Positions 1-64,000 of a DNA stretch of 64,000 bases are shown piece by piece. Below the pieces are notes generated by a model. The model was not told the origin of the DNA, made no database searches, and saw only the letters and a list, made by a program, of their open reading frames with translations. The first letter of the stretch is position 1. Each line of letters begins with the position of its first letter. The position numbers were made by a program, and so were the translations under genes. Origin of the DNA: Rhodanobacter lindaniclasticus (GTDB lineage Bacteria > Pseudomonadota > Gammaproteobacteria > Xanthomonadales > Rhodanobacteraceae). Location of the stretch: positions 62,001 to 126,000 of the forward strand of contig NZ_MWIO01000025.1 of assembly GCF_004799035.1 (NCBI RefSeq), given 5' to 3'.

Positions 1-1
1 C

Positions 2-1015
2 GGCAGCTTTTACGGCTTTTTCGGTTTCAGCGAGGGCTATTTTCCCGGCTCCAGTTACGGCGAGGCCGGCTGCATCTCGCCCGAACCATTCGAGGGCGCG
101 CCCTGTCTGGACTTCGACAAGCGGGTAAAGCAAAGCGGATCGCTCAACAAGGTCAACCTGACCTGGCATGTCACGCCCCGTGCCATGGCCTATTTCACCC
201 GATCCGAGGGCTATCGCCCGGGTGGCATCAATCGCAACGCATCGCTGCCGCCCTATCAGGCGGATTTCCTGACCAACGTCGAACTCGGCTGGAAAACCTC
301 ATGGTTCGACCATCGGCTGACCTTCAACGGGGCCGTGTTCCGCGAGACCTGGAACAATTTCCAGTTCGACATCACCGGCCCGAACGGCATTGCCGAAATT
401 CTCAACGCCAATTCGGCCCGCATCAACGGACTGGAGTCGCAACTGAACTGGCAGGCGACCTACAACCTGCAACTGAGCGCCGGCATCGCCGTGTATGACG
501 CCAAGTTGACCGCCAACTACTGCGGATTCACCGACAGCAACAACCACCCTGTCACCGACTGTCCGGCCGGCTCGATCAATACACAAACCGGCGACACGAT
601 GGACGGGCCGCTGGCACCCACGGGCACCCGCCTGCCCATCACGCCACGGTTCAAGGGCAACCTCATCGCGCGTTACACCTTTGATGTCGGCAGCAAGAGT
701 GGCTTCGTCCAGGGTGCATTGACGCATGTGGGGAACCGCACGACGAGCCTGCTCCTGCTCGATCGCAGCCTCTACGGCGGGCTGCCTGCCTACAACTCGG
801 CCGACCTCTCCGCCGGTCTCCAGGGGGACAGCTGGTCGGTGAGTGTCTACATCGACAACGCGTTCGACAAGCGCGCCGCGCTGTACAAGTTCTCCGAGTG
901 TGCGGTAGCGGTTTGTGGTGCGCACGGCGTGGTGCCGGAATACCCGAATGGACAGGTGTACACGGGTTTCAGCCAGCCGCGCACGTTCGGCATCAGCTTC
1001 AAGCAGGATTTCTAG
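2..1015 (+). CDS. TonB-dependent outer-membrane receptor, C-terminal part (5' end outside window)
   Basis: The frame is open from the window edge, so only the last 337 residues are present. They read as the C-terminal beta-barrel of a TonB-dependent receptor: alternating aromatic/hydrophobic strands, the common segment FTRSEGYRPGGINR, and a terminal strand ending in Phe (TFGISFKQDF), as expected for BamA-dependent insertion. Signal peptide, TonB box and plug lie upstream and cannot be judged. The D-aminoacylase-like amidohydrolase follows 116 bp later in the same orientation, so the receptor may import that enzyme's substrate (inference). The substrate cannot be read from the barrel. Two cysteine pairs in the extracellular-looking loops may form disulfides. 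Family assignment is firm. Confidence 0.9.
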   Translation, partial: GSFYGFFGFSEGYFPGSSYGEAGCISPEPFEGAPCLDFDKRVKQSGSLNKVNLTWHVTPRAMAYFTRSEGYRPGGINRNASLPPYQADFLTNVELGWKTSWFDHRLTFNGAVFRETWNNFQFDITGPNGIAEILNANSARINGLESQLNWQATYNLQLSAGIAVYDAKLTANYCGFTDSNNHPVTDCPAGSINTQTGDTMDGPLAPTGTRLPITPRFKGNLIARYTFDVGSKSGFVQGALTHVGNRTTSLLLLDRSLYGGLPAYNSADLSAGLQGDSWSVSVYIDNAFDKRAALYKFSECAVAVCGAHGVVPEYPNGQVYTGFSQPRTFGISFKQDF

Positions 1016-1131
1016 TCGAGCGGTCGATTGCCGCACCGGCTGAAAGCCCTGGCGTCAGCCTGCGCTTTTCGTTGCCGCTTGATGGCGAGCAACGTCTCGC
1101 CGACAGATGATCATTTGAGGGGGAGTGGTTC

Positions 1132-2832
1132 ATGCCCATCTTCATTCGCACCGCCTGCATGTCGATCGTCGCGGCCATCGGGCTGTTGACGGCGACGCCA
1201 TCTCCGGCTGCTGGCGTCGAGTACGACACCATCATCCGCAACGGTCACATCATCGACGGTACGGGTTCGCCCTGGTACGCGGCCGACATCGCCGTGAAGG
1301 ATGGTCGCATCGCCGCGATCGGCGACCTCGCCGACGCGCATGCCAGGCAGGTGATCGACGCCCACGGTCTGGTTGTGGCGCCGGGATTCATTGACATGCT
1401 TGGTCAATCAGAAATCACCCTGCTGGTCGATCCGCATGTGCCGTCGAAGATCTTCCAGGGCATCACCACCGAGATCACCGGAGAAGGCGAATCGGTGGCG
1501 CCGCTCGACGCCGAGATGATCAAGCAACGCCAGGCGGCCTACGCGCACTATCGGATAACGCCGGACTGGCGCACGTTCGAGCAATATTTCACGCGCCTGC
1601 AAAAGCAAGGCATGGGCATCAACGTAGGCACGTACGTGGGCGCCACTTCAGTGCGCGAGATGGTCATTGGCTACAAGAATCGCGCACCCACGCCGGACGA
1701 GCTGAAACAGATGCAGATGCTGGTAGCGGACGCGATGAAGCAGGGTGCGCTGGGGCTGTCCACGGCGCTGGAGTACACCCCGGCGCCTTACGCCGGAACC
1801 GACGAGTTGATCGCCCTGGCGAAGGTTGCCGCACGCCATGGCGGCATCTACGCGACCCACATGCGCAACGAGGGCGATGCAGAGATGGCCGCGCTGGACG
1901 AAACCTTCCGGATCGGCCGCGAGGCGGATATTCCGGTGGAGATTTTCCATCTCAAGGCCACGGGCAATCTCAAGGGCAAGATGGCACAGGTGATCGCGCG
2001 CATCGACGCGGCTCGTGCCAGCGGCGTCGACGTGGCGGCGGACACCTACGCCTATACCGCGTGGCAGAATGATCTGTCGGCCTTCATCCCGCCCTGGGCT
2101 CATGACGGCGGCAACCTGAAACTGATCGAACGCCTGAAGAATCCGGCCACACGTGCGCGCATCCGCAAGGACATGCTCACTCCCAGCGATGCCTGGGACA
2201 ACGAATGGCTCGCGGCCATCGGGCAGGCGCACGGCATCATGATCGGCAGTGTCAACAACAGGGCGTTGCAGAAGTACGTCGGCAAGCGGGTCAGTGAGAT
2301 TGCGGCAGAGTGGCACGAGGATCCGATCGACACGATCTGCGACTTCCTGATCAAGGACAACGCCGCCACCAGTTCGGTGGTGTTCGGCATGCGGGAGTCC
2401 GATGTCGAGCTGGCGCTGAAGCAGCCGTGGGTTTCGATCGACACGGACTATGAGGGAACCTCGCCGGATGGCCTGCTCGGCAAGGATCGTCCGCACCCGC
2501 GCGCCTACGGCACCTTTCCGCGCATTCTCGCCAGGTACGTGCGCGAGCAGAAGCTGCTCACGCTTCCGGACGCCATCCGCAAGTTCAGCGCATTGGCGGC
2601 CCAGCGTGAGCATCTGGCGGATCGCGGCGTGCTCAAGCAGGGCATGTGGGCAGACATCGTCGTGTTCGACCCGGACACGATCCGCGATGTCGCCACCTTC
2701 ACCGACCCGAACCAGCTGTCGGTCGGGATGCAATATGTGCTGGTCAATGGGGTCCCGGTGATCGATGGCGGCAAGATGACGGACGCGCTGCCGGGGGCGG
2801 TATTGCGTGGCCCTGCTTACGCCGGCAAATAG
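1132..2832 (+). CDS. Secreted D-aminoacylase-like amidohydrolase (566 aa)
   Basis: Predicted exported amidohydrolase of the N-acyl-D-amino-acid deacylase family. Residues 1-27 form a signal peptide ending near SPAAG. The mature N-terminus has the classic composite-barrel start (YDTIIRNGHIIDGTG). A strong ribosome site, GAGGGGGAG, lies about 6 bases before the ATG. Downstream metal or catalytic candidates are present: His in YATHMRNEG, His in EIFHLKATG, and Asp in SIDTDYEGTSPDG. The usual HxH after PGFID is replaced by PGFIDMLGQSE, and the usual metal-bridging GNCG segment reads GEGES. The protein therefore belongs to a divergent subgroup with an altered metal site, and its true substrate (N-acyl-D-amino acid, dipeptide or other amide) is open. 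It may share a transcript with the receptor upstream and ends before a hairpin terminator. Confidence 0.8.
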   Translation: MPIFIRTACMSIVAAIGLLTATPSPAAGVEYDTIIRNGHIIDGTGSPWYAADIAVKDGRIAAIGDLADAHARQVIDAHGLVVAPGFIDMLGQSEITLLVDPHVPSKIFQGITTEITGEGESVAPLDAEMIKQRQAAYAHYRITPDWRTFEQYFTRLQKQGMGINVGTYVGATSVREMVIGYKNRAPTPDELKQMQMLVADAMKQGALGLSTALEYTPAPYAGTDELIALAKVAARHGGIYATHMRNEGDAEMAALDETFRIGREADIPVEIFHLKATGNLKGKMAQVIARIDAARASGVDVAADTYAYTAWQNDLSAFIPPWAHDGGNLKLIERLKNPATRARIRKDMLTPSDAWDNEWLAAIGQAHGIMIGSVNNRALQKYVGKRVSEIAAEWHEDPIDTICDFLIKDNAATSSVVFGMRESDVELALKQPWVSIDTDYEGTSPDGLLGKDRPHPRAYGTFPRILARYVREQKLLTLPDAIRKFSALAAQREHLADRGVLKQGMWADIVVFDPDTIRDVATFTDPNQLSVGMQYVLVNGVPVIDGGKMTDALPGAVLRGPAYAGK

Positions 2833-2952
2833 CTGAACTCCGAAACGAACTCGTGCAGCGCCCTGCGCGGTCCCCGAATGGGAAGCGACGTGGTTTCCAG
2901 GCCATGTTTCGGTGGCAAGAGCTGATTCGGCAGCCCTGCACCCCACCCTTCG

Positions 2953-2974
2953 AGCGGCCTGCAGGCCGCTTTTT
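2953..2974 (+). terminator. Intrinsic terminator after the amidohydrolase
   Basis: A perfect 7-bp stem (AGCGGCC/GGCCGCT) with a TGCA loop is followed by a run of T residues. It sits about 120 bases after the amidohydrolase stop and before the next promoter. Confidence 0.85.
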
Positions 2975-3047
2975 CCTGGCGCCGTACGTGCATGGCGGCG
3001 CGGCGGCGGCCGGCGTCGCCTGCCCTGCCCGCCGCGGCCGGCGGTCT

Positions 3048-3077
3048 TTGCGTACAAGCGGTGCCGTGGCCTAGGAT
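3048..3077 (+). promoter_or_regulatory. Candidate sigma-70 promoter for the acyltransferase/TPP/ATP-grasp operon
   Basis: TTGCGT and TAGGAT are separated by 18 bases, downstream of a terminator and about 120 bases before the first ATG of the operon. This is a pattern match only, without experimental support. Confidence 0.4.
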
Positions 3078-3195
3078 GGCGCACCGGCGGGGCTCCGGAT
3101 ATCTGGGGGGAAGGGTCGCGAGGGGATCACCACCGGTGGAACGGCGCCTCGACAGGCGCCGCGCTCACGCTCTCCAGCGAAAAGGATGCGCGACG

Positions 3196-4254
3196 ATGGC
3201 CACCCTACCGACAACCCGCATACTCGATCCCGCGGATTACCCGCGCTGGGTCGCCGCTGTCGCTGCCTCGCCGGACGGCAGCGTGTATTCGCTGCCCGAG
3301 TATCTCGACGCGCTGTGCGCCGCCACCGGCGGCCGCTTCCGCGTGCTCGCCGCCGAGCGCGACGACCACATCGTGGGCGGCATCGCGCTGTTCGAATGCA
3401 GCGACCGCCGCGGCGCCTACGTGTCGCCGCGGCGGCTGCTCTACTACAACGGCCTGGTGCTGGTGCCGCACGCCTGCAGCTGCCCGGCCACCGCCACCTC
3501 GCGCCGGCTGCAGACCATGGATGCGCTGGAGCACGCGCTCGCGCGCCTGCCGCTGGGGCGGCTGCGCTTCAAGAGTCGTTCCACCTGCACCGACCTGCGC
3601 ACCTTCCAGTCGCGCGGCTGGAGCGTGCAGCCGACCTACACCTACGTGGTCGACATCGGCGACCTCGCCAGCGCATGGACGCGGGTGGACAAGAATCATC
3701 GCCGGCTGATCGGGCGCTGCACCGAGCAAGGCCTGCAACTGAGCATGGATGACGACTTCGACGCCTTCCATCACCTGCACCTGCAGACCCACGAGCGCAA
3801 GGGTGCGCCGCTGTACCTGCCGCGCGAAGCGTTCCGCCGCTTCGTGGAAACCCTGCGCGAGCGCAACCTGGGCCGGCTCTACCACGCGCGAATGCCGGAC
3901 GGCCGCGTGGCCGCCAGCCAGCTGGTGCTGACCGGGCCGCATCCGGTCAGCCACACCGTCTGCGCCGGTGCCGAGGCTGCACTGCTGAATCTGGGTGCGT
4001 CGGCGTTCCTGCGCTGGCGCGCGCTGGAACACCTGGCCGCCGAGGGCTACCGCGCCAACGACCTGACCGACGCCGAACTCAACCCCGTCACGGCGTTCAA
4101 GTCGCAGATGGGCGGCGAGCTGTCGCTGTGCCTGGAGGTCTCGCGCGCCGACGACATCCGCTTCCGCCTCGGCGACTGGGCGACCACGCTGCCGCAGCGC
4201 GCCCGCCGCGGCGTGCGCCGCGCGCTGCACCGCTCCACCGGCGTGGCCGAATGA
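3196..4254 (+). CDS. FemAB/GNAT-fold acyltransferase (Acetyltransf_6-like, 352 aa)
   Basis: Cytosolic protein resembling the FemAB/CelD-like GNAT transferases that move acyl or aminoacyl groups in cell-envelope and exopolysaccharide pathways. The N-terminal half runs from a DPADYPRWVAAVAASPDGSVY lead-in through the RLLYYNGLVLVP strand. The C-terminal half has the second GNAT-like unit, with LYHARMPDGRVAASQLVL followed by the LGASAFLRWRALEHL helix and a TAFKSQMGGEL motif typical of this group. The chosen ATG is preceded by AAAGGATGCG, and the frame upstream is not protein-like. The stop overlaps the next start as ATGA, so it is translationally coupled to the thiamine-diphosphate enzyme. The substrate is unknown. 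Family confidence is moderate, function low. Confidence 0.75.
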   Translation: MATLPTTRILDPADYPRWVAAVAASPDGSVYSLPEYLDALCAATGGRFRVLAAERDDHIVGGIALFECSDRRGAYVSPRRLLYYNGLVLVPHACSCPATATSRRLQTMDALEHALARLPLGRLRFKSRSTCTDLRTFQSRGWSVQPTYTYVVDIGDLASAWTRVDKNHRRLIGRCTEQGLQLSMDDDFDAFHHLHLQTHERKGAPLYLPREAFRRFVETLRERNLGRLYHARMPDGRVAASQLVLTGPHPVSHTVCAGAEAALLNLGASAFLRWRALEHLAAEGYRANDLTDAELNPVTAFKSQMGGELSLCLEVSRADDIRFRLGDWATTLPQRARRGVRRALHRSTGVAE

Positions 4255-5945
4255 GCGAGTCCGTGGTTTCCGGCGCCGAACTGGTCTGCGCCACGCTGGC
4301 GCGCGCCGGCGTCGACTGCGTGTTCGGCCTGCCCGGCACGCAGACCACCGGTTTGTACGAGGCGCTGCGCCGCGCGCCGCTGCGCAGCATCGTGGCCACC
4401 CACGAATTGTCGGCGGCGATGATGGCCAACGGCTACTACCGCGCCTCGGGGCGCCTTGCCGCGTTGCTCACCATTCCCGGCCCCGGCTTCACCTGGGCAT
4501 TGACCGGGCTGGCCGAGGCGACGCTGGATTCGGCCGCGCTGCTGCATCTCACCATGCAGCCGGCGCGCTCGCCCGGCCAGCAGTTCCAGTTGCAGGCGCT
4601 GGACCAGGCGGCGATCGCCGGCCCGCTGAGCAAGGGCCAGTACCACGTCGACCACGCCGCCGACATTCCTGCGGCGCTGGCCGCGGCGCACGCGCAGGCT
4701 GGCGCCGGCGAACCCGGCCCGGTGCTGGTGCAGTTCGGCCGCGATGCGTTGCGCGAATCGGCGCCGCCGGCAGATGTCGCGCGGCCGTCGTCGCCACCGC
4801 TCGACGAGGCCGCGCTCGACGCCGTGCTGGCCGCGCTGCGCCAGGCCGGTCGCTGCATGCTGTTGCTCGGCCAGGGCTGCAGCGCCGCCGCCGGGCTGGC
4901 CACGCAGCTGGCCGAAACGCTGTCCGCCGCGGTGGTCACCACCACCTCGGGGCGCGGCGTGGTGGCCGAGGACCACCCGCTGTCGCTGGGCTTCGCGTTC
5001 GCCGGCAACGAGTGCGGCACGCTCAACGCGCTGGTCGAGGCCAGCGACGTGGTGCTGGCGATCGGCTGCAAGTTCTCGCACAACGGCAGCCGCGGCTTCG
5101 AGCTGCGGTTGCCGCCAGACAAACTCATCCACGTCGATGCCAGCGCCGCCGTGCTGGGCGCCAACTATCCCGCGCGGCATGCGCTGTGCGCGGACGCGAC
5201 CGCCTTCCTGGCCGCACTGCTGCAACGGCTGGAGACGAAGCCGGCCCGGGCCGGCTTCGGCCACGACGAGATCGCGCAGTGGCGCCGGCGCGCCGAAGAC
5301 GAGCGCGACCGGCGGCGGGTCGAGCCGCGCATCCACGGCGTGGACGGCGGGCAGCCGCAGGCGTTCTTTGCCGCGCTGCGCCACGCGCTGCCGCGGCATG
5401 GCTGCCTGCTCACCGATTCGGGCCAGCACCAGGGCCTGGCGCGCCGCCACTTTCCGGTGCTTTGCCCGCGCGGCCTGATCGTGCCGACCAACCTGCAGTC
5501 GATGGGCTTCGGCATCGGCGCCGCGATCGGCGCCTGCCTCGCCGATCCGGCGCGACCGGTGGTGGCGCTGATCGGCGACGGCGGCCTGGCGATGTCCGGG
5601 CTGGAGCTGCTCACCGCGGTGCGCGAGCGGCTGCGGCTGACCGTGATCGTGTTCGTCGACGGCGCCTACGGCCTGATCCGCATGCAGCAACTGGCCGGCT
5701 CCGGCCACGCGTACGGCACCGAATTCGACGGCGTCGATGTCGCCGCCCTGGCCGCGGCCGTCGGCGCGGCGCACGTGCGCCTGCAAGGCGATGCGCAGGC
5801 CACCCTGGCCGCGGCGATCGAGGCGCCCGGCGTGACCCTGGTCGAGGTGCGCGTGGGCGATTCCGTGCCGATGCACTGGCTGCGCGCCAAGAGCCGCCTG
5901 CGCGGTTCGCGGCTGCGCACATGGTGGCGCCGCCGGCACCGTTGA
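4251..5945 (+). CDS. Thiamine-diphosphate-dependent enzyme, acetolactate-synthase/decarboxylase-like (564 aa)
   Basis: Has the three-domain layout of the acetolactate synthase/benzoylformate decarboxylase family. The N-terminal pyrimidine-binding domain carries the ThDP-activating Glu52 in THELSAAMMANGYYR. A central domain follows, and the C-terminal pyrophosphate domain has GDGGLAMSGLELLTAV, with an Asp-Gly where the second metal-binding Asn usually sits (VFVDGAYGLIRMQQ). Such enzymes decarboxylate or ligate 2-keto acids. The short, divergent sequence and the neighbours argue against housekeeping IlvB: there is no small subunit, and an acyltransferase and an ATP-grasp ligase flank it. The start overlaps the upstream stop (ATGA). 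The keto-acid substrate cannot be deduced. Confidence 0.85.
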   Translation: MSESVVSGAELVCATLARAGVDCVFGLPGTQTTGLYEALRRAPLRSIVATHELSAAMMANGYYRASGRLAALLTIPGPGFTWALTGLAEATLDSAALLHLTMQPARSPGQQFQLQALDQAAIAGPLSKGQYHVDHAADIPAALAAAHAQAGAGEPGPVLVQFGRDALRESAPPADVARPSSPPLDEAALDAVLAALRQAGRCMLLLGQGCSAAAGLATQLAETLSAAVVTTTSGRGVVAEDHPLSLGFAFAGNECGTLNALVEASDVVLAIGCKFSHNGSRGFELRLPPDKLIHVDASAAVLGANYPARHALCADATAFLAALLQRLETKPARAGFGHDEIAQWRRRAEDERDRRRVEPRIHGVDGGQPQAFFAALRHALPRHGCLLTDSGQHQGLARRHFPVLCPRGLIVPTNLQSMGFGIGAAIGACLADPARPVVALIGDGGLAMSGLELLTAVRERLRLTVIVFVDGAYGLIRMQQLAGSGHAYGTEFDGVDVAALAAAVGAAHVRLQGDAQATLAAAIEAPGVTLVEVRVGDSVPMHWLRAKSRLRGSRLRTWWRRRHR

Positions 5946-6042
5946 ACCGCCACGGGCGGCGGCCCGGAAGCCACCGCGGGTGCTAGCATGGCCCGACACG
6001 CGCGGCGTCGAACGCACGCACGCAGTGATCGGGGAAGCATCC

Positions 6043-7290
6043 ATGGGCAAGCGGGACGAGCGGCAGGTGCCGGCGATCGTGATGGGCTGCGGTCCCACCG
6101 CGTTGGGCATCCTGCGTTGCCTGAAACTGGCCGGCATACCCGCCTACGTGGCTTGCCGCGCGGGCGACCAGGTGACGCGTTCGCGCTGGTTCCGGCCCAC
6201 GCCCGGGCCGATCGCATGGGACGGCGTGCCCGGTCCGCAGGCACTGGAGCACCTGCGCGACTTGCCGCTGGACGAGGCGGTGCTGATCGCCGGCGCCGAC
6301 GATGCCGCGCTGTGGCTGGCCGACCTGCCGCAGAGCGAGCTGGGCCAGCGCTTCCGCACCAGCACCTGCTCGCGGCAGACGCAGGAGCTGCTGCAGGACA
6401 AATCGCGCTTCGCCGCGCTGCTCGCCGAAACCGGCATGCCGCACCCGCCGACCTACCTCATCGACGGCGCGGCGGACATCGCGGCGATGCCGTTCGAGCG
6501 GCTTGATCGCGTCTTCATCAAGCCGGTCAATTCGCAGAAGTTCAGCGACGTGCTGGGCATCAAGGGCGTGTGGGTGCACAGCCGCGAGGAGCTGCTGGAA
6601 ACCTGGCAGCGCCTGCACGGCCTGGGCTTCCGGCTGATGGCGCAGGAGTACGTGCCCGGCACCGCCGCCGACCATTATTTCGTGGACGGCTTCCGCGACG
6701 CGCACGGGCGTTTCACCGGCCTGTTCGCGCGGCGGCGGTTCCGCATCCACCCGGCGGACTTCGGCAACAGCTCGTACTGCGAGAGCATTCCACTGGCCGA
6801 GGTCGAGCCGGCGGCGAGCAACCTCACCGCCCTGCTGGCCAAGGTGGATTACCGCGGCATCTTCAGCGCCGAGTTCAAGCGCGACGCGCGCGATGGCCAG
6901 TTCCGCATCCTCGAGGTGAACACGCGCGCCTGGACCTACGTGGAGTTCGCCGCGCGCTGCGGCGTCAACGTCTGCGAGATGGCCTGGCAGGATGCGCTGG
7001 GCCTGCCGGTCGACGTGGCGTCGCCGGATTACGTGGTCGGCGCCGGCTGCGTGAACCTGCAGCGCGACATCAACGCCGTGCGCGGCCAGTCGCGGCAGGC
7101 TCGCGAGCCGTGGTCCAAGATCCTGCGGCAGTGGGCGCGCGCGTACTACCACACGTTCCGCTTCGACGATCCGCTGCCGGGCCTGTCCAGCGCCTGGCGC
7201 ATCGCCACCCACCGCAGCGGGCGCCACCACGGCCCCGGCGGGGCGCCGGTGCCGCCGGCGGCCGCGTCGAACAAACCGCCGGCGAGTTGA
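6043..7290 (+). CDS. ATP-grasp ligase (carboxylate-amine ligase type, 415 aa)
   Basis: An ATP-grasp protein of the carbamoyl-phosphate-synthase-like fold. A preATP-grasp region starts with AIVMGCGPTALGILRCL. It is followed by the ATP-binding segment (DKSRFAALLAETGMPHPPTY, then VFIKPVNSQKFSD) and the metal-binding strand FRILEVNTRAW with Glu291 and Asn293. Enzymes of this group join a carboxylate to an amine or thiol through an acyl phosphate. The ATG was chosen because GGGGAAGC lies 8 bases upstream; the frame is open 63 bases further, but that part does not look like protein. It lies 97 bases after the thiamine-diphosphate gene and probably in the same operon. Together with the two upstream genes it suggests synthesis of an amide-linked small molecule or envelope modification (inference). 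Confidence 0.8.
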   Translation: MGKRDERQVPAIVMGCGPTALGILRCLKLAGIPAYVACRAGDQVTRSRWFRPTPGPIAWDGVPGPQALEHLRDLPLDEAVLIAGADDAALWLADLPQSELGQRFRTSTCSRQTQELLQDKSRFAALLAETGMPHPPTYLIDGAADIAAMPFERLDRVFIKPVNSQKFSDVLGIKGVWVHSREELLETWQRLHGLGFRLMAQEYVPGTAADHYFVDGFRDAHGRFTGLFARRRFRIHPADFGNSSYCESIPLAEVEPAASNLTALLAKVDYRGIFSAEFKRDARDGQFRILEVNTRAWTYVEFAARCGVNVCEMAWQDALGLPVDVASPDYVVGAGCVNLQRDINAVRGQSRQAREPWSKILRQWARAYYHTFRFDDPLPGLSSAWRIATHRSGRHHGPGGAPVPPAAASNKPPAS

Positions 7291-7301
7291 ATCCGGTCGC
7301 C

Positions 7302-7336
7302 ATATATCGCTCCATCGCGAATCGAAGATATATACT
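7302..7336 (+). promoter_or_regulatory. Inverted repeat overlapping a -10 box upstream of metF
   Basis: ATATATC (7302-7308) and GATATAT (7327-7333) form perfect 7-bp inverted arms in otherwise GC-rich DNA. The right arm overlaps TATACT (7331-7336), a good -10 element 31 bases before the metF ATG. A repressor bound here would block metF. ArsR-type methionine-cycle regulators such as SahR bind AT-rich palindromes of this sort, but which factor acts here is a guess. Confidence 0.5.
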
Positions 7337-7366
7337 GCCGGGCACCGTGGCCCCGGAACCCTTGCG

Positions 7367-8191
7367 ATGGCGTCGATCAGCTTCGAATTCTTTCCGCCCA
7401 AGACCGACGACCAGCGTGCGCAGCTCGACCGCGCGGCGCAGGCGCTGAAGGCGCACCGGCCGGAGTACGCCTCGGTCACCTTCGGCGCCGGCGGTTCCAC
7501 GCTGAGCTACACCGGCGACACGGTGGCGCGGCTGCACACGCAGCACGGGCTCAACGTGGCGCCGCACCTGTCGTGCATGGGCGGCACCCGGGCCGAGATC
7601 GCCGCGCTGCTGGACAACTACCGCGCGGCGGGCTATCGGCGCATCGTGGCGTTGCGCGGCGACATGCCCTCGGGCATGGCCACGGCGGGCGACTTCCGCT
7701 ACGCCGCCGAACTGGTGGCGTTCATCCGCCAGCACTGCGGCGACCACTTCCACATCGAGGTGGCGGCGTACCCGGAAACGCATCCGCAGGCCGACAACGC
7801 GCTGCGTGACCTCAAGCACTTCAAGGCCAAGATCGACGCCGGCGCCAACGGCGCGATAACCCAGTATTTCTTCAACCCGGATGCGTATTTCCGCTTCGTC
7901 GACGACGTGCGCAAGCTGGGCGTGAACGTGCCGATCGTGCCGGGCATCATGCCGATCTCCAACTACAGCCAGCTCAATCGCTTCTCGGAAATGTGCGGGG
8001 CGGAAATCCCGCGCTGGATCGCCAAGCGCATGCAGGCCCACGGCGACGACGCCGACGCGGTGCGCGCGCTCGGCGCCGAAGTGGTGGCACAACTGTGCCG
8101 GCGCCTGCTCGACGGCGGCGCGCCGGGGCTGCATTTCTACACCTTGAACCGGGCGAAGGCGACGCAGGCGGTGTTGCAGCAACTCGGCTAG
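7367..8191 (+). CDS. metF: 5,10-methylenetetrahydrofolate reductase MetF
   Basis: Reduces 5,10-methylene-THF to 5-methyl-THF, the methyl donor for methionine synthesis, using FAD. The 274-residue protein has the family start SFEFFPPKTDDQRAQL, the VTFGAGGSTLSYTGDTV segment, the FAD-contact region RIVALRGDMP, and the NGAITQYFFNPDAYFRFVDD motif of the TIM barrel. The length matches the short bacterial form without the regulatory domain. It has its own promoter region with an AT-rich palindrome and is not overlapped by neighbours. The assignment is secure. Confidence 0.96.
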   Translation: MASISFEFFPPKTDDQRAQLDRAAQALKAHRPEYASVTFGAGGSTLSYTGDTVARLHTQHGLNVAPHLSCMGGTRAEIAALLDNYRAAGYRRIVALRGDMPSGMATAGDFRYAAELVAFIRQHCGDHFHIEVAAYPETHPQADNALRDLKHFKAKIDAGANGAITQYFFNPDAYFRFVDDVRKLGVNVPIVPGIMPISNYSQLNRFSEMCGAEIPRWIAKRMQAHGDDADAVRALGAEVVAQLCRRLLDGGAPGLHFYTLNRAKATQAVLQQLG

Positions 8192-8228
8192 ACCACTTGC
8201 GCGGAAGCCGGGGCGGTATGCTGGATGG

Positions 8229-8795
8229 ATGTTGCGCCTGGTCGCCCTGCTCAGCCTGGCCCTGCTTGCCTGCGCCGCTCCCGCCGCGGCGCAGACGCCG
8301 ATCCATCGTTGCATCGGCGCCAACGGCGGCGCGGTGTTCACCGACCAGCCCTGCGCCGCGCTGCGCGCCACGCCGGTCAACCCCGCAACGTCCACCGACA
8401 CGCCCGCGCCCAGCGGACCACCGCCGGTGCTGTGTGCCGCCAGCGTGGACGAACTGCGCCAGAGCGTGATCGACGCATTCGCACGCCGCGACAGCGTCCG
8501 CATGGGCGGGCTGATCCTGTGGGACGGTTACGGCCGCGGCGCGGCGATCGCCGACATCCGCGCGCTGACCGCGTTGATGGAACAGCCGCTGCTGCAGGTC
8601 GACCTGCCCGCCCCTGCAGCATCGACCCGCGCGCCACCGGACGACTTGCTGCGTGGCGACGCCGCCGCGCCGACGCCATCGACCGCACCCAACCAGCTGG
8701 TGCTGCACACCGCCGGCGCCGACGGCGCGGGTTCCACATGGCGCTTCGACATCGTGCGCCAGGCTGGTTGCCTGTGGCTGCGCAACGCGCAGTAA
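8229..8795 (+). CDS. Exported DUF4124-like protein (188 aa)
   Basis: A signal peptide (residues 1-21, ending AAAQ) is followed by a short DUF4124-like module in which IHRCIGANGGAVFTDQPC has the usual Cys pair around a Gly-rich turn and the TDxPC end. The rest (residues 55-188) is a poorly conserved periplasmic domain with one further Cys near residue 65 and another near the C-terminus (GCLWLRNAQ). Such proteins are common in Xanthomonadales and have no established function. It sits alone between metF and ilvE. Confidence 0.65.
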   Translation: MLRLVALLSLALLACAAPAAAQTPIHRCIGANGGAVFTDQPCAALRATPVNPATSTDTPAPSGPPPVLCAASVDELRQSVIDAFARRDSVRMGGLILWDGYGRGAAIADIRALTALMEQPLLQVDLPAPAASTRAPPDDLLRGDAAAPTPSTAPNQLVLHTAGADGAGSTWRFDIVRQAGCLWLRNAQ

Positions 8796-8849
8796 CCGCC
8801 GCCCGCGCAGCGACGCGCTATCATGGGCAGTCCGCATGGAGAAACGATC

Positions 8850-9767
8850 ATGGCGCAGCAGTACCCCGAATGGATCTGGCAGAACGGCCACATCAAGCCG
8901 TGGGCCGAAGCCACCACCCACGTGATGTCGCACGCGCTGCATTACGGTTCGTCGGTGTTCGAAGGCATCCGCAGTTACGCCACGCCCGACGGCGCGGCGA
9001 TCTTCCGCCTCACCGACCACCTGAACCGGCTGTTCCTGTCGGCCAAGATCTACGACATGCAGCTGCCGCACTCGTTCGAGGAGCTGGCCGCCGCCTGCCG
9101 CGAGGTGATCCGCAAGAACGGTCTCGGCGCGTCCTATCTGCGCCCCGTCGCCTATCGCGGCCTGGGCGGCTTCGGCCTGTCCGCCGAAACGCCGATCGAG
9201 GTGGCCGTGGCCGCGTGGCCGATGGGCCCGTACCTGGGGCCGGAAGCTTTGCAGAACGGCATCGACGCCTGCGTGTCGAGCTGGCAGCGCTTTGCACCCA
9301 ACACCATCCCGGCCGGCGCCAAGGCCGGCGGCAACTATCTGTCCGGCCAGCTGATCGCACGCGAGGCGCGGCGGCTCGGCTTCGGTGAAGGCATCGCGCT
9401 GGCCTCCAGCGGCCTGCTCAGCGAGGGCGCGGGCGAGAACCTGTTCCTGGTCTTCGACGGCGTGCTGCACACCACCCCGGCCAGCGCCTCGATCCTTGCC
9501 GGCATCACCCGCGACACGCTGAAGACGCTGGCCCGCGAGGACGGCATCGAGGTGGTCGAACGCGACATCCCGCGCGAGTACCTGTACCTGGCCGACGAAG
9601 TGCTGATGTGCGGCACCGCCGCCGAGATCACCCCGATCCGATCGGTCGACGGCAAGCAGGTCGGCGCGGGCAAGGCCGGCCGCGTCACGCTGCGCCTGCA
9701 GGAGCTGTTCTTCGGCCTGTTCGACGGCCGCACCCACGACAAGTGGGGCTGGCTGGAGCAGGTCTGA
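8850..9767 (+). CDS. ilvE: Branched-chain amino acid aminotransferase IlvE
   Basis: Class IV PLP aminotransferase interconverting Leu/Ile/Val and their 2-keto acids. The 305-residue protein has the family start EWIWQNGHIKPW, the ALHYGSSVFEGIRSY motif, the PLP Lys158 in AKAGGNYLSGQL, and the SEGAGENLFLVFDG phosphate-binding region. The ATG is preceded by GGAG at 8838-8841; an in-frame ATG 27 bases upstream has no such site. A strong hairpin terminator follows the stop, so the gene is probably transcribed alone. Confidence 0.96.
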   Translation: MAQQYPEWIWQNGHIKPWAEATTHVMSHALHYGSSVFEGIRSYATPDGAAIFRLTDHLNRLFLSAKIYDMQLPHSFEELAAACREVIRKNGLGASYLRPVAYRGLGGFGLSAETPIEVAVAAWPMGPYLGPEALQNGIDACVSSWQRFAPNTIPAGAKAGGNYLSGQLIAREARRLGFGEGIALASSGLLSEGAGENLFLVFDGVLHTTPASASILAGITRDTLKTLAREDGIEVVERDIPREYLYLADEVLMCGTAAEITPIRSVDGKQVGAGKAGRVTLRLQELFFGLFDGRTHDKWGWLEQV

Positions 9768-9788
9768 GCGGCATCGACCGATGAAAAA

Positions 9789-9812
9789 AAAACCCGCCTT
9801 CCGGCGGGTTTT
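9789..9812. terminator. Bidirectional terminator between ilvE and speD
   Basis: AAAACCCGCC and GGCGGGTTTT pair perfectly around a TTCC loop, with A residues on one side and T residues on the other. The hairpin can therefore end the rightward ilvE and the leftward speD transcripts, which converge here. Confidence 0.92.
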
Positions 9813-9819
9813 CTCTGGT

Positions 9820-10605
9820 TCACATCAGGTTGCGGCCGTGGAACAGTTCCTCGATCTCGCGCCGGAGCAGCGACTCGATCCGCTGGCGCTCCTTGAACGA
9901 CAGGTCGTCGGCGTGCGACTCGAACAGGTAGGTGTCCAGGTCGAAGTCCTTGATGTGCATCTTCGTGTGGAACATGTTCTCCTGGTACACGTTGACGTCG
10001 AACATCTCGTACTTCTGCCGGATGTGCCGCGCCAGGTAGTCCTGCACCGAGTTGATCTTGTGGTCGATGAAGTGCTTCTTGCCCTTCACGTCGCGGGTGA
10101 AGCCGCGCACGCGGTAGTCGCACACCACGATGTCCGACTCGAAGCTGTCGATCAGGTAGTTCAACGCCTTCAGCGGCGAGATCACGCCGCAGGTGGCCAC
10201 GTCGATGTCCGCGCGGAAGGTGGCGATGCCGTTGTGCGGATGCGTTTCCGGATAGGTATGGACGGTGATGTGGCTCTTGTCCATGTGCGCCACCACCGCG
10301 CCGGCGATCGAATCGCGGCCCAGCTTCTCCACCACCGGTTCCTCGGAGATCAGGATGGTCACCGACGCGCCTTGCGGGTCGTAGTCCTGGCGCGCGATAT
10401 TGAGGATGTTCGCGCCGATGATCTCGGCCACGTCGGTGAGGATCTGGGTCAGGCGATCGGCGTCGTACTGCTCGTCGATGTACTCGATGTAGCGCTGGCG
10501 CTGCTCTTCGGACACCGCGTAGCAGATGTCGTAGATGTTGAAGCTCAGCGCCTTGGTCAGGTTGTTGAAACCCTGCAGACGAAGACGGGGAAGCGGTTTG
10601 ACCAC
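9820..10605 (-). CDS. speD: S-adenosylmethionine decarboxylase proenzyme SpeD
   Basis: Pyruvoyl enzyme making decarboxylated SAM for spermidine synthesis. The 261 residues match the long E. coli-type family over its full length. Self-cleavage is expected between Lys110 and Ser111 in [14 protein letters not shown], where Ser111 becomes the pyruvoyl group. [20 protein letters not shown] and the C-terminal EELFHGRNL region are also typical. It is convergent with ilvE and divergent from clp, a neighbourhood known from Xanthomonas. A spermidine synthase is not in the window. Confidence 0.96.
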
Positions 10606-10822
10606 GAGCGACTCTCCATGACCGTGACGGCCGGCTGTAGAGGCGGGTTAGCGACAAGGGTCCCCGCGATTGGTATGAAGCACAGGCAGTGCCTGCGACC
10701 CTTGGTTGGTGGCATGCTTTCGGCGTTGCCGCCGTCGAAAGACCGCGCAGTATGCGGCAAACGCGTCAGGAAATGAACCTGCAGCCAGTCGGCATGTTTG
10801 CCATAATGCAGGACAAGCTGAC

Positions 10823-10836
10823 GTGATTGCTGTCAC
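10823..10836 (+). promoter_or_regulatory. CRP/Clp-type binding site upstream of clp
   Basis: GTGATTGCTGTCAC has the exact GTGA-N6-TCAC core of a Crp-family operator. It lies 56 bases before the clp start and about 16 bases downstream of a CATAAT -10-like box (10802-10807). This position would suit repression of clp by its own product. It also faces the divergent speD gene. Confidence 0.6.
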
Positions 10837-10891
10837 GCTTGCCGCGGAGGCGACAAGCGCCGCAGAACCTTGCCTGACCTGAGGAGTCGAC

Positions 10892-11590
10892 GTGGCCCCA
10901 CATCTGAAATACCAGTTGCAACAGGCCTTCGAACGCTCGCAGGCCCCGCTGGGCTTCGCCCCCGACCCCGCCTCGATGGAGCGCTTCCTGGCGCTTTGCC
11001 ACCGCCGGCGGTACCCCGGCAAGACCGCGATCATCCGCCCCGGCGATCCGGCCAACACGCTGTATTACGTGGTCGAGGGCTCGCTGGCGGTATGCACCGA
11101 GGACGAGCAGGGCCGCGAACTGATCCTCGCCTACATCAGCCGCGGCCAGTTCATCGGCGAGATGGGCCTGTTCGTGGAGCAGGCCCAGCGCGAATCGGTG
11201 GTGCGCTCGCGCACGCCGTGCGAGATGGCCGAGGTCAGCTACGAGCGGCTGTTCCAGCTGATGGAAGGCCCGCTGCGCGAGGAATGCCCCAAGATCCTGT
11301 TCGCGATCGGCGCGCAACTGACCAATCGCCTGCTGCGCACCTCGCGCCAGGTCAGCCGCATGGCCTTCATGGACGTCACCAACCGCATCTCGCGCACCCT
11401 GCTCGACCTGTGCGAGGAGCCCGATGCGATGACCCACCCGGACGGCACGCAGATTCGCATCTCGCGCCAGGAAGTGAGCCGCATCGTGGGCTGCTCGCGC
11501 GAGATGGTCGGCCGCGTGCTCAAGCAGCTCGAAGAGCAGCGCATGATCGACGTCTCCGGCAAGACCATCGTGATCCGCGGCACCCGCTGA
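10892..11590 (+). CDS. clp: Crp-family regulator Clp (c-di-GMP-responsive type)
   Basis: A 232-residue regulator with an N-terminal cyclic-nucleotide-binding beta roll (about 30-140) and a C-terminal winged helix whose recognition part reads RISRQEVSRIVGCSREMVGRV. In the nucleotide pocket, GEMGLFVEQAQRE has Glu where E. coli CRP has the cAMP-contacting Ser83. This matches Xanthomonas Clp, which is switched off by c-di-GMP and controls virulence and exopolysaccharide genes. The start is GTG, with GAGGAG 6 bases upstream. A GTGA-N6-TCAC site in its own promoter suggests autoregulation. A hairpin terminator follows. Confidence 0.92.
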   Translation: MAPHLKYQLQQAFERSQAPLGFAPDPASMERFLALCHRRRYPGKTAIIRPGDPANTLYYVVEGSLAVCTEDEQGRELILAYISRGQFIGEMGLFVEQAQRESVVRSRTPCEMAEVSYERLFQLMEGPLREECPKILFAIGAQLTNRLLRTSRQVSRMAFMDVTNRISRTLLDLCEEPDAMTHPDGTQIRISRQEVSRIVGCSREMVGRVLKQLEEQRMIDVSGKTIVIRGTR

Positions 11591-11611
11591 TCACGCCTGG
11601 CCGGCACCGCC

Positions 11612-11636
11612 ACCGGTTCGCCTGAACCGGTTTTTT
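11612..11636 (+). terminator. Intrinsic terminator after clp
   Basis: ACCGGTTC/GAACCGGT form an 8-bp stem with a GCCT loop, followed by six T residues, 22 bases after the clp stop. Confidence 0.92.
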
Positions 11637-11684
11637 ACGGGCGCTGGTCGAGCATGGTTCCCCGCCCCGGCTGCGAGACGGCGC

Positions 11685-12422
11685 TTGGACTTCGCACAGT
11701 TCTTTCTCTTCGTCGGCGTCGGCCTGCTCGCCCAGGTGGTGGACGGTGCGCTGGGCATGGCCTACGGGCTGGTGTCCAACGCGATCCTGCTGGCGCTGGG
11801 CTTGCCGCCGGCGGTCGCCAGCGCCACCGTGCACACTGCCGAGATCGCCACCACCTGCGCTTCCGGCGCCTCGCATGCGTGGTTCGGCAACGTGCGCTGG
11901 CCGCTGTTCTGGCAGCTGGCGATACCCGGGGCGATCGGCGGCGTGCTCGGCGCCACCTTCCTCGCCAGCGTGCCCGGCGAGACGATCCGCCCGTTCATCA
12001 ATGCCTACCTGCTGATCCTCGGCGCGATGGTGCTGCTGCGCGCGTTCGGCAAGCGGCTGAGCCGGCACCGGGTGCAGCACACCGGCGTGCTGGGCTTCTT
12101 TGCCGGCCTGCTCGACGCGATCGGCGGCGGCGGCTGGGGTCCGCTGGCCACCAGCACCCTGATCGCCCGCGGTGGCGGCGTGCGCAGCACGATCGGCTCG
12201 GTCAACGCGGCGGAGTTCGTGGTGACCGCGTCGATCTCCGCCACCCTGGCATGGCACGTCGGCATCGGGCACTGGCCGATCGTGCTCGGCCTGCTCACCG
12301 GTGGCGTGCTGGCCGCACCGCTCGCCGCCTGGCTGGTGCGCCACCTGCCCGAACGTCTGGTGATGGCTGCGGTGGGCACCCTGATCGTGGCGATCAGCCT
12401 GGTGCAGCTGCTGCGTGGGTAG
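11685..12422 (+). CDS. TauE/SafE-family membrane exporter (245 aa)
   Basis: Integral membrane protein with about seven to eight hydrophobic helices and the two-fold family layout. The first half contains VVDGALGMAYGLVSNAILLALG and HTAEIATTCASGASH. The second half repeats it as LLDAIGGGGWGPLATSTLIARG and GSVNAAEFVVTASIS. TauE/SafE proteins export sulfite, sulfoacetate or related organic anions; the substrate here is unknown. The apparent start is TTG after GAGACGG, and no better in-frame ATG exists. The TAG stop is part of a repeat element (12419-12486), so insertion of that element may have set the present C-terminus. Confidence 0.85.
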   Translation: MDFAQFFLFVGVGLLAQVVDGALGMAYGLVSNAILLALGLPPAVASATVHTAEIATTCASGASHAWFGNVRWPLFWQLAIPGAIGGVLGATFLASVPGETIRPFINAYLLILGAMVLLRAFGKRLSRHRVQHTGVLGFFAGLLDAIGGGGWGPLATSTLIARGGGVRSTIGSVNAAEFVVTASISATLAWHVGIGHWPIVLGLLTGGVLAAPLAAWLVRHLPERLVMAAVGTLIVAISLVQLLRG

Positions 12423-12486
12423 GGCGGGCACCGCCCGCCGGCTCTTGCTTCGTGAAACGGAGAGCGGCGGGCAGTGCCCGCCCTAC
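12419..12486. repeat. REP-like palindrome, family A copy 1
   Basis: The left arm begins GTAGGGCGGGCACCGCCCGC and the right arm ends CAGTGCCCGCCCTAC. The arms are near-complementary, and each is itself palindromic. A second full copy lies at 44367-44444 in the same orientation, and a decayed left half at 46351-46380. It overlaps the stop codon of the exporter gene. This is consistent with a non-autonomous palindromic element; no transposase is nearby. Confidence 0.85.
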
Positions 12487-12518
12487 CCCGCCGTTGCCGA
12501 TTCCCGATTCCCGAACGT

Positions 12519-13235
12519 TCAGAACCACTCGACGCGGGTCAGCGTGCGGCCCAGCGCCTTCTCCACCTTCTTGCACAGTTTCGGCGTGCCATTGACCAGC
12601 ACCGCCTCGCCGGCCTGCTTCAGCATCGCCACGTCGTACATCGAATCGCCATAGGCGACCTGCCAGGCGGCGACGCCGTACTCGGCCAGCGACTGCACCT
12701 TGCGCCGGCCCACGTTGTGCCGGCGCCGGCGCATGCCCAGCCAGCCGGGCCGCAGCTGCGAGGCGACCACTTCCACGTCGGCCAACCCCAGTTCGCGCAG
12801 GATGCCGGTGGCCAGCGTCTCTTCGCAGCCGGTCACCACGATCACCCGGTCGCCCTCGGCCTGATGCCGGCGCAGCCGGTTCAAACCGTCGCGGCAGAAC
12901 TGTTTCGGGCGCCGCGCCAGCACGGCGGCGAAGGCGTCCGCGACCGCGCGGTAACGCGGCTCGCGCAGGCCGAGCAAGGCGATCCGCACCAGCAGGTACA
13001 GCGGCAGGCGGCGCGACAGCGGCCAGGTCAGCAGCAGCACCGGCGAGGCGAGCAAGGCCACGCCCTTGCGCCATGCCGAACCGGCATAGCGGCTGCGCAC
13101 GAACAACGCGAAGGAATCGCCGCGGATCAGCACGCCGTCGAAATCGAACAGCACCACGCGCGGCGTGTCCCCGCACGGCGTGGCGGCCGCGTCATCCCCC
13201 GGCGCGGCGGTGGCGGGTTCGACGGGGACGCTCAT
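12519..13235 (-). CDS. HAD-superfamily phosphatase (IB type, PgpC-like)
   Basis: The 238-residue HAD hydrolase has the DxD nucleophile motif at Asp31/Asp33 ([15 protein letters not shown]), a helical cap with a hydrophobic stretch ([13 protein letters not shown], then [12 protein letters not shown]), motif II in VIVVTGCEE, and the metal-binding [11 protein letters not shown]. Length and hydrophobic cap recall PgpC/YfhB, which dephosphorylates phosphatidylglycerophosphate, but the substrate is not proven. Its ATG overlaps the trpC stop (ATGA), so it is the last gene of the trpGDC operon, a position giving no clear metabolic link. Confidence 0.78.
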
Positions 13236-14026
13236 GCGTTGGCGAACAACCGTCGCAATTCGCGGCCCGGGTCTTCGGCGCGCATGAACGCCTCGCCGAC
13301 CAGGAACGCCTGCACGCCACCCTCGCGCAGGCGCGCCACGTCTTCGGGCGTGTGGATGCCGGATTCGGCGACCAGCACGCGGTCGTATTCGATCAGTTCC
13401 TGCAGCGCCAGCGAGGTTTCCAGCGCGGTCTCGAAATTGCGCAGGTTGCGATTGTTGACCCCGATCAGCGGCACCGGCAGCGCCAGCGCGCGTTCCATCT
13501 CCTCCTCGTCGTGCACTTCGCACAGCACGTCCAGGTCGAGCTCGGCGGCGAGCAGCGCCAGCGGCAGCAGCTCGTCGTCGTCGAGCGCGGAGACGATCAG
13601 CAGGATGCAGTCGGCGCCGATCGCACGCGCCTCGTGCACCTGGTAGGGGTCGATGATGAAATCCTTGCGCAGCAGCGGCAGCGAGCAGGCCTTGCGCGCC
13701 TGCTGCAGGAACGCCTCGCTGCCCTGGAAGAAATCGGCGTCGGTGAGCACCGACAGGCAGGCCGCGCCGGCCTTTTCGTAGCTGCGCGCGATCGCGGCAG
13801 GATCGAAATCGGCGCGGATCACGCCCTTGCTGGGGCTGGCCTTCTTCACCTCGGCGATCACCGCGGGCAAGCCGGCCTCGATCTTCGCCTCGATGGCGGC
13901 AGCGAAGCCGCGCGTGTCCGGCAGGTCGGCGATGCGCGCGCTCAGCTCGGCCAGCGGAACCTTGCTGCGCCGTTCGGCGACCTCTTCGGCCTTGCGCGCC
14001 AGAATGCGATTGAGGATGTCGGTCAT
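13232..14026 (-). CDS. trpC: Indole-3-glycerol-phosphate synthase TrpC
   Basis: Closes the ring of CdRP to indole-3-glycerol phosphate in tryptophan synthesis. The 264-residue TIM barrel shows [14 protein letters not shown] near the N-terminus, the catalytic Lys region [48 protein letters not shown] and [12 protein letters not shown]. It is a monofunctional form without fused TrpF. It is 73 bases downstream of trpD and is coupled to the HAD gene by ATGA. Confidence 0.97.
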
Positions 14027-14099
14027 GGCATCTCGCTCGGGTGGGGTGACGGGTGCATCCTAATCGGCTGCGACGCGCGGCGTCACCGGCACACCGCGT

Positions 14100-15149
14100 T
14101 TACGGGACTCCTGCCAGGCGCCGCGTGGCGGCCACGAAGGCCTGCATTTTCGCATGCGCAGCACCACTGGCGATCGCCGCACGGGCGCGTTCGATGCCGG
14201 CGCCGATGTCGTCGACCACGTCGGCAGCATACAAGGCCGCGCCGGCGTTCAGGCACACGATGTCGTACGGCACGCCGGGTTCACCGTGCAGGGCGCCCAG
14301 CAGCATCGCCTTCGATTCGTCGGCGTCCTCCACCCGCAGGTTGCGGCTGGAGGCCATCGCCAGGCCGAAATCCTCCGGCTCCACCTCGTACTCGCGCACC
14401 ACGCCGTTGCGCAGCTCGCCGACCATGGTGGCCGCGCCCAGCGAAATCTCGTCCATGCCGTCGCGGCCCCACACCACCAGCGCCTTGCGCGCGCCCAGCG
14501 CCTGCAGCACGCGGATCTGGATGCCGACCAGGTCCGGATGGAACACGCCCATCAGGATGTTCGGCGCGCCGGCCGGATTGGTCAGCGGACCAAGGATGTT
14601 GAACAGCGTGCGCACGCCCATCTCGCGCCGCACCGGCGCCACCACCTTCATCGCCGGATGGTGGTTCGGCGCGAACATGAAGCCGATGCCGGTCTCGGCC
14701 AGGCATGCGGCGACCTGCGCCGGCGCCAGCTCGATCGAGGCGCCGAGCGCCTCCAGCACATCGGCGCTGCCGGACTTCGACGACACGCTGCGCCCGCCGT
14801 GCTTGGCGATGCGTGCGCCGGCGGCCGCCGCCACGAACATCGAGGCGGTGGAAATGTTGAAGCTGCAGGCGCCGTCGCCGCCGGTGCCGACGATGTCGAG
14901 CAGGTGCGCGTCGTCGCCGGTCACCGGCACCGGCGCGGCCAGCTCGCGCATCACCCGCGCCGCGCCGGTGATCTCGCCCACGGTTTCCTTCTTCACGCGC
15001 AGGCCGGTGATGATCGCCGCGGTCATCAGCGGGCTCACCTCGCCGCGCATGATCTGGCGCATCAGCGAAATCATCTCGTCATGGAAGATCTCGCGGTGCT
15101 CGATCGTGCGTTGCAGCGCTTCCTGCGGCGTGATGTTGACCGCGCTCAT
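14100..15149 (-). CDS. trpD: Anthranilate phosphoribosyltransferase TrpD
   Basis: Transfers phosphoribose from PRPP to anthranilate. The 349 residues show the family signatures [19 protein letters not shown] (PRPP loop), [21 protein letters not shown] and [11 protein letters not shown]. The ATG overlaps the trpG stop as ATGA. The frame stays open upstream, but that part overlaps trpG and is not protein-like. It is a stand-alone TrpD, not fused to TrpG. Confidence 0.97.
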
Positions 15150-15745
15150 GCCGCCAGCTTCCGCCGTGGCAGGCCGAGGAAGTTGGCCAGCAGGTCGTGG
15201 CCGTGCCGGGTCAGGATCGATTCGGGATGGAACTGCACGCCCTCCACCGGCAGCGTCTTGTGGCGCAGGCCCATGATCTCGTCGATCGAGCCGTCCGCGT
15301 TCTCCGTCCACGCGGTGACTTCCAGGCAATCCGGCAGCGAGGCCTGCTCCACCACCAGCGAGTGGTAGCGGGTGGCCTCGAACGGACTGGGCAGGCCGGT
15401 GAACACGCCCTGGCCGCGATGGATCACCGGCGAGGTCTTGCCGTGCATGATCTGTTTCGCGCGAATCACCTTGCCGCCGAACGCCTGACCGATCGCCTGA
15501 TGGCCCAGGCACACGCCGAACACGGGGATTTCGCCGGCCAGCTCGCGCAGCACGTCCAGCGACACGCCCGCATCGTCCGGCGTGCCCGGCCCGGGCGAGA
15601 TCATGATGTGCGAAGGCTTCAGCGCGCGGATGCCGGCCACGTCCAGCGCATCGTTGCGCACCACCCTCACCGCCTGCCCCAGCTCGCCCAGGTACTGCAC
15701 GAGGTTGTAGGTGAAGCTGTCGTAGTTGTCGATCATCAGGAGCAT
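15146..15745 (-). CDS. trpG: Anthranilate synthase component II (glutamine amidotransferase) TrpG
   Basis: Class I glutaminase that feeds ammonia to TrpE, and probably also serves PabB. The protein is 199 residues if translation begins at the conserved [14 protein letters not shown]. An ATG 18 bases upstream has a poorer leader. The catalytic Cys79 is in [12 protein letters not shown], and the His/Glu pair in GVQFHPESI. TrpE is not in the window: the gene upstream is a permease, so this is the split trpE / trpGDC arrangement common in Xanthomonadales and Pseudomonas. Confidence 0.96.
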
Positions 15746-15938
15746 CGGGCACCGTCCCGTCATGGGTGTCGTCGTGTATCGGACCCCAAGGATACCCGCA
15801 TGGATGCCCGCCTTCCCGCAGGCGTCCTGACGATGCATTCCGGGGGACAACCCCGGTGTCGCCGCCGGCGGGGGCGGGATTCGATCCGCTTCGCGATGCA
15901 TGCGAACGCGGTGCGCCGTCAGCGACGCGGCAGCGAGC

Positions 15939-17279
15939 TCACGATGGCCGCCGCCAGAACCGGTAGATCAATGCGCCGGCGAGCAGCGCGATGGCGGCGG
16001 CGACCAGGTTGGCGACGCCGGCGCTGGCCAGCAGGCCAAGCGACAAGAGCGTCGCGGCGAGCGGGATCAGCGGCCCGCCGGGCAGGCGCATCGCGCCCTC
16101 GCGCTGGCCATGGCGCTTGCGCAGCACCAGCACCGCGACTGCCGTGGCGAGATAGCCGAACAGTCGCGCCACCACCGAGAGCAGCGCCAGCTGCACGAAC
16201 GAGCCGGACAGCGCCAGGATCACCGACAGCACGCCCACCGTGACGATGGCCACCGCCGGCGTGCGGAAGCGCGGATGGATGCGGGTAAGCGCGGCCGGGC
16301 CGACGCCGTCGTCGGCCAGCGCCAGCAGGTAGCGCGGTCCGAACATGATCGTGTTGCTGTTGGTGCCGAGGATCGAGATCGCCGCGCCGACCGTCAGCAC
16401 CAGCGCCAGCCACATGCCGCCGAAGCGCGCCGAGGCGTCGGCCAGCGGCGTGCTGGACGCGGCCAGCCCCGGCAGCGTGCCCAGCGCCACCCACTGCACT
16501 GCCACGTAGGTCGCGGTGACGATCGCGATCATGGTCAGCATCGCGAATGGCACGTCGCGCTGCGGGTTGCGGTACTCGGCGGCAGCGGCCGGCATGTTCT
16601 CGAAACCGGCGTAGGCGAACAGCAGCAGCAGCGCGCCCTTGGCCAGGTCGTCCATCGGGATCGAACCCACGGCCAGCGGCGAGGCCTGGCCCAGGTCGAC
16701 GAAGAACGCGCCGATCAGCACGAACATCGCCAGCGGCACGAACTTGGCGATCGCCAGCGCCACGCCGGTGCGCGCCGCGGCACGCACGCCGATCACGTTG
16801 ATGCCGGTCAGCGCCGCCAGCGAGCCGACCACGATCAGCAGGCGCACATTGCCGTCACCCGCTGCCGGCCAGAAATGCGTGACCGCATCGGCCAGGCCGT
16901 TGCTGAGTGCCGCGGCGCTAGCGATGCGGGTCAACAGCAGCATCCAGCCCACCTCGAAACCGGCGAAGCGACCGAACGCCTCGCGCGCATACAGATAGCT
17001 GCCGCCGGCCTGGTCGAAATAGCTGGCGGCCTGCGCGTAGCACAGCACCAGCAGGCTCACCGCGAGGCCTGCCAGCAGTACGGCCCACAGGCTGGCCGGC
17101 CCCAGCAGTGCGGCCGCCGCCGCCGGCAGCAGATAGATGCCGCTGCCGATCACGTCGTTGACCGACAGCCCGACCAGTTGCCAGCGCCCCACCGCGCGCA
17201 GCATGTGCGGCTGGGTGGTGGCGGCCGTTTCCACGGTCGCCGGCCGGGCGGGGGTGATTGAGATCGGCGACTGGTTCAA
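15939..17279 (-). CDS. APC-superfamily amino acid permease (446 aa)
   Basis: Polytopic membrane protein with about 12 hydrophobic helices and the APC signature in helix 1 ([21 protein letters not shown]), the conserved [21 protein letters not shown] region, and [19 protein letters not shown] in helix 6. This layout is that of amino-acid/polyamine-organocation transporters. The substrate cannot be read from sequence. It is transcribed towards trpG with 193 bases between, so it probably does not belong to the trp operon. Its own start lies 121 bases after the receptor gene on the same strand. Confidence 0.88.
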
Positions 17280-17369
17280 GAGCGATTCCGGAGGTGGGCG
17301 GGATCAGGCATCGCGGCGGTGTGCGCGATTCCGCGGCCACGGCCGTCGCCATGCGACGTGGTCGACGCT

Positions 17370-17388
17370 GGGCGGCAAGCAGCCGCCC
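17370..17388 (-). terminator. Hairpin just downstream of the TonB receptor gene
   Basis: GGGCGGC/GCCGCCC pair around AAGCA 12 bases past the receptor stop on the minus strand. There is no T run, so it may only stabilise the 3' end or act as a weak terminator. Confidence 0.35.
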
Positions 17389-17400
17389 GGCGCACGGTCA

Positions 17401-19884
17401 TCACCAGCGATACGCGACCTTGCCGTACACGTAGGCGCCCTGGGCACCGAACGGCGAGCTGCTCGGGTACGGGAAGATCCCGTGGAAGTTGCTGCTGTCG
17501 GGGGCCTTCTGCGGATAGGTGTCGAACACGTTGTCCGAACCCAGGGTGAAAGTCCAGCGATCGTGGTAGTAGTTGGCGGCCAGGTTGAAGATCCACCGGG
17601 ACGGGTAGACGTCGTCGTAGATGTAGCTGGTCGAACTGTACTCGGTGACCCCGCCGTAACGCACCGCGGTGCCGGTGAAGCCCCAGTGGCCGGTCTTCCA
17701 GGTGTTGGTCCAGATGAACTTGGAGCGCGGCATCTGGTCGGCCAGCAGACCCTTGGCCTGGCTGCGCGTGATGCGCTGGAAGCCGACGTCGCCCAGCGCG
17801 TCGAGCACCGCGGGATTGGGCAGCACCTTGGTCACCCTGTTCTTGTGGTACGACCAGTTGACCGTGGTCTGGAACGAGCCGCCGTCGGCAAGCTCCTTGA
17901 TGTAGTTGGTGACCACGCCGATGCCCTTGATGCGCATCTCGGCCGCGTTGGTGAAGTAGGCCAGCGCCACGTACTCGGAATTGACCACGCCGTTGGCAGC
18001 CAGGTAGTCCTTGACCGACTGGGTCACCAGCGACATCGAGCTCGACATCAGGATGCGGTTCTTCAGCCGGATGTCGTACAGGTCCACCGTGGTGGTGAAG
18101 GCGCGCGTGGGCGCCCACACCGCGCCCACGGTGATGCTGCGGGTGGTCTCCGGCTTCAGCGGCTCGCTGCCCAGCAGCTGCGCGGTCTTGTTGTCCGGCG
18201 GCACCAGGCCGCGCAGGTAGATGCCCTCGGGCAGGCCCAGCGAGTTGCCGGCGGGGTAGGACACCGAAGTGGTCACCGAGGCATGCTGCTGGCCCAGGCC
18301 CGGCGCGCGGAAACCGGTGGAATAGGTGCCGCGCAGGGCGAAGCCGTGGTCGAAGTCGTAGCGACCCGACAGCGCGTAGGACAGGTTGGTGCCGAAGTCG
18401 GAGTAGTCCTCGTGGCGCGCCGCGATCGAGGTGCTCAAGCGGTCGGTGATGTTGCCTTCCAGTTGCGCGTACTCGGCCACCGAATGCCGCGTGCTGTTGC
18501 TGGCGTCCTCCGGGCCCCAGCCGGCAAAGCCCTGTGCGCCGCCGGTGACGCCCGAGGTGCCCACGTAGTACGAGGCGAGGTCGCCGGCCACGATCTTGTA
18601 TCCCTGGTGCAGGTACTGCGCGCCGAAGCCCAGGTGCCAGTAATCATTGAGCGACTTGCCCATCGAGAAATCGAGGGTGGCCTGCGAGGCGGTCAGCGTG
18701 CCGTCGTGGATGTCGGTCGGGGTGTAGCCGAAGTCGTTCCAGAAGGCGAAGTTGACCGTGTTGAAGGTGCCGTAGGACACGCGGTTGGCGCCCCAGGTGG
18801 CCGCGGTGTCCCAGTCCCAGCCCGACTCCGTCTCGCCGCGCACGCCCGTCACGAAGGACTTGTCGCGCGACACGCCATGCTCGACCGGGTTGAAGCCGTC
18901 GCCGTCCGGGAACAGGTACTGCATCAGGTCGTTCTTCGGCTCCGGCGCATTGGTGCCGTAGCGGTAGAACGCCATCGGCTCGGCCATCAGCCGGCCGTAG
19001 TGGCCGTAGCCGTACAGATGCACCTTCGGCGTGAAGTCGTACTGCCAGTTGAGGAAGGTGTTGTAGTTGTTGGAATTGGGGATGCCGACCTGGAACTTCC
19101 GACCCAGCTCGGTGAAGCCGGGGCGGTTGTCCAGCCCGGCGCGGTTGGTCGGGTCCTGCTTGCCGACCTGCGCGGAAAGCCGCATCCAGCCCTTGTCGCC
19201 CAGCGCGAAGCCGAGGTTGCTCTGCAGCCGGGAACTCGCGCCATCACCGGCCGAGTACTTGCCGTAGTCGCCCTGCACCTCGCCGCCCTCGGCGCCCTTT
19301 TTCAGGATGATGTTGATGACGCCGGCCAGCGCGTCGGAGCCGTACTGCGCCGAGGCGCCGTCGCGCAGCACCTCGATATGGTCGATGGCACCGACCGGGA
19401 TGGTGTTGATGTTGACGCCCTGCGAGCCCTGGCCGACCTGGCCGAGGGTGAGCATCAGCGCGCTGGAGTGCCAGCGCTTGCCGTCGACCAGGATCAGCAC
19501 CTGGTCGCTGTTGAGGCCGCGCATCTGGAACGGCCGCACGAAGGCGAACGTGTCCGACATCGAGGCCAGAGGGAAATTCAGCGAGGGCACGGCGAGGTCC
19601 AGCGCGTTGCCCAGGCTCACCGCGCCGGAGTCGTTGAGCACCTGCGCGGGGATCACGTCCACCGGCACCAGCGAACTGGATTGCGTGCGATCGCTGGTGC
19701 GCGTGCCGGTCACGATCACCTGCGACAGGTTGACGGCATCCTTCTTCTGCTTCTGCTGGCTGGTCGGCGGCGCGTCCGCCGGCGCGGCCGGCGCGGCCTC
19801 CTGCGCGGCGGCGGTGCCGGCCAGCACCAGCGCCACCGACACGGACAACAGCCTGGGAATGATTCGGCCGAGACGCTCGTTCAT
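17401..19884 (-). CDS. TonB-dependent receptor of the D-glutamate/gamma-glutamyl locus (827 aa)
   Basis: Outer-membrane receptor with a signal peptide (1-27, ending TAAAQ), a TonB-box-like segment (LSQVIVTGTRT), and a plug domain (about 50-190) containing MRGLNSDQVLILVDGKR and IEVLRDGASAQYGSDALAGVINI. A 22-strand-type barrel follows, ending in a Trp (YVYGKVAYRW). Its promoter carries the same ~58-bp block found before dgcN and ggt, so it is probably co-regulated with them and takes up the substrate of that pathway, perhaps glutamyl peptides or murein fragments (inference). It is the first gene leftward from the LysR gene, with 254 bases between. Confidence 0.93.
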   Translation of the reverse strand: MNERLGRIIPRLLSVSVALVLAGTAAAQEAAPAAPADAPPTSQQKQKKDAVNLSQVIVTGTRTSDRTQSSSLVPVDVIPAQVLNDSGAVSLGNALDLAVPSLNFPLASMSDTFAFVRPFQMRGLNSDQVLILVDGKRWHSSALMLTLGQVGQGSQGVNINTIPVGAIDHIEVLRDGASAQYGSDALAGVINIILKKGAEGGEVQGDYGKYSAGDGASSRLQSNLGFALGDKGWMRLSAQVGKQDPTNRAGLDNRPGFTELGRKFQVGIPNSNNYNTFLNWQYDFTPKVHLYGYGHYGRLMAEPMAFYRYGTNAPEPKNDLMQYLFPDGDGFNPVEHGVSRDKSFVTGVRGETESGWDWDTAATWGANRVSYGTFNTVNFAFWNDFGYTPTDIHDGTLTASQATLDFSMGKSLNDYWHLGFGAQYLHQGYKIVAGDLASYYVGTSGVTGGAQGFAGWGPEDASNSTRHSVAEYAQLEGNITDRLSTSIAARHEDYSDFGTNLSYALSGRYDFDHGFALRGTYSTGFRAPGLGQQHASVTTSVSYPAGNSLGLPEGIYLRGLVPPDNKTAQLLGSEPLKPETTRSITVGAVWAPTRAFTTTVDLYDIRLKNRILMSSSMSLVTQSVKDYLAANGVVNSEYVALAYFTNAAEMRIKGIGVVTNYIKELADGGSFQTTVNWSYHKNRVTKVLPNPAVLDALGDVGFQRITRSQAKGLLADQMPRSKFIWTNTWKTGHWGFTGTAVRYGGVTEYSSTSYIYDDVYPSRWIFNLAANYYHDRWTFTLGSDNVFDTYPQKAPDSSNFHGIFPYPSSSPFGAQGAYVYGKVAYRW

Positions 19885-20055
19885 CAGAGACCCCCAACGT
19901 TAGGATGGCACCGGAACGCCCCTGCCCCGGCGACTGCGTGGTCCACTTCGGTCAAGCGATGCATCCGGGCGTTTCCGCACCGGCAAGGCGTTGGCGATGT
20001 CCCCGAGAACAAGCGTATCCAGGCCGGGCCTGAAGGCACGCTCCGCAACGTCGGG

Positions 20056-20113
20056 TCGAGCATAGTCACAAGCCGGCGCCAGCCACCAATGAAAAGACCG
20101 GCACCTGGCATAA
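20056..20113 (-). promoter_or_regulatory. Shared promoter/operator block, copy A (TonB receptor)
   Basis: Read on the minus strand, the block runs TTATGCCAGGTG, CGGTCTTTTCATTGGTG, 19 bases, then TATGCTCGA. TTGGTG (20084-20089) and TATGCT (20059-20064) sit exactly 19 bases apart, as in copies B and C. TATGCT is a likely -10. The conserved upstream part probably includes a regulator site. Confidence 0.8.
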
Positions 20114-20138
20114 CCGAAGGTTGTGGCTGCGCACCCGG

Positions 20139-21041
20139 TCAGCCCGGCTCGAGCACCTGCCGGGCCAGCTTGCGCACCAGCTCGATGAAGTGTTTCTGCA
20201 CGGGGTTCAGCTGGCTGTCCAGGCGGTAGACCGCGTACAGCACCACGTCCAGCTCCAGCGCGAGCGGCCGCGTCTGCACCACGCCGCCGTCGCCCTGCGA
20301 GGCGGTGAAGGGGTCGACCAGCGCCAGCCCCGCACCTTGCGCCACCAGCGCGCAGGCGAGTTGATAGGTCTGCACCCACACCGAGATCTGCGGCGGCGGA
20401 TCGACGTGCATCAGGTGGCTTTGCAGCAGGCTGCCGAGCGCATCCTGCACGGCGATGCCGATCATCGGCTCGCCGGCCAGCGCCGCCACCGGCAACGGCT
20501 GCGCCAGCTCCGCGGGCGACCAGCGGCCCGGCGGCGCGATCACCATCACGCGACCCTGGCACAGCGGCTCCTGGCGCAGCTCGGGGTGGCTGGCGTCCTG
20601 CAGGGTGAGGCCGATGTCGGTTTCGCGCAGGGTCAGCGACTCGCACATCTCGGCCGAGTGCCGCGTGGACAGCTCCGCGGTCGCCGCCGGCAACGCCTTG
20701 CGCAGCAAGGTGGTCGCGTCCGGCACCAGCGACTGCGCCAGGGTGGGCGTGCAGGTCACCCGCAGCGGTTCGCTCTCGGGCCGCGCGAAGTTCGCGGTGA
20801 GCCGCTCCAGGTCGTGCAGGTCGCGGATGATCTTCTCCACGCGCGGGCGCAGCAGCAGCGCCTGCTCGGTGGGATGCAGCCGCCCGCGCACGCGGTGGAA
20901 CAGGGTGAAGCCGAGCTGGTGCTCGGCCTGCTGCAGCGCCTTGCTGGCCGCCGGCTGCGAGATGTTCAACAGGTTCGCCGCGCCGGTCAGGCTGTTGGTG
21001 GTCATCACGGCATGGAACAGTTCGATGTAGCGAAGACGCAT
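20139..21041 (-). CDS. LysR-family transcriptional regulator (300 aa)
   Basis: A typical LysR protein with an N-terminal winged helix (MRLRYIELFHAVMTTNSLTGAANLLNIS, then QPAASKALQQAEHQLGFTLF) and a type 2 periplasmic-binding effector domain from about residue 90. It is flanked on both sides by conserved promoter blocks: copy B lies in the divergent dgcN intergenic region and copy A before the TonB receptor. It is therefore the obvious candidate to control the receptor, dgcN-dgcA and ggt. The inducer may be D-Glu, N-acetyl-Glu or a glutamyl peptide (inference). Confidence 0.92.
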   Translation of the reverse strand: MRLRYIELFHAVMTTNSLTGAANLLNISQPAASKALQQAEHQLGFTLFHRVRGRLHPTEQALLLRPRVEKIIRDLHDLERLTANFARPESEPLRVTCTPTLAQSLVPDATTLLRKALPAATAELSTRHSAEMCESLTLRETDIGLTLQDASHPELRQEPLCQGRVMVIAPPGRWSPAELAQPLPVAALAGEPMIGIAVQDALGSLLQSHLMHVDPPPQISVWVQTYQLACALVAQGAGLALVDPFTASQGDGGVVQTRPLALELDVVLYAVYRLDSQLNPVQKHFIELVRKLARQVLEPG

Positions 21042-21139
21042 GTCGAGAAGTCATCCTGTGGTCCGCGGCGGCGCCTTCGAAGTGCAGCACAGCCGGTGCC
21101 GCCGGGCAACTGCCGCCGGCCGGTTTCCACAACCCGCAG

Positions 21140-21197
21140 TTATGCCAGGTGTCGGTCTTTTCATTGGTGCCGCGCGGTGGCCGATCACTATGCTCGA
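21140..21197 (+). promoter_or_regulatory. Shared promoter/operator block, copy B (dgcN-dgcA)
   Basis: TTATGCCAGGTGTCGGTCTT starts at 21140, then TTGGTG (21164-21169), 19 bases, and TATGCTCGA (21189-21197). The first 30 bases differ from copy A at a single position. It lies about 48 bases before the dgcN ATG and about 100 bases before the divergent LysR start. Confidence 0.82.
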
Positions 21198-21244
21198 CGC
21201 CGTGTCGTGACGGGCTACCGGATGCCCGCGGGAGTACACGCACC

Positions 21245-22288
21245 ATGTCCGATCCAAGCAACGCCGCCGAGCCCGGTCACTGGGGCCCGCCCTACCTGCT
21301 GTACCTCGGCAGCGCCGCCGACGACCTGGCGATCAAGACCGCCCGGGGCCTGGCGTACTGGCGCCCGGACTGGTGCGTGGGCCAGCTGCGGCGCCACGAT
21401 TGCAAGCCGACGCTGGGCCTGCCCGAGATGAGCATCGGCGAAGCCCGCAACGCGGGCGCCAACACCATGGTGATCGGTGCCGCCAACGCCGGCGGCGTGA
21501 TGTCGCCGGAGATCGTGGCCGACGCCATCGCCGCGCTGGAAGCCGGCCTCCACGTGGCGGCGGGCCTGCACCAGAAACTGCGCGAGAACCCCGACATCGT
21601 CGCCGCCGCGCGACGCCACGGCCGCGTGCTGTTCGACGCCCGCGATCCGATGCCGGGCCTTCCCGTCGGCAACGGGCGTCCGCGCGCCGGCCGGCGCCTG
21701 CTCACCGTGGGCACGGATTGCTCGGTCGGCAAGATGTACACCACCCTGGCGATCGAACGCGCCATGCGCAAACGCGGGCTCGCCGCCGATTTCCGTGCGA
21801 CCGGGCAAACCGGCATTCTCGTCGCCGGCTCCGGCATCCCGATCGACGCGGTGGTCGCCGACTTCATCGCCGGCGCGGCCGAAAAGATTTCACCCGCGCG
21901 GCTCGACGGCGGCTGGGACCTGATCGAGGGCCAGGGCTCGCTGTTCCATCCCTCCTACGCCGGCGTGTCGCTGGGCCTGCTGCACGGCTCGCAACCCGAT
22001 GCCCTGGTGCTTTGCCACGAACCCACCCGCCGGCACATGCGCGGCCTGCCCGACTACCCGCTGCCCGAACTCAAGCGCTGCCTGCAGGCCAACCTGGCCG
22101 CCGCGCAGCTGACCAACCCCACCGTGAAAGCGGTCGGCGTGGCACTCAATACCTCCGGCCTGGCCGAAGCCGACGCCGTGGTCGCCTGCCGCCGGATCAG
22201 CGAGCTGCTCGAATTGCCCTGCGAGGACCCGGTGACGATGGGCGTCGAAGCGATCGTGGACAACCTGCTCGCATGCTGCGCCAACTGA
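21245..22288 (+). CDS. dgcN: DUF1611/DgcN-type protein, probable D-glutamate N-acetyltransferase
   Basis: The 347-residue cytosolic protein belongs to DUF1611. An N-terminal Rossmann-like part (to about 145) precedes a P-loop NTPase-like part with GTDCSVGKMYT (Gly156-Thr166) and conserved EGQGSLFHP. DgcN proteins were described as N-acetyl-D-Glu synthetases that work with DgcA in a D-Glu catabolic pathway of marine Proteobacteria (from memory of the literature). The next gene is a DgcA-type epimerase overlapping by 16 bases, which supports that role. The ATG at 21245 lies downstream of the promoter block; GGGAG is 6-10 bases upstream. Confidence 0.82.
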   Translation: MSDPSNAAEPGHWGPPYLLYLGSAADDLAIKTARGLAYWRPDWCVGQLRRHDCKPTLGLPEMSIGEARNAGANTMVIGAANAGGVMSPEIVADAIAALEAGLHVAAGLHQKLRENPDIVAAARRHGRVLFDARDPMPGLPVGNGRPRAGRRLLTVGTDCSVGKMYTTLAIERAMRKRGLAADFRATGQTGILVAGSGIPIDAVVADFIAGAAEKISPARLDGGWDLIEGQGSLFHPSYAGVSLGLLHGSQPDALVLCHEPTRRHMRGLPDYPLPELKRCLQANLAAAQLTNPTVKAVGVALNTSGLAEADAVVACRRISELLELPCEDPVTMGVEAIVDNLLACCAN

Positions 22289-23259
22289 CCATCGAGGAGC
22301 GCCGCTTCCCGCTGGCCGCGCCGTTCCGCATCTCGCGCGGGGTCAAGCACAACGCCGACGTGGTCACCGTCGCCATGCGCCAAGGCGACAAGTGCGGGCG
22401 CGGCGAAGGGGTGCCCTACGCACGCTACGGCGAATCCGCCGCGTCGGTGATCGAGCAGATGGAGCAGCTGCGCCCGCAACTCGCCGCCGGCATGGGCCGC
22501 GACGAACTGCTGGCGCGCTTGCCCGCCGGCGCGGCGCGCAATGCGCTGGACGCGGCGCTGTGGGACCTCGAATCGCAACTGAGCGGCGTGCCGGTGTGGC
22601 AGCGCCTGGCGCGCCCGCAACGCGCCGCGCTGGTCACCGCACTGACCATCGGCATCGACACGCCCGAACGCATGGGCGCGGCCGCCGCGCGCATCGCCGG
22701 CGCCGGGCTGATCAAGATCAAGGTCGATGCCGACGATCCGGCCGCACGAATCGACGCCGTGCGCCGCGCCGCACCGCATGACCGGCTCATCGTCGACCCC
22801 AACGAGAGCTGGACCATCGAGTTGCTGCGCGAGATGCAGCAACCGCTGGCGCGCGCCGGCGTCGACCTGCTGGAACAACCGTTGCCGGCCAACGCCGACG
22901 ATGCGCTGCTGGATTATTCCGGCAGCATCCCGATCTGCGCGGACGAAGCCTGCCACGAGACACGCGACCTGCCGCGCATGCGCGGGCGCTACCAGGCGAT
23001 CAACATCAAGCTCGACAAGACCGGCGGCCTGACCGAGGCCTGGCACCTGCTGCGCGCCGCGCGCCGCGAGGGCTTCAAGGTGATGGTCGGCTGCATGGTG
23101 TGCTCGTCGCTGGGTATCGCGCCGGCGCTGGAACTGGCGCGCGAAGCGGCCTTCGTCGACCTGGATGGCCCGTTCTGGCTGCAGCACGACCATCCCGACG
23201 GCGTGCAGTTGCAGGGCGGCTCGCTGCTGCCGCCATCGTCCGGTTTCTGGGGTGGCTGA
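22273..23259 (+). CDS. dgcA: Enolase-superfamily epimerase/racemase, DgcA-type
   Basis: The 328-residue enzyme has the full catalytic set of the dipeptide-epimerase/muconate-lactonising subgroup: Lys148-x-Lys150 in LIKIKVDADD, metal ligands Asp175 (DPNESW), Glu201 (EQP) and Asp224-Glu225, and the second-face Lys246 in NIKLDKTGG. It also keeps an Asp296-Leu-Asp298 (DxD) motif, which in L-Ala-D/L-Glu epimerases binds the substrate amino group. DgcA proteins are reported as N-acetyl-D-Glu racemases. The DxD motif leaves open that the substrate is a glutamyl dipeptide. It overlaps dgcN by 16 bases, so the pair is translationally coupled. Confidence 0.87.
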   Translation: MLRQLTIEERRFPLAAPFRISRGVKHNADVVTVAMRQGDKCGRGEGVPYARYGESAASVIEQMEQLRPQLAAGMGRDELLARLPAGAARNALDAALWDLESQLSGVPVWQRLARPQRAALVTALTIGIDTPERMGAAAARIAGAGLIKIKVDADDPAARIDAVRRAAPHDRLIVDPNESWTIELLREMQQPLARAGVDLLEQPLPANADDALLDYSGSIPICADEACHETRDLPRMRGRYQAINIKLDKTGGLTEAWHLLRAARREGFKVMVGCMVCSSLGIAPALELAREAAFVDLDGPFWLQHDHPDGVQLQGGSLLPPSSGFWGG

Positions 23260-23283
23260 AAGCCGCCGCCAGCAGCGCCGGTC

Positions 23284-23340
23284 ATGCCGACGGCCCGTCT
23301 TTTCATTGGTGGCCGGCCCGCGCCGGCGACTATGCTCGAT
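23284..23340 (+). promoter_or_regulatory. Shared promoter/operator block, copy C (ggt)
   Basis: ATGCC (23284-23288), then CGTCTTTTCATTGGTG with TTGGTG at 23306-23311, 19 bases, and TATGCT (23331-23336) followed by CGAT. The upstream part is less conserved than in copies A and B. The block begins 25 bases after the dgcA stop, so ggt has its own promoter despite facing the same way. Confidence 0.75.
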
Positions 23341-23364
23341 CCGATAACCGTGGAGGGTGAACCC

Positions 23365-25167
23365 ATGTCCGATCGCAACACCGCGCGCGCCGATGTCCGC
23401 CAAGCCCACCGCGTGCGCACCGCGCGCTGGCGGCAAACCGTCCTGGCGCTGGCACTGGCCGCGTCCGGCGCGTTGGTCTGGGCGCAGGACGTCAACCCCG
23501 ATTCGACCGGCCGCGAGCCGGTCATCACCCGCGTCGCGCTGGAGAAGGCCAAGCCTGTAACGGCGAAACACGCCATGGTGGTCAGCGCGCAGCACCTGGC
23601 CACGATGGTGGGTGTGGACATCCTCAAGCGCGGCGGCAACGCGGTGGACGCCGCCGTGGCGGTAGGGTTTGCGGAAGCGGTGGTGCATCCGTGCTGCGGC
23701 AACATCGGCGGCGGCGGGTTCATGACCATCCACCTCAAGGATGGCCGCAACCTGTTCCTCAACTTCCGCGAAAAGGCGCCGCTGAAGGCCACGCCGAACA
23801 TGTTCCAGGATGCCGACGGCAACGTGGTCGAGGGGCGCAGCACCGACAGCTATCTCGGGGTGGGCGTGCCGGGCACGGTGATGGGTTTCGACACCGCGCT
23901 GAAGGCCTACGGCACGATGTCGCTGAAGCAGGTTATCGCGCCGGCGATCAAGCTGGCGCGCGAGGGCTACATCCTCAAGCAGGGTGACGTCGACAGCCTC
24001 GAATCGCGCACCGAGGATTTCGCCAGGCACGCCAACGTGGCGGCGATCTTCCTCAATGATGGCAAGCCGTTCAAGGTCGGCGAACGACTGGTGCAGAAGG
24101 ACCTGGCCAACACCCTGGAATTGATCGCCGACAAAGGCATCGACGCGTTCTACAAGGGCCCCATCGCCGAGGCCGTGGTCAAGGCCAGCGACGCCAATGG
24201 CGGCATCCTGTCGATGCGCGATTTTGCCGGCTATACCGCGCAGTGGGAAAAGCCGATCCAGTGCAAGTACCGCGGCTACGCCGTCATCTCGGCACCCCCG
24301 CCGAGTTCAGGCGGCACCACGCTGTGCCTGATCCTGCAGATCATCGAGCCCTATCCGCTGGCCAAGTGGGGCTACGGTTCGGTCAACAGCGTGCACTACA
24401 TCGTCGAGGCCGAACGCCGCGCCTTTGCCGACCGCAACACCTACCTGGGCGACCCGGCCTTCGTGCACAACCCGATCGACGAGCTGCTCTCGGCCGAACA
24501 CGCGGCCAGTCTGCGCGCCACCATCAAGCCGGACCGGGCCACGCCGTCGTCCGAGATCAAGGGCAGCCTCGGCGCGCCCGAAGGCAACCACACCACGCAT
24601 TACTCGGTGGTCGACAAGGACGGCAACGCCGTCGCCGTCACCTACACCGTCAACTTCCTGTTCGGCAACAAGCAGATCGCCGGCAACACCGGCTTCTTCC
24701 TCAACGACGAGATGGACGACTTCACCTCCAAGCCCGGCGTGGCCAACGGTGCCGGCCTGGTCCAGGGCGTGATCAACCAGGTCGAACCGGGCAAGCGTCC
24801 GCTGAGCTCGATGACGCCGACGATCGTGCTGCGCAAGGGCAAGCCGTTCATGCTCACCGGCAGCCCCGGCAGCGCCACCATCATCTCCTCCACGCTGGCC
24901 AGCATCATCAACGTGGTCGACTTCGGCATGAACATGCAGCAGGCCGTCAACGCGCCGCGCCTGCACCAGCAGTGGTACCCGGACGTGGTCTACGCCGGCC
25001 AGGGGTTGCTCACGCCCGAGTCGCAGAAATCCCTGGAAGCGATGGGCTACACCTTCCAGCAGTTCAGCGGCGGCGCGGTCGAGGCGATCCTGATCAATCC
25101 GAAAACCGGTCTGCTGGAAGGCGCCAACGATCCGCGTCGTCCCGCGGGGCTCGCTGCCGGGTACTGA
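23365..25167 (+). CDS. ggt: Periplasmic gamma-glutamyltranspeptidase
   Basis: The 600-residue precursor of an Ntn-type enzyme cleaves gamma-glutamyl bonds. A signal peptide covers about residues 1-45 (LALALAASGALVWAQ). The large subunit has GGNAVDAAVAVGFAEAVVHP and GNIGGGGFMTI. Autocleavage before the nucleophile Thr410 in GNHTTHYSVVDKDG releases the small subunit, which contains RPLSSMTPTIV. GGTs accept several gamma-glutamyl donors, including D-Glu ones in some cases. Here the enzyme would free glutamate from gamma-D-glutamyl peptides for DgcN/DgcA (inference from the shared promoter block). The ATG at 23365 was chosen for the TGGAGGGTGA just upstream. Confidence 0.94.
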   Translation: MSDRNTARADVRQAHRVRTARWRQTVLALALAASGALVWAQDVNPDSTGREPVITRVALEKAKPVTAKHAMVVSAQHLATMVGVDILKRGGNAVDAAVAVGFAEAVVHPCCGNIGGGGFMTIHLKDGRNLFLNFREKAPLKATPNMFQDADGNVVEGRSTDSYLGVGVPGTVMGFDTALKAYGTMSLKQVIAPAIKLAREGYILKQGDVDSLESRTEDFARHANVAAIFLNDGKPFKVGERLVQKDLANTLELIADKGIDAFYKGPIAEAVVKASDANGGILSMRDFAGYTAQWEKPIQCKYRGYAVISAPPPSSGGTTLCLILQIIEPYPLAKWGYGSVNSVHYIVEAERRAFADRNTYLGDPAFVHNPIDELLSAEHAASLRATIKPDRATPSSEIKGSLGAPEGNHTTHYSVVDKDGNAVAVTYTVNFLFGNKQIAGNTGFFLNDEMDDFTSKPGVANGAGLVQGVINQVEPGKRPLSSMTPTIVLRKGKPFMLTGSPGSATIISSTLASIINVVDFGMNMQQAVNAPRLHQQWYPDVVYAGQGLLTPESQKSLEAMGYTFQQFSGGAVEAILINPKTGLLEGANDPRRPAGLAAGY

Positions 25168-25281
25168 AATCCGCGAGGCCGTCCGGGTGGGCGGCCTGCG
25201 CTAGATTAGGCAGCCGGACCACGAAGGCGGGAATGAACACGTGGCGCGACTGCCCGAACCGGCCGCGACGAGGCCGCCGCG

Positions 25282-26502
25282 ATGGATGCGCTGATCACCG
25301 CCGCCGCACAGGCGCTGGCGGCGGGCGACCCGCTCGGTGCGATGACGCGGGTCGCCCTGCGCGAAGATGCGCCGGCGCTGGCGCTGCGCGGACTGGCGAT
25401 GGCCCAGCTCGGCGATTTCCCGCGCGCAACGCTGCTGCTGCGGCGCGCGGCGCGTGCGTTCGGTCCGCGCGAGGCGACGGCGCGCGCCCGCTGCGTGGTG
25501 GCCGAGGCCGAGATCGCGCTGGCCTCGCGCGAGCTGGAGGGATCGACCCGGAAGCTCGACGCCGCGCGCGCCACGCTCGACGCGCACGGCGACCACGCCA
25601 ACGCGGCGCACGCGCGCTACCTCGGCATCCGCCGCCTGCTCCTGCTCGGGCGACTCGACGAAACCGAACGGGCGCTGGCCGCGGCGACCGGCGCGCCGCT
25701 TCCGCCGGCTCTGCTGGCGGTGCACGAACTGGTCGTGGCGGGCGTGGCGATGCGGCGCCTGCGTGCCGCGGCGGCACATGCTGCGCTGGAGCGCGCCGCC
25801 CGCGCGGCGCAGCAAACCGGCATCCCCGCGCTGATGGCGGAGGTGGACGCCGCCACGCACACGCTGCACGCACCCGCCGCGCGTTGGCTGGCCAGTGGCG
25901 AGGAACGCCTGCTGCCGCTGCGCGACGTCGAAGCCCTGCTGGCCTCGGACACCTTCGTCGTCGATGCCTGCCGCCATGCCGTGCGGCAGCGTGGCAAGAC
26001 GGTCCCGCTGGCCAGTCGTCCGGTGTTGTTCGCGCTGATGCGGCAACTGGCCGAGGCGTGGCCGCATGACGTGCCGCGCGATGTGCTGGTCGCCCGCGCG
26101 TTCCGCGCCAGGCACGCCGACGAGTCGTATCGCGCACGGTTGCGGGTGGAACTCGGGCGCCTGCGCCGCGCACTCGGTGAACTGGCCGAGGTACGCGCCA
26201 CCGGGCGCGGCTTCGCCCTGCTGCCGCGCCGCGCTGACCGGGTCGGCGTGCTGGCGTGGCCGGTCGAGTCCGCGCACGCGGCGGTGCTGGCCCTGCTCGG
26301 CGACGGCGAATCGTGGTCCAGTTCGGCACTGGCGCTCGCACTGGGACGCAGCCAGCGCAGCGTGCAGCGGGCACTCGAAACGCTGGCGGCGGCCGGCAGC
26401 GCGCAGTGTTCCGGGCAGGGTCGCGCACGCCGCTGGATGACGCCGCTGGCGCCGGGATTCGCGACGACCTTGTTACTCCCGGCCCCGCTGTCGTTTGACT
26501 AG
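25282..26502 (+). CDS. TPR-like protein with C-terminal winged-helix DNA-binding domains (406 aa)
   Basis: The first 200 residues are alanine-rich helices in TPR-like pairs (ALALRGLAMAQLGDFPRATLLLRRAARAF and similar). Residues about 205-320 resemble an OmpR/PhoB-type winged helix (RPVLFALMRQLAEAWP, ARLRVELGRLRRALGELAEV, GRGFALLP). The last 80 look like a second helix-turn-helix (SSSALALALGRSQRSVQRALETLAAAG). It is most likely a transcription regulator whose TPR part senses a protein or peptide. The target is unknown. The downstream propeller gene follows after 36 bases and may be co-transcribed. Confidence 0.65.
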   Translation: MDALITAAAQALAAGDPLGAMTRVALREDAPALALRGLAMAQLGDFPRATLLLRRAARAFGPREATARARCVVAEAEIALASRELEGSTRKLDAARATLDAHGDHANAAHARYLGIRRLLLLGRLDETERALAAATGAPLPPALLAVHELVVAGVAMRRLRAAAAHAALERAARAAQQTGIPALMAEVDAATHTLHAPAARWLASGEERLLPLRDVEALLASDTFVVDACRHAVRQRGKTVPLASRPVLFALMRQLAEAWPHDVPRDVLVARAFRARHADESYRARLRVELGRLRRALGELAEVRATGRGFALLPRRADRVGVLAWPVESAHAAVLALLGDGESWSSSALALALGRSQRSVQRALETLAAAGSAQCSGQGRARRWMTPLAPGFATTLLLPAPLSFD

Positions 26503-26538
26503 CATGGCCCGCGTCTTCCCAACCCGAGGAGTGCGGAC

Positions 26539-27189
26539 ATGAAACGAGCAAACGCCGAGATCACCGCCGAATACGGCCCCTACCCCGGCGTCGACGGCGT
26601 GCATGGCGTCACCTGCGATGGCGAACACGTGTGGTTCGCCTCCGGCACGCGACTGAATGCCTGCGACCCGGCCGGAGGCAACGTGCTGCGCAGCATCGAC
26701 ATCGCCGCGCATGCCGGCACCGCGTTCGACGGTCGCCACCTGTTCCAGATCGTCGAAGACGGCATCTGCAAGATCGACCCCGCGACCGGCCAGGTGCTGG
26801 CCACCATTCCCGCCCCGGGCGACAGCAACTCGGGCCTGGCGTGGGCCGAGGGCACGCTGTGGGTGGGCCAGTATCGCGGGCGCAAGATCCACCAGATCGA
26901 TCCGGCAACCGGCGCGATCCTGCGCACGATCGAATCCGACCGCTTCGTCACCGGCGTCACCTGGGTCGATGGCGAGTGCTGGCACGGCACCTGGGAAAAC
27001 GACGAGAGCGCCTTGCGGCGGATCGATCCGGTCACCGGCCAAGTGCTGGAGCAGCTCGACATGCCGCCCGGCGTCGGGGTGTCGGGGCTCGCCGCCGAAG
27101 ACGGCGAGGCGTTGTTCTATTGCGGTGGCGGCCACAGCGGCAAGTTGCGCGCGGTGAAGCGCCCGCGAGGCGTCGCGGCGGCCGGCTGA
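26539..27189 (+). CDS. YncE/glutamine-cyclotransferase-like beta-propeller protein (216 aa)
   Basis: A small protein built of about five ~42-residue repeats. Each has a Trp/Leu-rich strand followed by an Asp-Pro-Ala-Thr-Gly turn (IDPATGQVLATI, IDPATGAILRTI, IDPVTGQVLEQL), the usual beta-propeller blade pattern. There is no signal peptide, so it is probably cytosolic. GAGGAGTG precedes the ATG by 5 bases. Related proteins are often labelled glutamine cyclotransferase, but active-site residues cannot be confirmed, so a binding role is equally likely. It probably forms an operon with the regulator upstream. Confidence 0.65.
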   Translation: MKRANAEITAEYGPYPGVDGVHGVTCDGEHVWFASGTRLNACDPAGGNVLRSIDIAAHAGTAFDGRHLFQIVEDGICKIDPATGQVLATIPAPGDSNSGLAWAEGTLWVGQYRGRKIHQIDPATGAILRTIESDRFVTGVTWVDGECWHGTWENDESALRRIDPVTGQVLEQLDMPPGVGVSGLAAEDGEALFYCGGGHSGKLRAVKRPRGVAAAG

Positions 27190-27230
27190 CGCTGGATTCC
27201 AGCTGTCGCTGGAATGACGAGCAGAAGGTT

Positions 27231-28367
27231 TCAGCGCCGCAGCCGCGCCGGGCTCAACATCTCCATCGACAGTCCGGCATCGACCAGGCGCTGCGGCAAC
27301 GGCCGGCCCAGCGCCAGGTTGGCGCAGGTTTCACCCATCGCGGCGCTGGTCTGGATGCCGTAGCCGCCTTGCGCGGCGACCCAGAAGAAACCCGGCGCAT
27401 CGGGCGCGAAGCCGCCGACCAGGTCGCCGTCGGCGACGAACGAACGCAGGCCGGCCCAGCTGCGCCGGGGCCGGCGGATTGTCATCGTGGTGGCTTCCTC
27501 GATGCGGTGGATGCCCAATGCGATGTCGTATTCCTCCGGCTGCACGTCGTGCGGTTCGACCGGGTCGGCGTTCGCGCACGAGCCCAGCAGCAGGCCCGCG
27601 TCGGGCTTGAAGTAGAAGGACTCGTCGACGGTGTTGACGAAGGGCCAGTGCGCGGTGTCGAGTTGCTCCGGCGGATCGAACACGAAGGCGGAACGCCGCT
27701 TCGGCACGATGCCGATCGGCGCCACGCCGGCCAGCGCGGCCACCCGATCGACCCAGGCGCCGGCGGCGTTGAGCAGCAGCGGCGCGCTGAACGCCCGCTC
27801 GCCGTCGTCCACCTGCCAGCCGCCCGCGCCACGGCTGATCGCGCGGATGTCGACGTTGAGCCGCAACTGCCCGCCGCGCTCGCGCAGGCCGCGCAGGAAG
27901 CCCTGGTGCAGTTCGTTGACGTCGATGTCGGCCGCGCCGGGCTCGTGCAGGCCGATGTGTGCGAAGGCCGGTCGCAACACCGGCACGGCGGCCTGCACGC
28001 GCGCCGCATCGTGCAGTTCGATGTCGCGCGTGAACGGCATGATCGCCTCGTACAGCGCACGCACCTGGTCGGCCTGCGCGGCATTGCCGATCAGCGTCGC
28101 GCCACGCGGTGCGAGGATCGGCTGCGCCGAGAAGCCTGCCGGCGGCGCGGCCAGGAACGGCCGCGTCGCGCGGGTCAGCGCACGCACCTGCGGCGAGCCG
28201 TAGATCTCGCTGAACAGCGCCGCCGAGCGCCCGGTCGAATGCATGCCGGCGAACGACTCGCGCTCCAGCACCAGCACCCGGGCATGCGGTGCGAGGAAAT
28301 AGGCGACCGATGCGCCGGCCATGCCGGCGCCAATCACGATCACATCGGTTTCGATAACATCCATCAT
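27231..28367 (-). CDS. FAD-dependent amine/D-amino-acid oxidase (DAAO family, 378 aa)
   Basis: Begins with the ADP-binding motif DVIVIGAGMAGASVAYFL (Gly13, Gly15, Gly18), followed by ERESFAGMHSTGRSAALFSE and ending with WVAAQGGYGIQTSAAMGE, the FAD-closing motif of the glycine oxidase/DAAO group. Substrates could be D-amino acids, glycine, sarcosine or another secondary amine; the sequence does not decide. ATGATG at the start leaves a one-codon ambiguity. A palindromic repeat lies directly upstream, so the promoter may sit inside or beyond that element. The neighbours (glutamate-type symporter, D-Glu and murein genes) favour a D-amino-acid role (inference). Confidence 0.85.
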   Translation of the reverse strand: MMDVIETDVIVIGAGMAGASVAYFLAPHARVLVLERESFAGMHSTGRSAALFSEIYGSPQVRALTRATRPFLAAPPAGFSAQPILAPRGATLIGNAAQADQVRALYEAIMPFTRDIELHDAARVQAAVPVLRPAFAHIGLHEPGAADIDVNELHQGFLRGLRERGGQLRLNVDIRAISRGAGGWQVDDGERAFSAPLLLNAAGAWVDRVAALAGVAPIGIVPKRRSAFVFDPPEQLDTAHWPFVNTVDESFYFKPDAGLLLGSCANADPVEPHDVQPEEYDIALGIHRIEEATTMTIRRPRRSWAGLRSFVADGDLVGGFAPDAPGFFWVAAQGGYGIQTSAAMGETCANLALGRPLPQRLVDAGLSMEMLSPARLRR

Positions 28368-28380
28368 CAACTCTGCCGTT

Positions 28381-28487
28381 GCAGGAGCCCGCTCGCGGGC
28401 GATGCCTTTGAACCGGGATTCGGGATTCGGGATTCGGGATTCGGGATTCGGGATTCGCAAAAGCATCGCCCGCGAGCGGGCTCCTGC
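28381..28487. repeat. REP-like inverted pair, family B copy 1
   Basis: Two perfectly complementary 25-base arms (28381-28405 and 28463-28487, core GAGCCCGCTCGCGGGCGA) flank a 57-base centre made mostly of GGGATTC repeats. The same arms occur at 30547-30621. The pair lies between the oxidase and the symporter genes. This is a REP doublet-like organisation; no REP-associated transposase is in the window. Confidence 0.9.
28415..28456. repeat. Six tandem GGGATTC heptamers
   Basis: Six exact copies of the 7-base unit GGGATTC run head to tail inside the loop of the REP-like pair. Single or variant units also appear at 12494-12510, 30581-30587 and 56208-56299, always in intergenic palindromes. The number is likely to vary between strains by slippage. 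Confidence 0.92.
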
Positions 28488-28493
28488 GATCCC

Positions 28494-29732
28494 CTATCCC
28501 CCGACCTCCCGTGATTGCCGGTTGACCACGCTGGTGGCGGTGAGGTCGGCAGTGACGTTGCCCAGCGTGGCCAGTGCGTCGGGCACGGTATCCACCGCCA
28601 GCATCAGGCCCAGCGGGGACAGCGGCAGGCCCATCGCCTGCGCCACCGGCAGGTTGGTGGCGACGAAGGTGACCTGGCCCGGCAGGCCCACCGAACCCAG
28701 GCTGACCACCACCGCCAGCAGCGCGCCGGCCAGCAGCTGCGCGGTGGAGAGATCCACGCCATAGGCCCACGCAATGAACGCCGCCGAGGTCAGGTACTGC
28801 ACCGGGCTGGTCAGCCGGAACAGGCTCACCGCCATCGGCAGCACCAGCGCGGCGACCTGCTTCGGATAACCGAGCCGGCGGTCGGCGCTTTCCAGCATCG
28901 CCGGCAGCGAGGCCAGCGAGGATTGCGTGCTGATCGCCACCGCCTGCGCCGGCACCAGCGCCGGCACGAAGCGGCGCAGCTTCTCGCCGCCGAACACCAG
29001 CGCCACCGGCAGCATCATCGCGGTGACGGCGAGGTATAGCAGGCATTCGGTCAGCACGTACACGCCCAGCGCGCTGAGCATGCCCAGGCCCGAGCGCGCG
29101 CACACCGACAAAATCAGCGCGAACACGCCCAGCGGCGCCACCCACAGCACCCAGCGCACGATCACGATCATCGCGTCGGCGATCGCCTGGAAAAACTCCA
29201 CCAGCATCGCGCGCCGCGCCGGCGCGATGCGGGTCAGCGCGAAGCCGAGGAACAGCGCGAACACCACCAGCGGCAGCATCGCACTCTGCGCCGCGGCCAT
29301 GATCGCGTTGCTGGGCACGATCGCGACCAGCGTGTCGACCCAGTCCACCGCGCCGACCTGCGCCGCGGCCGGCACGCTGGCGTGATCGAGCGCGGCGACC
29401 AGTGCGGGGTTGTGCGGAAACAGCGAGAACACCAGCGGCGCCGCCAGCGCGGCGAACAGTGCGCCGCCGGTGAGGATCACGATGAACACCACGATCGCGC
29501 GGCGTGCGATGCGGCCCGAGGCCGCCGCATCGGTGGCGGTGTTGACGCCCACCACCACCAGCGCCAGCACCAGCGGCACCACCGTCATCTGCAGCGCGTT
29601 CAGCCACAGCTTGCCGATCGGATGCACCGCGTTGGCCACTTGCAGCGCCACACCCTCGTTCCAACCGGCCAGCAGCAGGCCGATCACCGCGCCGGCGGCC
29701 AGGCCGGTGAGTACGCGTGCGGTGGGACTCAT
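28494..29732 (-). CDS. Dicarboxylate/amino acid:cation symporter (DAACS, GltP-like, 412 aa)
   Basis: Membrane transporter with about eight helices and two re-entrant loops. Family marks include VHPIGKLWLNALQMTVVPLVL in the N-terminal half, the serine-rich hairpin STQSSLASLPAMLESADRRLG, and the substrate region SLGSVGLPGQVTFVATNLPVAQAMG followed by DTVPDALATLGNVTADL. DAACS members carry glutamate, aspartate or C4-dicarboxylates with Na+ or H+. The start overlaps the stop of the L,D-transpeptidase gene by ATGA, an unusual pairing of a cell-wall enzyme and an uptake system. It may return glutamate released from the wall (inference). Confidence 0.9.
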   Translation of the reverse strand: MSPTARVLTGLAAGAVIGLLLAGWNEGVALQVANAVHPIGKLWLNALQMTVVPLVLALVVVGVNTATDAAASGRIARRAIVVFIVILTGGALFAALAAPLVFSLFPHNPALVAALDHASVPAAAQVGAVDWVDTLVAIVPSNAIMAAAQSAMLPLVVFALFLGFALTRIAPARRAMLVEFFQAIADAMIVIVRWVLWVAPLGVFALILSVCARSGLGMLSALGVYVLTECLLYLAVTAMMLPVALVFGGEKLRRFVPALVPAQAVAISTQSSLASLPAMLESADRRLGYPKQVAALVLPMAVSLFRLTSPVQYLTSAAFIAWAYGVDLSTAQLLAGALLAVVVSLGSVGLPGQVTFVATNLPVAQAMGLPLSPLGLMLAVDTVPDALATLGNVTADLTATSVVNRQSREVGG

Positions 29733-30505
29733 CGCGCGCCGTCCGCGTCGAGGCCGGGCAACTGCCACGTGTTGCGCAGGCGCTCGTACTCGGCCTGCGG
29801 CAGCAGCACGAACACCGGGTGATCCTGCGGCTTGAGCCAGGCCAGCAGCGACTGCATCACCGCCGGCGTCATCGCGGTGCAGCCGGCCGTGGCGTCGGTG
29901 GGCGACTTCCACAGGTGGGCGAAGATGCAGCTGCCGCCTTCGGGTGCCGCCTGCGCGTTGTGCTCGATGACGAAGCCCAGCCGGTAACGCTGGTCGCCAT
30001 CGGCATGCAGGTCGCGGCGCATCGGCTCGCTGGAACCTTTCACGGCCTCGGCACCCACGACGTTCGCATCGACGATCCGGTTGTAGTGCGGCGAACCGCT
30101 GACATCCATGCACCAGTCGCTGGCGCCGAGCGCGCGATACGGCAGCGCGGTGGCCGCATGCGCGGCATAACCGAACGCCGTGCCGATGCGGAACACGCCG
30201 GCCGGGCTGCGGTTGTCGCCTTCCCGCTTGACCGGCCCACCGGTCTGCGCCGGGCTCAGCCCCATGCCCCAGCCGGCACCGTTCTTGCCGATGGTGACCG
30301 GCGTGGCGGAGCGCACCTGGCGCCAGCTTTCGCCGTCGCGCTCGAACGCGCGCAAGGTGCCGTGGTCGACCTGCCAGTCGGCGATGGTGACCACGATCAT
30401 CTGGCGGGCGTTCCGCCACGATGCGTCCGCGGCGCCGGCGTGCGCGACGCCGGCAAGCACGACGGCGAATGTCAGCAGAGCAAGAGTGTGGCGGCGAACA
30501 GTCAT
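29729..30505 (-). CDS. Exported L,D-transpeptidase (YkuD family, 258 aa)
   Basis: Has a signal peptide (to about residue 25, AHAGAADA) and a YkuD catalytic domain. The His-containing strand IFAHLWKSPTDATAGC leads to the nucleophile Cys209 in TAGCTAM. Such enzymes crosslink or trim peptidoglycan between diaminopimelate residues, or attach proteins to it. The start at 30505 was preferred because GGAGA lies 8 bases upstream; an ATG 12 bases earlier has no such site. It is coupled to the symporter by ATGA and separated from the RpiR gene by a REP-like pair. Confidence 0.87.
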   Translation of the reverse strand: MTVRRHTLALLTFAVVLAGVAHAGAADASWRNARQMIVVTIADWQVDHGTLRAFERDGESWRQVRSATPVTIGKNGAGWGMGLSPAQTGGPVKREGDNRSPAGVFRIGTAFGYAAHAATALPYRALGASDWCMDVSGSPHYNRIVDANVVGAEAVKGSSEPMRRDLHADGDQRYRLGFVIEHNAQAAPEGGSCIFAHLWKSPTDATAGCTAMTPAVMQSLLAWLKPQDHPVFVLLPQAEYERLRNTWQLPGLDADGAR

Positions 30506-30546
30506 CGGTTTCTCCATCCGGCAAACCATCGTCATCTCGTCAATTT

Positions 30547-30621
30547 GTAGGAGCCCGCTCGCGGGCGACGCATTTTTGCCGGGATTCGTGGGGAGAGCAT
30601 CGCCCGCGAGCGGGCTCCTGC
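30547..30621. repeat. REP-like inverted pair, family B copy 2
   Basis: Arms at 30547-30571 and 30597-30621 match the family B arms at 28381-28487 with two differences in the left arm. The centre is short (25 bases) and holds a single GGGATTC. It lies between the RpiR gene and the L,D-transpeptidase gene. Confidence 0.9.
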
Positions 30622-30646
30622 GATTCCCTATTCCCTATTCCCGTCC

Positions 30647-31504
30647 TCATGGCTCCAGCATCTGCTGGATCCGGTCGAGGTTGCCCAGCAGCAGGGCGCG
30701 ACGGTCGTCGTGGCCTTCGCACAGCTGCACGAACACGCCGTCGAGCAGGTGTTGCAGCGCGGACTGGTACAGCAGCGGCTGGATGTAGGGCAGCTCGTCA
30801 TGGGCGGACACCACCAGCGCAATGTCGGCCAGCGTGCGCAGCGGGTTGGCGGTGTGCCGCGTCACCGTGATCAGCTGGCCGCGGCGCTCGCGGAAATAGC
30901 GGGCGATCTTGCACAGCGCCGGATGGTTGCCGTGCTCGGAGAACATCAGCAGCACGTCGCCGGCGCCGGCGGCGGAGACGTTGGCGGTCATCCGCGCCGT
31001 GTCGAAGTTGTGCACGGTGAGGATGCCCAGCAGCGACAGCCGCAGCGCGAAATTGCGCGCATAGATGTCGTCCTCGCCCAGGCCGATGATGAACACCTTG
31101 CCGGCGCGGCCGGCCTGGCCGATCGCGTCGGCCACCGCGTCGAGCATCTCCGGCGGGTTGATCAGGCGGGTGGCTTCCTCCGCCTCGGACTTGCGCCGCC
31201 ACAGGTTGCCGGCGAAGGCGCCCGTGCCGGCGTTGCCGGCGGTCGACTCGACCTGCAGGGTGTCGCCGTTGTCGGCGCGGGCGATCGCCTCGCCCACGGA
31301 ATACTTGAGGTCGGGATAGCCCTTGAAGCCGAGCTTCTGGGTGAACTTGACCACGCTGGACTGGCTGATCCCCAGCGCATTGGCCAGTTGCTGCGAGGAG
31401 TAGTCGCGCAGCAGGTGCGCGTTCTCCAGCACGAAATCGGCGATGCGCCGCTCCACCGCGGACATCTGGTCGCGTTCCGAACGGATTTTGACCAGCGGCG
31501 ACAT
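30647..31504 (-). CDS. RpiR-family transcriptional regulator (285 aa)
   Basis: An N-terminal RpiR helix-turn-helix (SSQQLANALGISQSSVVKFT, about residues 35-60) is followed by a SIS phosphosugar-binding domain (about 125-265) with VFIIGLGEDDIYARNF. RpiR proteins usually sense sugar phosphates; MurR of E. coli, which senses MurNAc-6-phosphate, is in this family. The gene is the last of a murein-peptide operon and overlaps the epimerase stop by one base (TGATG). It probably controls this operon and the divergent one starting at 35381, with a murein-derived effector (inference). Confidence 0.9.
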   Translation of the reverse strand: MSPLVKIRSERDQMSAVERRIADFVLENAHLLRDYSSQQLANALGISQSSVVKFTQKLGFKGYPDLKYSVGEAIARADNGDTLQVESTAGNAGTGAFAGNLWRRKSEAEEATRLINPPEMLDAVADAIGQAGRAGKVFIIGLGEDDIYARNFALRLSLLGILTVHNFDTARMTANVSAAGAGDVLLMFSEHGNHPALCKIARYFRERRGQLITVTRHTANPLRTLADIALVVSAHDELPYIQPLLYQSALQHLLDGVFVQLCEGHDDRRALLLGNLDRIQQMLEP

Positions 31505-32601
31505 CAGTCCTCGATCCTCTCCAGGCCGCGAATTTCGCGAATGCCCAGGCCGGGCGCATCCGTCACCGAGATCTCCGATTCGTTGAAGATTACCCCACCG
31601 TCGACCGGGTTGAACTGGCACAGCGAGGGGCCGTCCAGGTCGATCTTGGTGATCGCGTTGGACTTGGCCACCGCCACGTGCACCGCGGCCGCCACGCTGA
31701 TCGAGGTTTCCAGCATGCAGCCGATCATGCACTCGATGCCGTGCATGCCGGCGATGTCGGCGATGCGGATCGCGTTGGAGATGCCGCCGGTCTTCATCAG
31801 CTTGATGTTGATGATGTCGGCCGCGCGCAGGCGGATCAGCTCGATCACCTCCATCGGGCCGAACACGCTCTCGTCGGCCATCACCGGCGTGTGCACGCGC
31901 TCGGTGACGTAGCGCATGCCGGCCAGGTCGTTCGCCTTCACCGGCTGCTCGATCAGCTCGAGCTTGATGCCGGCCTCCTCCAGCGTCTGCAGCGCATACA
32001 CCGCCTGCTTCGCCGTCCAGCCCTGGTTGGCGTCCAGGCGCAGCAGCGCGCGCCCTTCCACCGCGGCGTAGATCGCCTTGACCCGCTCGATGTCGACGCC
32101 GATGTCCTTGCCGACCTTGATCTTCAGCGACTCGAAACCGCGCTCCACCGCGGAAACCGAATCGGCCACCATCTTGTCGATGTAGTCGACGCTGATGGTG
32201 ATGTCGGTGGTGATCACCGGATCGCCGCCGCCGAGCAACTTGTACAGCGGCGCGCCGTAGAGCTGGCCCCACAGGTCGTACACCGCGATCTCCACCGCCG
32301 CCTTGGCGCTGGTGTTCTTCTCCATCGAGGACTGGATCAGCTGGGTGATCTGGTTGAGGTTGGCGATCTCCTGGCCGATCAGCCTTGGGGAAATGTAGTG
32401 ACGGATCGCGTCGATGATCGAGCCGTGGGTGTCGCCGGTGATCACCGCGGTGGCGGGCGCCTCGCCGTAGCCGATCTGGCCCGAGTCGGTGTGCATCATC
32501 ACCACGATGTCGTCCACCGTGTTGACCGTGCGCAGCGCGGTCTTGAACGGGGTCTTCAGCGGGACCCGCAGCATGCCGAACTGGATGTCGGTGATTTTCA
32601 T
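31504..32601 (-). CDS. L-Ala-D/L-Glu-type dipeptide epimerase
   Basis: A 365-residue enolase-superfamily enzyme with every residue expected of dipeptide epimerases: Lys160-x-Lys162 (ESLKIKVGKD), metal ligands Asp190, Glu218 and Asp243-Glu244, the opposite-face Lys267 (NIKLMKTGG), and the Asp321-Leu-Asp323 motif that binds the dipeptide amino group. It would convert L-Ala-D-Glu from murein to L-Ala-L-Glu, so that ordinary peptidases can use it. It lies directly after the NlpC/P60 endopeptidase gene (52 bases between), matching the ykfB-ykfC pairing known in Bacillus. Confidence in the class is high. Exact dipeptide preference is unproven. Confidence 0.92.
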   Translation of the reverse strand: MKITDIQFGMLRVPLKTPFKTALRTVNTVDDIVVMMHTDSGQIGYGEAPATAVITGDTHGSIIDAIRHYISPRLIGQEIANLNQITQLIQSSMEKNTSAKAAVEIAVYDLWGQLYGAPLYKLLGGGDPVITTDITISVDYIDKMVADSVSAVERGFESLKIKVGKDIGVDIERVKAIYAAVEGRALLRLDANQGWTAKQAVYALQTLEEAGIKLELIEQPVKANDLAGMRYVTERVHTPVMADESVFGPMEVIELIRLRAADIINIKLMKTGGISNAIRIADIAGMHGIECMIGCMLETSISVAAAVHVAVAKSNAITKIDLDGPSLCQFNPVDGGVIFNESEISVTDAPGLGIREIRGLERIED

Positions 32602-32653
32602 GGAAAGGCCTTCATGGAATCCGTGTCCTGTTTTTTTCTTGGCGTCGGCGCGT

Positions 32654-34060
32654 TCAATGGCGAATGCGCACGATGCTGGTCATGCGCTCGACATAGCTCT
32701 GCTGGTCGTTGTAGAGCAGCGGCAGCAGCGGGGTCACCGACACCGCGTTGAGCTTGATCCGCGCCTTGCTGCCGTCGGCCTTGCGATAGCTCATGCCGCC
32801 CGTGTCGTGGATCACGTACGGCTGGCCATGCAGATGGCCGATCACCATCATCACGTGACCGGGGATGTAGACCAGGTCGCCGACCTCCAGCGCCTGCGCG
32901 GCCTTGAGGCGTTCTTCGCGGCTGTCCTTCGCGGTGAACGCGCGATGCTCCAGCGCCGGGCTGATCGCCTGCCTGCTGGTGTTGCGCGGCATCTGCACGC
33001 CCATGCTGCGATAGACGTCGGAGACAAAGCCCGAGCAGTCGCGGCCATCGTAGGCGTGGCCCCAGCCGTAGCGCTCGCCGAGGAACTTGAACGCCTGGCG
33101 GATGAGGTTGGCGCGGGTCAGCGGCAGGTAGTCCGCCGCGGTATCAGTGTTCTTCTGCAGCAGCGCAGGACTGAAGGCAAGCGAACCATCCGCCTTGCGC
33201 ACGGGCAGATCGAGCACGTACGCGGCATACGGCGTCTGGCCGTTCACCGGCTGATCCGGCGGCAAATCCGTCGCCAGCGGCACCCGGGTGCCCATGTCCA
33301 GCTGCAGTTGCGAGACGGCCGGCACCTCGCGGGTGAACACGGTGCGTGCGACCGCGCCGGTGATCACCCGGTACGGCGTCTTGTCGACGTAACCGAACAC
33401 CTGCGTCGCACTGCCTTCGGCCACATTGTCCTTTTCCGTCCACGCCGCATAGCGCGGGCTGACCACGAACAGCCACTGGCCATCGGCGCTCGAGTGCACG
33501 ATCGCCACCGGCGTGCCGGGGAATTCGGCGGTCTCCTGGAAGCGGTCGATGTCGGTGTCGCCCTCTTCATGGAACACGCGCAACGTGGTGGGGAACGTGC
33601 GCAGCGCAGCGCGGCGCACCACCAGGCCGTAGCGCGTCTTCTGCCGTGCGGGAATCGCGCCCAGCGCGAGGTTGGCGACCACCGCGTCGAGCGTGGCCGC
33701 GGGTACCGGTTTGCCCCCGACGTCGAACAGCGGCCGATCCGGCCGTTGCGACAAGCCCTCGATCCAGCCTTCGACGCGGGCGCGATCCAGCGTCGAAGGC
33801 AGCGCGCGCAAGTCGTGCATCGACGGGTCGATCTGCAGCAGCTTCGCGTTCTGCGCCGCGATCGCCGCGCGATCCAGCACCGGTGCATCAGGCTGCGCCA
33901 GCCGATCGACCCAGAACTGCGGGGTCAGCTGCGCCTCGCCCACGCCGAGCACGCCGGAGGGCGGCACGACCAGCGCCTCGTCGGCGCCGCGAGCCTGCGA
34001 CGGCGCCGCGGCGAGCAGGGGCGCAAGCAGGAGGGTGGCAAGCAGGGGAAATCGCATCAT
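32654..34060 (-). CDS. Secreted NlpC/P60 endopeptidase, YkfC-like (468 aa)
   Basis: Has a signal peptide (1-24), an N-terminal region with SH3-like segments (about 100-290), and a C-terminal NlpC/P60 domain. The catalytic triad is Cys342 (YDGRDCSGFV), His402 (IPGHVMMVIG) and His418 (YVIHDTGG). YkfC-type enzymes cut the bond between gamma-D-Glu and L-lysine or meso-diaminopimelate in stem peptides with a free N-terminal L-Ala, giving L-Ala-D-Glu, the substrate of the epimerase encoded just downstream. The SH3b part restricts YkfC to free peptides. The start at the first Met of MMRFPLL is supported by AGGA 6 bases upstream. Confidence 0.9.
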   Translation of the reverse strand: MMRFPLLATLLLAPLLAAAPSQARGADEALVVPPSGVLGVGEAQLTPQFWVDRLAQPDAPVLDRAAIAAQNAKLLQIDPSMHDLRALPSTLDRARVEGWIEGLSQRPDRPLFDVGGKPVPAATLDAVVANLALGAIPARQKTRYGLVVRRAALRTFPTTLRVFHEEGDTDIDRFQETAEFPGTPVAIVHSSADGQWLFVVSPRYAAWTEKDNVAEGSATQVFGYVDKTPYRVITGAVARTVFTREVPAVSQLQLDMGTRVPLATDLPPDQPVNGQTPYAAYVLDLPVRKADGSLAFSPALLQKNTDTAADYLPLTRANLIRQAFKFLGERYGWGHAYDGRDCSGFVSDVYRSMGVQMPRNTSRQAISPALEHRAFTAKDSREERLKAAQALEVGDLVYIPGHVMMVIGHLHGQPYVIHDTGGMSYRKADGSKARIKLNAVSVTPLLPLLYNDQQSYVERMTSIVRIRH

Positions 34061-34082
34061 CGTGTCCTGTCGCAAGAACGCA

Positions 34083-35234
34083 TCACGGAAGGGCCAGCTG
34101 CTTGAGGATCGACGACACCACCAGGCCGAAACCCGTGCCGAGGATGTAGCCGAGCAAGGCCAGCAGGATACCCACCGGTACCAGCGCAGCCGAATAGCTG
34201 GCCGCCAGGATCGGCGTGGCGGCCACGCCGCCAATATGCGCCAGCGAGGAGATGCCGCACAGGTAGAGGTCGAAGCGGAAAAGTTTCGCGAAGCCGATCA
34301 GCAGCAGCGCGTGGATCGCGATGACGGTGACGCCGCAGAGCAGGTACAGCGGCGCCGCGCCGATGCCGTGGAAGTTGCTCTGCGAGGCCAGCACCGCCAC
34401 CACGCTGATCAGCAGGGCGCCGGAGATCGTGCTGGCGCCCGGGTAACGCGCCAGCGGCGTATGCGCCACCACCAGTCCCGCGCCGGTGGCCAGCAGGATG
34501 GTCCAGGTGGTCGCGCTGAGCATGCTGGAGGTCGGCAGTTTCGCCGCCGCCCAACCGGCCAGCGCGGCGGCCAGCAAGGCCATGCCCAGCCACAGCAGCA
34601 CGCTGTCCGGCGTGGACGGGCCGGTCTGCTTCGCCTCCGCCAACGGGAGGTCGCCGCTCGACTTGGCCCGGGTCCAGCGATTGAACGCCGGCGCCAGGCG
34701 CGCCACCGAGAACAGCACCACCACCCACATCGAATAGCACAGCGCATCGGTCAGCAGCGACATCGCCAGCAGCTGGTCGGACATGTCGATCGCCTGTTTC
34801 ACCGCGATCATGTTGGCGGTGCCGCCGACCCAGCTGCCGGACAACGCGGCCAGCGGCTGCCACTGGTCGCCCGGCAGCCAGTGCCGGTAGATCAGGAACG
34901 CGCCGATGAAGGCCACGAACAGGCTCACCGAGGTGCAGGCGAACACCGCCAGCACGCGCGGCCCCAGCCGCCAGATCGCGCGCAGGTCGCAGTTGATCAT
35001 CAGCAGGAACAGCAGCGCCGGCACCAGGTGCGAGACCAGCATCGACTGCGCCGCGTGGATCTCGTCATTGACCTGCCACAACCCCGACACGGCCAGCGCG
35101 GTGACCAGCAGATAGGTCAGCACGATCGGCGGCAGCACCGAAAAGACCTTCCAGCCGTAGCGGCGCTCGATCGCCGGAAACAGCCCGGCGGCCAGCAACA
35201 TCACCGCCAGGTAGGGCCAGACCGTCTGGATCAC
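34083..35234 (-). CDS. DUF819-family membrane protein (383 aa)
   Basis: About ten to eleven hydrophobic helices with family features LSGSWVGGTANMIAVKQ and LAHIGGVAATPILAASYSAA. DUF819 (YjcL) proteins often neighbour epimerase/NlpC-type murein genes and are thought to be transporters, though none is well characterised as far as I recall. As the first gene of the leftward operon it is a candidate inner-membrane carrier for murein peptides or for the L-Ala-Glu product (inference). It starts about 90 bases downstream of a divergent promoter region. Confidence 0.85.
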   Translation of the reverse strand: MIQTVWPYLAVMLLAAGLFPAIERRYGWKVFSVLPPIVLTYLLVTALAVSGLWQVNDEIHAAQSMLVSHLVPALLFLLMINCDLRAIWRLGPRVLAVFACTSVSLFVAFIGAFLIYRHWLPGDQWQPLAALSGSWVGGTANMIAVKQAIDMSDQLLAMSLLTDALCYSMWVVVLFSVARLAPAFNRWTRAKSSGDLPLAEAKQTGPSTPDSVLLWLGMALLAAALAGWAAAKLPTSSMLSATTWTILLATGAGLVVAHTPLARYPGASTISGALLISVVAVLASQSNFHGIGAAPLYLLCGVTVIAIHALLLIGFAKLFRFDLYLCGISSLAHIGGVAATPILAASYSAALVPVGILLALLGYILGTGFGLVVSSILKQLALP

Positions 35235-35322
35235 ATGCGTCCCCTCGTGGTTCGTCCGCAGCGTATGCCGACCTCGCTACCGCGCCGGTAAGGAATAGCT
35301 GATTCGAACCGGATTGGTTTGA

Positions 35323-35350
35323 AGCATAAATTATTGACCAGCATTTGCAA
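35323..35350 (-). promoter_or_regulatory. Candidate promoter of the leftward murein-peptide operon
   Basis: On the minus strand TTGCAA (35345-35350) and TATGCT (35323-35328) are 16 bases apart in an AT-rich island within GC-rich DNA. It overlaps the rightward promoter, so one bound regulator could control both operons. Confidence 0.5.
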
Positions 35351-35362
35351 GCATGTTACACA
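35334..35362 (+). promoter_or_regulatory. Candidate promoter of the rightward murein-peptide operon
   Basis: TTGACC (35334-35339) and TACACA (35357-35362) are separated by 17 bases, ending 18 bases before the preferred start codon of the transglutaminase-like gene. The -10 match is modest. Confidence 0.45.
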
Positions 35363-35380
35363 GCCATTTCAGGGGATCGG

Positions 35381-36919
35381 ATGCGGAGACGCCGCTCGAT
35401 GAATACGCAGTTGCCTGCCGCCACGAGAATACGACGCCACGTCGTGGGCACGCGCCTGCTCCCGCTGATTGCCGCGCTGGTCCTGCTCGCCGCCACGCCC
35501 GCATGGGCGACCGGGGCCCCCGCACTTCCCTCCATCACCGCGCAGATCGATGCCGGCCATTTCAAGGCGGCGCAGGCAGCGATCGACACCGCCCTGGCGC
35601 AACCTGGCGTAACGGCAGATCAGCGTCATGCGCTGCTGTTCCAGCGCGAGCGCATGCGCCGCATCCTGCTCGATTTCACTCTCGGCGCCGACGACGTCGA
35701 GGCGCGCGTGCGCAAATCGATCCCCGACCTCAGCGACGCCGAGTTCGCCAAGTGGAACGCCGCCGGCCTGTTCGAGCACCAGGTGATCGACGGTCGCACG
35801 CTGTATTTCAAGCGGTCGCCCGGCAACCTGTTCCGGCTCAGCCCGGAGGCGGTGGCGCGACGCGCCGTGCAGACGCCGATCAGCGACGGCCCGATGGAAG
35901 CGCTCAACGACCACCAGCGCGCGATCTTCCGCGCCGCGCTCGACCAGCACCGCGCCAGCGTGCTGCCGCAGCGCGTGCGCATGACCCAGACGCTCACCGT
36001 CGACGCCGACGCCGTACCGGCCGGAGAAACCGTGCGCGCATGGATCCCCTATCCGCAGGCGATCCCCGGCCAGCAGGAAGACATCCGCTACGTCGCCAGC
36101 GTGCCGGCGAAGCACGCCATCGCGCCCGTGTCGGCGCCACAGCGCACGGTGTACCTGGAGAAGCCCGCGGTGGCCGGGCAGAAGGCCGCGTTTTCGGTCA
36201 CCTACGAGCTGACCTTGCTGGCGCAATACCACGCGATCGACCCGGCCAGGGTGCAGCCGGAAACCATCACCCCGGAACTGGCCCCGTTCGTGGCCGAGCG
36301 TGCGCCGCACATCGTGTTCACCGACGCCATGCGCGCGTTCTCGCGCAAGGTCGTCGGTGACGAGAAGAATCCGTACCGCATCGCGCAGAAGCTGTTTGCC
36401 GCGGTGGACCGGATCCCCTGGGCCGGTGCGCGCGAGTATTCGACGATCTCCAACATCAGCGACTACGCGCTGCACGCCGGCCACGCCGACTGCGGCCAGC
36501 AGACCCTGCTGCTGATGACCCTGCTGCGCCTCAACGGCATCCCCGCGCGCTGGCAGTCGGGCATGGTGTTCGCCGCCGACGGCAGCGGCTACAGCAACAT
36601 CCACGACTGGGGCTTCCTGTACCTGGCGCCATACGGCTGGGTGCCGATGGACGTCACCACCGGCCGCCTGCATCCGGGCGCGGGCGACGACCCCGCACTG
36701 GAGTGGTTCTACCTCGGCGGGCTCGACAACTGGCGCATCGCCTTCAACGCCGACTACGACCGCCGCTTCGAGCCACCCAAGCGGCACTTCCGTTCCGACG
36801 ACGTGGACTCGCAGCGCGGCGAAGCCGAATGGCGCGGCGGCAACATCTATTTCGATCAACTGGACTACGACTTCGACTGGCGCGTCCTGCCAGCGAGGCA
36901 GGGACGCGGCGGCAACTAA
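35381..36919 (+). CDS. Exported transglutaminase-like protease/amidase-fold protein (512 aa)
   Basis: A signal peptide (n-region rich in Arg, cleavage near ATPAWA) is followed by an alpha-helical N-terminal region, a middle beta domain, and a transglutaminase-like core. The core triad is Cys371 (HADCGQQTLLLMTLLR), His408 (NIHDWGFLYL) and Asp424 (VPMDVTTGRL). Such bacterial proteins are usually cysteine peptidases or amidases rather than crosslinkers. As the first gene of the rightward operon, it may open crosslinked or isopeptide-linked peptides in the periplasm (inference). Two ATGs are possible, 35381 and 35399. The first has AGGGGA close by and gives a better n-region. Confidence 0.8.
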   Translation: MRRRRSMNTQLPAATRIRRHVVGTRLLPLIAALVLLAATPAWATGAPALPSITAQIDAGHFKAAQAAIDTALAQPGVTADQRHALLFQRERMRRILLDFTLGADDVEARVRKSIPDLSDAEFAKWNAAGLFEHQVIDGRTLYFKRSPGNLFRLSPEAVARRAVQTPISDGPMEALNDHQRAIFRAALDQHRASVLPQRVRMTQTLTVDADAVPAGETVRAWIPYPQAIPGQQEDIRYVASVPAKHAIAPVSAPQRTVYLEKPAVAGQKAAFSVTYELTLLAQYHAIDPARVQPETITPELAPFVAERAPHIVFTDAMRAFSRKVVGDEKNPYRIAQKLFAAVDRIPWAGAREYSTISNISDYALHAGHADCGQQTLLLMTLLRLNGIPARWQSGMVFAADGSGYSNIHDWGFLYLAPYGWVPMDVTTGRLHPGAGDDPALEWFYLGGLDNWRIAFNADYDRRFEPPKRHFRSDDVDSQRGEAEWRGGNIYFDQLDYDFDWRVLPARQGRGGN

Positions 36920-36973
36920 CCGGCAGCTTTCACAAAAAACTGGCATCGACGGTGTCGATGGGGAGATGGGGAA

Positions 36974-39900
36974 ATGAGCAACAGTCGCAGCTTGCGCAGA
37001 AGCGTCCTTTGCATGGCACTCGGCCTGGGCATGGCTTCGCTGGTTGGGGGCCCCGCGCTGGCCCAGGCCGTCACCGGCGCCGTGGCCGGGCGCGCCGACG
37101 CCGGCGCGCAGATCACCGTCACCAATACCGCAACCGGGCAGGTCCGCTCGGTCACGGTCAATGCCGACGGTACCTACCGCGTGGCCCAGTTGCCGGTAGG
37201 CGATTACAGCCTGCAGGTCTCGCGCAGCGGCCAGACGGTCGGTGCGCCGGTTGCGGTGGCCGTCTCCCTGGGCGGCACCACAACCGTCAACCTGGGCAGC
37301 GGCGGCAATGTGACCAACCTGCAATCGGTGGTGGTCGTCGGCTCGCCGGTGGTCAATCGCGTGGACGTGTTCTCCACCGAATCGGCCACCAACATCACCC
37401 GTGCCGAGCTGGCCCGCATGCCGGTGGACCAGAGCATCAGCTCCGTCGCGCTGCTGGCGCCGGGCGTGGTCGCTTCCGGTGCCACCTTTGGCGGCCTCAC
37501 CTTCGGCGGCTCGTCGGTGGCCGAGAACGTCGTCTACATCAATGGCCTCGACGTGACCGATCCGTATCGCCGCCAGGGCTTTTCCACGGTGCCGTTCGCG
37601 TTCTTCGAGGAATTCCAGGTCAAGACCGGCGGCTACTCGGCGGAGTTCGGCCGCAGCACGGGCGGCGTCATCAACGCCGTGACGCGCTCCGGCGGCAACG
37701 ACTTCCACGCCGGCGCGGAGACGACGCTGGAACCGTCGGCGTGGGCGGCGACGAAAAAGGATCATTTCCACAGCGACGGCACCATCGACGAACGGGATCG
37801 CACCAGCCGCGACAAGAGCCCGTTCTACAAGGCCAACGTGTGGGCGTCCGGCGCCCTCGTGAAGGACAAGCTGTTCTTCTTCGGCATGTACGAACGGCGC
37901 TACTCCAGGCCGCAGGACATCGATACGTCCGAAGCCTGGAAAACCAAGAGTGACAACGATTTCTGGGGTGCCAAGATCGACTGGCACATCAACGACAACC
38001 ACCTTCTGGAGCTGCTGGCCTTCTCCGACAAGGCCGACTCGACCACCGGCAACTACGACTACACCTGGGACACCGCCACGTTCGGCGACAAGCTGGGCGA
38101 AAGCACGGCGGGTTCCGGCGGCGACAACGGTTCGCTCACCTACACCGGCCATTTTGGCGAGAACTTCGTCGCCAAGGCGATGTATGGCGTGAACAAGCGC
38201 AGCGCCACCAGCGGCAGCCCGTGGGATGCCGATTGCAGCATCGTCACCCGCTCGGGCAGTTACACCGCCGCCTTCGGGCCGGCGACCGAGCAGGAAGGCT
38301 GCCACCCGACCAACAGCAGCATCAGCAGCCGCTTCGACAAGCGCAAGGCGGCGCGCCTCGACTTCGAATGGACCCCGCTGGACAACCACCTGTTCCGCTT
38401 CGGCCTCGATCAGGAGGTCATGGATTCGAGGAGCTCGGTGGTGTATCCGGGCGACGGGACGAGCTACCAGGCCCAGGCCGCCACGCCCGGCGGGCAGTTG
38501 CCCAACGGTACCGTGGTTCCGGTCGGCGTCACCGCCATCGTCGACGCGCGCCACTACGTCACGGGCGCACCGGTCAGCACCAAGGCGCAGGCGGTCTACC
38601 TGGAGGACAACTGGAACGTCACACCCAACCTGCTGCTGAACCTCGGCGTGCGAGCCGACAAGTTCCACAACAAGCTGGCCTCCGGCGCGACCTTCGCCAA
38701 GGCCGATTTCAAGGACATGATCTCCCCCCGCCTCGGCTTCAGCTGGGACGTGAAGGGCGACGGCACGACCAAGGTGTTCGGCAACGCGGGCCGCTACTAC
38801 ATCCCGCTCACCAACAAGCTCACCGACTACTTCGGCGGCGGCACCACGGACGAGCATACCTACTATGCGCTCGATGGCTGGGTCGAGCAGACCGACCCGG
38901 TCACTGGCGGCAGCTATCTTTTCCCCAAGCTCGGCGCGCAACTCGGCGCGGTCAACACCGAAGGGAATGTTCCCGCGCCCGACGACGTGCGCACGGCGGT
39001 TGCCCGCGACCTGAAGCAGGTCTTCCAGGACGAATACATCCTGGGCTTCCAGCAGGCGATCAACCAGACCTGGTCGTATGGCGCAAACATCACCTACCGC
39101 AAGATGACCCGCGCGGTGGAAGACGTGCGCATCAACCATGTCGCGGGATGCGACTGGTATTCCGGCGACTGGCCCATCCTCAACCCGGGAGAGAAGAACA
39201 CCTTGTGGTGTCCCGATACCAACAGCTGGGTCACCTTCGACAGTTCGAAGGATGGCTACGAGGCGCTGGGCAGCGGCGCCGTCATGGGCTACAAGAAACC
39301 GCGACGCACCTACAAGGCGGTCGAGCTGCAGATTGATCGCGCATGGGACGGCAAGTGGGCCTTCAACGCCAGCTATATCTGGTCCAAGAGCGAGGGCAAC
39401 ATCGAAGGTCCGGTGAACTCGGATACCGGTTACGCCGACACCAACCTCGTGCAGTACTACGACCATCCGGCCGTCAACGAGCGCTATGGCGTCCTGTTCA
39501 ACGACCATCGCCACCAGATCAAGCTGCGCGGCAGCTACAAGCTCAACGACATGTGGAGCTTTGGCAGTACGTTCGCAGCCTATTCCGGTGGGCCGATCAC
39601 CGCGTTCGGCGTGCGCTGGCCCAACGACAACCGCAGCGCCGGCGGCCCCGGCGAGTTCAGCGGCGGCGGCTCCGGCTGGCTGTGCGTGGCGAACTGCTCC
39701 GACTGGCAGACGCGCGAGCTGGTCTACACGGGACGTGGCGCGTTCGGCCGCATGCCGTGGGTGAAGGACCTGAGCGCCAGCGTGACCTGGACGCTGCCGG
39801 TGACGGATGTCGATCTGAAGGCGCGATTCTCCATCTACAACCTGCTCAACAGCCAGACGGTCGTCAACGTGCACTCCCGCTACGAGAGCACGCCCGGCGA

Positions 39901-39979
39901 CAAGATGCCCTACTTCGGGCAGGGCACCGTGTGGCAAGCGCCGCGTTACATGCAACTGGTCGTGACGTACACATACTGA
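36974..39979 (+). CDS. Oar-like TonB-dependent receptor with carboxypeptidase-regulatory domain (1001 aa)
   Basis: Has a signal peptide (1-31, ending ALAQ), an N-terminal beta-sandwich of the carboxypeptidase-regulatory type (about 33-105; VTNTATGQVRSVTVNADGTYRVAQLPVGDYSL), a plug (about 110-250; VVYINGLDVTDPYRRQGFS, YSAEFGRSTGGVINAVTRSGGN) and a long barrel ending in Tyr. This is the Oar-like class common in Xanthomonadales, often linked to uptake of peptides or proteins. Cysteines near 410-445, 720-740 and 910-920 may form loop disulfides. Its place between a transglutaminase-like enzyme and a diaminopimelate decarboxylase suggests it brings in murein peptides (inference). A terminator follows. 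Confidence 0.93.
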   Translation: MSNSRSLRRSVLCMALGLGMASLVGGPALAQAVTGAVAGRADAGAQITVTNTATGQVRSVTVNADGTYRVAQLPVGDYSLQVSRSGQTVGAPVAVAVSLGGTTTVNLGSGGNVTNLQSVVVVGSPVVNRVDVFSTESATNITRAELARMPVDQSISSVALLAPGVVASGATFGGLTFGGSSVAENVVYINGLDVTDPYRRQGFSTVPFAFFEEFQVKTGGYSAEFGRSTGGVINAVTRSGGNDFHAGAETTLEPSAWAATKKDHFHSDGTIDERDRTSRDKSPFYKANVWASGALVKDKLFFFGMYERRYSRPQDIDTSEAWKTKSDNDFWGAKIDWHINDNHLLELLAFSDKADSTTGNYDYTWDTATFGDKLGESTAGSGGDNGSLTYTGHFGENFVAKAMYGVNKRSATSGSPWDADCSIVTRSGSYTAAFGPATEQEGCHPTNSSISSRFDKRKAARLDFEWTPLDNHLFRFGLDQEVMDSRSSVVYPGDGTSYQAQAATPGGQLPNGTVVPVGVTAIVDARHYVTGAPVSTKAQAVYLEDNWNVTPNLLLNLGVRADKFHNKLASGATFAKADFKDMISPRLGFSWDVKGDGTTKVFGNAGRYYIPLTNKLTDYFGGGTTDEHTYYALDGWVEQTDPVTGGSYLFPKLGAQLGAVNTEGNVPAPDDVRTAVARDLKQVFQDEYILGFQQAINQTWSYGANITYRKMTRAVEDVRINHVAGCDWYSGDWPILNPGEKNTLWCPDTNSWVTFDSSKDGYEALGSGAVMGYKKPRRTYKAVELQIDRAWDGKWAFNASYIWSKSEGNIEGPVNSDTGYADTNLVQYYDHPAVNERYGVLFNDHRHQIKLRGSYKLNDMWSFGSTFAAYSGGPITAFGVRWPNDNRSAGGPGEFSGGGSGWLCVANCSDWQTRELVYTGRGAFGRMPWVKDLSASVTWTLPVTDVDLKARFSIYNLLNSQTVVNVHSRYESTPGDKMPYFGQGTVWQAPRYMQLVVTYTY

Positions 39980-39993
39980 GGTTTACTCCCTCG

Positions 39994-40026
39994 GCGGCCC
40001 GCTCTCGTGGCGGGTCGCCTTTTTTT
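39994..40026 (+). terminator. Terminator/attenuator after the Oar-like receptor gene
   Basis: GCGGCCCGC/GCGGGTCGC form a 9-bp stem (one G-T wobble) with a TCTCGT loop, then C and seven T residues. The next gene starts 66 bases later in the same direction, so partial read-through could set receptor and enzyme levels apart. Confidence 0.85.
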
Positions 40027-40091
40027 GCAAGGCGCGCTTCCACGCGCGTGCGCCGGCAACCCACCCGAAGCGGATCAGCCACGTGCAGCCG

Positions 40092-41396
40092 ATGATGAAA
40101 ACGACCTCTGCTACTCCGGCCGGCACCACGGATGCGTCTGCAACGCCCACCTCGCACAGCCACTTCGACGGCGTCGACCTGCAACTGCTGGCCGAACGCA
40201 TCGCCACCCCCTTTCACGCCTATTCCGCCAGTGCGATTCACCAGCGCATCGAGGCGCTGAAAACCGCGCTGGTCGGCCTCGATGCCACCATCTGCTTTGC
40301 CGTCAAGGCCAACCCCAACCTCGCCATCCTGCAGCTGATGGCCAACGCCGGCCTCGGCGCCGACATCGTCTCGGTCGGCGAACTGCGCCGCGCGCTCAAC
40401 GCCGGCATGCCGGCCGAGCGCATCGTGTTCTCCGGCGTCGGCAAGAGCGCCGACGAGATCGCCGGCGCGCTGAACGTCGGCATCATGCGTTTCAACGTGG
40501 AGTCGCTGGACGAGTTGCACACGCTGCAGCGCATTGCCAGGGCGCAGGAAGTGACCGCACGCGCCGCCGTGCGCATCAACCCCGACGTGGATGCGCAGAC
40601 CCACGCCAAGATCTCCACCGGCAAATCGGAGAACAAGTTCGGCGTGAGCATCGACGAAGCGCGCCGCTGGTTCGCCCAACGCAAGTCGTTCGACCACGTG
40701 CAGCTCGACGGCCTGCACGTGCATATCGGCTCGCAGATCCTCGACGTTCAACCCTTCCGTCTCGCACTCGCACGCGTGGCCGCGTTCTGGCGCGAGCTGG
40801 AACACGCCGGCCATCCGATCACCAGCATCGACGTCGGCGGCGGGCTGGGTGTGTGCTATCGCGCCGGCGTGGATCATCCGGTGTCCACGACCGACTACGT
40901 GGCCGCGATCCGCGAGGCGCTGGCCGGTTTCCGCGGCCGCCTCCTGCTGGAGCCGGGACGCTGGCTGGTCGCCGAAGCCGGGGTACTGCTGACCCGCGTG
41001 ATCCGCGTCAAGCCCGGCACCGAGCGCAACTTCCTGATCCTCGATGCGGCCATGAACGACCTGCTGCGGCCCAGCCTGTACGACGCCTGGCACGACATCG
41101 TGCCGGTGTCGGACCAGCCGCGCCCGATGGCCACCTACGACATCGTCGGCCCGGTCTGCGAAACCGGCGATACCTTCGCCAGCGCGCGCGAACTGCCCGA
41201 GTGCGCGGCCGGCGACCTGTTGCTGATCAAGGCCACCGGCGCGTACGGTACGTCGATGGCCTCCACCTACAACTCGCGGCCGCTGGCCGCCGAGGTCTTG
41301 CTGCACCAGGGCCGCTACGCCGTGATACGACGGCGCCAGCACTTCGAGGAAATGATTGCCGGCGAACAGCCGGCCCGGAACTGGAAAACGCCATGA
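40092..41396 (+). CDS. lysA: Diaminopimelate decarboxylase (fold-type III PLP enzyme)
   Basis: Removes the D-centre carboxyl group of meso-diaminopimelate to give L-lysine. The 434-residue protein has PLP Lys72 in CFAVKANPNLAILQL, HIGSQILDVQPF, the GGGLGVCY loop, LEPGRWLVAEAG, and the active-site CETGDTFA together with YNSRP. It sits in an operon with a TonB receptor and an M19 dipeptidase rather than with lysine-synthesis genes. It therefore probably degrades scavenged murein diaminopimelate, while a housekeeping copy may exist elsewhere (inference). Start choice lies between GTG 40083 and ATG 40092; the stop overlaps the dipeptidase start (ATGA). Confidence 0.92.
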   Translation: MMKTTSATPAGTTDASATPTSHSHFDGVDLQLLAERIATPFHAYSASAIHQRIEALKTALVGLDATICFAVKANPNLAILQLMANAGLGADIVSVGELRRALNAGMPAERIVFSGVGKSADEIAGALNVGIMRFNVESLDELHTLQRIARAQEVTARAAVRINPDVDAQTHAKISTGKSENKFGVSIDEARRWFAQRKSFDHVQLDGLHVHIGSQILDVQPFRLALARVAAFWRELEHAGHPITSIDVGGGLGVCYRAGVDHPVSTTDYVAAIREALAGFRGRLLLEPGRWLVAEAGVLLTRVIRVKPGTERNFLILDAAMNDLLRPSLYDAWHDIVPVSDQPRPMATYDIVGPVCETGDTFASARELPECAAGDLLLIKATGAYGTSMASTYNSRPLAAEVLLHQGRYAVIRRRQHFEEMIAGEQPARNWKTP

Positions 41397-42604
41397 GCAC
41401 GACTGCCCGCCTCGCCCTTCTCGCCGCCTTCGGCTTTGCCTTCGCGTCGGCCGCGCAGGCGCAGCAAGATCCGCCGGTCACCATCGACACCCACGTCGAC
41501 GTCCCGTTCGACTACATGGGCGAGCCGCGCTTCGACGTGGGCCACGACACCCGCCTGCTGGTCGACCTCGGCAAGATGGAGCGCGGCGGACTCGATGCGG
41601 CGTTCTTCGTGGTCTGGGTGCCGCAGCACAAGCTCGACGCTGCCGGCTACGCCAAGGCGGTGCAGCAGGCGAGCCAGAAGTACGACGGCATCGGCCGCAT
41701 GCTGATGAAGTATCCCGACCGCATCCGCCTGGCCACCACGCCGGAACAGCTGCGGGCCAATCACGAGGCCGGCCTGCTCTCGGCCACCATCGAGATCGAG
41801 AACGCCTACTCGCTCGGCCATGACCTGCATCGCCTCGACGCCGCCTACGACCGTGGCGCCCGCTCGGTCGGCCTGGTCCACGTCGGCAACAACGACCTGT
41901 GCACCAGCTCGCTGCCCGACACCGAACACGGCGAGAGCGCGATGAACAGCGCCGGCGACACCGGCATGAGCGACTTCGGCCGCGCCGTGGTCAAGCGCGC
42001 CAACGAACTCGGCATGCTGGTCGACATCTCGCACGCCTCGGACCGTTGCGTGCGCGATGCGCTGAAGGTCTCCAGCACGCCGATCATCGCCTCCCACTCC
42101 GGCGCCCGCGCCGTGCTGGACCACCCACGCAACCTGCCCGACGACCTGCTGCGCGCGATCGCCGCCAAGGGCGGCGTGATCGACGCGGTCGCCTACAAGG
42201 AATTCCTCAAGCACGACCCCGGTCGCGCGGCCGCCGAGAAGAAATTGCAGGAGGCCGTGGCGAAGGGGGCCGGTGAAAAGGAATACGACAGCGACAACGA
42301 CGACTACCGCCCCGAGATGGAAGCGGGCATGGCCGAGATCCAGCAGAAGTACCCGCTGGCCACGCTGGACGATTACGTGAAGCAGATCCGACACATGGTG
42401 AAGGTCGCCGGCATCGACCACGTCGGCATCGCCTCCGACTTCGACGGCGGCGGCGGCATCACCGGCTGGAAGGACGCCAGTGAAACCCGCAACGTCACCG
42501 CCGCCCTGCGCAAGGCCGGTTTCAGCGACGCCGACATCGCCAAGCTGTGGGGCGGCAACCTGCTGCGCGTGTGGGGCGAGGTAGAACGCCATGCGCAGCA
42601 CTGA
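41393..42604 (+). CDS. Exported M19 membrane-dipeptidase-type zinc peptidase (403 aa)
   Basis: A signal peptide (1-23, ending AAQA) is followed by a metal-dependent TIM-barrel peptidase of the renal-dipeptidase family. The first metal motif is His34-x-Asp36 (TIDTHVDVPF), the bridging Glu lies in SATIEIENAYS, and further ligands are in VDISHAS and ASHSGARAVLDHPRNL. HVGIASDFDGGGG closes the site. M19 enzymes hydrolyse dipeptides and accept a D-residue at the C-terminal side, which suits murein-derived L-D dipeptides. It is translationally coupled to lysA (ATGA) and overlaps the next gene by 14 bases. Confidence 0.93.
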   Translation: MSTTARLALLAAFGFAFASAAQAQQDPPVTIDTHVDVPFDYMGEPRFDVGHDTRLLVDLGKMERGGLDAAFFVVWVPQHKLDAAGYAKAVQQASQKYDGIGRMLMKYPDRIRLATTPEQLRANHEAGLLSATIEIENAYSLGHDLHRLDAAYDRGARSVGLVHVGNNDLCTSSLPDTEHGESAMNSAGDTGMSDFGRAVVKRANELGMLVDISHASDRCVRDALKVSSTPIIASHSGARAVLDHPRNLPDDLLRAIAAKGGVIDAVAYKEFLKHDPGRAAAEKKLQEAVAKGAGEKEYDSDNDDYRPEMEAGMAEIQQKYPLATLDDYVKQIRHMVKVAGIDHVGIASDFDGGGGITGWKDASETRNVTAALRKAGFSDADIAKLWGGNLLRVWGEVERHAQH

Positions 42605-44318
42605 GCAAGCTCTGCTCCCTCTCCTGCGACCAAAGGTCCCTGTGGGGCATCGCGGGGAAGAGCTGGGGTGGGGTGCTCTTCCGCACGCCGGAGCTACCCC
42701 CTCCCAACCTCCCCCTGCAAGCAGGGGGAGGAGCCAAGAGCATCTGCCCCCTCCCCTGCATCGCAGGGGAGGGTTGCGGTGGGGTGCTCTTGCTCTTCTG
42801 CTCCTGCTCGCACCGCTTGCCGCGAACGCCGAAGACGCCAACCCTGGCTACGACAAGATCGTCGACGCCGTCGTCGCGCGTTACCACCTGCCCGGCATCG
42901 CCGTCGGCGTGATCGAGAACGGCCAGGTCGTCTACACCCGCACCGTCGGCGAAACCGTCGCCGGCTCGGGCCAGAAGATCACCCCGCGCACGCTGTTCAA
43001 GATCGCCTCCAACAGCAAGGCGATGACCACCGCCCTGCTCGGCCGCCTGGTCGACCAGGGCAAGCTGCACTGGGACGATCCGGTGACGAAATACCTGCCG
43101 CAGTTCCGCATGCACGATCCGTGGGTCACCGCGAACATGCGCGTGGCCGACCTGCTCACCCATTCCAGCGGCCTGCCCGAAGGCGGCGGCGACCTGATGC
43201 TGTGGCCGGAGCCGAACGCGTTCACCCGCGCCGACATCATCCACGGCCTGCGCTTCATCAAGCCCGGCTACAGCTTCCGCGCGCAATACCAGTACGACAA
43301 CCTGCTCTACGTGGTGGCCGGCGAAGTCGCCGCCGCCGCGGGTGGCGCGTCGTACGAGACACTGATGCACCGCGAGGTGTTCGCGCCGCTGCACCTGGAC
43401 CGCTGCCAGGTCGGCGCGTGGAACCGCGACACCGTCGGCGACGTGGCCACGCCGCATCGTCGCGACGACGGGCGCAACGTGCCGATCCCCGAAGCCGCCG
43501 CAATCCCCGCGATCACCTCGGCCGCCGCCGGCGGCATCCGCTGCGACCTCACCGACATGCTGAGCTGGGCGCGCAACTGGCTGGTGCCCACCCCGGCCCA
43601 GCTCCAGTGGCTGTCGCCGCAGCAGCGCAAGACGCTGCAGGCGCCACACATGCTGATCCCCGTTTCCGCGCAGCGTCGCGCCTGGGACAACAGCCACATC
43701 ATGGCCTACGGCTACGGCTGGCGCATGGCCGACGTCGACGGCCAGTGGAACGTCTGGCACACCGGCACCTTGAACGGCATGTATTCGATGCTGTCGCTGC
43801 TGCCGGATCGCAACAGCGGCTTCGTCTTCATGATCAACGGCGAAGCCGACGACGCCCGCACCGTGCTGGGCGAAGTGCTGACCAAGCACTTCACCGCGCC
43901 GAACGATACGCGCGACGTGAACTGGTACGCCGACACACTGGAGCGCAAGTCGAAGCAGCACGCGGAGAAATCGCCGCTGCCGGATACCTCGACCTGGCAG
44001 GCCGCCACCACGACGGAAATGGCGGCGTGGACAGGCACGTATCGCGACCCATGGTTCGGTGACATCACGCTGTGCCCGCAGGACGGCAAGGTTCGCTTCG
44101 CCGCGAAGAAGTCGCCCGCGCTGACCGGCACGGCGATGCGGCTGGGCAAGCGCTACCTGGTGCATTGGGACAACGGCGAACTGGATGCGTGGCTGGATTT
44201 CAAGCCCGCTGCCGACGGCACGCCGATCTCCCTGCGCATGGCCAAATTCGATCCGGACGGCGACTTCAGCTCCGATTACGAAGACCTCGCTTTCCGGCGC
44301 GTCGGGGGTTGTCCATGA
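42591..44318 (+). CDS. Exported serine hydrolase, class-C beta-lactamase fold, with repeat-interrupted signal peptide
   Basis: A penicillin-binding-protein-like/AmpC-fold hydrolase (S12 family) with the nucleophile motif Ser140-x-x-Lys143 in KIASNSKAMT, the Tyr motif region in QYQYDNLLYVVAG, and the third motif as WHTGTLNG. A C-terminal lipocalin-like domain (about 470-575) follows. Its relatives are D-aminopeptidases, esterases and DD-peptidases. The ATG at 42591 has a good GAGG ribosome site and overlaps the dipeptidase stop. A hairpin-rich repeat (42613-42791) lies in frame between MRSTEQALLPLL and the hydrophobic ALALLLLLAPLAANA, giving a ~60-residue n-region. A TTG at 42774 could serve as an alternative start. 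Confidence 0.85.
   Translation: MRSTEQALLPLLRPKVPVGHRGEELGWGALPHAGATPSQPPPASRGRSQEHLPPPLHRRGGLRWGALALLLLLAPLAANAEDANPGYDKIVDAVVARYHLPGIAVGVIENGQVVYTRTVGETVAGSGQKITPRTLFKIASNSKAMTTALLGRLVDQGKLHWDDPVTKYLPQFRMHDPWVTANMRVADLLTHSSGLPEGGGDLMLWPEPNAFTRADIIHGLRFIKPGYSFRAQYQYDNLLYVVAGEVAAAAGGASYETLMHREVFAPLHLDRCQVGAWNRDTVGDVATPHRRDDGRNVPIPEAAAIPAITSAAAGGIRCDLTDMLSWARNWLVPTPAQLQWLSPQQRKTLQAPHMLIPVSAQRRAWDNSHIMAYGYGWRMADVDGQWNVWHTGTLNGMYSMLSLLPDRNSGFVFMINGEADDARTVLGEVLTKHFTAPNDTRDVNWYADTLERKSKQHAEKSPLPDTSTWQAATTTEMAAWTGTYRDPWFGDITLCPQDGKVRFAAKKSPALTGTAMRLGKRYLVHWDNGELDAWLDFKPAADGTPISLRMAKFDPDGDFSSDYEDLAFRRVGGCP
42613..42791. repeat. G/C-skewed hairpin repeat inside the 5' end of the serine hydrolase gene
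   Basis: Contains two perfect 11-bp hairpins: CCTCCCCCTGC/GCAGGGGGAGG (42708-42731) and CCCTCCCCTGC/GCAGGGGAGGG (42749-42773). It also holds two copies of GGTGGGGTGCTCTT (ending at 42680 and 42791). The block is low in coding character, yet its length keeps the reading frame open. It looks like a doublet of an intergenic palindromic element inserted into a signal-peptide region. Confidence 0.8.
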
Positions 44319-44366
44319 ATGTCTCGCCTTCCCCGACACAATTACGCGAAAAGCTCGTCGAAACCC

Positions 44367-44444
44367 GTAGGGCGGGCACCGCCCGCCGGCTCTTCGGCAC
44401 GGCGCAACGCGCTCCGCAAGGGCGGCGGGCAGTGCCCGCCCTAC
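44367..44444. repeat. REP-like palindrome, family A copy 2
   Basis: Has the same outer arms as the element at 12419-12486 (GTAGGGCGGGCACCGCCCGC at the left, AGTGCCCGCCCTAC at the right) and the same GGCTCTT after the left arm, with a different, longer centre. It lies between the two serine hydrolase genes. Confidence 0.88.
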
Positions 44445-44473
44445 GCATCGCCACAACCAAGGGGGCCTCCGCC

Positions 44474-45526
44474 ATGCACAGACTCTTCGTTGGCCTCGCC
44501 GTGGCCACCCTGCTCGCCGGCTGCGGCGGCACCAAGCCGGTCGACCCGGTCAACCTGTTGATGGCGCCCTACACCGGCGACGTGCCCGGCGCCTCGCTGC
44601 TGGTCATCAAGGACGGCAAGGCCGTGCTCGATCGCAGCTACGGCCTGGCGAATCTCGAGGACGACGACGAGACAAAGCCGGCGACCAATTACCGCCTCGC
44701 CTCGATCAGCAAGCAGTTCACCGCCGCGGCGATCCTGCTGCTGGCCGAGCAGGGCCGGCTCAAGCTGGACGATCCGGTGCGCCAATGGCTGCCCTCGCTG
44801 CCGGAGACGACCTCGGCCGTCACCCTGCGCCAACTGCTCGACCACACCGGCGGCCTGGTCGATTACGAGGATCTGATCCCGCCCGGCACCACCGGGCAGG
44901 TCAGCGACAACGACGTGCTGAGCATACTCTCCGCCACCCCGAAGACCTACTTCGCGCCCGGCACCGCCTATCGCTACAGCAACACCGGTTACGTGCTGCT
45001 CGGCCTGGTGGTCGAGCGCGCCTCGGGCTACAGCCTGCCGCTGTACCTGAAGCAGCAGATCTTCCAGCCGCTGGGCATGAACCACACGCTGCTGTACGAA
45101 AGCGGCGGCCCCGAAGTGGACGACCGCGCCTACGGCTACAGCGAGGTGAACGGGCAGTGGACGCGCACCGACCAGAGCGTCACCAGCGCCACCCGCGGCG
45201 ACGGCGGCATCTATTCCTCGGTCGAGGACCTGGCGAAGTGGGACGCCGCGCTGTACGACAACCGCCTGCTCAGCGACGCCTCGCGCAAGCTCGCCTTCAG
45301 CCCCCACGTGAAGGTCACCGGCGAGCCGTACGAGGCCAGCTACGGTTATGGCTGGCGCATCACCGGCGACACGCTGTGGCACTCGGGCGAGAGCATCGGC
45401 TTCCGCAACGTGATCGTGCGCTGGCCGAAGCAACACCTCACCGTGATCCTGCTCAGCAACCGCAACGAGCCGGAGCCCTACCGCACCGCGCTGGAGATCG
45501 CCAAGCCGTGGCTGCAGGAACCGTGA
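44474..45526 (+). CDS. Lipoprotein serine hydrolase, class-C beta-lactamase fold (350 aa)
   Basis: The N-terminus MHRLFVGLAVATLLAGCGG is a lipoprotein signal with Cys17 as the acylation site. The S12-type domain has Ser77-x-x-Lys80 in LASISKQFT, a Tyr motif in YRYSNTGYVLLG, and the third motif as WHSGESIG. It lacks the extra C-terminal domain of the upstream paralogue. Likely activities are D-amino-acid peptidase, DD-carboxypeptidase or esterase; the context favours trimming of murein peptides. The frame is open further upstream, but that part crosses a repeat and the end of the previous gene, so the ATG at 44474 is preferred. The stop overlaps the amidase start (TGATG). Confidence 0.88.
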   Translation: MHRLFVGLAVATLLAGCGGTKPVDPVNLLMAPYTGDVPGASLLVIKDGKAVLDRSYGLANLEDDDETKPATNYRLASISKQFTAAAILLLAEQGRLKLDDPVRQWLPSLPETTSAVTLRQLLDHTGGLVDYEDLIPPGTTGQVSDNDVLSILSATPKTYFAPGTAYRYSNTGYVLLGLVVERASGYSLPLYLKQQIFQPLGMNHTLLYESGGPEVDDRAYGYSEVNGQWTRTDQSVTSATRGDGGIYSSVEDLAKWDAALYDNRLLSDASRKLAFSPHVKVTGEPYEASYGYGWRITGDTLWHSGESIGFRNVIVRWPKQHLTVILLSNRNEPEPYRTALEIAKPWLQEP

Positions 45527-46290
45527 TGCGTGGTTCGCCCCGCTGGCCGCGCAGCGCTGCCATCGTGGTGCTGCTCGCCCTGCTCGCCGCCTGCGCCCCG
45601 CTGCCGCCGCGCAATCCGCTGGCGACCTGGGTACCCTCGCCCAACCACGACATCCGCCGCCCGGTGCTGATCGTGCTGCATTTCACCGACCAGCACTCGG
45701 CACGCGAGAGTCTGCACACCTTGCGCACGCAGAACAGCGGCGGCCCGGTCAGCGCGCACTACCTGGTCGGCGCCGACGGCCACGTCTACCAGCTGGTCGC
45801 CGATCAACTGCGCGCCTGGCACGGCGGCGGTGGCCGCTGGGGCACGATCACGGACATCAACTCCGCCTCGATCGGCATCGAGCTGGACAACGATGGACAT
45901 TCGCCGTTCGCGCAAGCGCAGATCGACAGCCTGCTGCGCCTGCTCACCGACCTCACCACGCGCCTGAACATCCCGCCCGCGCAGATCATCGGCCACCAGG
46001 ATCTCGCGCCCACGCGCAAGAACGATCCCGGCCCGCTGTTCCCCTGGCAGCAACTGGCCGCCGCGGGTTTCGGCCGCTGGCCGCAAGGCGTGCTGGTCGA
46101 TCCGCCCGCCGGCTTCGATCCGTGGATGGCGCTGGCGGTGGTCGGCTACCCGCTGGACGACCGCGCCGCCGCAGTGCGCGCGTTCCACAACCACTTCCGC
46201 GGCCTCGGCGGCGATGAACTCGACGCTCAGGACTCGCGCATCCTCTGGAACCTCGTGCAGCAGATCGAGGCGGGCGGAAACGACGACTGA
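45526..46290 (+). CDS. AmiD-like lipoprotein N-acetylmuramoyl-L-alanine amidase (254 aa)
   Basis: A lipoprotein signal (LLALLAACAP, Cys near residue 24) precedes an Amidase_2 domain with Zn ligands His52 (VLHFTD), His157 (IIGHQDLAP) and Asp167 (KNDPGP). A C-terminal segment (about 190-254) resembles a small peptidoglycan-binding helical domain. AmiD of E. coli is an outer-membrane lipoprotein that strips stem peptides from murein fragments. Here it would supply free peptides to the endopeptidase and dipeptidase of the same locus. It is the last gene of the rightward operon, coupled to the upstream hydrolase. Confidence 0.9.
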   Translation: MRGSPRWPRSAAIVVLLALLAACAPLPPRNPLATWVPSPNHDIRRPVLIVLHFTDQHSARESLHTLRTQNSGGPVSAHYLVGADGHVYQLVADQLRAWHGGGGRWGTITDINSASIGIELDNDGHSPFAQAQIDSLLRLLTDLTTRLNIPPAQIIGHQDLAPTRKNDPGPLFPWQQLAAAGFGRWPQGVLVDPPAGFDPWMALAVVGYPLDDRAAAVRAFHNHFRGLGGDELDAQDSRILWNLVQQIEAGGNDD

Positions 46291-46350
46291 GATCGCGCAA
46301 ACCGATTACCCCGCACCGGCGACCACCGCCGAACGCCCCAGCCAGAAGCC

Positions 46351-46380
46351 GGCGGGCGGTGCCCGCCAGCTCTTCCGCAC
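46351..46380. repeat. Decayed left half of REP-like family A
   Basis: GGCGGGCGGTGCCCGCCAGC followed by TCTTCCGCAC aligns with the start of the family A copy at 44367-44444 with about five differences in 30 bases. No matching right arm is seen. It lies between the converging amidase and efflux genes. Confidence 0.5.
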
Positions 46381-46412
46381 CCACAGCGCAAGGAAGGGAG
46401 GCGAGCGAGCGC

Positions 46413-49400
46413 CTACACCTGCAACCGATCGTTCGGTCGCGCCACCAGCGCATACAGCGCCGGCATCAGGTACATGCCGATCAGCAGCCGCGACAGCATG
46501 CCGGACACGATCACCAGCGCGAACGGCCGCTGCGAATCGGTGCCGACGCCGCTGGCGATGGCTGCCGGCAACAAGCCGAGCGCGGCCACCAGCGCGGTCA
46601 TCGTGATCGGGCGCAGGCGCAGGATCGCCGCCTCGTGCACCGCCCTGGCAATGTCCATGCCGCCCAGGCGCAGCTCGTTGACGCAGGAGATGTAGACCAC
46701 GCCGGTCAGCACCGATACGCCGAACAGCACGATGAAGCCGATCGCCGAGGACACCGAGAACGGCGTGCCGGTGAGCCACATCGCCACGATCGCGCCGAAC
46801 GGAGCGGACAGCAGCACGCCGACCACGGTGATGAACGGGAACTTGAAATTGCCGTAGAGCACGAACAGCAGGCCGAAGATCAGCAGCAGGGTCAGCGGCA
46901 GGATCACGTTCATCTGCGCGCGCGAGGCGGTGTATTCCTTGTACTCGCCGCCCCACTCCAGCCGGTAGCCGTGCGGCAGCTTCACGTCGTGGCCGACCCG
47001 GGCGATCGCGTCGTTCACCGCGCCGGCCAGGTCCCGCCCGCTCACCGAGAACTGCACGCCGATGTAGCGCGAACCGTTCTCGCGATAGATGAAGGAGGCG
47101 CCGTTGGCGATGCTGATGTCGGCCAGCTCCTTCAACGGAATCTGCTGGCCGCCGGGCGTGGCCACCGGGATCTCGCCGATCTGCTGCGGGTTGTCGCGGT
47201 ACTGCGGCTGCAGTCGCACCAGCAGGTCGAACTGTTTCTCGCCCTGTGCCACCTCGGTGGCCACGTCGCCGCCGATCGCCGCCTCGATCAGCTTGTTGAT
47301 GTCCTCGACGTTGAGCCCGTAGCGCGCGATCTTGGCGCGGTCGATCCTGATCGACAGGTTCGGCTGCCCCAGCTCGTGCACCAGGGTCAGGTCGGTGATG
47401 CCGCGCACCTTTGCCATCGCCTGCTTGATCGCCTTGCCCTTGGCCTGCAACACGTGCAGGTCCGGGCCGTACACCTTGACCGCCAGCGCGCTCTTCAGGC
47501 CGGTCTCGGCCTCGTCCACTGCATCCTCGGCCGGCTGGGTGTAGTTGAACTGGATGCCGGGAAACACCTGCAGCTTCTTGTCGATCGCCGCGATCAGGTC
47601 GGCCTTGCTGCGGTACTTGCCGTCCCACTGCGAATACGGTTTCAGGCCGACGAAGAACTCGTCGTTGAAGAAACCGGTGGAATCGGTGCCGTCGTCCGGA
47701 CGGCCCAGTTCGGAGCCGACCGTGGTGACTTCGGGGAAGGAGCGCAGGATCTGCCGGATCTGCGGCGAGATCTTGGAGGCCTCGTCGAAGGAGATGGTGT
47801 ACGGCATGGTGGCGCGTACCCACAGCGAGCCTTCGTCCAGATGCGGCATGAACTCCGCGCCGATGCCGCGCATCATCACCAGCGCGATCACCAGCAGCAG
47901 CAGCGAAGCCCCGGTCACCCGCCACGCATGCTGCTGCAGGCGGTCGAGCCAACGCACGTACCAGCCCTTGAACTTCTCGTAGATCGCGTTGCGCCGCTCT
48001 CGCACGCCACGGCGCATGAACAGCGCGCACAGCACCGGCAGCAGGGTCAGCGTCACCAGCAGCGAGCCGACCAGGGCGAAGATCATGGTGTCGGCCATCG
48101 GCTTGAACAGCGTGCCGGAAGGCCCGGTCAGCACGTAGATCGGCAGGAAGCTGGCCACGATCACCGCCACCGCGTAGACCAGCGGGCGGTCGACTTCCGA
48201 GGCGGCGCTCTGGATCACCTCGCGGATGTCGAACTCGGTGCCCTCCCGCGCGGCCAGTTCGCGGAAGATGTTCTCGACCATGAAGATCGCGCCATCGACC
48301 AGGATGCCGAAGTCCACCGCGCCGATCGACAGCAGGTTGGCCGAGGCACCCTTCAGATCCAGGCACAGGAACGCAAACAGCAGGGCCAGCGGAATCGTCA
48401 CCGCCACGATCAGCCCCGCGCGCACGTCGTAGAGGAAGAAGATCAGCACCGCGATCACCAGCGCCATGCCCAGCAGCAGGTTGTGCATCACCACCGCCTT
48501 GGTCTGGCCGATCAGGTCGGTGAGGTCGTAGAACGGGTGGATCTTGACGTCGTCGGGCAGCACCTCGCGGTTGAGCTCCCGCGTCTTCGCCTCGACCCGC
48601 TGCAGCACGTTCTCGGTCTTGGAGCCGGTCAGCGCCAGTACCACGCCCTCCACCGCGTCGTCCTGGCCCATGAAGCCGAACTCGCCCAGCCGCGGCGCGA
48701 TGCCGACCTGCACGGTGCCGACGTTCTTGACCAGGATCGGCGTGCCGTCGTGCACCGCCAGCACCACGTTGCCGATGTCCTGCACGGTCTCGAGCCGGCC
48801 CAGCCCGCGCACGTAGAAAAACTGCCCGCCCTGGGTGTAGAAGCCGCCGCCGGCGTTGCCGTTGTTGGCCGCGAGCGCGGCCTCGACCTGCGCCACCGAC
48901 AGGCCCAGCGCCGCGATCTTCACCGGGTCGAGCAGCACCTGGTACTGCATGGTGCCGCCGCCGAAACCGGAGTCGTCGGCCACGCCGGGCACCGAACGGT
49001 ACTGGGGCGCGACGACCCAGTCGTTCAGCGTCTTCAGCTCCATCGGCGAGCGGTCGGTGCTCTGCAGCACGTAGCGGTACACCAGCCCCGAGGGCGGCGA
49101 CATCGGCGACATCGACGAGGCCACGCCATCGGGCAGTCCGACATCCGGCAAGCGGTTGCGCACGCGCTGGCGCGCGAAATACGGATCGGTGCCGTCGGCG
49201 AAACCGAGCGTGACATCGGACAGGCCGTACAACGAGACGGAGCGCTTGGTGACCATGCCGGGGATGGCATTCATGCCCAGCTCCACCGGCACCGTGATCA
49301 GCCGCTCCACTTCCTCGGCCGAATGTCCCGGCCACTGCGTGACGATGTCGACCATCGGCGGCGACAGGTTGGGGTACGCGTCCATCGGCAGGATGTTGCA

Positions 49401-49538
49401 GGACCACACGCCGGCCGCGGCCAGGCCCAGCGCCAGCAGCACCATCAGCATGCGCTGCTGCAGCGCGAACGCGACGATGCGGTTGATCAGCGAGGTCGGG
49501 CGCGGCGGCAGCCCTTCGGGTGGGGTCTGCGCGCTCAT
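46413..49538 (-). CDS. Heavy-metal efflux RND pump, CzcA family (1041 aa)
   Basis: Inner-membrane proton antiporter of a tripartite efflux system. It has the 12-helix RND pattern with two large periplasmic loops, and the proton-relay motif in helix 4, Asp409-Phe-Gly-x-x-x-Asp415-Gly-Ala with Glu422 (DFGILVDGAIFMVEN), which marks the CzcA/CnrA-type metal pumps rather than the Cus copper type. Ions such as Zn, Co, Cd or Ni are likely, but the exact ion is not determined. Its start overlaps the stop of the adaptor gene (ATGA). The gene order outer-membrane protein, adaptor, pump is that of czcCBA. Confidence 0.92.
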   Translation of the reverse strand: MSAQTPPEGLPPRPTSLINRIVAFALQQRMLMVLLALGLAAAGVWSCNILPMDAYPNLSPPMVDIVTQWPGHSAEEVERLITVPVELGMNAIPGMVTKRSVSLYGLSDVTLGFADGTDPYFARQRVRNRLPDVGLPDGVASSMSPMSPPSGLVYRYVLQSTDRSPMELKTLNDWVVAPQYRSVPGVADDSGFGGGTMQYQVLLDPVKIAALGLSVAQVEAALAANNGNAGGGFYTQGGQFFYVRGLGRLETVQDIGNVVLAVHDGTPILVKNVGTVQVGIAPRLGEFGFMGQDDAVEGVVLALTGSKTENVLQRVEAKTRELNREVLPDDVKIHPFYDLTDLIGQTKAVVMHNLLLGMALVIAVLIFFLYDVRAGLIVAVTIPLALLFAFLCLDLKGASANLLSIGAVDFGILVDGAIFMVENIFRELAAREGTEFDIREVIQSAASEVDRPLVYAVAVIVASFLPIYVLTGPSGTLFKPMADTMIFALVGSLLVTLTLLPVLCALFMRRGVRERRNAIYEKFKGWYVRWLDRLQQHAWRVTGASLLLLVIALVMMRGIGAEFMPHLDEGSLWVRATMPYTISFDEASKISPQIRQILRSFPEVTTVGSELGRPDDGTDSTGFFNDEFFVGLKPYSQWDGKYRSKADLIAAIDKKLQVFPGIQFNYTQPAEDAVDEAETGLKSALAVKVYGPDLHVLQAKGKAIKQAMAKVRGITDLTLVHELGQPNLSIRIDRAKIARYGLNVEDINKLIEAAIGGDVATEVAQGEKQFDLLVRLQPQYRDNPQQIGEIPVATPGGQQIPLKELADISIANGASFIYRENGSRYIGVQFSVSGRDLAGAVNDAIARVGHDVKLPHGYRLEWGGEYKEYTASRAQMNVILPLTLLLIFGLLFVLYGNFKFPFITVVGVLLSAPFGAIVAMWLTGTPFSVSSAIGFIVLFGVSVLTGVVYISCVNELRLGGMDIARAVHEAAILRLRPITMTALVAALGLLPAAIASGVGTDSQRPFALVIVSGMLSRLLIGMYLMPALYALVARPNDRLQV

Positions 49539-50689
49539 TGGGTCTGCATGAAATGCAGGAAGATCGCGCCGTCCACCACGACCTTGTCGCCGGCGTGCAG
49601 ACCGTCGGGAATCTCGAACGAATCGTCGACGCGATCACCCAGCGTCACCGTGCGTTGCGCATAACCGCCGTCGGCCGCCGCCACGTACACGAACGGCAGG
49701 TTCTCGTCATCGCGCAGCACCGCCGACACCGGCAGCAGCAAGCCCGTGCGCGCGTCACCGGAGCGGATCTTCACGCGCACGTACATCTGCCGCTTGAGCA
49801 CGCCGTCGGGATTGGCGACCAGCACGCGGGCGCCGATCGAACGCGTATCGGGATCGACCACGGAGCCGACATTGGTCACCTTGCCCGGCATCGTCGCGCC
49901 ATCGCCGCCGACCTCGACGGTGGCCGCGTCGCCGTTCCTCACCGCCGCCAGGTCGTCGCCGAACAGCTGCGCCATCACCCACATGCTCGAGGTATCGGCG
50001 ACGGTGAAGCAGGGTGTCGAACCGGCCGCCAGCAACTGGCCGGGCGCGATCGACTTCTCCACCACGGTGCCGGCGATCGGTGCGCGGATCACGCCCTGGC
50101 CATGCGCCACCGGCTTGCCTTCGCGTATCGCCGCGATGGTTTGCGGATCGACATGCAAGGCCAGCAGCGCCTGCAGCGCGGCGTCGCGATCGGCGTCCGC
50201 TCCCGCTGCATCGGATTGCGCCTGCGCATGTTCGCGCTGCGAGATCGCCTGGTGCGCATACAGGTCGCGATCGGTCGCCGCCACCTGGTCGGCGGCATGC
50301 GCCGCGGCGAGCGCCTTGCGATACGCGCCGACGGCGGCGGCGAAGTCGGGCGAATCCACCCGCGCCAGCGGCTGTCCCGCCTTGACCTTGTCGCCCGGGT
50401 TCACCAGCACCGCGGTCACCGGACCGGAAAACGGCGCCAGCACCTGCGTGGCACGGTCGTGGTCGAAATCCACCACGCCGCTGGTTTCGATGCGGCGGTG
50501 AAAGCTGCTGCGCTCCATGGTCAGCAGATGGATGTGCTGGCGCTGCGCCGCGGTCAGCGTCACGTTGTGCGGCGTGTCGGCGGCGGCCTGGGGCGCGGCT
50601 TTCGACGAGCAGGCGGCCAGCGTCGACACGATCATCAGCGCAAGGGCGGGCGTGCGCCAGGACGACGCGGAGCAGGGTCTACTTTTCAT
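49535..50689 (-). CDS. RND efflux periplasmic adaptor, CzcB-like (384 aa)
   Basis: Membrane-fusion protein with a lipoprotein-like signal (MIVSTLAACSS), a biotinyl-lipoyl-like hairpin base (APFSGPVTAVLVNPGDKVKAG and, after the coiled coil of about 130-190, IRAPIAGTVVEKSIAPGQLL), and beta-barrel and membrane-proximal domains. It links the CzcA-like pump to the outer-membrane channel. An HQDxxE-type metal motif was not seen. The start overlaps the end of the upstream gene by 11 bases and the stop overlaps czcA, so the three subunits are made in a coupled way. Confidence 0.88.
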   Translation of the reverse strand: MKSRPCSASSWRTPALALMIVSTLAACSSKAAPQAAADTPHNVTLTAAQRQHIHLLTMERSSFHRRIETSGVVDFDHDRATQVLAPFSGPVTAVLVNPGDKVKAGQPLARVDSPDFAAAVGAYRKALAAAHAADQVAATDRDLYAHQAISQREHAQAQSDAAGADADRDAALQALLALHVDPQTIAAIREGKPVAHGQGVIRAPIAGTVVEKSIAPGQLLAAGSTPCFTVADTSSMWVMAQLFGDDLAAVRNGDAATVEVGGDGATMPGKVTNVGSVVDPDTRSIGARVLVANPDGVLKRQMYVRVKIRSGDARTGLLLPVSAVLRDDENLPFVYVAAADGGYAQRTVTLGDRVDDSFEIPDGLHAGDKVVVDGAIFLHFMQTQ

Positions 50690-52211
50690 CGCTATCCCGG
50701 GTGACAGCAGCATCGGTGGAGTGGGCATCGGCGTCGTGCCACCAGCCGCCGCCCATGGCCTGGAACAACGCGGCGGTGTCGACATAGCGACTGGCCTGCG
50801 CCTGCACCAGCGCGATGCGCGCCTGCTGGTCGGCCTGCTCCGCGCCGAGCAGCGACAGGTAGCCGGCGTAGCCGTCCCTGTACTGGCGCTGCGAGAGTTC
50901 CAGGGTGAGTTTGGCCGCGTCCGCGGCCTTGGCCGCCGCCTGCAGGCCTTCGGCATCGTGCTGCAGCGCCGCCAGCGTGTCGGCCACGTTCTGGAACGCG
51001 GTCAGCACGGTGCCGCGGTATGCCTCGGCCGCCTGCACGTAGGCCGCCTTGGCCGCGCGCTCCTGATGCAGCAGGCTGCCGCCCTCGAAGATCGGCGCCG
51101 CCAGATCCGCGCCCAGGCTCCAGAAGCCGGTGCCGCTCTTGAACAACTGCTTGATCGCCAGTGCCGTGCTGCCCGCATTCGCCGTCAACGAAATATTCGG
51201 CAGGCGATTCGCGATCGCCACACCGATCTGCGCGCTGGCCGCGTGCATGTTGGCCTCGGCCTGGCGCACGTCTGGGCGTTGCGCCACCAGGGTCGAGGGC
51301 AGGCTCAGGGGAAGTTGTTGCGGCAACTGCAGGCTGGCCAGGTCAAACGACGGTGGCGCCGCCTCGCCGGGCAGTTCTCCGGCGAGCACGGCCAGCAGAT
51401 GGTTCTGCTGGTCCAGCTGGTTCAGCAGCGGCGGCAGCGTGGCCTGCAACTGCGCCAGCTGCGATTCCTGCGCGGCGAGATCGAGCCGCCCCGCGTAGCC
51501 CTTGTCCAACTGGTAACGCAGCAGTTTGACCATCTTCGCGTTGGTCGCGATCAGCTCGCGGGTCGCGTCGACCTGCGCACGCAGCGAAGCCTGCTGCACC
51601 GCCGCCACCACCACGTTGCTGCTCAGCGTGATGCGCGTGGCCAGCATCTGGAAGCGCACCTCCTGCTGCTGCGCCTTCAGCGATTCCACGTTGCGCCGGT
51701 TCAGGCCGAACACGTCCGGCACGTACGACACGCTGACCTGCGGCGTGAACAGGTTGTACAGGAACGCGTTGTTGCTCGGCACCGGTGCCAGCGCCCCCGG
51801 CGGATCCTGCTCGCGGCTGGCCGACAAGCCCGCGCTGACGCTCGGTGCGTACGCGCCGCGTCCCGCGAACGTGTTCTCGCGCGCCACCGCCAGCGCGGCC
51901 TGGGCTGCCTTGAGGTCGGGGTTGTGCGCCAGCGCCTGCTCGATCAGCGCATCGAGTTCGGCTGAATGAAACAGCGTCCACCACTGCGCGGGAATGTCGC
52001 CGCCGGGAACGAAATGCTGGGCCTGTCCGCCGCCGACGTCGGCGCTGGCGGTCCGTTCCGGCAGCGGTGCGGCCGCCACGCTAGCGACGTCCGGCGCCGC
52101 CGGCCGCTGGAAATCCGGCCCCACCGCACAGCCGCCGATCGCCAGCATCGCGACGACCGCCAGCAGCGATCGCGTCGACCCGCCTGCCCGTCCGATCATC
52201 GCGGCCGTCAT
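50679..52211 (-). CDS. Outer-membrane efflux channel, NodT/OprM-type lipoprotein (510 aa)
   Basis: TolC-like channel subunit. The lipoprotein signal AVVAMLAIGGCAVGPDFQRP shows the typical Cys followed by VGPDF. PAQWWTLFHSAELDALIEQALAHNPDL is the family start, and the two repeats of helical coiled coil with small beta regions follow (second repeat around LVAQRPDVRQAEANM). It is the first gene of the efflux operon. The start at 52211 was chosen as the first ATG giving a proper signal; an ATG 12 bases downstream is also possible. The C-terminal WWHDADAH segment is rich in His and Asp, which may only be incidental. Confidence 0.9.
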   Translation of the reverse strand: MTAAMIGRAGGSTRSLLAVVAMLAIGGCAVGPDFQRPAAPDVASVAAAPLPERTASADVGGGQAQHFVPGGDIPAQWWTLFHSAELDALIEQALAHNPDLKAAQAALAVARENTFAGRGAYAPSVSAGLSASREQDPPGALAPVPSNNAFLYNLFTPQVSVSYVPDVFGLNRRNVESLKAQQQEVRFQMLATRITLSSNVVVAAVQQASLRAQVDATRELIATNAKMVKLLRYQLDKGYAGRLDLAAQESQLAQLQATLPPLLNQLDQQNHLLAVLAGELPGEAAPPSFDLASLQLPQQLPLSLPSTLVAQRPDVRQAEANMHAASAQIGVAIANRLPNISLTANAGSTALAIKQLFKSGTGFWSLGADLAAPIFEGGSLLHQERAAKAAYVQAAEAYRGTVLTAFQNVADTLAALQHDAEGLQAAAKAADAAKLTLELSQRQYRDGYAGYLSLLGAEQADQQARIALVQAQASRYVDTAALFQAMGGGWWHDADAHSTDAAVTRDSDEK

Positions 52212-52435
52212 GTCGACGGTGCCAGCAGACAATCGAACCCCGGGTTTTTCATGTGTGCGCGTCGACGAGGAGGAAGCCTGGCGCAACGATATAACGTACC
52301 AAGCCGGCGCGAAACCCTGCAAGAAATTGCGTCGCGCGACTGCTCCGCCCGGGATTCCGCGCCGGCCGGCAGCAAGGGGCGGCCGGCCCGGCCAGCCGCA
52401 TCAGCGGGCCAGCCGGAGCGGAACCGTGCGGCAAG

Positions 52436-55285
52436 CTAGAACCGCAACGCCACCCCCAGGTTCACCGAGCGGCCATAGCGGTAATAGCCCTGCGACAGCA
52501 GCGGGTTGCCGTTGATGCTGTAGGTCTGCGCCTTGTCCAGCAGGTTCTGGCCGTCGAGGCTGACGCTGATCATGTCGTTGAACTTGTAGGAGACATGCGC
52601 CGTCACCCAGGTGATCGCGTCGGCCTGTTCGTTGTAGCCGGTCCCCAGCACGTTGATCGCGGTTACGAAGCCGTTGGTGCGGTCGGCATTGGCGCCCAGC
52701 GACCACTTGCCCTTTTCGTACATCACGCCCAGCGAGTAGGTCGCCGGGGCGATGCCCTCGAGCGGACGCTGCTCGCCATCCACCCAGCTCGTGGAGAGAT
52801 TGCGCGTGTACTGCGCACGCACGCCGAAACCGTTGTCCCAGAAGTGCTGCAGGCTCAGTTCCAGGCCTTTCACGCGCGCATGGTCGCCGTTGATCGGGCG
52901 CATCACGTTGAACAGGTAGCCGGGCACGCCGATGTCCTGGCCGGTTTCCCAGCTGGTGGTGATCTGGTTGGTGATGCGCTTGTAGAACACGGCCATGCTG
53001 GCGACGGAGTGCTGGGCGAAGTACCACTCCAGCGACAGGTCGCCCTGCGCCGCGCTGTAGGGCTTGAGGTCCGCGTTGCCGCCGTAGACCTGGGTGAACT
53101 CGCCCCACGCGACGCTTTCGGTGGTGTTGGTCGGTGCCAGCTGGTCCACCGCCGGGCGCGCCATGGTCTTGGCGGCGCCGGCGCGCAGTTGCAGCTGGTC
53201 GGTGAAATGCCAGGTGAAGTTGGCCGAGGGCAGCAGGTAGCTGTAGCTCGCGTCCTGGACCACCGGCGTGGGCGCCGCGTACTCGGCGGTGTAGTTGAAC
53301 GCGCCGTTCTCGGTGATGCTCAGGATCTTCGCGTCCCAGGCCTGGGCGCGGGTATCGGTCTGCACCAGGCGCACGCCGACGTCGCCTTCCCAGCGATCCC
53401 CGGACATGTCCGCCTGCACGTAGAACGCATTGGTCTTCTCGCTCACGCGGTAGCTCTGCAGCGGGTTCCACTGCGGGCCGGCCAGGGCGTAGTCGTACGG
53501 CGTGCCGTCCGGCCGCAGGTTGCCGTTGTAGGCCTGCAGCCGGGCCAGGTAGTTGGGCACGTCGAAGGCGAGGAAGCTGCGCGGGAAGCTGCTGCCCACC
53601 CCCGACATGAAGTGCGGCAGGTGGAAGGAGTGCGAGATCACGTTGCCGCCGAGGTCGGCCACGTTGATGGCGTTGTCCTCGGAGTAGTAGTCGGCGCCGC
53701 CGTTGAGCGTGTTGTTGACCAGGTCGCGCGACTTCTCGCGCTCGGTGCGGGTCACGCCGAAGCGCAGGTTGTCCACGCCCCACTTGCCGACGAACAGCTT
53801 GCCGGCCACGGTGCCGCCGGTGATCTCGTCGCGGATGTTGTCGCCGCTCAGCTCCATGTAGTGCGTGTTGAAGTCCGAGTCGCTGAACTGCCCGCTGGCG
53901 AGGCCCGAGACGAGGTCGCGGCCATCGTCGAACTTCACGTCGACGTTGGGCACCGCATACGGCCCGAGGGTGATGCGCGCCGTGTTGGGCTGGTTCATGC
54001 GCAGCACGACGTAGGTGTCCTGGCCGCCGGAGCGGCGCTCCGAGGTGGAGCGGTACAGGTCGCCGGTCAGGGTGAGGTCGTCGGTGGCCTTCCACTCGCC
54101 GTTGATGCCGTACAGCGCGGTGTCGACGACGCGGTACTGGGTCTGGTTGAGCAGCTCCGGATTGAGCCGCAGCTCCGGGTCCGGGTTGTCCATGGTGAAG
54201 CCGGTGACGATGCCGTTCTGCACGGTGATGTCGGACCAGCGGCCCGGCGCGAACAGCGGGTAGTAGGACTGCTGGTAGGACACCTGCGGCGAATCCAGGC
54301 GCGTCTTCAACCCGTCCACCACGATGCGCACCCGATCGCTCGGACGCCACTCGATCTTGCCGGAGTAGGCGGTGCGCTTCTTGTCCTCCAGGATCGAGCC
54401 GACGCGGAACTGGCCCGGCGCGATCAGGCCGTAGTCTTCCGGGTCCAGCTCGCCGTTGCCGTTGAGGTCGATGTTGCCGCCCCAGGCATTGCCGTACCAG
54501 TCGGGATCATTGGGGTCCGGGTTGCGCGTCCAGCCGCCATCGTTGCCGGCGACGTCCGTGCGATCCCTGCGCTTGGCCTTGACCACGCCCAGCAGCACGC
54601 CGACGGTGTCGTTGGCGAAGGTGTTGCTGTAGGCGGCCGAAAACTTGTGTCCGTTGAGTTCGGACATCTGGTTGCGGTCGCCCTCCAGGCGCACGATGCC
54701 GTGCTGCCCCGGCTGGTCGAACGGACTGGCCGAGCGCAGGTTGATCAGGCCGCCGATCGCCCCCTCGGTCAGCGAGGCCTGCGCGCCCTTGATCACGTCG
54801 GCGCCGTTGATCACGTCGGCCGGCAGGACGTCGAAGGCGAAGTCGCGACCGGCGCCGTCGGTGGCCAGGATGCGGCCGTTGAACGTGGTCAGGGTGAATT
54901 CGGGGCCGAGGCCGCGCACGCTGACCTTCTGCCCCTCGCCGCCGGCCGTGCGCGAGATGGCCACGCCGGTGATGTGGCTGAGCGAGTCGGCCACGTTGTC
55001 GTCGGGGAACATGCCCAGCTCGAGCGCGCTGATCGAATCCTGCACGGTCGCGGCATCGCGCTTGAGCTCGGTCGAGCGCGCCATGCTGCCCCGTTCGCCG
55101 GTGACCACCACGGTCGCCAGCTCGGTGGCGGCGCGCGGCGTGGCTTGTTCAACCGGGACGGCTTGGGGACTCTGCGTCGTGGCGGCGCTGGCAGGCGCTG
55201 TCTGGGAGAACGCCGTCGCCGGTATCAGCAGAGCCAGGGCGACGGCACAAGACAGTGTGTTTCGGTGAAAGGGGGCGGCGTTCAA
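52436..55285 (-). CDS. TonB-dependent receptor of the TonB-Xanth-Caul type, GalNAc/galactoside locus (949 aa)
   Basis: Has a signal peptide (to about 28, ATAFSQ), a TonB-box-like ELATVVVTGERGS, and a plug (about 60-190) with the subgroup-typical ALELGMFPDDNVADSLSHIT, VSVRGLGPEF and GADVIKGAQASLTEGAIGG. A large barrel follows, ending GVALRF. This subgroup mostly imports oligosaccharides. The start is taken as TTG 55285 because AGGAGAG lies 6-7 bases upstream and a clean signal peptide follows. It diverges from the AgaR-like gene across CGAAA repeats, so it is probably induced by the amino sugar and brings in the substrate of the GH36 enzyme. Confidence 0.9.
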   Translation of the reverse strand: MNAAPFHRNTLSCAVALALLIPATAFSQTAPASAATTQSPQAVPVEQATPRAATELATVVVTGERGSMARSTELKRDAATVQDSISALELGMFPDDNVADSLSHITGVAISRTAGGEGQKVSVRGLGPEFTLTTFNGRILATDGAGRDFAFDVLPADVINGADVIKGAQASLTEGAIGGLINLRSASPFDQPGQHGIVRLEGDRNQMSELNGHKFSAAYSNTFANDTVGVLLGVVKAKRRDRTDVAGNDGGWTRNPDPNDPDWYGNAWGGNIDLNGNGELDPEDYGLIAPGQFRVGSILEDKKRTAYSGKIEWRPSDRVRIVVDGLKTRLDSPQVSYQQSYYPLFAPGRWSDITVQNGIVTGFTMDNPDPELRLNPELLNQTQYRVVDTALYGINGEWKATDDLTLTGDLYRSTSERRSGGQDTYVVLRMNQPNTARITLGPYAVPNVDVKFDDGRDLVSGLASGQFSDSDFNTHYMELSGDNIRDEITGGTVAGKLFVGKWGVDNLRFGVTRTEREKSRDLVNNTLNGGADYYSEDNAINVADLGGNVISHSFHLPHFMSGVGSSFPRSFLAFDVPNYLARLQAYNGNLRPDGTPYDYALAGPQWNPLQSYRVSEKTNAFYVQADMSGDRWEGDVGVRLVQTDTRAQAWDAKILSITENGAFNYTAEYAAPTPVVQDASYSYLLPSANFTWHFTDQLQLRAGAAKTMARPAVDQLAPTNTTESVAWGEFTQVYGGNADLKPYSAAQGDLSLEWYFAQHSVASMAVFYKRITNQITTSWETGQDIGVPGYLFNVMRPINGDHARVKGLELSLQHFWDNGFGVRAQYTRNLSTSWVDGEQRPLEGIAPATYSLGVMYEKGKWSLGANADRTNGFVTAINVLGTGYNEQADAITWVTAHVSYKFNDMISVSLDGQNLLDKAQTYSINGNPLLSQGYYRYGRSVNLGVALRF

Positions 55286-55328
55286 GGGCTCTCTCCTGGG
55301 GGCGCGATGGCGGACCTTGCATCTAAAC

Positions 55329-55386
55329 AACGAAACCGAGCCTATAACATGTTTCGTTTAGCATCAATAGCGAAATACAACGAAAT
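55329..55386. promoter_or_regulatory. CGAAA-repeat operator region, copy 1 (receptor / agaR)
   Basis: CGAAA occurs at 55331, 55371 and 55381, and as its complement TTTCG at 55352-55356, within 58 bases of AT-rich DNA. CATAAT at 55391 may be a -10 for the regulator gene. AgaR-type DeoR regulators of other Gammaproteobacteria bind CGAAA/TTTCG repeats, and a similar cluster lies before the GH36 operon. Confidence 0.6.
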
Positions 55387-55420
55387 GCGGCATAATTTCT
55401 CCATCCGTCGGAACTCCCCC

Positions 55421-56203
55421 ATGGCCGCCACTCGCGATACCAGTCAACGACGCCTCCAGATCAGCGAACTCGTCCGCCAGCAGGGAAGCGTCCAGGTCAG
55501 CAGGCTGGCCGACCGCTTCGGCGTGAGTGCGCAGACCGTGCGCAAGGATCTGCGCTACCTGGCCGAGCGCGGCGTGATGGCGCGGGCCTACGGCGGCGCG
55601 ATCGACAGCGGCGTGATCGGCAACGGCACCCCTGCCGAGCCCAATTACGAAGCGAAAAGCACCAGCTACCTCGCCGAGAAGCGCCGCATCGGCGTGCGCG
55701 CCGCGACCCTGATCAAGCCCGGCGACACCGTCGCCATCGACTCCGGCACCACGGCGATCCAGCTGGCCAAGGCGCTGCCGGACATCGACATCACCGTGGT
55801 CACCAACGACTACGGCGTGCTGACCGCGCTGGCAGCCAAGCCCAACATCAACCTCGTCATGCTCGGCGGCGAATTGCGTCGGCGCAACATGGCGTTCTAC
55901 GGTGGGTTGACGGTCGAGGCGCTGGACGCGCTGCACGTGGACAAGCTGTTCCTCGGCGTGGACGGTTTCGACCTGGAGCGCGGCATCACCACCCATTACG
56001 AGCCCGAGGCCCTGCTCAATCGCAAGATGGTGGAGGCCGCGCGCGTGGTCATCTCCATCACCGACAGTTCCAAATTCGGCAAGGTCTGCCTGCACCGCAT
56101 CATCCCCGTCACCGCGTTGAACATGCTGATCACGGACACCGGCGCACCCGAGGACATCATCCAGGCCAGCCACCAGCTCGGATTCGAGCTGTTGTTGGCC
56201 TGA
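55421..56203 (+). CDS. agaR: DeoR-family regulator, AgaR-like (260 aa)
   Basis: The N-terminal DeoR helix-turn-helix (RRLQISELVRQQGSVQVSRL, ADRFGVSAQTVRKDLRYLAE) and the conserved RAYGGAI hinge are followed by the sugar-phosphate sensor domain (IAIDSGTTAIQLAKAL-like start, LGGELRRRNMAFYGG, FLGVDGFDLERGITTH). Both this protein and its location in an aga-type locus with CGAAA operators indicate control by a galactosamine or tagatose phosphate. ATG 55421 is preferred; an in-frame ATG at 55385 would place the start inside the operator region. Confidence 0.85.
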   Translation: MAATRDTSQRRLQISELVRQQGSVQVSRLADRFGVSAQTVRKDLRYLAERGVMARAYGGAIDSGVIGNGTPAEPNYEAKSTSYLAEKRRIGVRAATLIKPGDTVAIDSGTTAIQLAKALPDIDITVVTNDYGVLTALAAKPNINLVMLGGELRRRNMAFYGGLTVEALDALHVDKLFLGVDGFDLERGITTHYEPEALLNRKMVEAARVVISITDSSKFGKVCLHRIIPVTALNMLITDTGAPEDIIQASHQLGFELLLA

Positions 56204-56207
56204 GACT

Positions 56208-56299
56208 CGGGATTCGGAAAAGCCGGAGCATCGCCCTCGGCGGGCCGACGCAGCACTGGCGCCCTGATGCTTCTGCCGATCCCGAATCCCCAATCCCCG
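56208..56299. repeat. GGGATTCGG-flanked imperfect palindrome
   Basis: CGGGATTCGG near 56208-56217 and CCCGAATCCC at 56281-56290 are complementary, with an inner GCATC (56228) / GATGC (56266) pair. It fills the space between the converging agaR and amidohydrolase genes and uses the same heptamer as the tandem repeat at 28415-28456. It may also end transcription from both sides. Confidence 0.65.
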
Positions 56300-56303
56300 A
56301 CCT

Positions 56304-57410
56304 CTATCTACCCGACCGGGCAAAGACCCGCCGGGCATTGGCGTAGTAGATCTTGTCGATCACCGCACGCGGCAGCGCCAAGCCCGGCACGTCGGCGCCG
56401 ATCATGTCCACGTGCTGCGACTCGCCGGTCGCCAGATACCGCCAGTCCGAGACCCACGCGGCATGCGCCTCGCGCCTGAATTCGGCGGGGTCGGCATCGG
56501 GGCCGTAGGTCAGGTCGGTGCCGTACAGAAGCCGGTCCTGGTAGCGGATGAAGAAGTTGCGCACCTTCTCGCGGTCGCGCACCGACTGGTACTGCACCTG
56601 ACTCATGCGCGCGGCCATGTCCACGCTGGCATCGGGGAAACGATCGAGGAAGGCGGCGATGCGGTCGACGTCGTATTCCAGGCTGGCCAGATGCGCGCCG
56701 ACGAAACGCAGCTTCGAATGCGCGGCCACGAAGCGGTCGCGCACCGCCATCAACTCCTCGTAACGCGGCATCTCCGGATGCAGGTACATGTAGTACTCCG
56801 GATGCTTGCTGAAGTACTCGCGGTCGTTGTCGGTGGTCATCTGGTCCAGCGGCAACCAGCAGTTGCGCGGCTCGCCCTGGTGGTCGATCAGGGCCACGCC
56901 GAGCGCGCGCACCTGCTCGGCCACGGGCGCCAGGCCCGGATCGTCGAGCATGATCAGCTTGCCGTCGGCGCCCCGCTCCGCGAGGCCCACGTTCTTCCAG
57001 ACTTTCACTGCCAGGGCACCGGCCGCGACGTCGCGGGCAAGTTTCGCGTCGACGCGATCGGCCCAGCCCGGCGTGCCGAACCCCTTCATCGAGAACGTGG
57101 TGGCCCAATGGAAACGGGTCGGGTCCCTGGCTGCCAGCGCCAGGGCGGCCGCGTGCTGCCGCGCGATGCTCGGGAAGTCGGGATAGTCGACGTTGATCGA
57201 CAGCAGCTCGAAACCGTCCGCGCGCGCCTGTTCGAGGAACGCCGGATCAGGCGTGTTGGCGTGGACGTGGGCGTCGAACTTGCGTACCTGGCTGAAGTCG
57301 GCCATCGAATAACTTTCCGCGTCATTCCGGCCCGGCATCGCGCAGGCGGCGGAAAAGGCTGCCGCGACGGCCAACAGAGCAACGGCAACGGGACGCAAGA
57401 TCGTGTTCAT
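56304..57410 (-). CDS. Exported amidohydrolase (Amidohydro_2, TIM-barrel, 368 aa)
   Basis: A lipoprotein-like signal (AVAAAFSAACAMPG) is followed by a metal-dependent TIM barrel of the amidohydrolase-2 type. It has the N-terminal HxH motif in KFDAHVHANTPD, a conserved Lys (ALAVKVWKNVG), His in LIDHQGEPRN and VGAHLASLEYD, and a terminal Asp in LLYGTDLTYGPD. Members include decarboxylases and lactonases, so the reaction is not defined. It is not a NagA/AgaA deacetylase. It is transcribed away from the GH36 gene across the second CGAAA cluster, suggesting a role in the same sugar pathway, for example sugar lactone hydrolysis (inference). Confidence 0.8.
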   Translation of the reverse strand: MNTILRPVAVALLAVAAAFSAACAMPGRNDAESYSMADFSQVRKFDAHVHANTPDPAFLEQARADGFELLSINVDYPDFPSIARQHAAALALAARDPTRFHWATTFSMKGFGTPGWADRVDAKLARDVAAGALAVKVWKNVGLAERGADGKLIMLDDPGLAPVAEQVRALGVALIDHQGEPRNCWLPLDQMTTDNDREYFSKHPEYYMYLHPEMPRYEELMAVRDRFVAAHSKLRFVGAHLASLEYDVDRIAAFLDRFPDASVDMAARMSQVQYQSVRDREKVRNFFIRYQDRLLYGTDLTYGPDADPAEFRREAHAAWVSDWRYLATGESQHVDMIGADVPGLALPRAVIDKIYYANARRVFARSGR

Positions 57411-57427
57411 CGGCCCACCTTGACAAT

Positions 57428-57465
57428 ATAACGAAACATTTCCGAACCATATCGAAACGAAACGC
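57428..57465. promoter_or_regulatory. CGAAA-repeat operator region, copy 2 (amidohydrolase / GH36)
   Basis: ACGAAAC (57431), CCGAAC (57442) and the direct repeat CGAAACGAAAC (57453-57463) lie between the divergent amidohydrolase and GH36 genes. The spacing and core match copy 1 before the regulator. Likely AgaR site. Confidence 0.6.
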
Positions 57466-57523
57466 TTGCATCAAGAGCAACGGGTGACGCAGAATCGGGA
57501 CGACGTCTCAAGAGGAATTCGCC

Positions 57524-59632
57524 ATGCGCCCGATCGGACGCCGCACGGTATTGAAGCTCGTGGCCGGCAGCGTAGCCGGTGGTGCGGCGTGGCTCATGCT
57601 GCCGAAGGCGCTGGCGGCGTCCCGGTCCGGTACCGCCAATGTTGCCGGCGGCCCCGGTGCCACGGCCGGCGATGCGGTACTGGCGATCGCCTTCGATCGC
57701 CGCCTGCACACACGCCTGGTGGTCCGCGGCAAGCCGCTCACGCCATGGCAGCCCAGCGAGAGCCTGCTGCTGGCCGATGGCGCGGTCGACGACTTCGTCA
57801 TCACCGGCCACCGGGAACGACCCATCGCCGATGCGCGTCACGGCAACGGTCATCAGGCGATCGTCACCGGTCGTTCCGGCCAGCTGGAAAAGGAAGTGGC
57901 GCTGACCTTCTTCGACGATCTTCCCGGCTTCGCGGTGCTGCAGACGCGCTACCGCAACCTGGGCAGCACCGCCGTGCAGGTTGCCGGCTGGCGCAATGCC
58001 GCGCATGAACTGGCCGAGGCGCCCGGCGGTTTCTGGAGTTTCTCCGGCACTACCCACACCGATCGCCGCGACTGGGTGCAGCCGATGGCCGCCGGGTTCG
58101 ACCAGCGCAACACGCTGGCGATGGATTCGTCCGACTACGGCGGCGGCACGCCGGTGGCCAATATCTGGCGCCGCGACATCGGCCTGGCGGTCGGTCACGT
58201 GGAACCGGTGGTGCGTCCGCTGGATCTGCCGGTGCGCAAGACCGCTGGCGGTGCGCATATCGCGGTCGAGTCGGTGCAGGCATCGACCTTGGCGCCCGGC
58301 CAGACCCTGGTCACCGAACGCACCTTCCTGGCGGTCCACACCGGCGATCATTTCGCACCGCTGCTGCAATATCGACAGTACATGCAGGCCGAGGGCCTGG
58401 AAGCGCCGCGGGCTCCGGAATCGGCCTTCGCGCCGGTGTGGTGCGCGTGGGGCTACGGTCGCGACTTCACCGTCAAGCAGGTCCTCGACACGCTGCCGAA
58501 GGCGCGCGAGCTGGGCTTCGGCTGGGTGGTGATGGACGACGGCTGGCAGACCAACGAAGGCGACTGGCGCATCGACAAGCGCAAGTTCCCGCGCGGCGAG
58601 GCCGACATGCGCGACTTCACCGCGAAGATACGCGCCGAGGGCATGCATCCGCGTCTGTGGATCGCGCCGCTGGCCGCCGACCCGGGCAGCGACGTGCTGC
58701 ACGACCACCCCGACATGCTGCTGCTGGACAAGGACGGCGGCTTCCAGAAGATCACCTGGTGGAATGCGCTCACCCAGTGCCCGGCCTACCAGCCCACCGT
58801 CGACTTCTACGTGGCCCTGGTGAAGAAGGTGATCGGCGACTGGGGCTTCGAAGGCATCAAGTTCGACGGCCAGCACCTCAATGCCGTGGCGCCCTGCTAC
58901 AACCCCGCGCACAAGCATGCGCATCCGAGCGATTCGGTCGAAGGCCTGGCCACGTTCTGGCAGGCCATCCACCGGGCGGCGCACGAGGCCAACCCGCGGG
59001 CGGTGGTCGAGCTGTGCCCCTGCGGCACCGCGTTCGATTTCCACAACCTGCCGGCGACCGACCAGTACCCGGCGTCCGATCCGACCTCTTCCTGGCAGGT
59101 GCGCAGCAAGGGCAAGAGCATGAAGGCGCTGATGGGCTCGCTCAGCAGCTATGCGGGCGACCACGTGGAACTGTCCGACCGCGGCGACGATTTCGCCTCC
59201 ACCGTCGGCATCGGCGCGATTCCCTCCACCAAGTTCACCTGGCCGAAGGACACCGAGCATCCCTCCGAGCCGCTGCCGCCGGGCGGCCTGGTGCTCACCG
59301 CGGAGAAGGAAGCGCTGTGGCGCAAGTGGGTGGCCTTGTACAAGCAGCACATGCTGCCCAAGGGCGAATACCTGGGCACGCTTTACGACATCGGCTTCGA
59401 CAGGCCCGAGGCGCACGCCATCGCCAAGGACGGGGCGATGTACTACGCCTTCTACGCCGACCAGTTCAAGGGCAAGGTGCCGTTGCGCGGGCTGGGCGCC
59501 GGACGCTACAAGGTGCGCGACCTGTTCAACGACGTCGACCTTGGCGAGGTGGATGCCAGCGAGGCGAACCTGCCGGTGGCGTTCAGGCACTTCGTGTTGC
59601 TGCAGGCCACGCCACTGGGGACGCCGGCATGA
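57524..59632 (+). CDS. GH36-type alpha-galactosidase/alpha-N-acetylgalactosaminidase, Tat-exported (702 aa)
   Basis: A twin-arginine signal (GRRTVLKLVAGSVAGGAAWL) precedes an N-terminal beta-supersandwich domain and a TIM barrel. The barrel start PVWCAWGYGRDFTVKQVLD, WVVMDDGWQTNEGDW, and the nucleophile Asp448 in GIKFDGQHLNA are in the GH36 pattern; the acid/base is probably in DQYPASDP. GH36 includes both alpha-galactosidases and alpha-N-acetylgalactosaminidases. The downstream AgaS and sugar kinase favour the latter. AGAGGA lies 8 bases before the ATG. It is coupled to the transporter gene by ATGA. It acts on host or bacterial glycan ends in the periplasm (inference). Confidence 0.88.
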   Translation: MRPIGRRTVLKLVAGSVAGGAAWLMLPKALAASRSGTANVAGGPGATAGDAVLAIAFDRRLHTRLVVRGKPLTPWQPSESLLLADGAVDDFVITGHRERPIADARHGNGHQAIVTGRSGQLEKEVALTFFDDLPGFAVLQTRYRNLGSTAVQVAGWRNAAHELAEAPGGFWSFSGTTHTDRRDWVQPMAAGFDQRNTLAMDSSDYGGGTPVANIWRRDIGLAVGHVEPVVRPLDLPVRKTAGGAHIAVESVQASTLAPGQTLVTERTFLAVHTGDHFAPLLQYRQYMQAEGLEAPRAPESAFAPVWCAWGYGRDFTVKQVLDTLPKARELGFGWVVMDDGWQTNEGDWRIDKRKFPRGEADMRDFTAKIRAEGMHPRLWIAPLAADPGSDVLHDHPDMLLLDKDGGFQKITWWNALTQCPAYQPTVDFYVALVKKVIGDWGFEGIKFDGQHLNAVAPCYNPAHKHAHPSDSVEGLATFWQAIHRAAHEANPRAVVELCPCGTAFDFHNLPATDQYPASDPTSSWQVRSKGKSMKALMGSLSSYAGDHVELSDRGDDFASTVGIGAIPSTKFTWPKDTEHPSEPLPPGGLVLTAEKEALWRKWVALYKQHMLPKGEYLGTLYDIGFDRPEAHAIAKDGAMYYAFYADQFKGKVPLRGLGAGRYKVRDLFNDVDLGEVDASEANLPVAFRHFVLLQATPLGTPA

Positions 59633-60648
59633 GCCTGGCCGCCAGTGCGATCGCCGCGCCGCGCCGCCGCCCCTGGCTGGTTTTCGCCGTCACCACCGTC
59701 GCGCTGTGGGGTGTGTGGGGCGCGCTGTCGCCACTGTCGGCCGAGCACGGTTTTCCCGAGACGCTGGTGTACTGCGTGTGGGCGCTGACCATGATCCCGC
59801 CGGCGCTGTACATCCTGTGGCGCAGCGGCTGGGCGCTGGAGCATTCACCGCGCGCGATCGCCTACGGCATGGCCATCGGCCTGCTGGGCGCCGGCGGGCA
59901 GATGCTGCTGTTCCACACGCTGACCATCGGGCCGGCGTATTTCGTGTTCCCGATCATCTCGCTGTCGCCAGTGGTGACGATCGCGCTGTCCTTCGCCTTC
60001 CTGCGCGAGCGCACCGGCTGGAGCGGCGCGCTGGGCATCGTGCTGGCGCTGGTCGCATTGCCGATGCTGGATCTGTCGTTCGGTCGCGGCATCAGCGGCG
60101 GTCTGGGCTGGTTCGTGCAATCGCTGCTGATCATGCTGGCCTGGGGCGTGCAGGCTTACTTCATGCGCCTGGCCAATCACACCGTGCGCGCCGAGAGCAT
60201 CTTCTTCTACATGATGCTGGGCGGCCTGCTGCTGGCGCCGGTGGCGCTGGCGATGACCGACTGGTCACAGCCGATCAACACCGGCATCGACGGGCCGTGG
60301 ATGACCGCCGCGATCCAGCTGCTCAACGCCATCGGCGCGCTGACCCTGGTCTACGCCTTCCGCCACGGCAAGGCGATCGTGGTGGCGCCGCTGACCAATG
60401 CCGGCGCCCCGCTGGTGACCGCCGCGCTGGCGCTCGTATTCGCCAGCGTCGTGCCGGGTCCGCTGAAAATGATCGGCCTGGTGCTGGCCCTGATCGCCTC
60501 GTTGCTGCTGGTACTCGAACCCGAGGCTCCGGCCGAAGCCGGGCACGATCCCGACGTTTCCACCCCCTCCCCCGAATGGACTCCGACCTCATGCAAGTCC
60601 TCTCCGAGCTCATCGCCCGCCACAAGCAGGGACACGCCGGTGGCGTGA
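59629..60648 (+). CDS. EamA/DMT-superfamily sugar transporter-like protein (339 aa)
   Basis: Ten predicted helices in two five-helix repeats, as in EamA-family drug/metabolite transporters (LWGVWGALSPLSAEHGFPETLVYCVWALTM in the first half, QLLNAIGALTLVYAFRHGKAIVVAPLTNAG in the second). Located inside the aga operon without a PTS or other GalNAc permease, it is the best candidate for inner-membrane GalNAc uptake (inference). The last ~40 residues are a polar Ser/Pro/Thr tail encoded in a 73-base overlap with the next gene and unlikely to be functional. Start and upstream stop overlap as ATGA. Confidence 0.83.
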   Translation: MSLAASAIAAPRRRPWLVFAVTTVALWGVWGALSPLSAEHGFPETLVYCVWALTMIPPALYILWRSGWALEHSPRAIAYGMAIGLLGAGGQMLLFHTLTIGPAYFVFPIISLSPVVTIALSFAFLRERTGWSGALGIVLALVALPMLDLSFGRGISGGLGWFVQSLLIMLAWGVQAYFMRLANHTVRAESIFFYMMLGGLLLAPVALAMTDWSQPINTGIDGPWMTAAIQLLNAIGALTLVYAFRHGKAIVVAPLTNAGAPLVTAALALVFASVVPGPLKMIGLVLALIASLLLVLEPEAPAEAGHDPDVSTPSPEWTPTSCKSSPSSSPATSRDTPVA

Positions 60649-61880
60649 CCTCGATCTGTTCCGCGCATCCCCTCGTCATCGAGGCCGGCCTGCGCCACGC
60701 GCAACGCACGGGGCAGGCATTCGTGCTGTTCGAAGCCACCTGCAACCAGGTCAACCAGGACGGCGGCTACACCGGGATGAAGCCGGCCGATTTCGTCGCC
60801 TTCGTGCATGCGATCGCCGATCGCGTCGGCTTCGACCACGCGCGCATCGCGCTGGGTGGCGATCACCTGGGACCCAACCCGTGGACGTCGCTGGACGCGA
60901 CCGCGGCGATGGACAAGGCCGAGGCGATGGTGGCCGCGTACGTGGCCGCCGGCTTCCGCAAGATCCACCTGGACTGCTCGATGGCCTGCAGTGGCGATCC
61001 CGAACCGCTGCCGGAGGCGGAGATCGTGCGTCGCGCGGTACGCCTGTGCCGGACGGCCGAAGCCGCCCATGCGCGCGTCGGGGGCGAGCCGCCGGTCTAC
61101 GTGATCGGCACCGAGGTGCCGGTGCCGGGCGGTGCCACCGAAGCCATCGAAGGCCTCGCCGTGACCGCACCACAAGCCGCCCTGGCCACGATCGAGGCGC
61201 ATCGTCAGGCCTTCGTCGCCGCGGGGCTGGACGCCGCGTGGCAACGCGTGATCGCCTCCGTGGTGCAACCGGGCGTGGAGTTCGACCACCACGACGTGGT
61301 GGATTACGAGCCGCCGAAAGCGCGCGAATTGAGCCACGCCATCACCGGCGTGCCCGGCATGGTGTTCGAAGCGCACTCGACCGACTACCAGACTCGTGAC
61401 GCGCTGGCCGCGCTGGTACGCGATCATTTCGCCATCCTCAAGGTCGGCCCCGGCCTGACCTTTGCCCTGCGCGAGGCGCTGTGGGCGCTGGACGCGATCG
61501 AGCAGGAGTGGATCGAGGATGCGCGCCGGGCACGCCTGCGCGAGGTGGTGTTGGCACGCATGCGCGAGCAGCCCGGGCACTGGCAGCGCTATTACCACGG
61601 CGAAGGCCACGCGCTGACCATCGACCTGCAGTACAGCCTCAGCGACCGCATCCGCTATTACTGGCCCGACCCGGTGATCGAGCAGGCCTGCCAGCGCCTG
61701 TTCGACAACCTGCGCACGAACCCGCCGCCGCTGCCGCTGATCAGCCAGTTCCTGCCGCACGCGCTGCACGCGCTGCGCACCGGCGCCGCGACCAGCGACC
61801 CGCGCTCCCTGACCATGGCACACATCAGTGCCGCCCTCGACGACTACCACCATGCCTGCCATGACCATGACATCCACTGA
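60576..61880 (+). CDS. gatZ: D-tagatose-1,6-bisphosphate aldolase subunit GatZ/KbaZ
   Basis: The 434 residues match the GatZ/KbaZ family over its length: GGVTSICSAHPLVIEAGLRH, LFEATCNQVNQDGGYTGM, ALGGDHLGPNPW, KIHLDCSMACSGD, VYVIGTEVPVPGG and ELSHAITGVPGMVFEAHSTDYQT. In E. coli this subunit stabilises the catalytic GatY/KbaY aldolase. No GatY/KbaY gene is in the window, so either it lies beyond the right edge or this protein has another role. A tagatose-6-phosphate kinase role has been proposed for AgaZ homologues, recalled without certainty. It overlaps the transporter gene by 73 bases. ATG 60591 is an alternative start. Confidence 0.92.
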   Translation: MDSDLMQVLSELIARHKQGHAGGVTSICSAHPLVIEAGLRHAQRTGQAFVLFEATCNQVNQDGGYTGMKPADFVAFVHAIADRVGFDHARIALGGDHLGPNPWTSLDATAAMDKAEAMVAAYVAAGFRKIHLDCSMACSGDPEPLPEAEIVRRAVRLCRTAEAAHARVGGEPPVYVIGTEVPVPGGATEAIEGLAVTAPQAALATIEAHRQAFVAAGLDAAWQRVIASVVQPGVEFDHHDVVDYEPPKARELSHAITGVPGMVFEAHSTDYQTRDALAALVRDHFAILKVGPGLTFALREALWALDAIEQEWIEDARRARLREVVLARMREQPGHWQRYYHGEGHALTIDLQYSLSDRIRYYWPDPVIEQACQRLFDNLRTNPPPLPLISQFLPHALHALRTGAATSDPRSLTMAHISAALDDYHHACHDHDIH

Positions 61881-63027
61881 GTACCTTGGCGCGCCCGAGT
61901 CCGAGCTGGCCGCTGCGGGCGCGCTCTGCACCGCGCGCGAAATCGAGCAGCAGCCGCGGATGCTGCGGCAGACGCACGCGCTGGTGGCCGGGCTGCACGC
62001 GCAGATCCGCGCGTTTGCCGGCCCGCTGATCGACGACCCTGCCGCGCGGGTGATCCTGACCGGCGCCGGCAGCTCGTCCTACATCGGCCAGTGCGTGGCG
62101 CCACTGCTGGACCGCCGGCTGGCCGCCCGCGTGGACGCGGTGCCGACCACCGACATCGTGTGCGCCCCGCATTTGTATCTGGAGCCGGAACAGCCGCTGC
62201 TGCTGGTCTCCTTCGGCCGTTCCGGCAACAGCCCCGAAAGCCTGGCCGCGGTGGAACTCGCCGAATCCCTGGTGCGTGACGTGCGCCACCTGGCGATCAT
62301 CTGCAATGCCGACGGTGCGCTGGGCAAGGCACCGGTCGCCCGCTCGATGACCCTGCTGCTGCCGGCCGAGACCCACGACGCCGGCTTCGCCATGACCTCC
62401 AGCTTCAGCTGCATGATGTACGCGGCGATGGCCGCGTTGCTGCCAAACGGCAGCATGGACGCGCGCATCGACGCCATCGCCGAGGCTACCGCGCGGGTCA
62501 TCGCCGAATCGCTGCCGGCGCTGAACGAGCTGGCGCGCGCTCCGTACGACCGCGTCGCCTACCTCGGCAGCGGCGTGTTGCAGGGGCTGGCCCGCGAGGC
62601 GTCGCTGAAGCTCGGCGAGCTGACCAATGGTGCGGTGGCAACCTGCTTCGAGTCGCCGCTGGGTTTCCGCCACGGGCCCAAGACCTTCATCACCGAACAT
62701 GCCCTGGTGATGGTCTTCGTGTCCAACGATCCGCTGACCCGCCGCTACGACCTCGACCTGGTGGATGAACTGCGTCGCGACGGCCGCGCGGCACGCATCA
62801 TCGAGGTGAGCGCACAGCCGCGCGCCACCGCGGGTGCCGACGGCATCGCGGTGCCGGCGATGGCCGATGCCGTCGATGCGGAGCTGCTGTGGCCGTACCT
62901 CGCCATCGCCCAGATCCACGCCTTCCTCCGTTCGCGCGCCCTCGGCGTGACGCCCGACAATCCCAACCCCGCGGGCCTGGTGAACCGCGTCGTGCAGGGT
63001 GTACGCCTGTACGCTTTGAGCGCATGA
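61852..63027 (+). CDS. agaS: Galactosamine-6-phosphate deaminase/isomerase AgaS (SIS domains)
   Basis: Converts galactosamine-6-phosphate to tagatose-6-phosphate and ammonia. The protein is about 391 residues with two SIS domains. The first has ILTGAGSSSYIGQ, VPTTDIVCAPHLYL and SFGRSGNSPESLAAVELAE. The second has YLGSGVLQGLAREASLKLGEL and GFRHGPKTFI. The C-terminal VNRVVQGVRLY also matches E. coli AgaS. Several in-frame starts exist (GTG 61828, ATG 61852, 61861, 61867); none has a clear ribosome site, and translation is probably coupled to gatZ, whose stop is at 61880. It is coupled to the kinase gene by ATGA. Confidence 0.93.
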   Translation: MPAMTMTSTEYLGAPESELAAAGALCTAREIEQQPRMLRQTHALVAGLHAQIRAFAGPLIDDPAARVILTGAGSSSYIGQCVAPLLDRRLAARVDAVPTTDIVCAPHLYLEPEQPLLLVSFGRSGNSPESLAAVELAESLVRDVRHLAIICNADGALGKAPVARSMTLLLPAETHDAGFAMTSSFSCMMYAAMAALLPNGSMDARIDAIAEATARVIAESLPALNELARAPYDRVAYLGSGVLQGLAREASLKLGELTNGAVATCFESPLGFRHGPKTFITEHALVMVFVSNDPLTRRYDLDLVDELRRDGRAARIIEVSAQPRATAGADGIAVPAMADAVDAELLWPYLAIAQIHAFLRSRALGVTPDNPNPAGLVNRVVQGVRLYALSA

Positions 63028-63995
63028 ATCGGGTGACTTACCTGGGCGTGGACGGCGGCGGAACGAAAACGCGTTTCGCCCTGATCGACGCTGACGGCCG
63101 ACTGCTCGCCGAAGCGGAGCTCGGCACGACTTACCATCCGCACGTCGGGCTGGACGGCGTGCGTGCCATCCTGGGTGAGGGCGTGACTGCGGTGCTGGAC
63201 GCCGCCGGCCGAACCCCGGCCGACATCGGCCATGCCTTCTTCGGGCTGCCCGCCTACGGCGAGGACAGCCGCGCCACCGCGCTGCTGCAAGCATGCCCCG
63301 CGGCGATCCTCGGCCACGACCGCTACACCTGCGACAACGACATGGTGTGCGGCTGGGCCGGCTCGCTGGGCTGCGCCGACGGCATCAACATCGTCGCCGG
63401 CACCGGTTCGATCGGCTATGGCCAGCGCCGGGGCCTCGCGGCTCGCGCGGGCGGCTGGGGCGAGGCGTTCTCCGATGAAGGCTCCGCCTACTGGATCGCC
63501 ATGCGCGGACTCAACGCCTACTCGCGCATGAGCGACGGGCGCCTGCCCCGCGGCCCGCTGCACGCGATCCTCAACGCGCACTTCCAGCTCGACAACGACC
63601 TGGACATCTGCGCCCATGTCTACGGCGGCAACTCCTACGCCCGCGGCGAGCTGGCGCAACTCTCGCGCCAGGTCGCCGAAGCGGCACGGGCCGGCGACGA
63701 CGTGGCCGCCGCCATCTTCCGCGATGCCGGCCGCGAACTGGCCGACATCTGCGACACGCTGCGACGGGCCCTGCACTTCGAAGCCGGCGAAACCGTGCCG
63801 GTGTCCCACTCCGGCGGCGCCTTCAATGCCGACGAACTGCTGCTGGCCCCGCTGCGCGAGGCGCTTGCCGCCGCAAGCACGGATTTCGACCTGCGTCCGC
63901 CGTTGCACGCGCCGCACTACGGCGCCGCGCTCTACGCGGCCAAGCTCGGCGGCCACCCGGTGCCGGCGGCAACACGGGCTTCCGTCGCCCCCTGA
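63024..63995 (+). CDS. BadF/BagF-type amino-sugar kinase (probable GalNAc/GlcNAc kinase, 323 aa)
   Basis: An ASKHA-fold kinase with phosphate-1 motif YLGVDGGGTKTRFALID, phosphate-2 region NIVAGTGSIGYGQ, adenosine-side HSGGAFNADELLL, and a GGWGEAFSDEGSAYWIAMRGL segment typical of BadF/N-acetylglucosamine kinases. In the aga context it should phosphorylate GalNAc at C6, as AgaK does in non-PTS pathways. That fits an operon with a DMT-type importer instead of a PTS. A deacetylase is needed between this step and AgaS and is not seen before the window ends five bases later. Confidence 0.88.
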   Translation: MNRVTYLGVDGGGTKTRFALIDADGRLLAEAELGTTYHPHVGLDGVRAILGEGVTAVLDAAGRTPADIGHAFFGLPAYGEDSRATALLQACPAAILGHDRYTCDNDMVCGWAGSLGCADGINIVAGTGSIGYGQRRGLAARAGGWGEAFSDEGSAYWIAMRGLNAYSRMSDGRLPRGPLHAILNAHFQLDNDLDICAHVYGGNSYARGELAQLSRQVAEAARAGDDVAAAIFRDAGRELADICDTLRRALHFEAGETVPVSHSGGAFNADELLLAPLREALAAASTDFDLRPPLHAPHYGAALYAAKLGGHPVPAATRASVAP

Positions 63996-64000
63996 TCGAG

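Follow-up and report, generated by a model that had tools for sequence, protein, structure and literature searches.

In the ykfABCD operon of Bacillus, and likewise in ykfBC of B. cereus, the gene for a YkfB-type epimerase adjoins that for an SH3b-NlpC/P60 gamma-D-Glu-diamino acid endopeptidase; ykf-like neighbours were also seen in B. velezensis. According to excerpts of PMC2954226, the B. cereus endopeptidase carries a signal and the epimerase does not, and in the MpaA-YcjG pathway of E. coli gamma-D-Glu-mDAP is cut, L-Ala-D-Glu is epimerized and the dipeptide is split. Cleavage of gamma-D-Glu-mDAP is also ascribed to DvLysin (3M1U) and PnpA (6SQX), neither of which is described, in the excerpts of PMC7860986, with an epimerase-containing catabolic gene set.

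The window analysed here, a stretch of 64,000 nt from Rhodanobacter lindaniclasticus, holds a locus that recalls each of these systems. An earlier note had described it as a divergent set of eleven genes, and by profile matches all are present with the domains as named. The leftward genes probably continue beyond this set into genes for a YkuD-domain protein, a symporter and an FAD oxidase, which head the following list.

27231..28367, minus strand, FAD oxidoreductase of the DAO family, in the leftward gene train
28494..29732, minus strand, sodium:dicarboxylate (DAACS) symporter; 4-base overlap with the YkuD gene
29729..30535, minus strand, YkuD-domain protein with a signal-like N-terminus, 3′ of rpiR
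30647..31504, minus strand, RpiR/MurR-type regulator (HTH_6 and SIS); its start overlaps the epimerase stop
31504..32601, minus strand, L-Ala-D/L-Glu epimerase of the enolase superfamily, cytoplasmic; nearest solved structure B. subtilis 1jpm/1tkk
32654..34060, minus strand, SH3b-NlpC/P60 gamma-D-Glu-mDAP endopeptidase, apparently of the lysin type (DvLysin/PnpA-like), SH3_6 and NLPC_P60, signal-like N-terminus
34083..35234, minus strand, DUF819 membrane carrier (PF05684), candidate inner-membrane L-Ala-D-Glu permease
35381 or 35399..36919, plus strand, transglutaminase-like cysteine hydrolase (Transglut_core), signal-like N-terminus
36974..39979, plus strand, Oar-like TonB-dependent receptor (CarboxypepD_reg, Plug, OMP_b-brl_4 barrel)
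40083..41396, plus strand, stand-alone diaminopimelate decarboxylase LysA (TIGR01048), no signal seen
41393..42604, plus strand, M19 dipeptidase, signal-like N-terminus
42591..44318, plus strand, S12 serine hydrolase, true start probably downstream of 42591
44474..45526, plus strand, S12 serine hydrolase, lipoprotein (signal LAGC)
45526..46290, plus strand, AmiD/AmpDh2-like N-acetylmuramoyl-L-alanine amidase (Amidase_2), lipoprotein (signal LAAC)

As in Bacillus, an epimerase gene adjoins that of an endopeptidase, and because only the endopeptidase carries a signal, import of the dipeptide is required. Unlike the ykfABCD operon, the locus has no S66 LD-carboxypeptidase or peptide ABC transporter among its genes; it has instead DUF819, a TonB receptor, a transglutaminase-like enzyme, LysA, M19, S12, an amidase and RpiR, and its endopeptidase appears to be of the lysin type. 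MpaA of E. coli is an M14 enzyme, whereas here an exported cysteine peptidase would make the cut. In TonB-linked carbohydrate utilization loci a receptor, exported hydrolases, an inner-membrane carrier, cytoplasmic enzymes and a local regulator are found together. The present locus follows the same plan, with murein peptide as the presumed target and without the SusD family, of which none was found among the Pfam matches of its genes. No account of a locus of this kind turned up in a search of the open literature. Probably it serves the catabolism of murein stem peptides, as substrates predicted from its enzymes, under one local regulator.

Relatives of the locus were the 80 best of 418 matches and are close kin. 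Wherever they had enough flank, the epimerase gene is accompanied by the NlpC/P60 and transglutaminase-like genes (75 of 75) and by rpiR (73 of 73). Across 151 genomes of the order, the epimerase is found in 45, the transglutaminase-like gene in 30 and both in 27 (Fisher p 8e-15 for their co-occurrence), and in all 27 the two genes share a contig and lie at most about 3 kb apart. Conserved gene order, on which the earlier note had staked its reading, is thus borne out by these 75 and 73 loci and 151 genomes, and is more than chance. An epimerase match is absent in G373, from the window's own genus, and in seven other genomes of the window's family. Within the 10 kb upstream that was looked at, lysA was not found in 21 and M19 not in 23 of 75 relatives' loci. 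The end of the locus had been placed at RpiR, but the gene train runs on leftward, with YkuD after RpiR in 70 and DAACS in 62 of 73 relatives. We take the YkuD-domain protein to resemble YafK; for the FAD oxidase, the best oxidase model scored 52.7 of 257, under its cut-off. Scans for tRNA and Rfam families each gave 0 matches.

The best solved match of the epimerase is the B. subtilis L-Ala-D/L-Glu epimerase 1jpm/1tkk (351.7 bits). Arg24, Lys160, Lys162, Asp190, Glu218, Asp243, Lys267, Asp321 and Asp323 are identical in 81 of 81 sequences; among them are positions that we take to be the catalytic lysines, the metal ligands and, in Arg24, Asp321 and Asp323, substrate residues, and 1jpm carries the same residues at all of these. 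The protein falls under both NCBIfam Ala-Glu epimerase cut-offs (NF041118, 255.5 of 500; NF011708, 110.2 of 343), which are taken to be models of other epimerase clades. No YkfB-clade model is among its NCBIfam matches, and therefore we say only that it works like YkfB, from its residues and nearest structure.

The endopeptidase has both an SH3b domain and a Cys-His-His catalytic domain, with Cys342 and His402 present in 79 of 79 sequences and His418 in 78. Asp256 of BcYkfC binds the free L-Ala amine, as stated in excerpts of PMC2954226; in alignments to 3h41 the corresponding position is Asn360 in 76 of the 79 sequences and Asp in three. Tyr204, in a likely strand, is invariant (79/79), and the residue alignments to 3h41, where BcYkfC has Tyr118 in SH3b1, stop short of it. 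YkfC 3h41 is matched by the sequence at 4.7e-6 and does not appear in the list of 50 Foldseek matches for the structure model (mean pLDDT 78.7, residues 331-340 below 50). The best of these are DvLysin 3m1u (8.0e-28) and PnpA 6sqx (1.5e-19), with the DPP-VI-like 3npf and 3pvq weaker (2.0e-9 and 3.3e-9). The TM scores are 0.66/0.72 with 3m1u_B (442 columns, rmsd 5.5) and 0.62/0.63 with 6sqx_B, a full-length fold match of a four-domain architecture. Judged from sequence and model, the endopeptidase is more like the lysins DvLysin and PnpA than like YkfC, and a role as a YkfC recycler was rejected, given the Asp256 position and the closer folds of the lysins. Nor is the order once proposed, amidase before endopeptidase, supported for an enzyme nearest to murein-cutting lysins and without the Asp that marks enzymes for a free L-Ala terminus.

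The locus LysA scores 470.4 bits against TIGR01048 (equivalog cut-off 297.9), and the genome's only other match over the cut-off is an 874-aa frame on contig C58. The amidase has the AmiD/AmpDh2 combination of Amidase_2 and a lipoprotein signal (lipobox by pattern), and its fold matches AmpDh2 4bpa (6.7e-35) and AmiD 2bh7 (3.7e-29). For the S12 enzymes, the AmpH model scored 88.1 of 266, under cut-off. The transglutaminase-like enzyme has an intact Cys-His-Asp triad; its model (pLDDT 87.1) matches 3isr, a putative cysteine protease (5.8e-14), TgpA (1.5e-6) and, weakly, the pseudomurein endoisopeptidase PeiP (2.6e-3). In related loci, M15 is found in 22 of 75. At distances of up to about 10 kb from the epimerase gene, locus L113 has MpaA (241.3 bits, cut-off 157), S66, Alr, Amidase_2 with PG_binding_1, a CarboxypepD_reg TonB receptor and NagA over the TIGR00221 cut-off, and L121 has NagB over that of TIGR00502. 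The murein-peptide chemistry originally proposed is upheld by these M15, S66, MpaA, NagA and NagB genes, by the invariant YkfB-like residues of the epimerase, by the amidase and by the extra LysA; peptidoglycan peptides are the best-supported substrate.

DUF819 (PF05684, 256.4 bits, residues 13-380 of 383) is a candidate inner-membrane carrier of L-Ala-D-Glu, proposed as such because it adjoins the epimerase in Fusobacterium too. In 20 of the 75 relatives' loci no DUF819 was found, which rules it out as indispensable; 6 of 71 loci with both flanks are without DUF819, DAACS and APC permease alike. In the phylum it occurs in 15 of 249 genomes, including the window's and G213, in both of which it is epimerase-linked. 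The other phylum genes (25-32% identity) have no further locus homolog among neighbouring called genes, a check that is weak in L089 and L092, since the gene caller missed DUF819 itself there. On this basis DUF819 was rejected as a general murein carrier. The DUF819 tree included 12 of 58 relatives' linked genes and left out L104 (a weak DUF819, lost at the tblastn step) and, on purpose, the epimerase-linked L103.

Three elements lie between genes.

35292..35306, no strand, second conserved motif, the imperfect palindrome GAAT-N5-ATTC, a candidate operator for RpiR
35322..35362, no strand, divergent conserved element, AAGCATAAATTATTGACC (35322-35339) followed by TACACA (35357-35362), possible rightward -35/-10
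39993..40019, plus strand, terminator-like hairpin in the receptor/lysA gap, stem of 11 pairs, tail T7

The intergenic element GTCAATAA is present in 78 of 78 regions, with the second block at a fixed spacing in 74, and is seen only where an RpiR ortholog is present. The palindrome is a candidate operator, to which RpiR would bind. Genome-wide, the element occurs once at up to 2 mismatches, as a perfect match, and its backward control pattern likewise gave 1 match; the search gave no sign of a wide regulon. From the sequence, TTGACC and TACACA could be a rightward -35/-10 pair with a 17-nt spacer. The overlapping promoter suggested earlier is plausible to that extent, but TACACA agrees with TATAAT at just 3 of 6 places and a simple promoter scan gave a single site (35359-35330, minus strand) where 1.6 were expected for the scanned region. 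The hairpin 3′ of the receptor is shared by the window and 37 of the 41 relatives examined, and argues against a single rightward operon. It is called a terminator because of this conservation and not from the terminator scan, which gave 7 sites versus 9.1 expected.

In the proposed pathway, murein fragments would arrive in the periplasm, any from outside the cell by way of the Oar-like receptor. The NlpC/P60 enzyme, exported and of lysin type, would cut gamma-D-Glu-mDAP in murein or its fragments, and the AmiD-like lipoprotein would detach from muramic acid either the L-Ala-D-Glu that is left or whole stems. The D-Ala end may be trimmed by the S12 hydrolases and, in relatives, also by a VanX-type M15 enzyme. 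DUF819 would bring L-Ala-D-Glu across the inner membrane, and the cytoplasmic epimerase would convert it to L-Ala-L-Glu for ordinary dipeptidases; some of the L-Ala-D-Glu may instead be hydrolysed outside by M19, with D-Glu then entering via DAACS. The locus LysA would decarboxylate mDAP to L-lysine. RpiR, with its SIS domain as the presumed sensor of a catabolite, may control both directions, presumably co-expressed, from the shared intergenic region.

Use of external murein, such as that of lysed competitors, through the TonB receptor is plausible, with murein fragments as its supposed ligand. The same enzymes could instead recover the cell's own murein turnover products leaked to the periplasm or medium, which is possible if somewhat doubtful. 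The YkuD-domain protein, of a family of own-wall enzymes, follows rpiR in those 70 of 73 loci, and several locus enzymes look periplasmic or lipoprotein. However, the self-recycling set of AmpG, Mpl and S66 (one gene, on contig C61) scores over cut-offs on other contigs, and no MpaA was found in the genome; the locus therefore resembles a catabolic branch. SSF, NagA or NagB are further genes of the L113 and L121 loci. The Oar-like receptor, at least 40% identical in 69 of 75 relatives, has also been swapped between lineages, by receptor trees built from 27 of the 69 usable loci, as an outward-facing function would be.

General peptide or D-amino-acid utilization by the Oar-like receptor, cysteine hydrolase and dipeptidases, with murein peptides as one of several substrates, is unlikely. 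M19 and S12 are broad families, the same contig has two DgcN/DgcA D-glutamate gene pairs and two Amidohydro_3 genes, and in G296 (L110) the transglutaminase-like gene, YkuD and DAACS adjoin an M61 aminopeptidase in a stretch with no NlpC/P60 or epimerase homolog; yet NlpC/P60, amidase, epimerase and LysA together, and M15, S66 and MpaA in related loci, are hard to explain without murein stems. More improbable still is that NlpC/P60 and the lipoproteins are a weapon against neighbours, with product uptake secondary. This was proposed for PnpA, which, by excerpts of PMC7860986, cuts the murein of Vibrio species, possible competitors, and the nearest folds are the lysins; here, however, the gene lies within a catabolic set beside genes for an epimerase and a carrier, and the N-terminus of its product is, by eye, plain signal-like only.

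If catabolism of murein stem peptides is the function of this locus, a TonB-linked route that uses murein as food would join the pathways known from Bacillus and E. coli, and the genome's second LysA and YkfB-like epimerase would be explained within one conserved neighbourhood. Oar-like receptors would be tied to a substrate class, and one branch of DUF819 would gain a testable function.

All eleven genes that the earlier note had placed in the divergent locus are there, with domains as it stated, in a source genome of 4.06 Mb and 109 contigs (the window is C28:62001-126000). The nearest named relative by epimerase sequence is Rhodanobacter sp. 67-28 (99% identity). Loci were compared among the best 80 of 418 epimerase matches, the named ones all Lysobacterales and three (L044, L061, L083) being MAGs with a phylum-level name only. 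The gene order, which the note had proposed as a synteny check, is conserved in these best 80 relatives: the NlpC/P60 and the transglutaminase-like genes are each found in 75/75 loci with enough upstream sequence and DUF819 in 55/75, and RpiR is found in 73/73 loci with enough downstream sequence, YkuD in 70/73, DAACS in 62/73 and the FAD oxidase in 37/73, all tallies hinging on the identity thresholds chosen for counting. Within 10 kb upstream, where the retrieved sequence often stops short of the later rightward genes, the same set has the Oar-like receptor in 69/75 loci, lysA in 54, M19 in 52, the first S12 in 36 and M15 in 22.

A search of 151 genomes of the order, some of the same species as among the best 80 relatives, matched the epimerase in 45 (E ≤1e-60), the transglutaminase-like gene in 30 (E ≤1e-30) and both in 27. 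The Fisher p value for co-occurrence is 8e-15, a guide only as the genomes are related. Neither gene was matched in G373, a genome of the window's genus, and seven further genomes of its family had no epimerase match in this search.

Two loci from another family of the order, with epimerases 71–72% identical to that of the window, have gene sets that point strongly to murein. Within about 10 kb of its epimerase, L113 carries MpaA, Alr, S66, NagA, an NlpC/P60 gene (36%), a D-serine-dehydratase-like gene, a glutamate-racemase-like gene that falls short of its NCBIfam cut-off, an amidase that also carries a murein-binding domain, a TonB receptor of the CarboxypepD_reg type and an SSF symporter; L121 has NagB at a like distance. 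There are counter-examples. Locus L110 (genome G296) has the transglutaminase-like gene, YkuD and DAACS beside an M61 aminopeptidase, and NlpC/P60 and the epimerase were not found in the locus stretch; this variant may be informative on the role of the transglutaminase-like enzyme. L111 (G258) and L112 (G268) have a distant transglutaminase-like gene (41–44%) and no other locus homologs.

The divergent intergenic region is also conserved. GTCAATAA is present in 78/78 regions (77 relatives and the window); in 74 of them a GTGTAACA-like block is spaced from it by exactly 23 nt, in two by 24 nt, and in two no such block was matched. Read rightward, the conserved divergent element is TTGACC-17 nt-TACACA, a possible promoter for the transglutaminase-like gene, although TACACA fits a −10 box poorly; on the opposite strand, an A+T-rich stretch could serve as the leftward promoter. 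A further feature of the region is:

35292-35306, second conserved imperfect palindrome, GAAT-N5-ATTC

In the window the 17-base element occurs once, with 0 expected, and genome-wide it gives one match at ≤2 mismatches, a perfect one; the backward control likewise gives one. Among 15 further loci of the order (L110–L124) it is present in L122 and L123, the two with an rpiR ortholog (57–58%); the other 13, three of which retain the transglutaminase-like gene, contain no exact copy. Because the element tracks the presence of an rpiR ortholog, we infer that RpiR would bind the conserved intergenic region.

The receptor seems to have a different history from its neighbour. The window Oar (36974-39979) groups (100/100) with that of L046, a Rhodanobacter denitrificans MAG, and with Luteimonas/Pseudoxanthomonas types (9/27 tree rows), and shares only 46% identity with the receptor of locus L006, with which the adjoining transglutaminase-like gene groups (100/100). 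The starred branches of the receptor tree require at least four changes, and the receptor gene seems to have been exchanged in place. It is followed by:

39993-40019, terminator-like hairpin, 3′ of the receptor gene and before lysA

A comparable hairpin with a T tail is found at the receptor-lysA junction in 37/41 relatives, and at the preceding junction in 1/64. Expression of lysA and the genes beyond it thus probably occurs by read-through or is separate.

The NlpC/P60 protein combines a signal-like N-terminus with an SH3b domain and intact catalytic residues. Its AlphaFold model has a mean pLDDT of 78.7, with active-site residues 331–340 below 50, and its best structural matches are DvLysin and PnpA. 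According to passages of PMC7860986, 3M1U is DvLysin, and PnpA cleaves murein of Vibrio anguillarum and V. vulnificus. The position of BcYkfC Asp256, which marks enzymes that bind the free L-Ala amine, is Asn in 76/79 locus sequences; a passage of PMC9928106 confirms the requirement of a YkfC-type enzyme for a free L-Ala end. With a lysin-like fold and this Asn, the enzyme probably has murein or bound stems as its substrate, and the claimed order of amidase first, then endopeptidase, is not required.

For the other proteins, the closest structures to the epimerase are B. subtilis 1jpm/1tkk, and every residue checked, in the functional roles we take these to have, is kept in 81/81 sequences. 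LysA is a stand-alone copy; the genome's other match to pass the cut-off is part of an 874-aa frame that is probably an aspartokinase-LysA fusion. The amidase is nearest to AmpDh2 and AmiD. The transglutaminase-like protein has a confident structure model and keeps Cys365, His402 and Asp418 in 24/24 aligned sequences. By eye and hydropathy, NlpC, the transglutaminase-like protein, M19 and YkuD look exported, the second S12 protein and the amidase look like lipoproteins, and the epimerase and LysA look cytoplasmic.

DUF819 is a candidate carrier. A section of PMC8396727 places it among CPA/AT transporters, nearest to Na+/H+ exchangers, and in the B. subtilis account of PMC2954226, as excerpted, the murein peptide permease is given as not identified. 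In a plasmid collection, the top DUF819 and epimerase matches lie 20 bases apart in one Fusobacterium vincentii record (2.1 Mb, labelled plasmid), the single instance outside Pseudomonadota in which this analysis saw DUF819 beside an epimerase. Next come a Beta-lactamase2-family gene and, one open reading frame further, a gene for a 491-aa protein that has a DCSG motif and no Pfam match. Fourteen epimerase-linked DUF819 sequences (13 Lysobacterales and the Fusobacterium one) are set apart in a tree, at 100/100 support, from 18 unlinked ones; shared ancestry of the linked set is unproven, given the length of the Fusobacterium branch (1.75) and the lack of a root. Part of PMC12671195 describes 75 Neisseria meningitidis genomes in which a DUF819 gene follows one for an M15-family metallopeptidase. 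Counted against a carrier role is the distribution over the 71 loci for which both flanks are available: DUF819 and DAACS occur together in 49, DAACS alone in 11, DUF819 alone in four, an APC permease in one and none of these in six. Three genomes of the order (G031, G090, G094) combine the epimerase locus with one or two DUF819 genes that are located elsewhere and belong to the unlinked branch.

Elsewhere on the contig are two DgcN-DgcA-like D-glutamate gene pairs (window 21149-23259 and L004:14715-18332), DgcA passing its NCBIfam cut-off twice and DgcN once (518.1 and 474.8; cut-off 480). All three matches of the window epimerase in its own genome (E ≤0.001) fall within 38 kb. Two Amidohydro_3 genes near the first pair (window 1132-2832 and L004:15458-17278) look like N-acyl-D-amino-acid deacylases, and a gamma-glutamyltranspeptidase gene (23284-25167) directly follows DgcA and has these neighbours in L006 too. 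The stretch 57524-63995 holds a melibiase-like hydrolase and a BadF/BadG-type kinase with, read by eye, a SIS-like protein in between, possibly an amino-sugar cluster. Repeat-like intergenic sequence, also read by eye with approximate ends (28380-28466, 30535-30647, 42600-42790; frames ARERAPA, IPNPESR, PPQPSPA), lies within the apparent leftward and rightward gene trains.

No description of such a locus was found in the open-access papers searched, a set that lacks most subscription journals. AmpG, Mpl and one S66 enzyme pass their cut-offs, all on other contigs of the source genome, and MpaA had no match in it. With self-recycling genes elsewhere and no MpaA match, the locus appears to be a catabolic branch distinct from recycling. 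That the murein may be supplied from outside is suggested by the TonB receptor and its exchange between lineages, together with the lysin-type endopeptidase.
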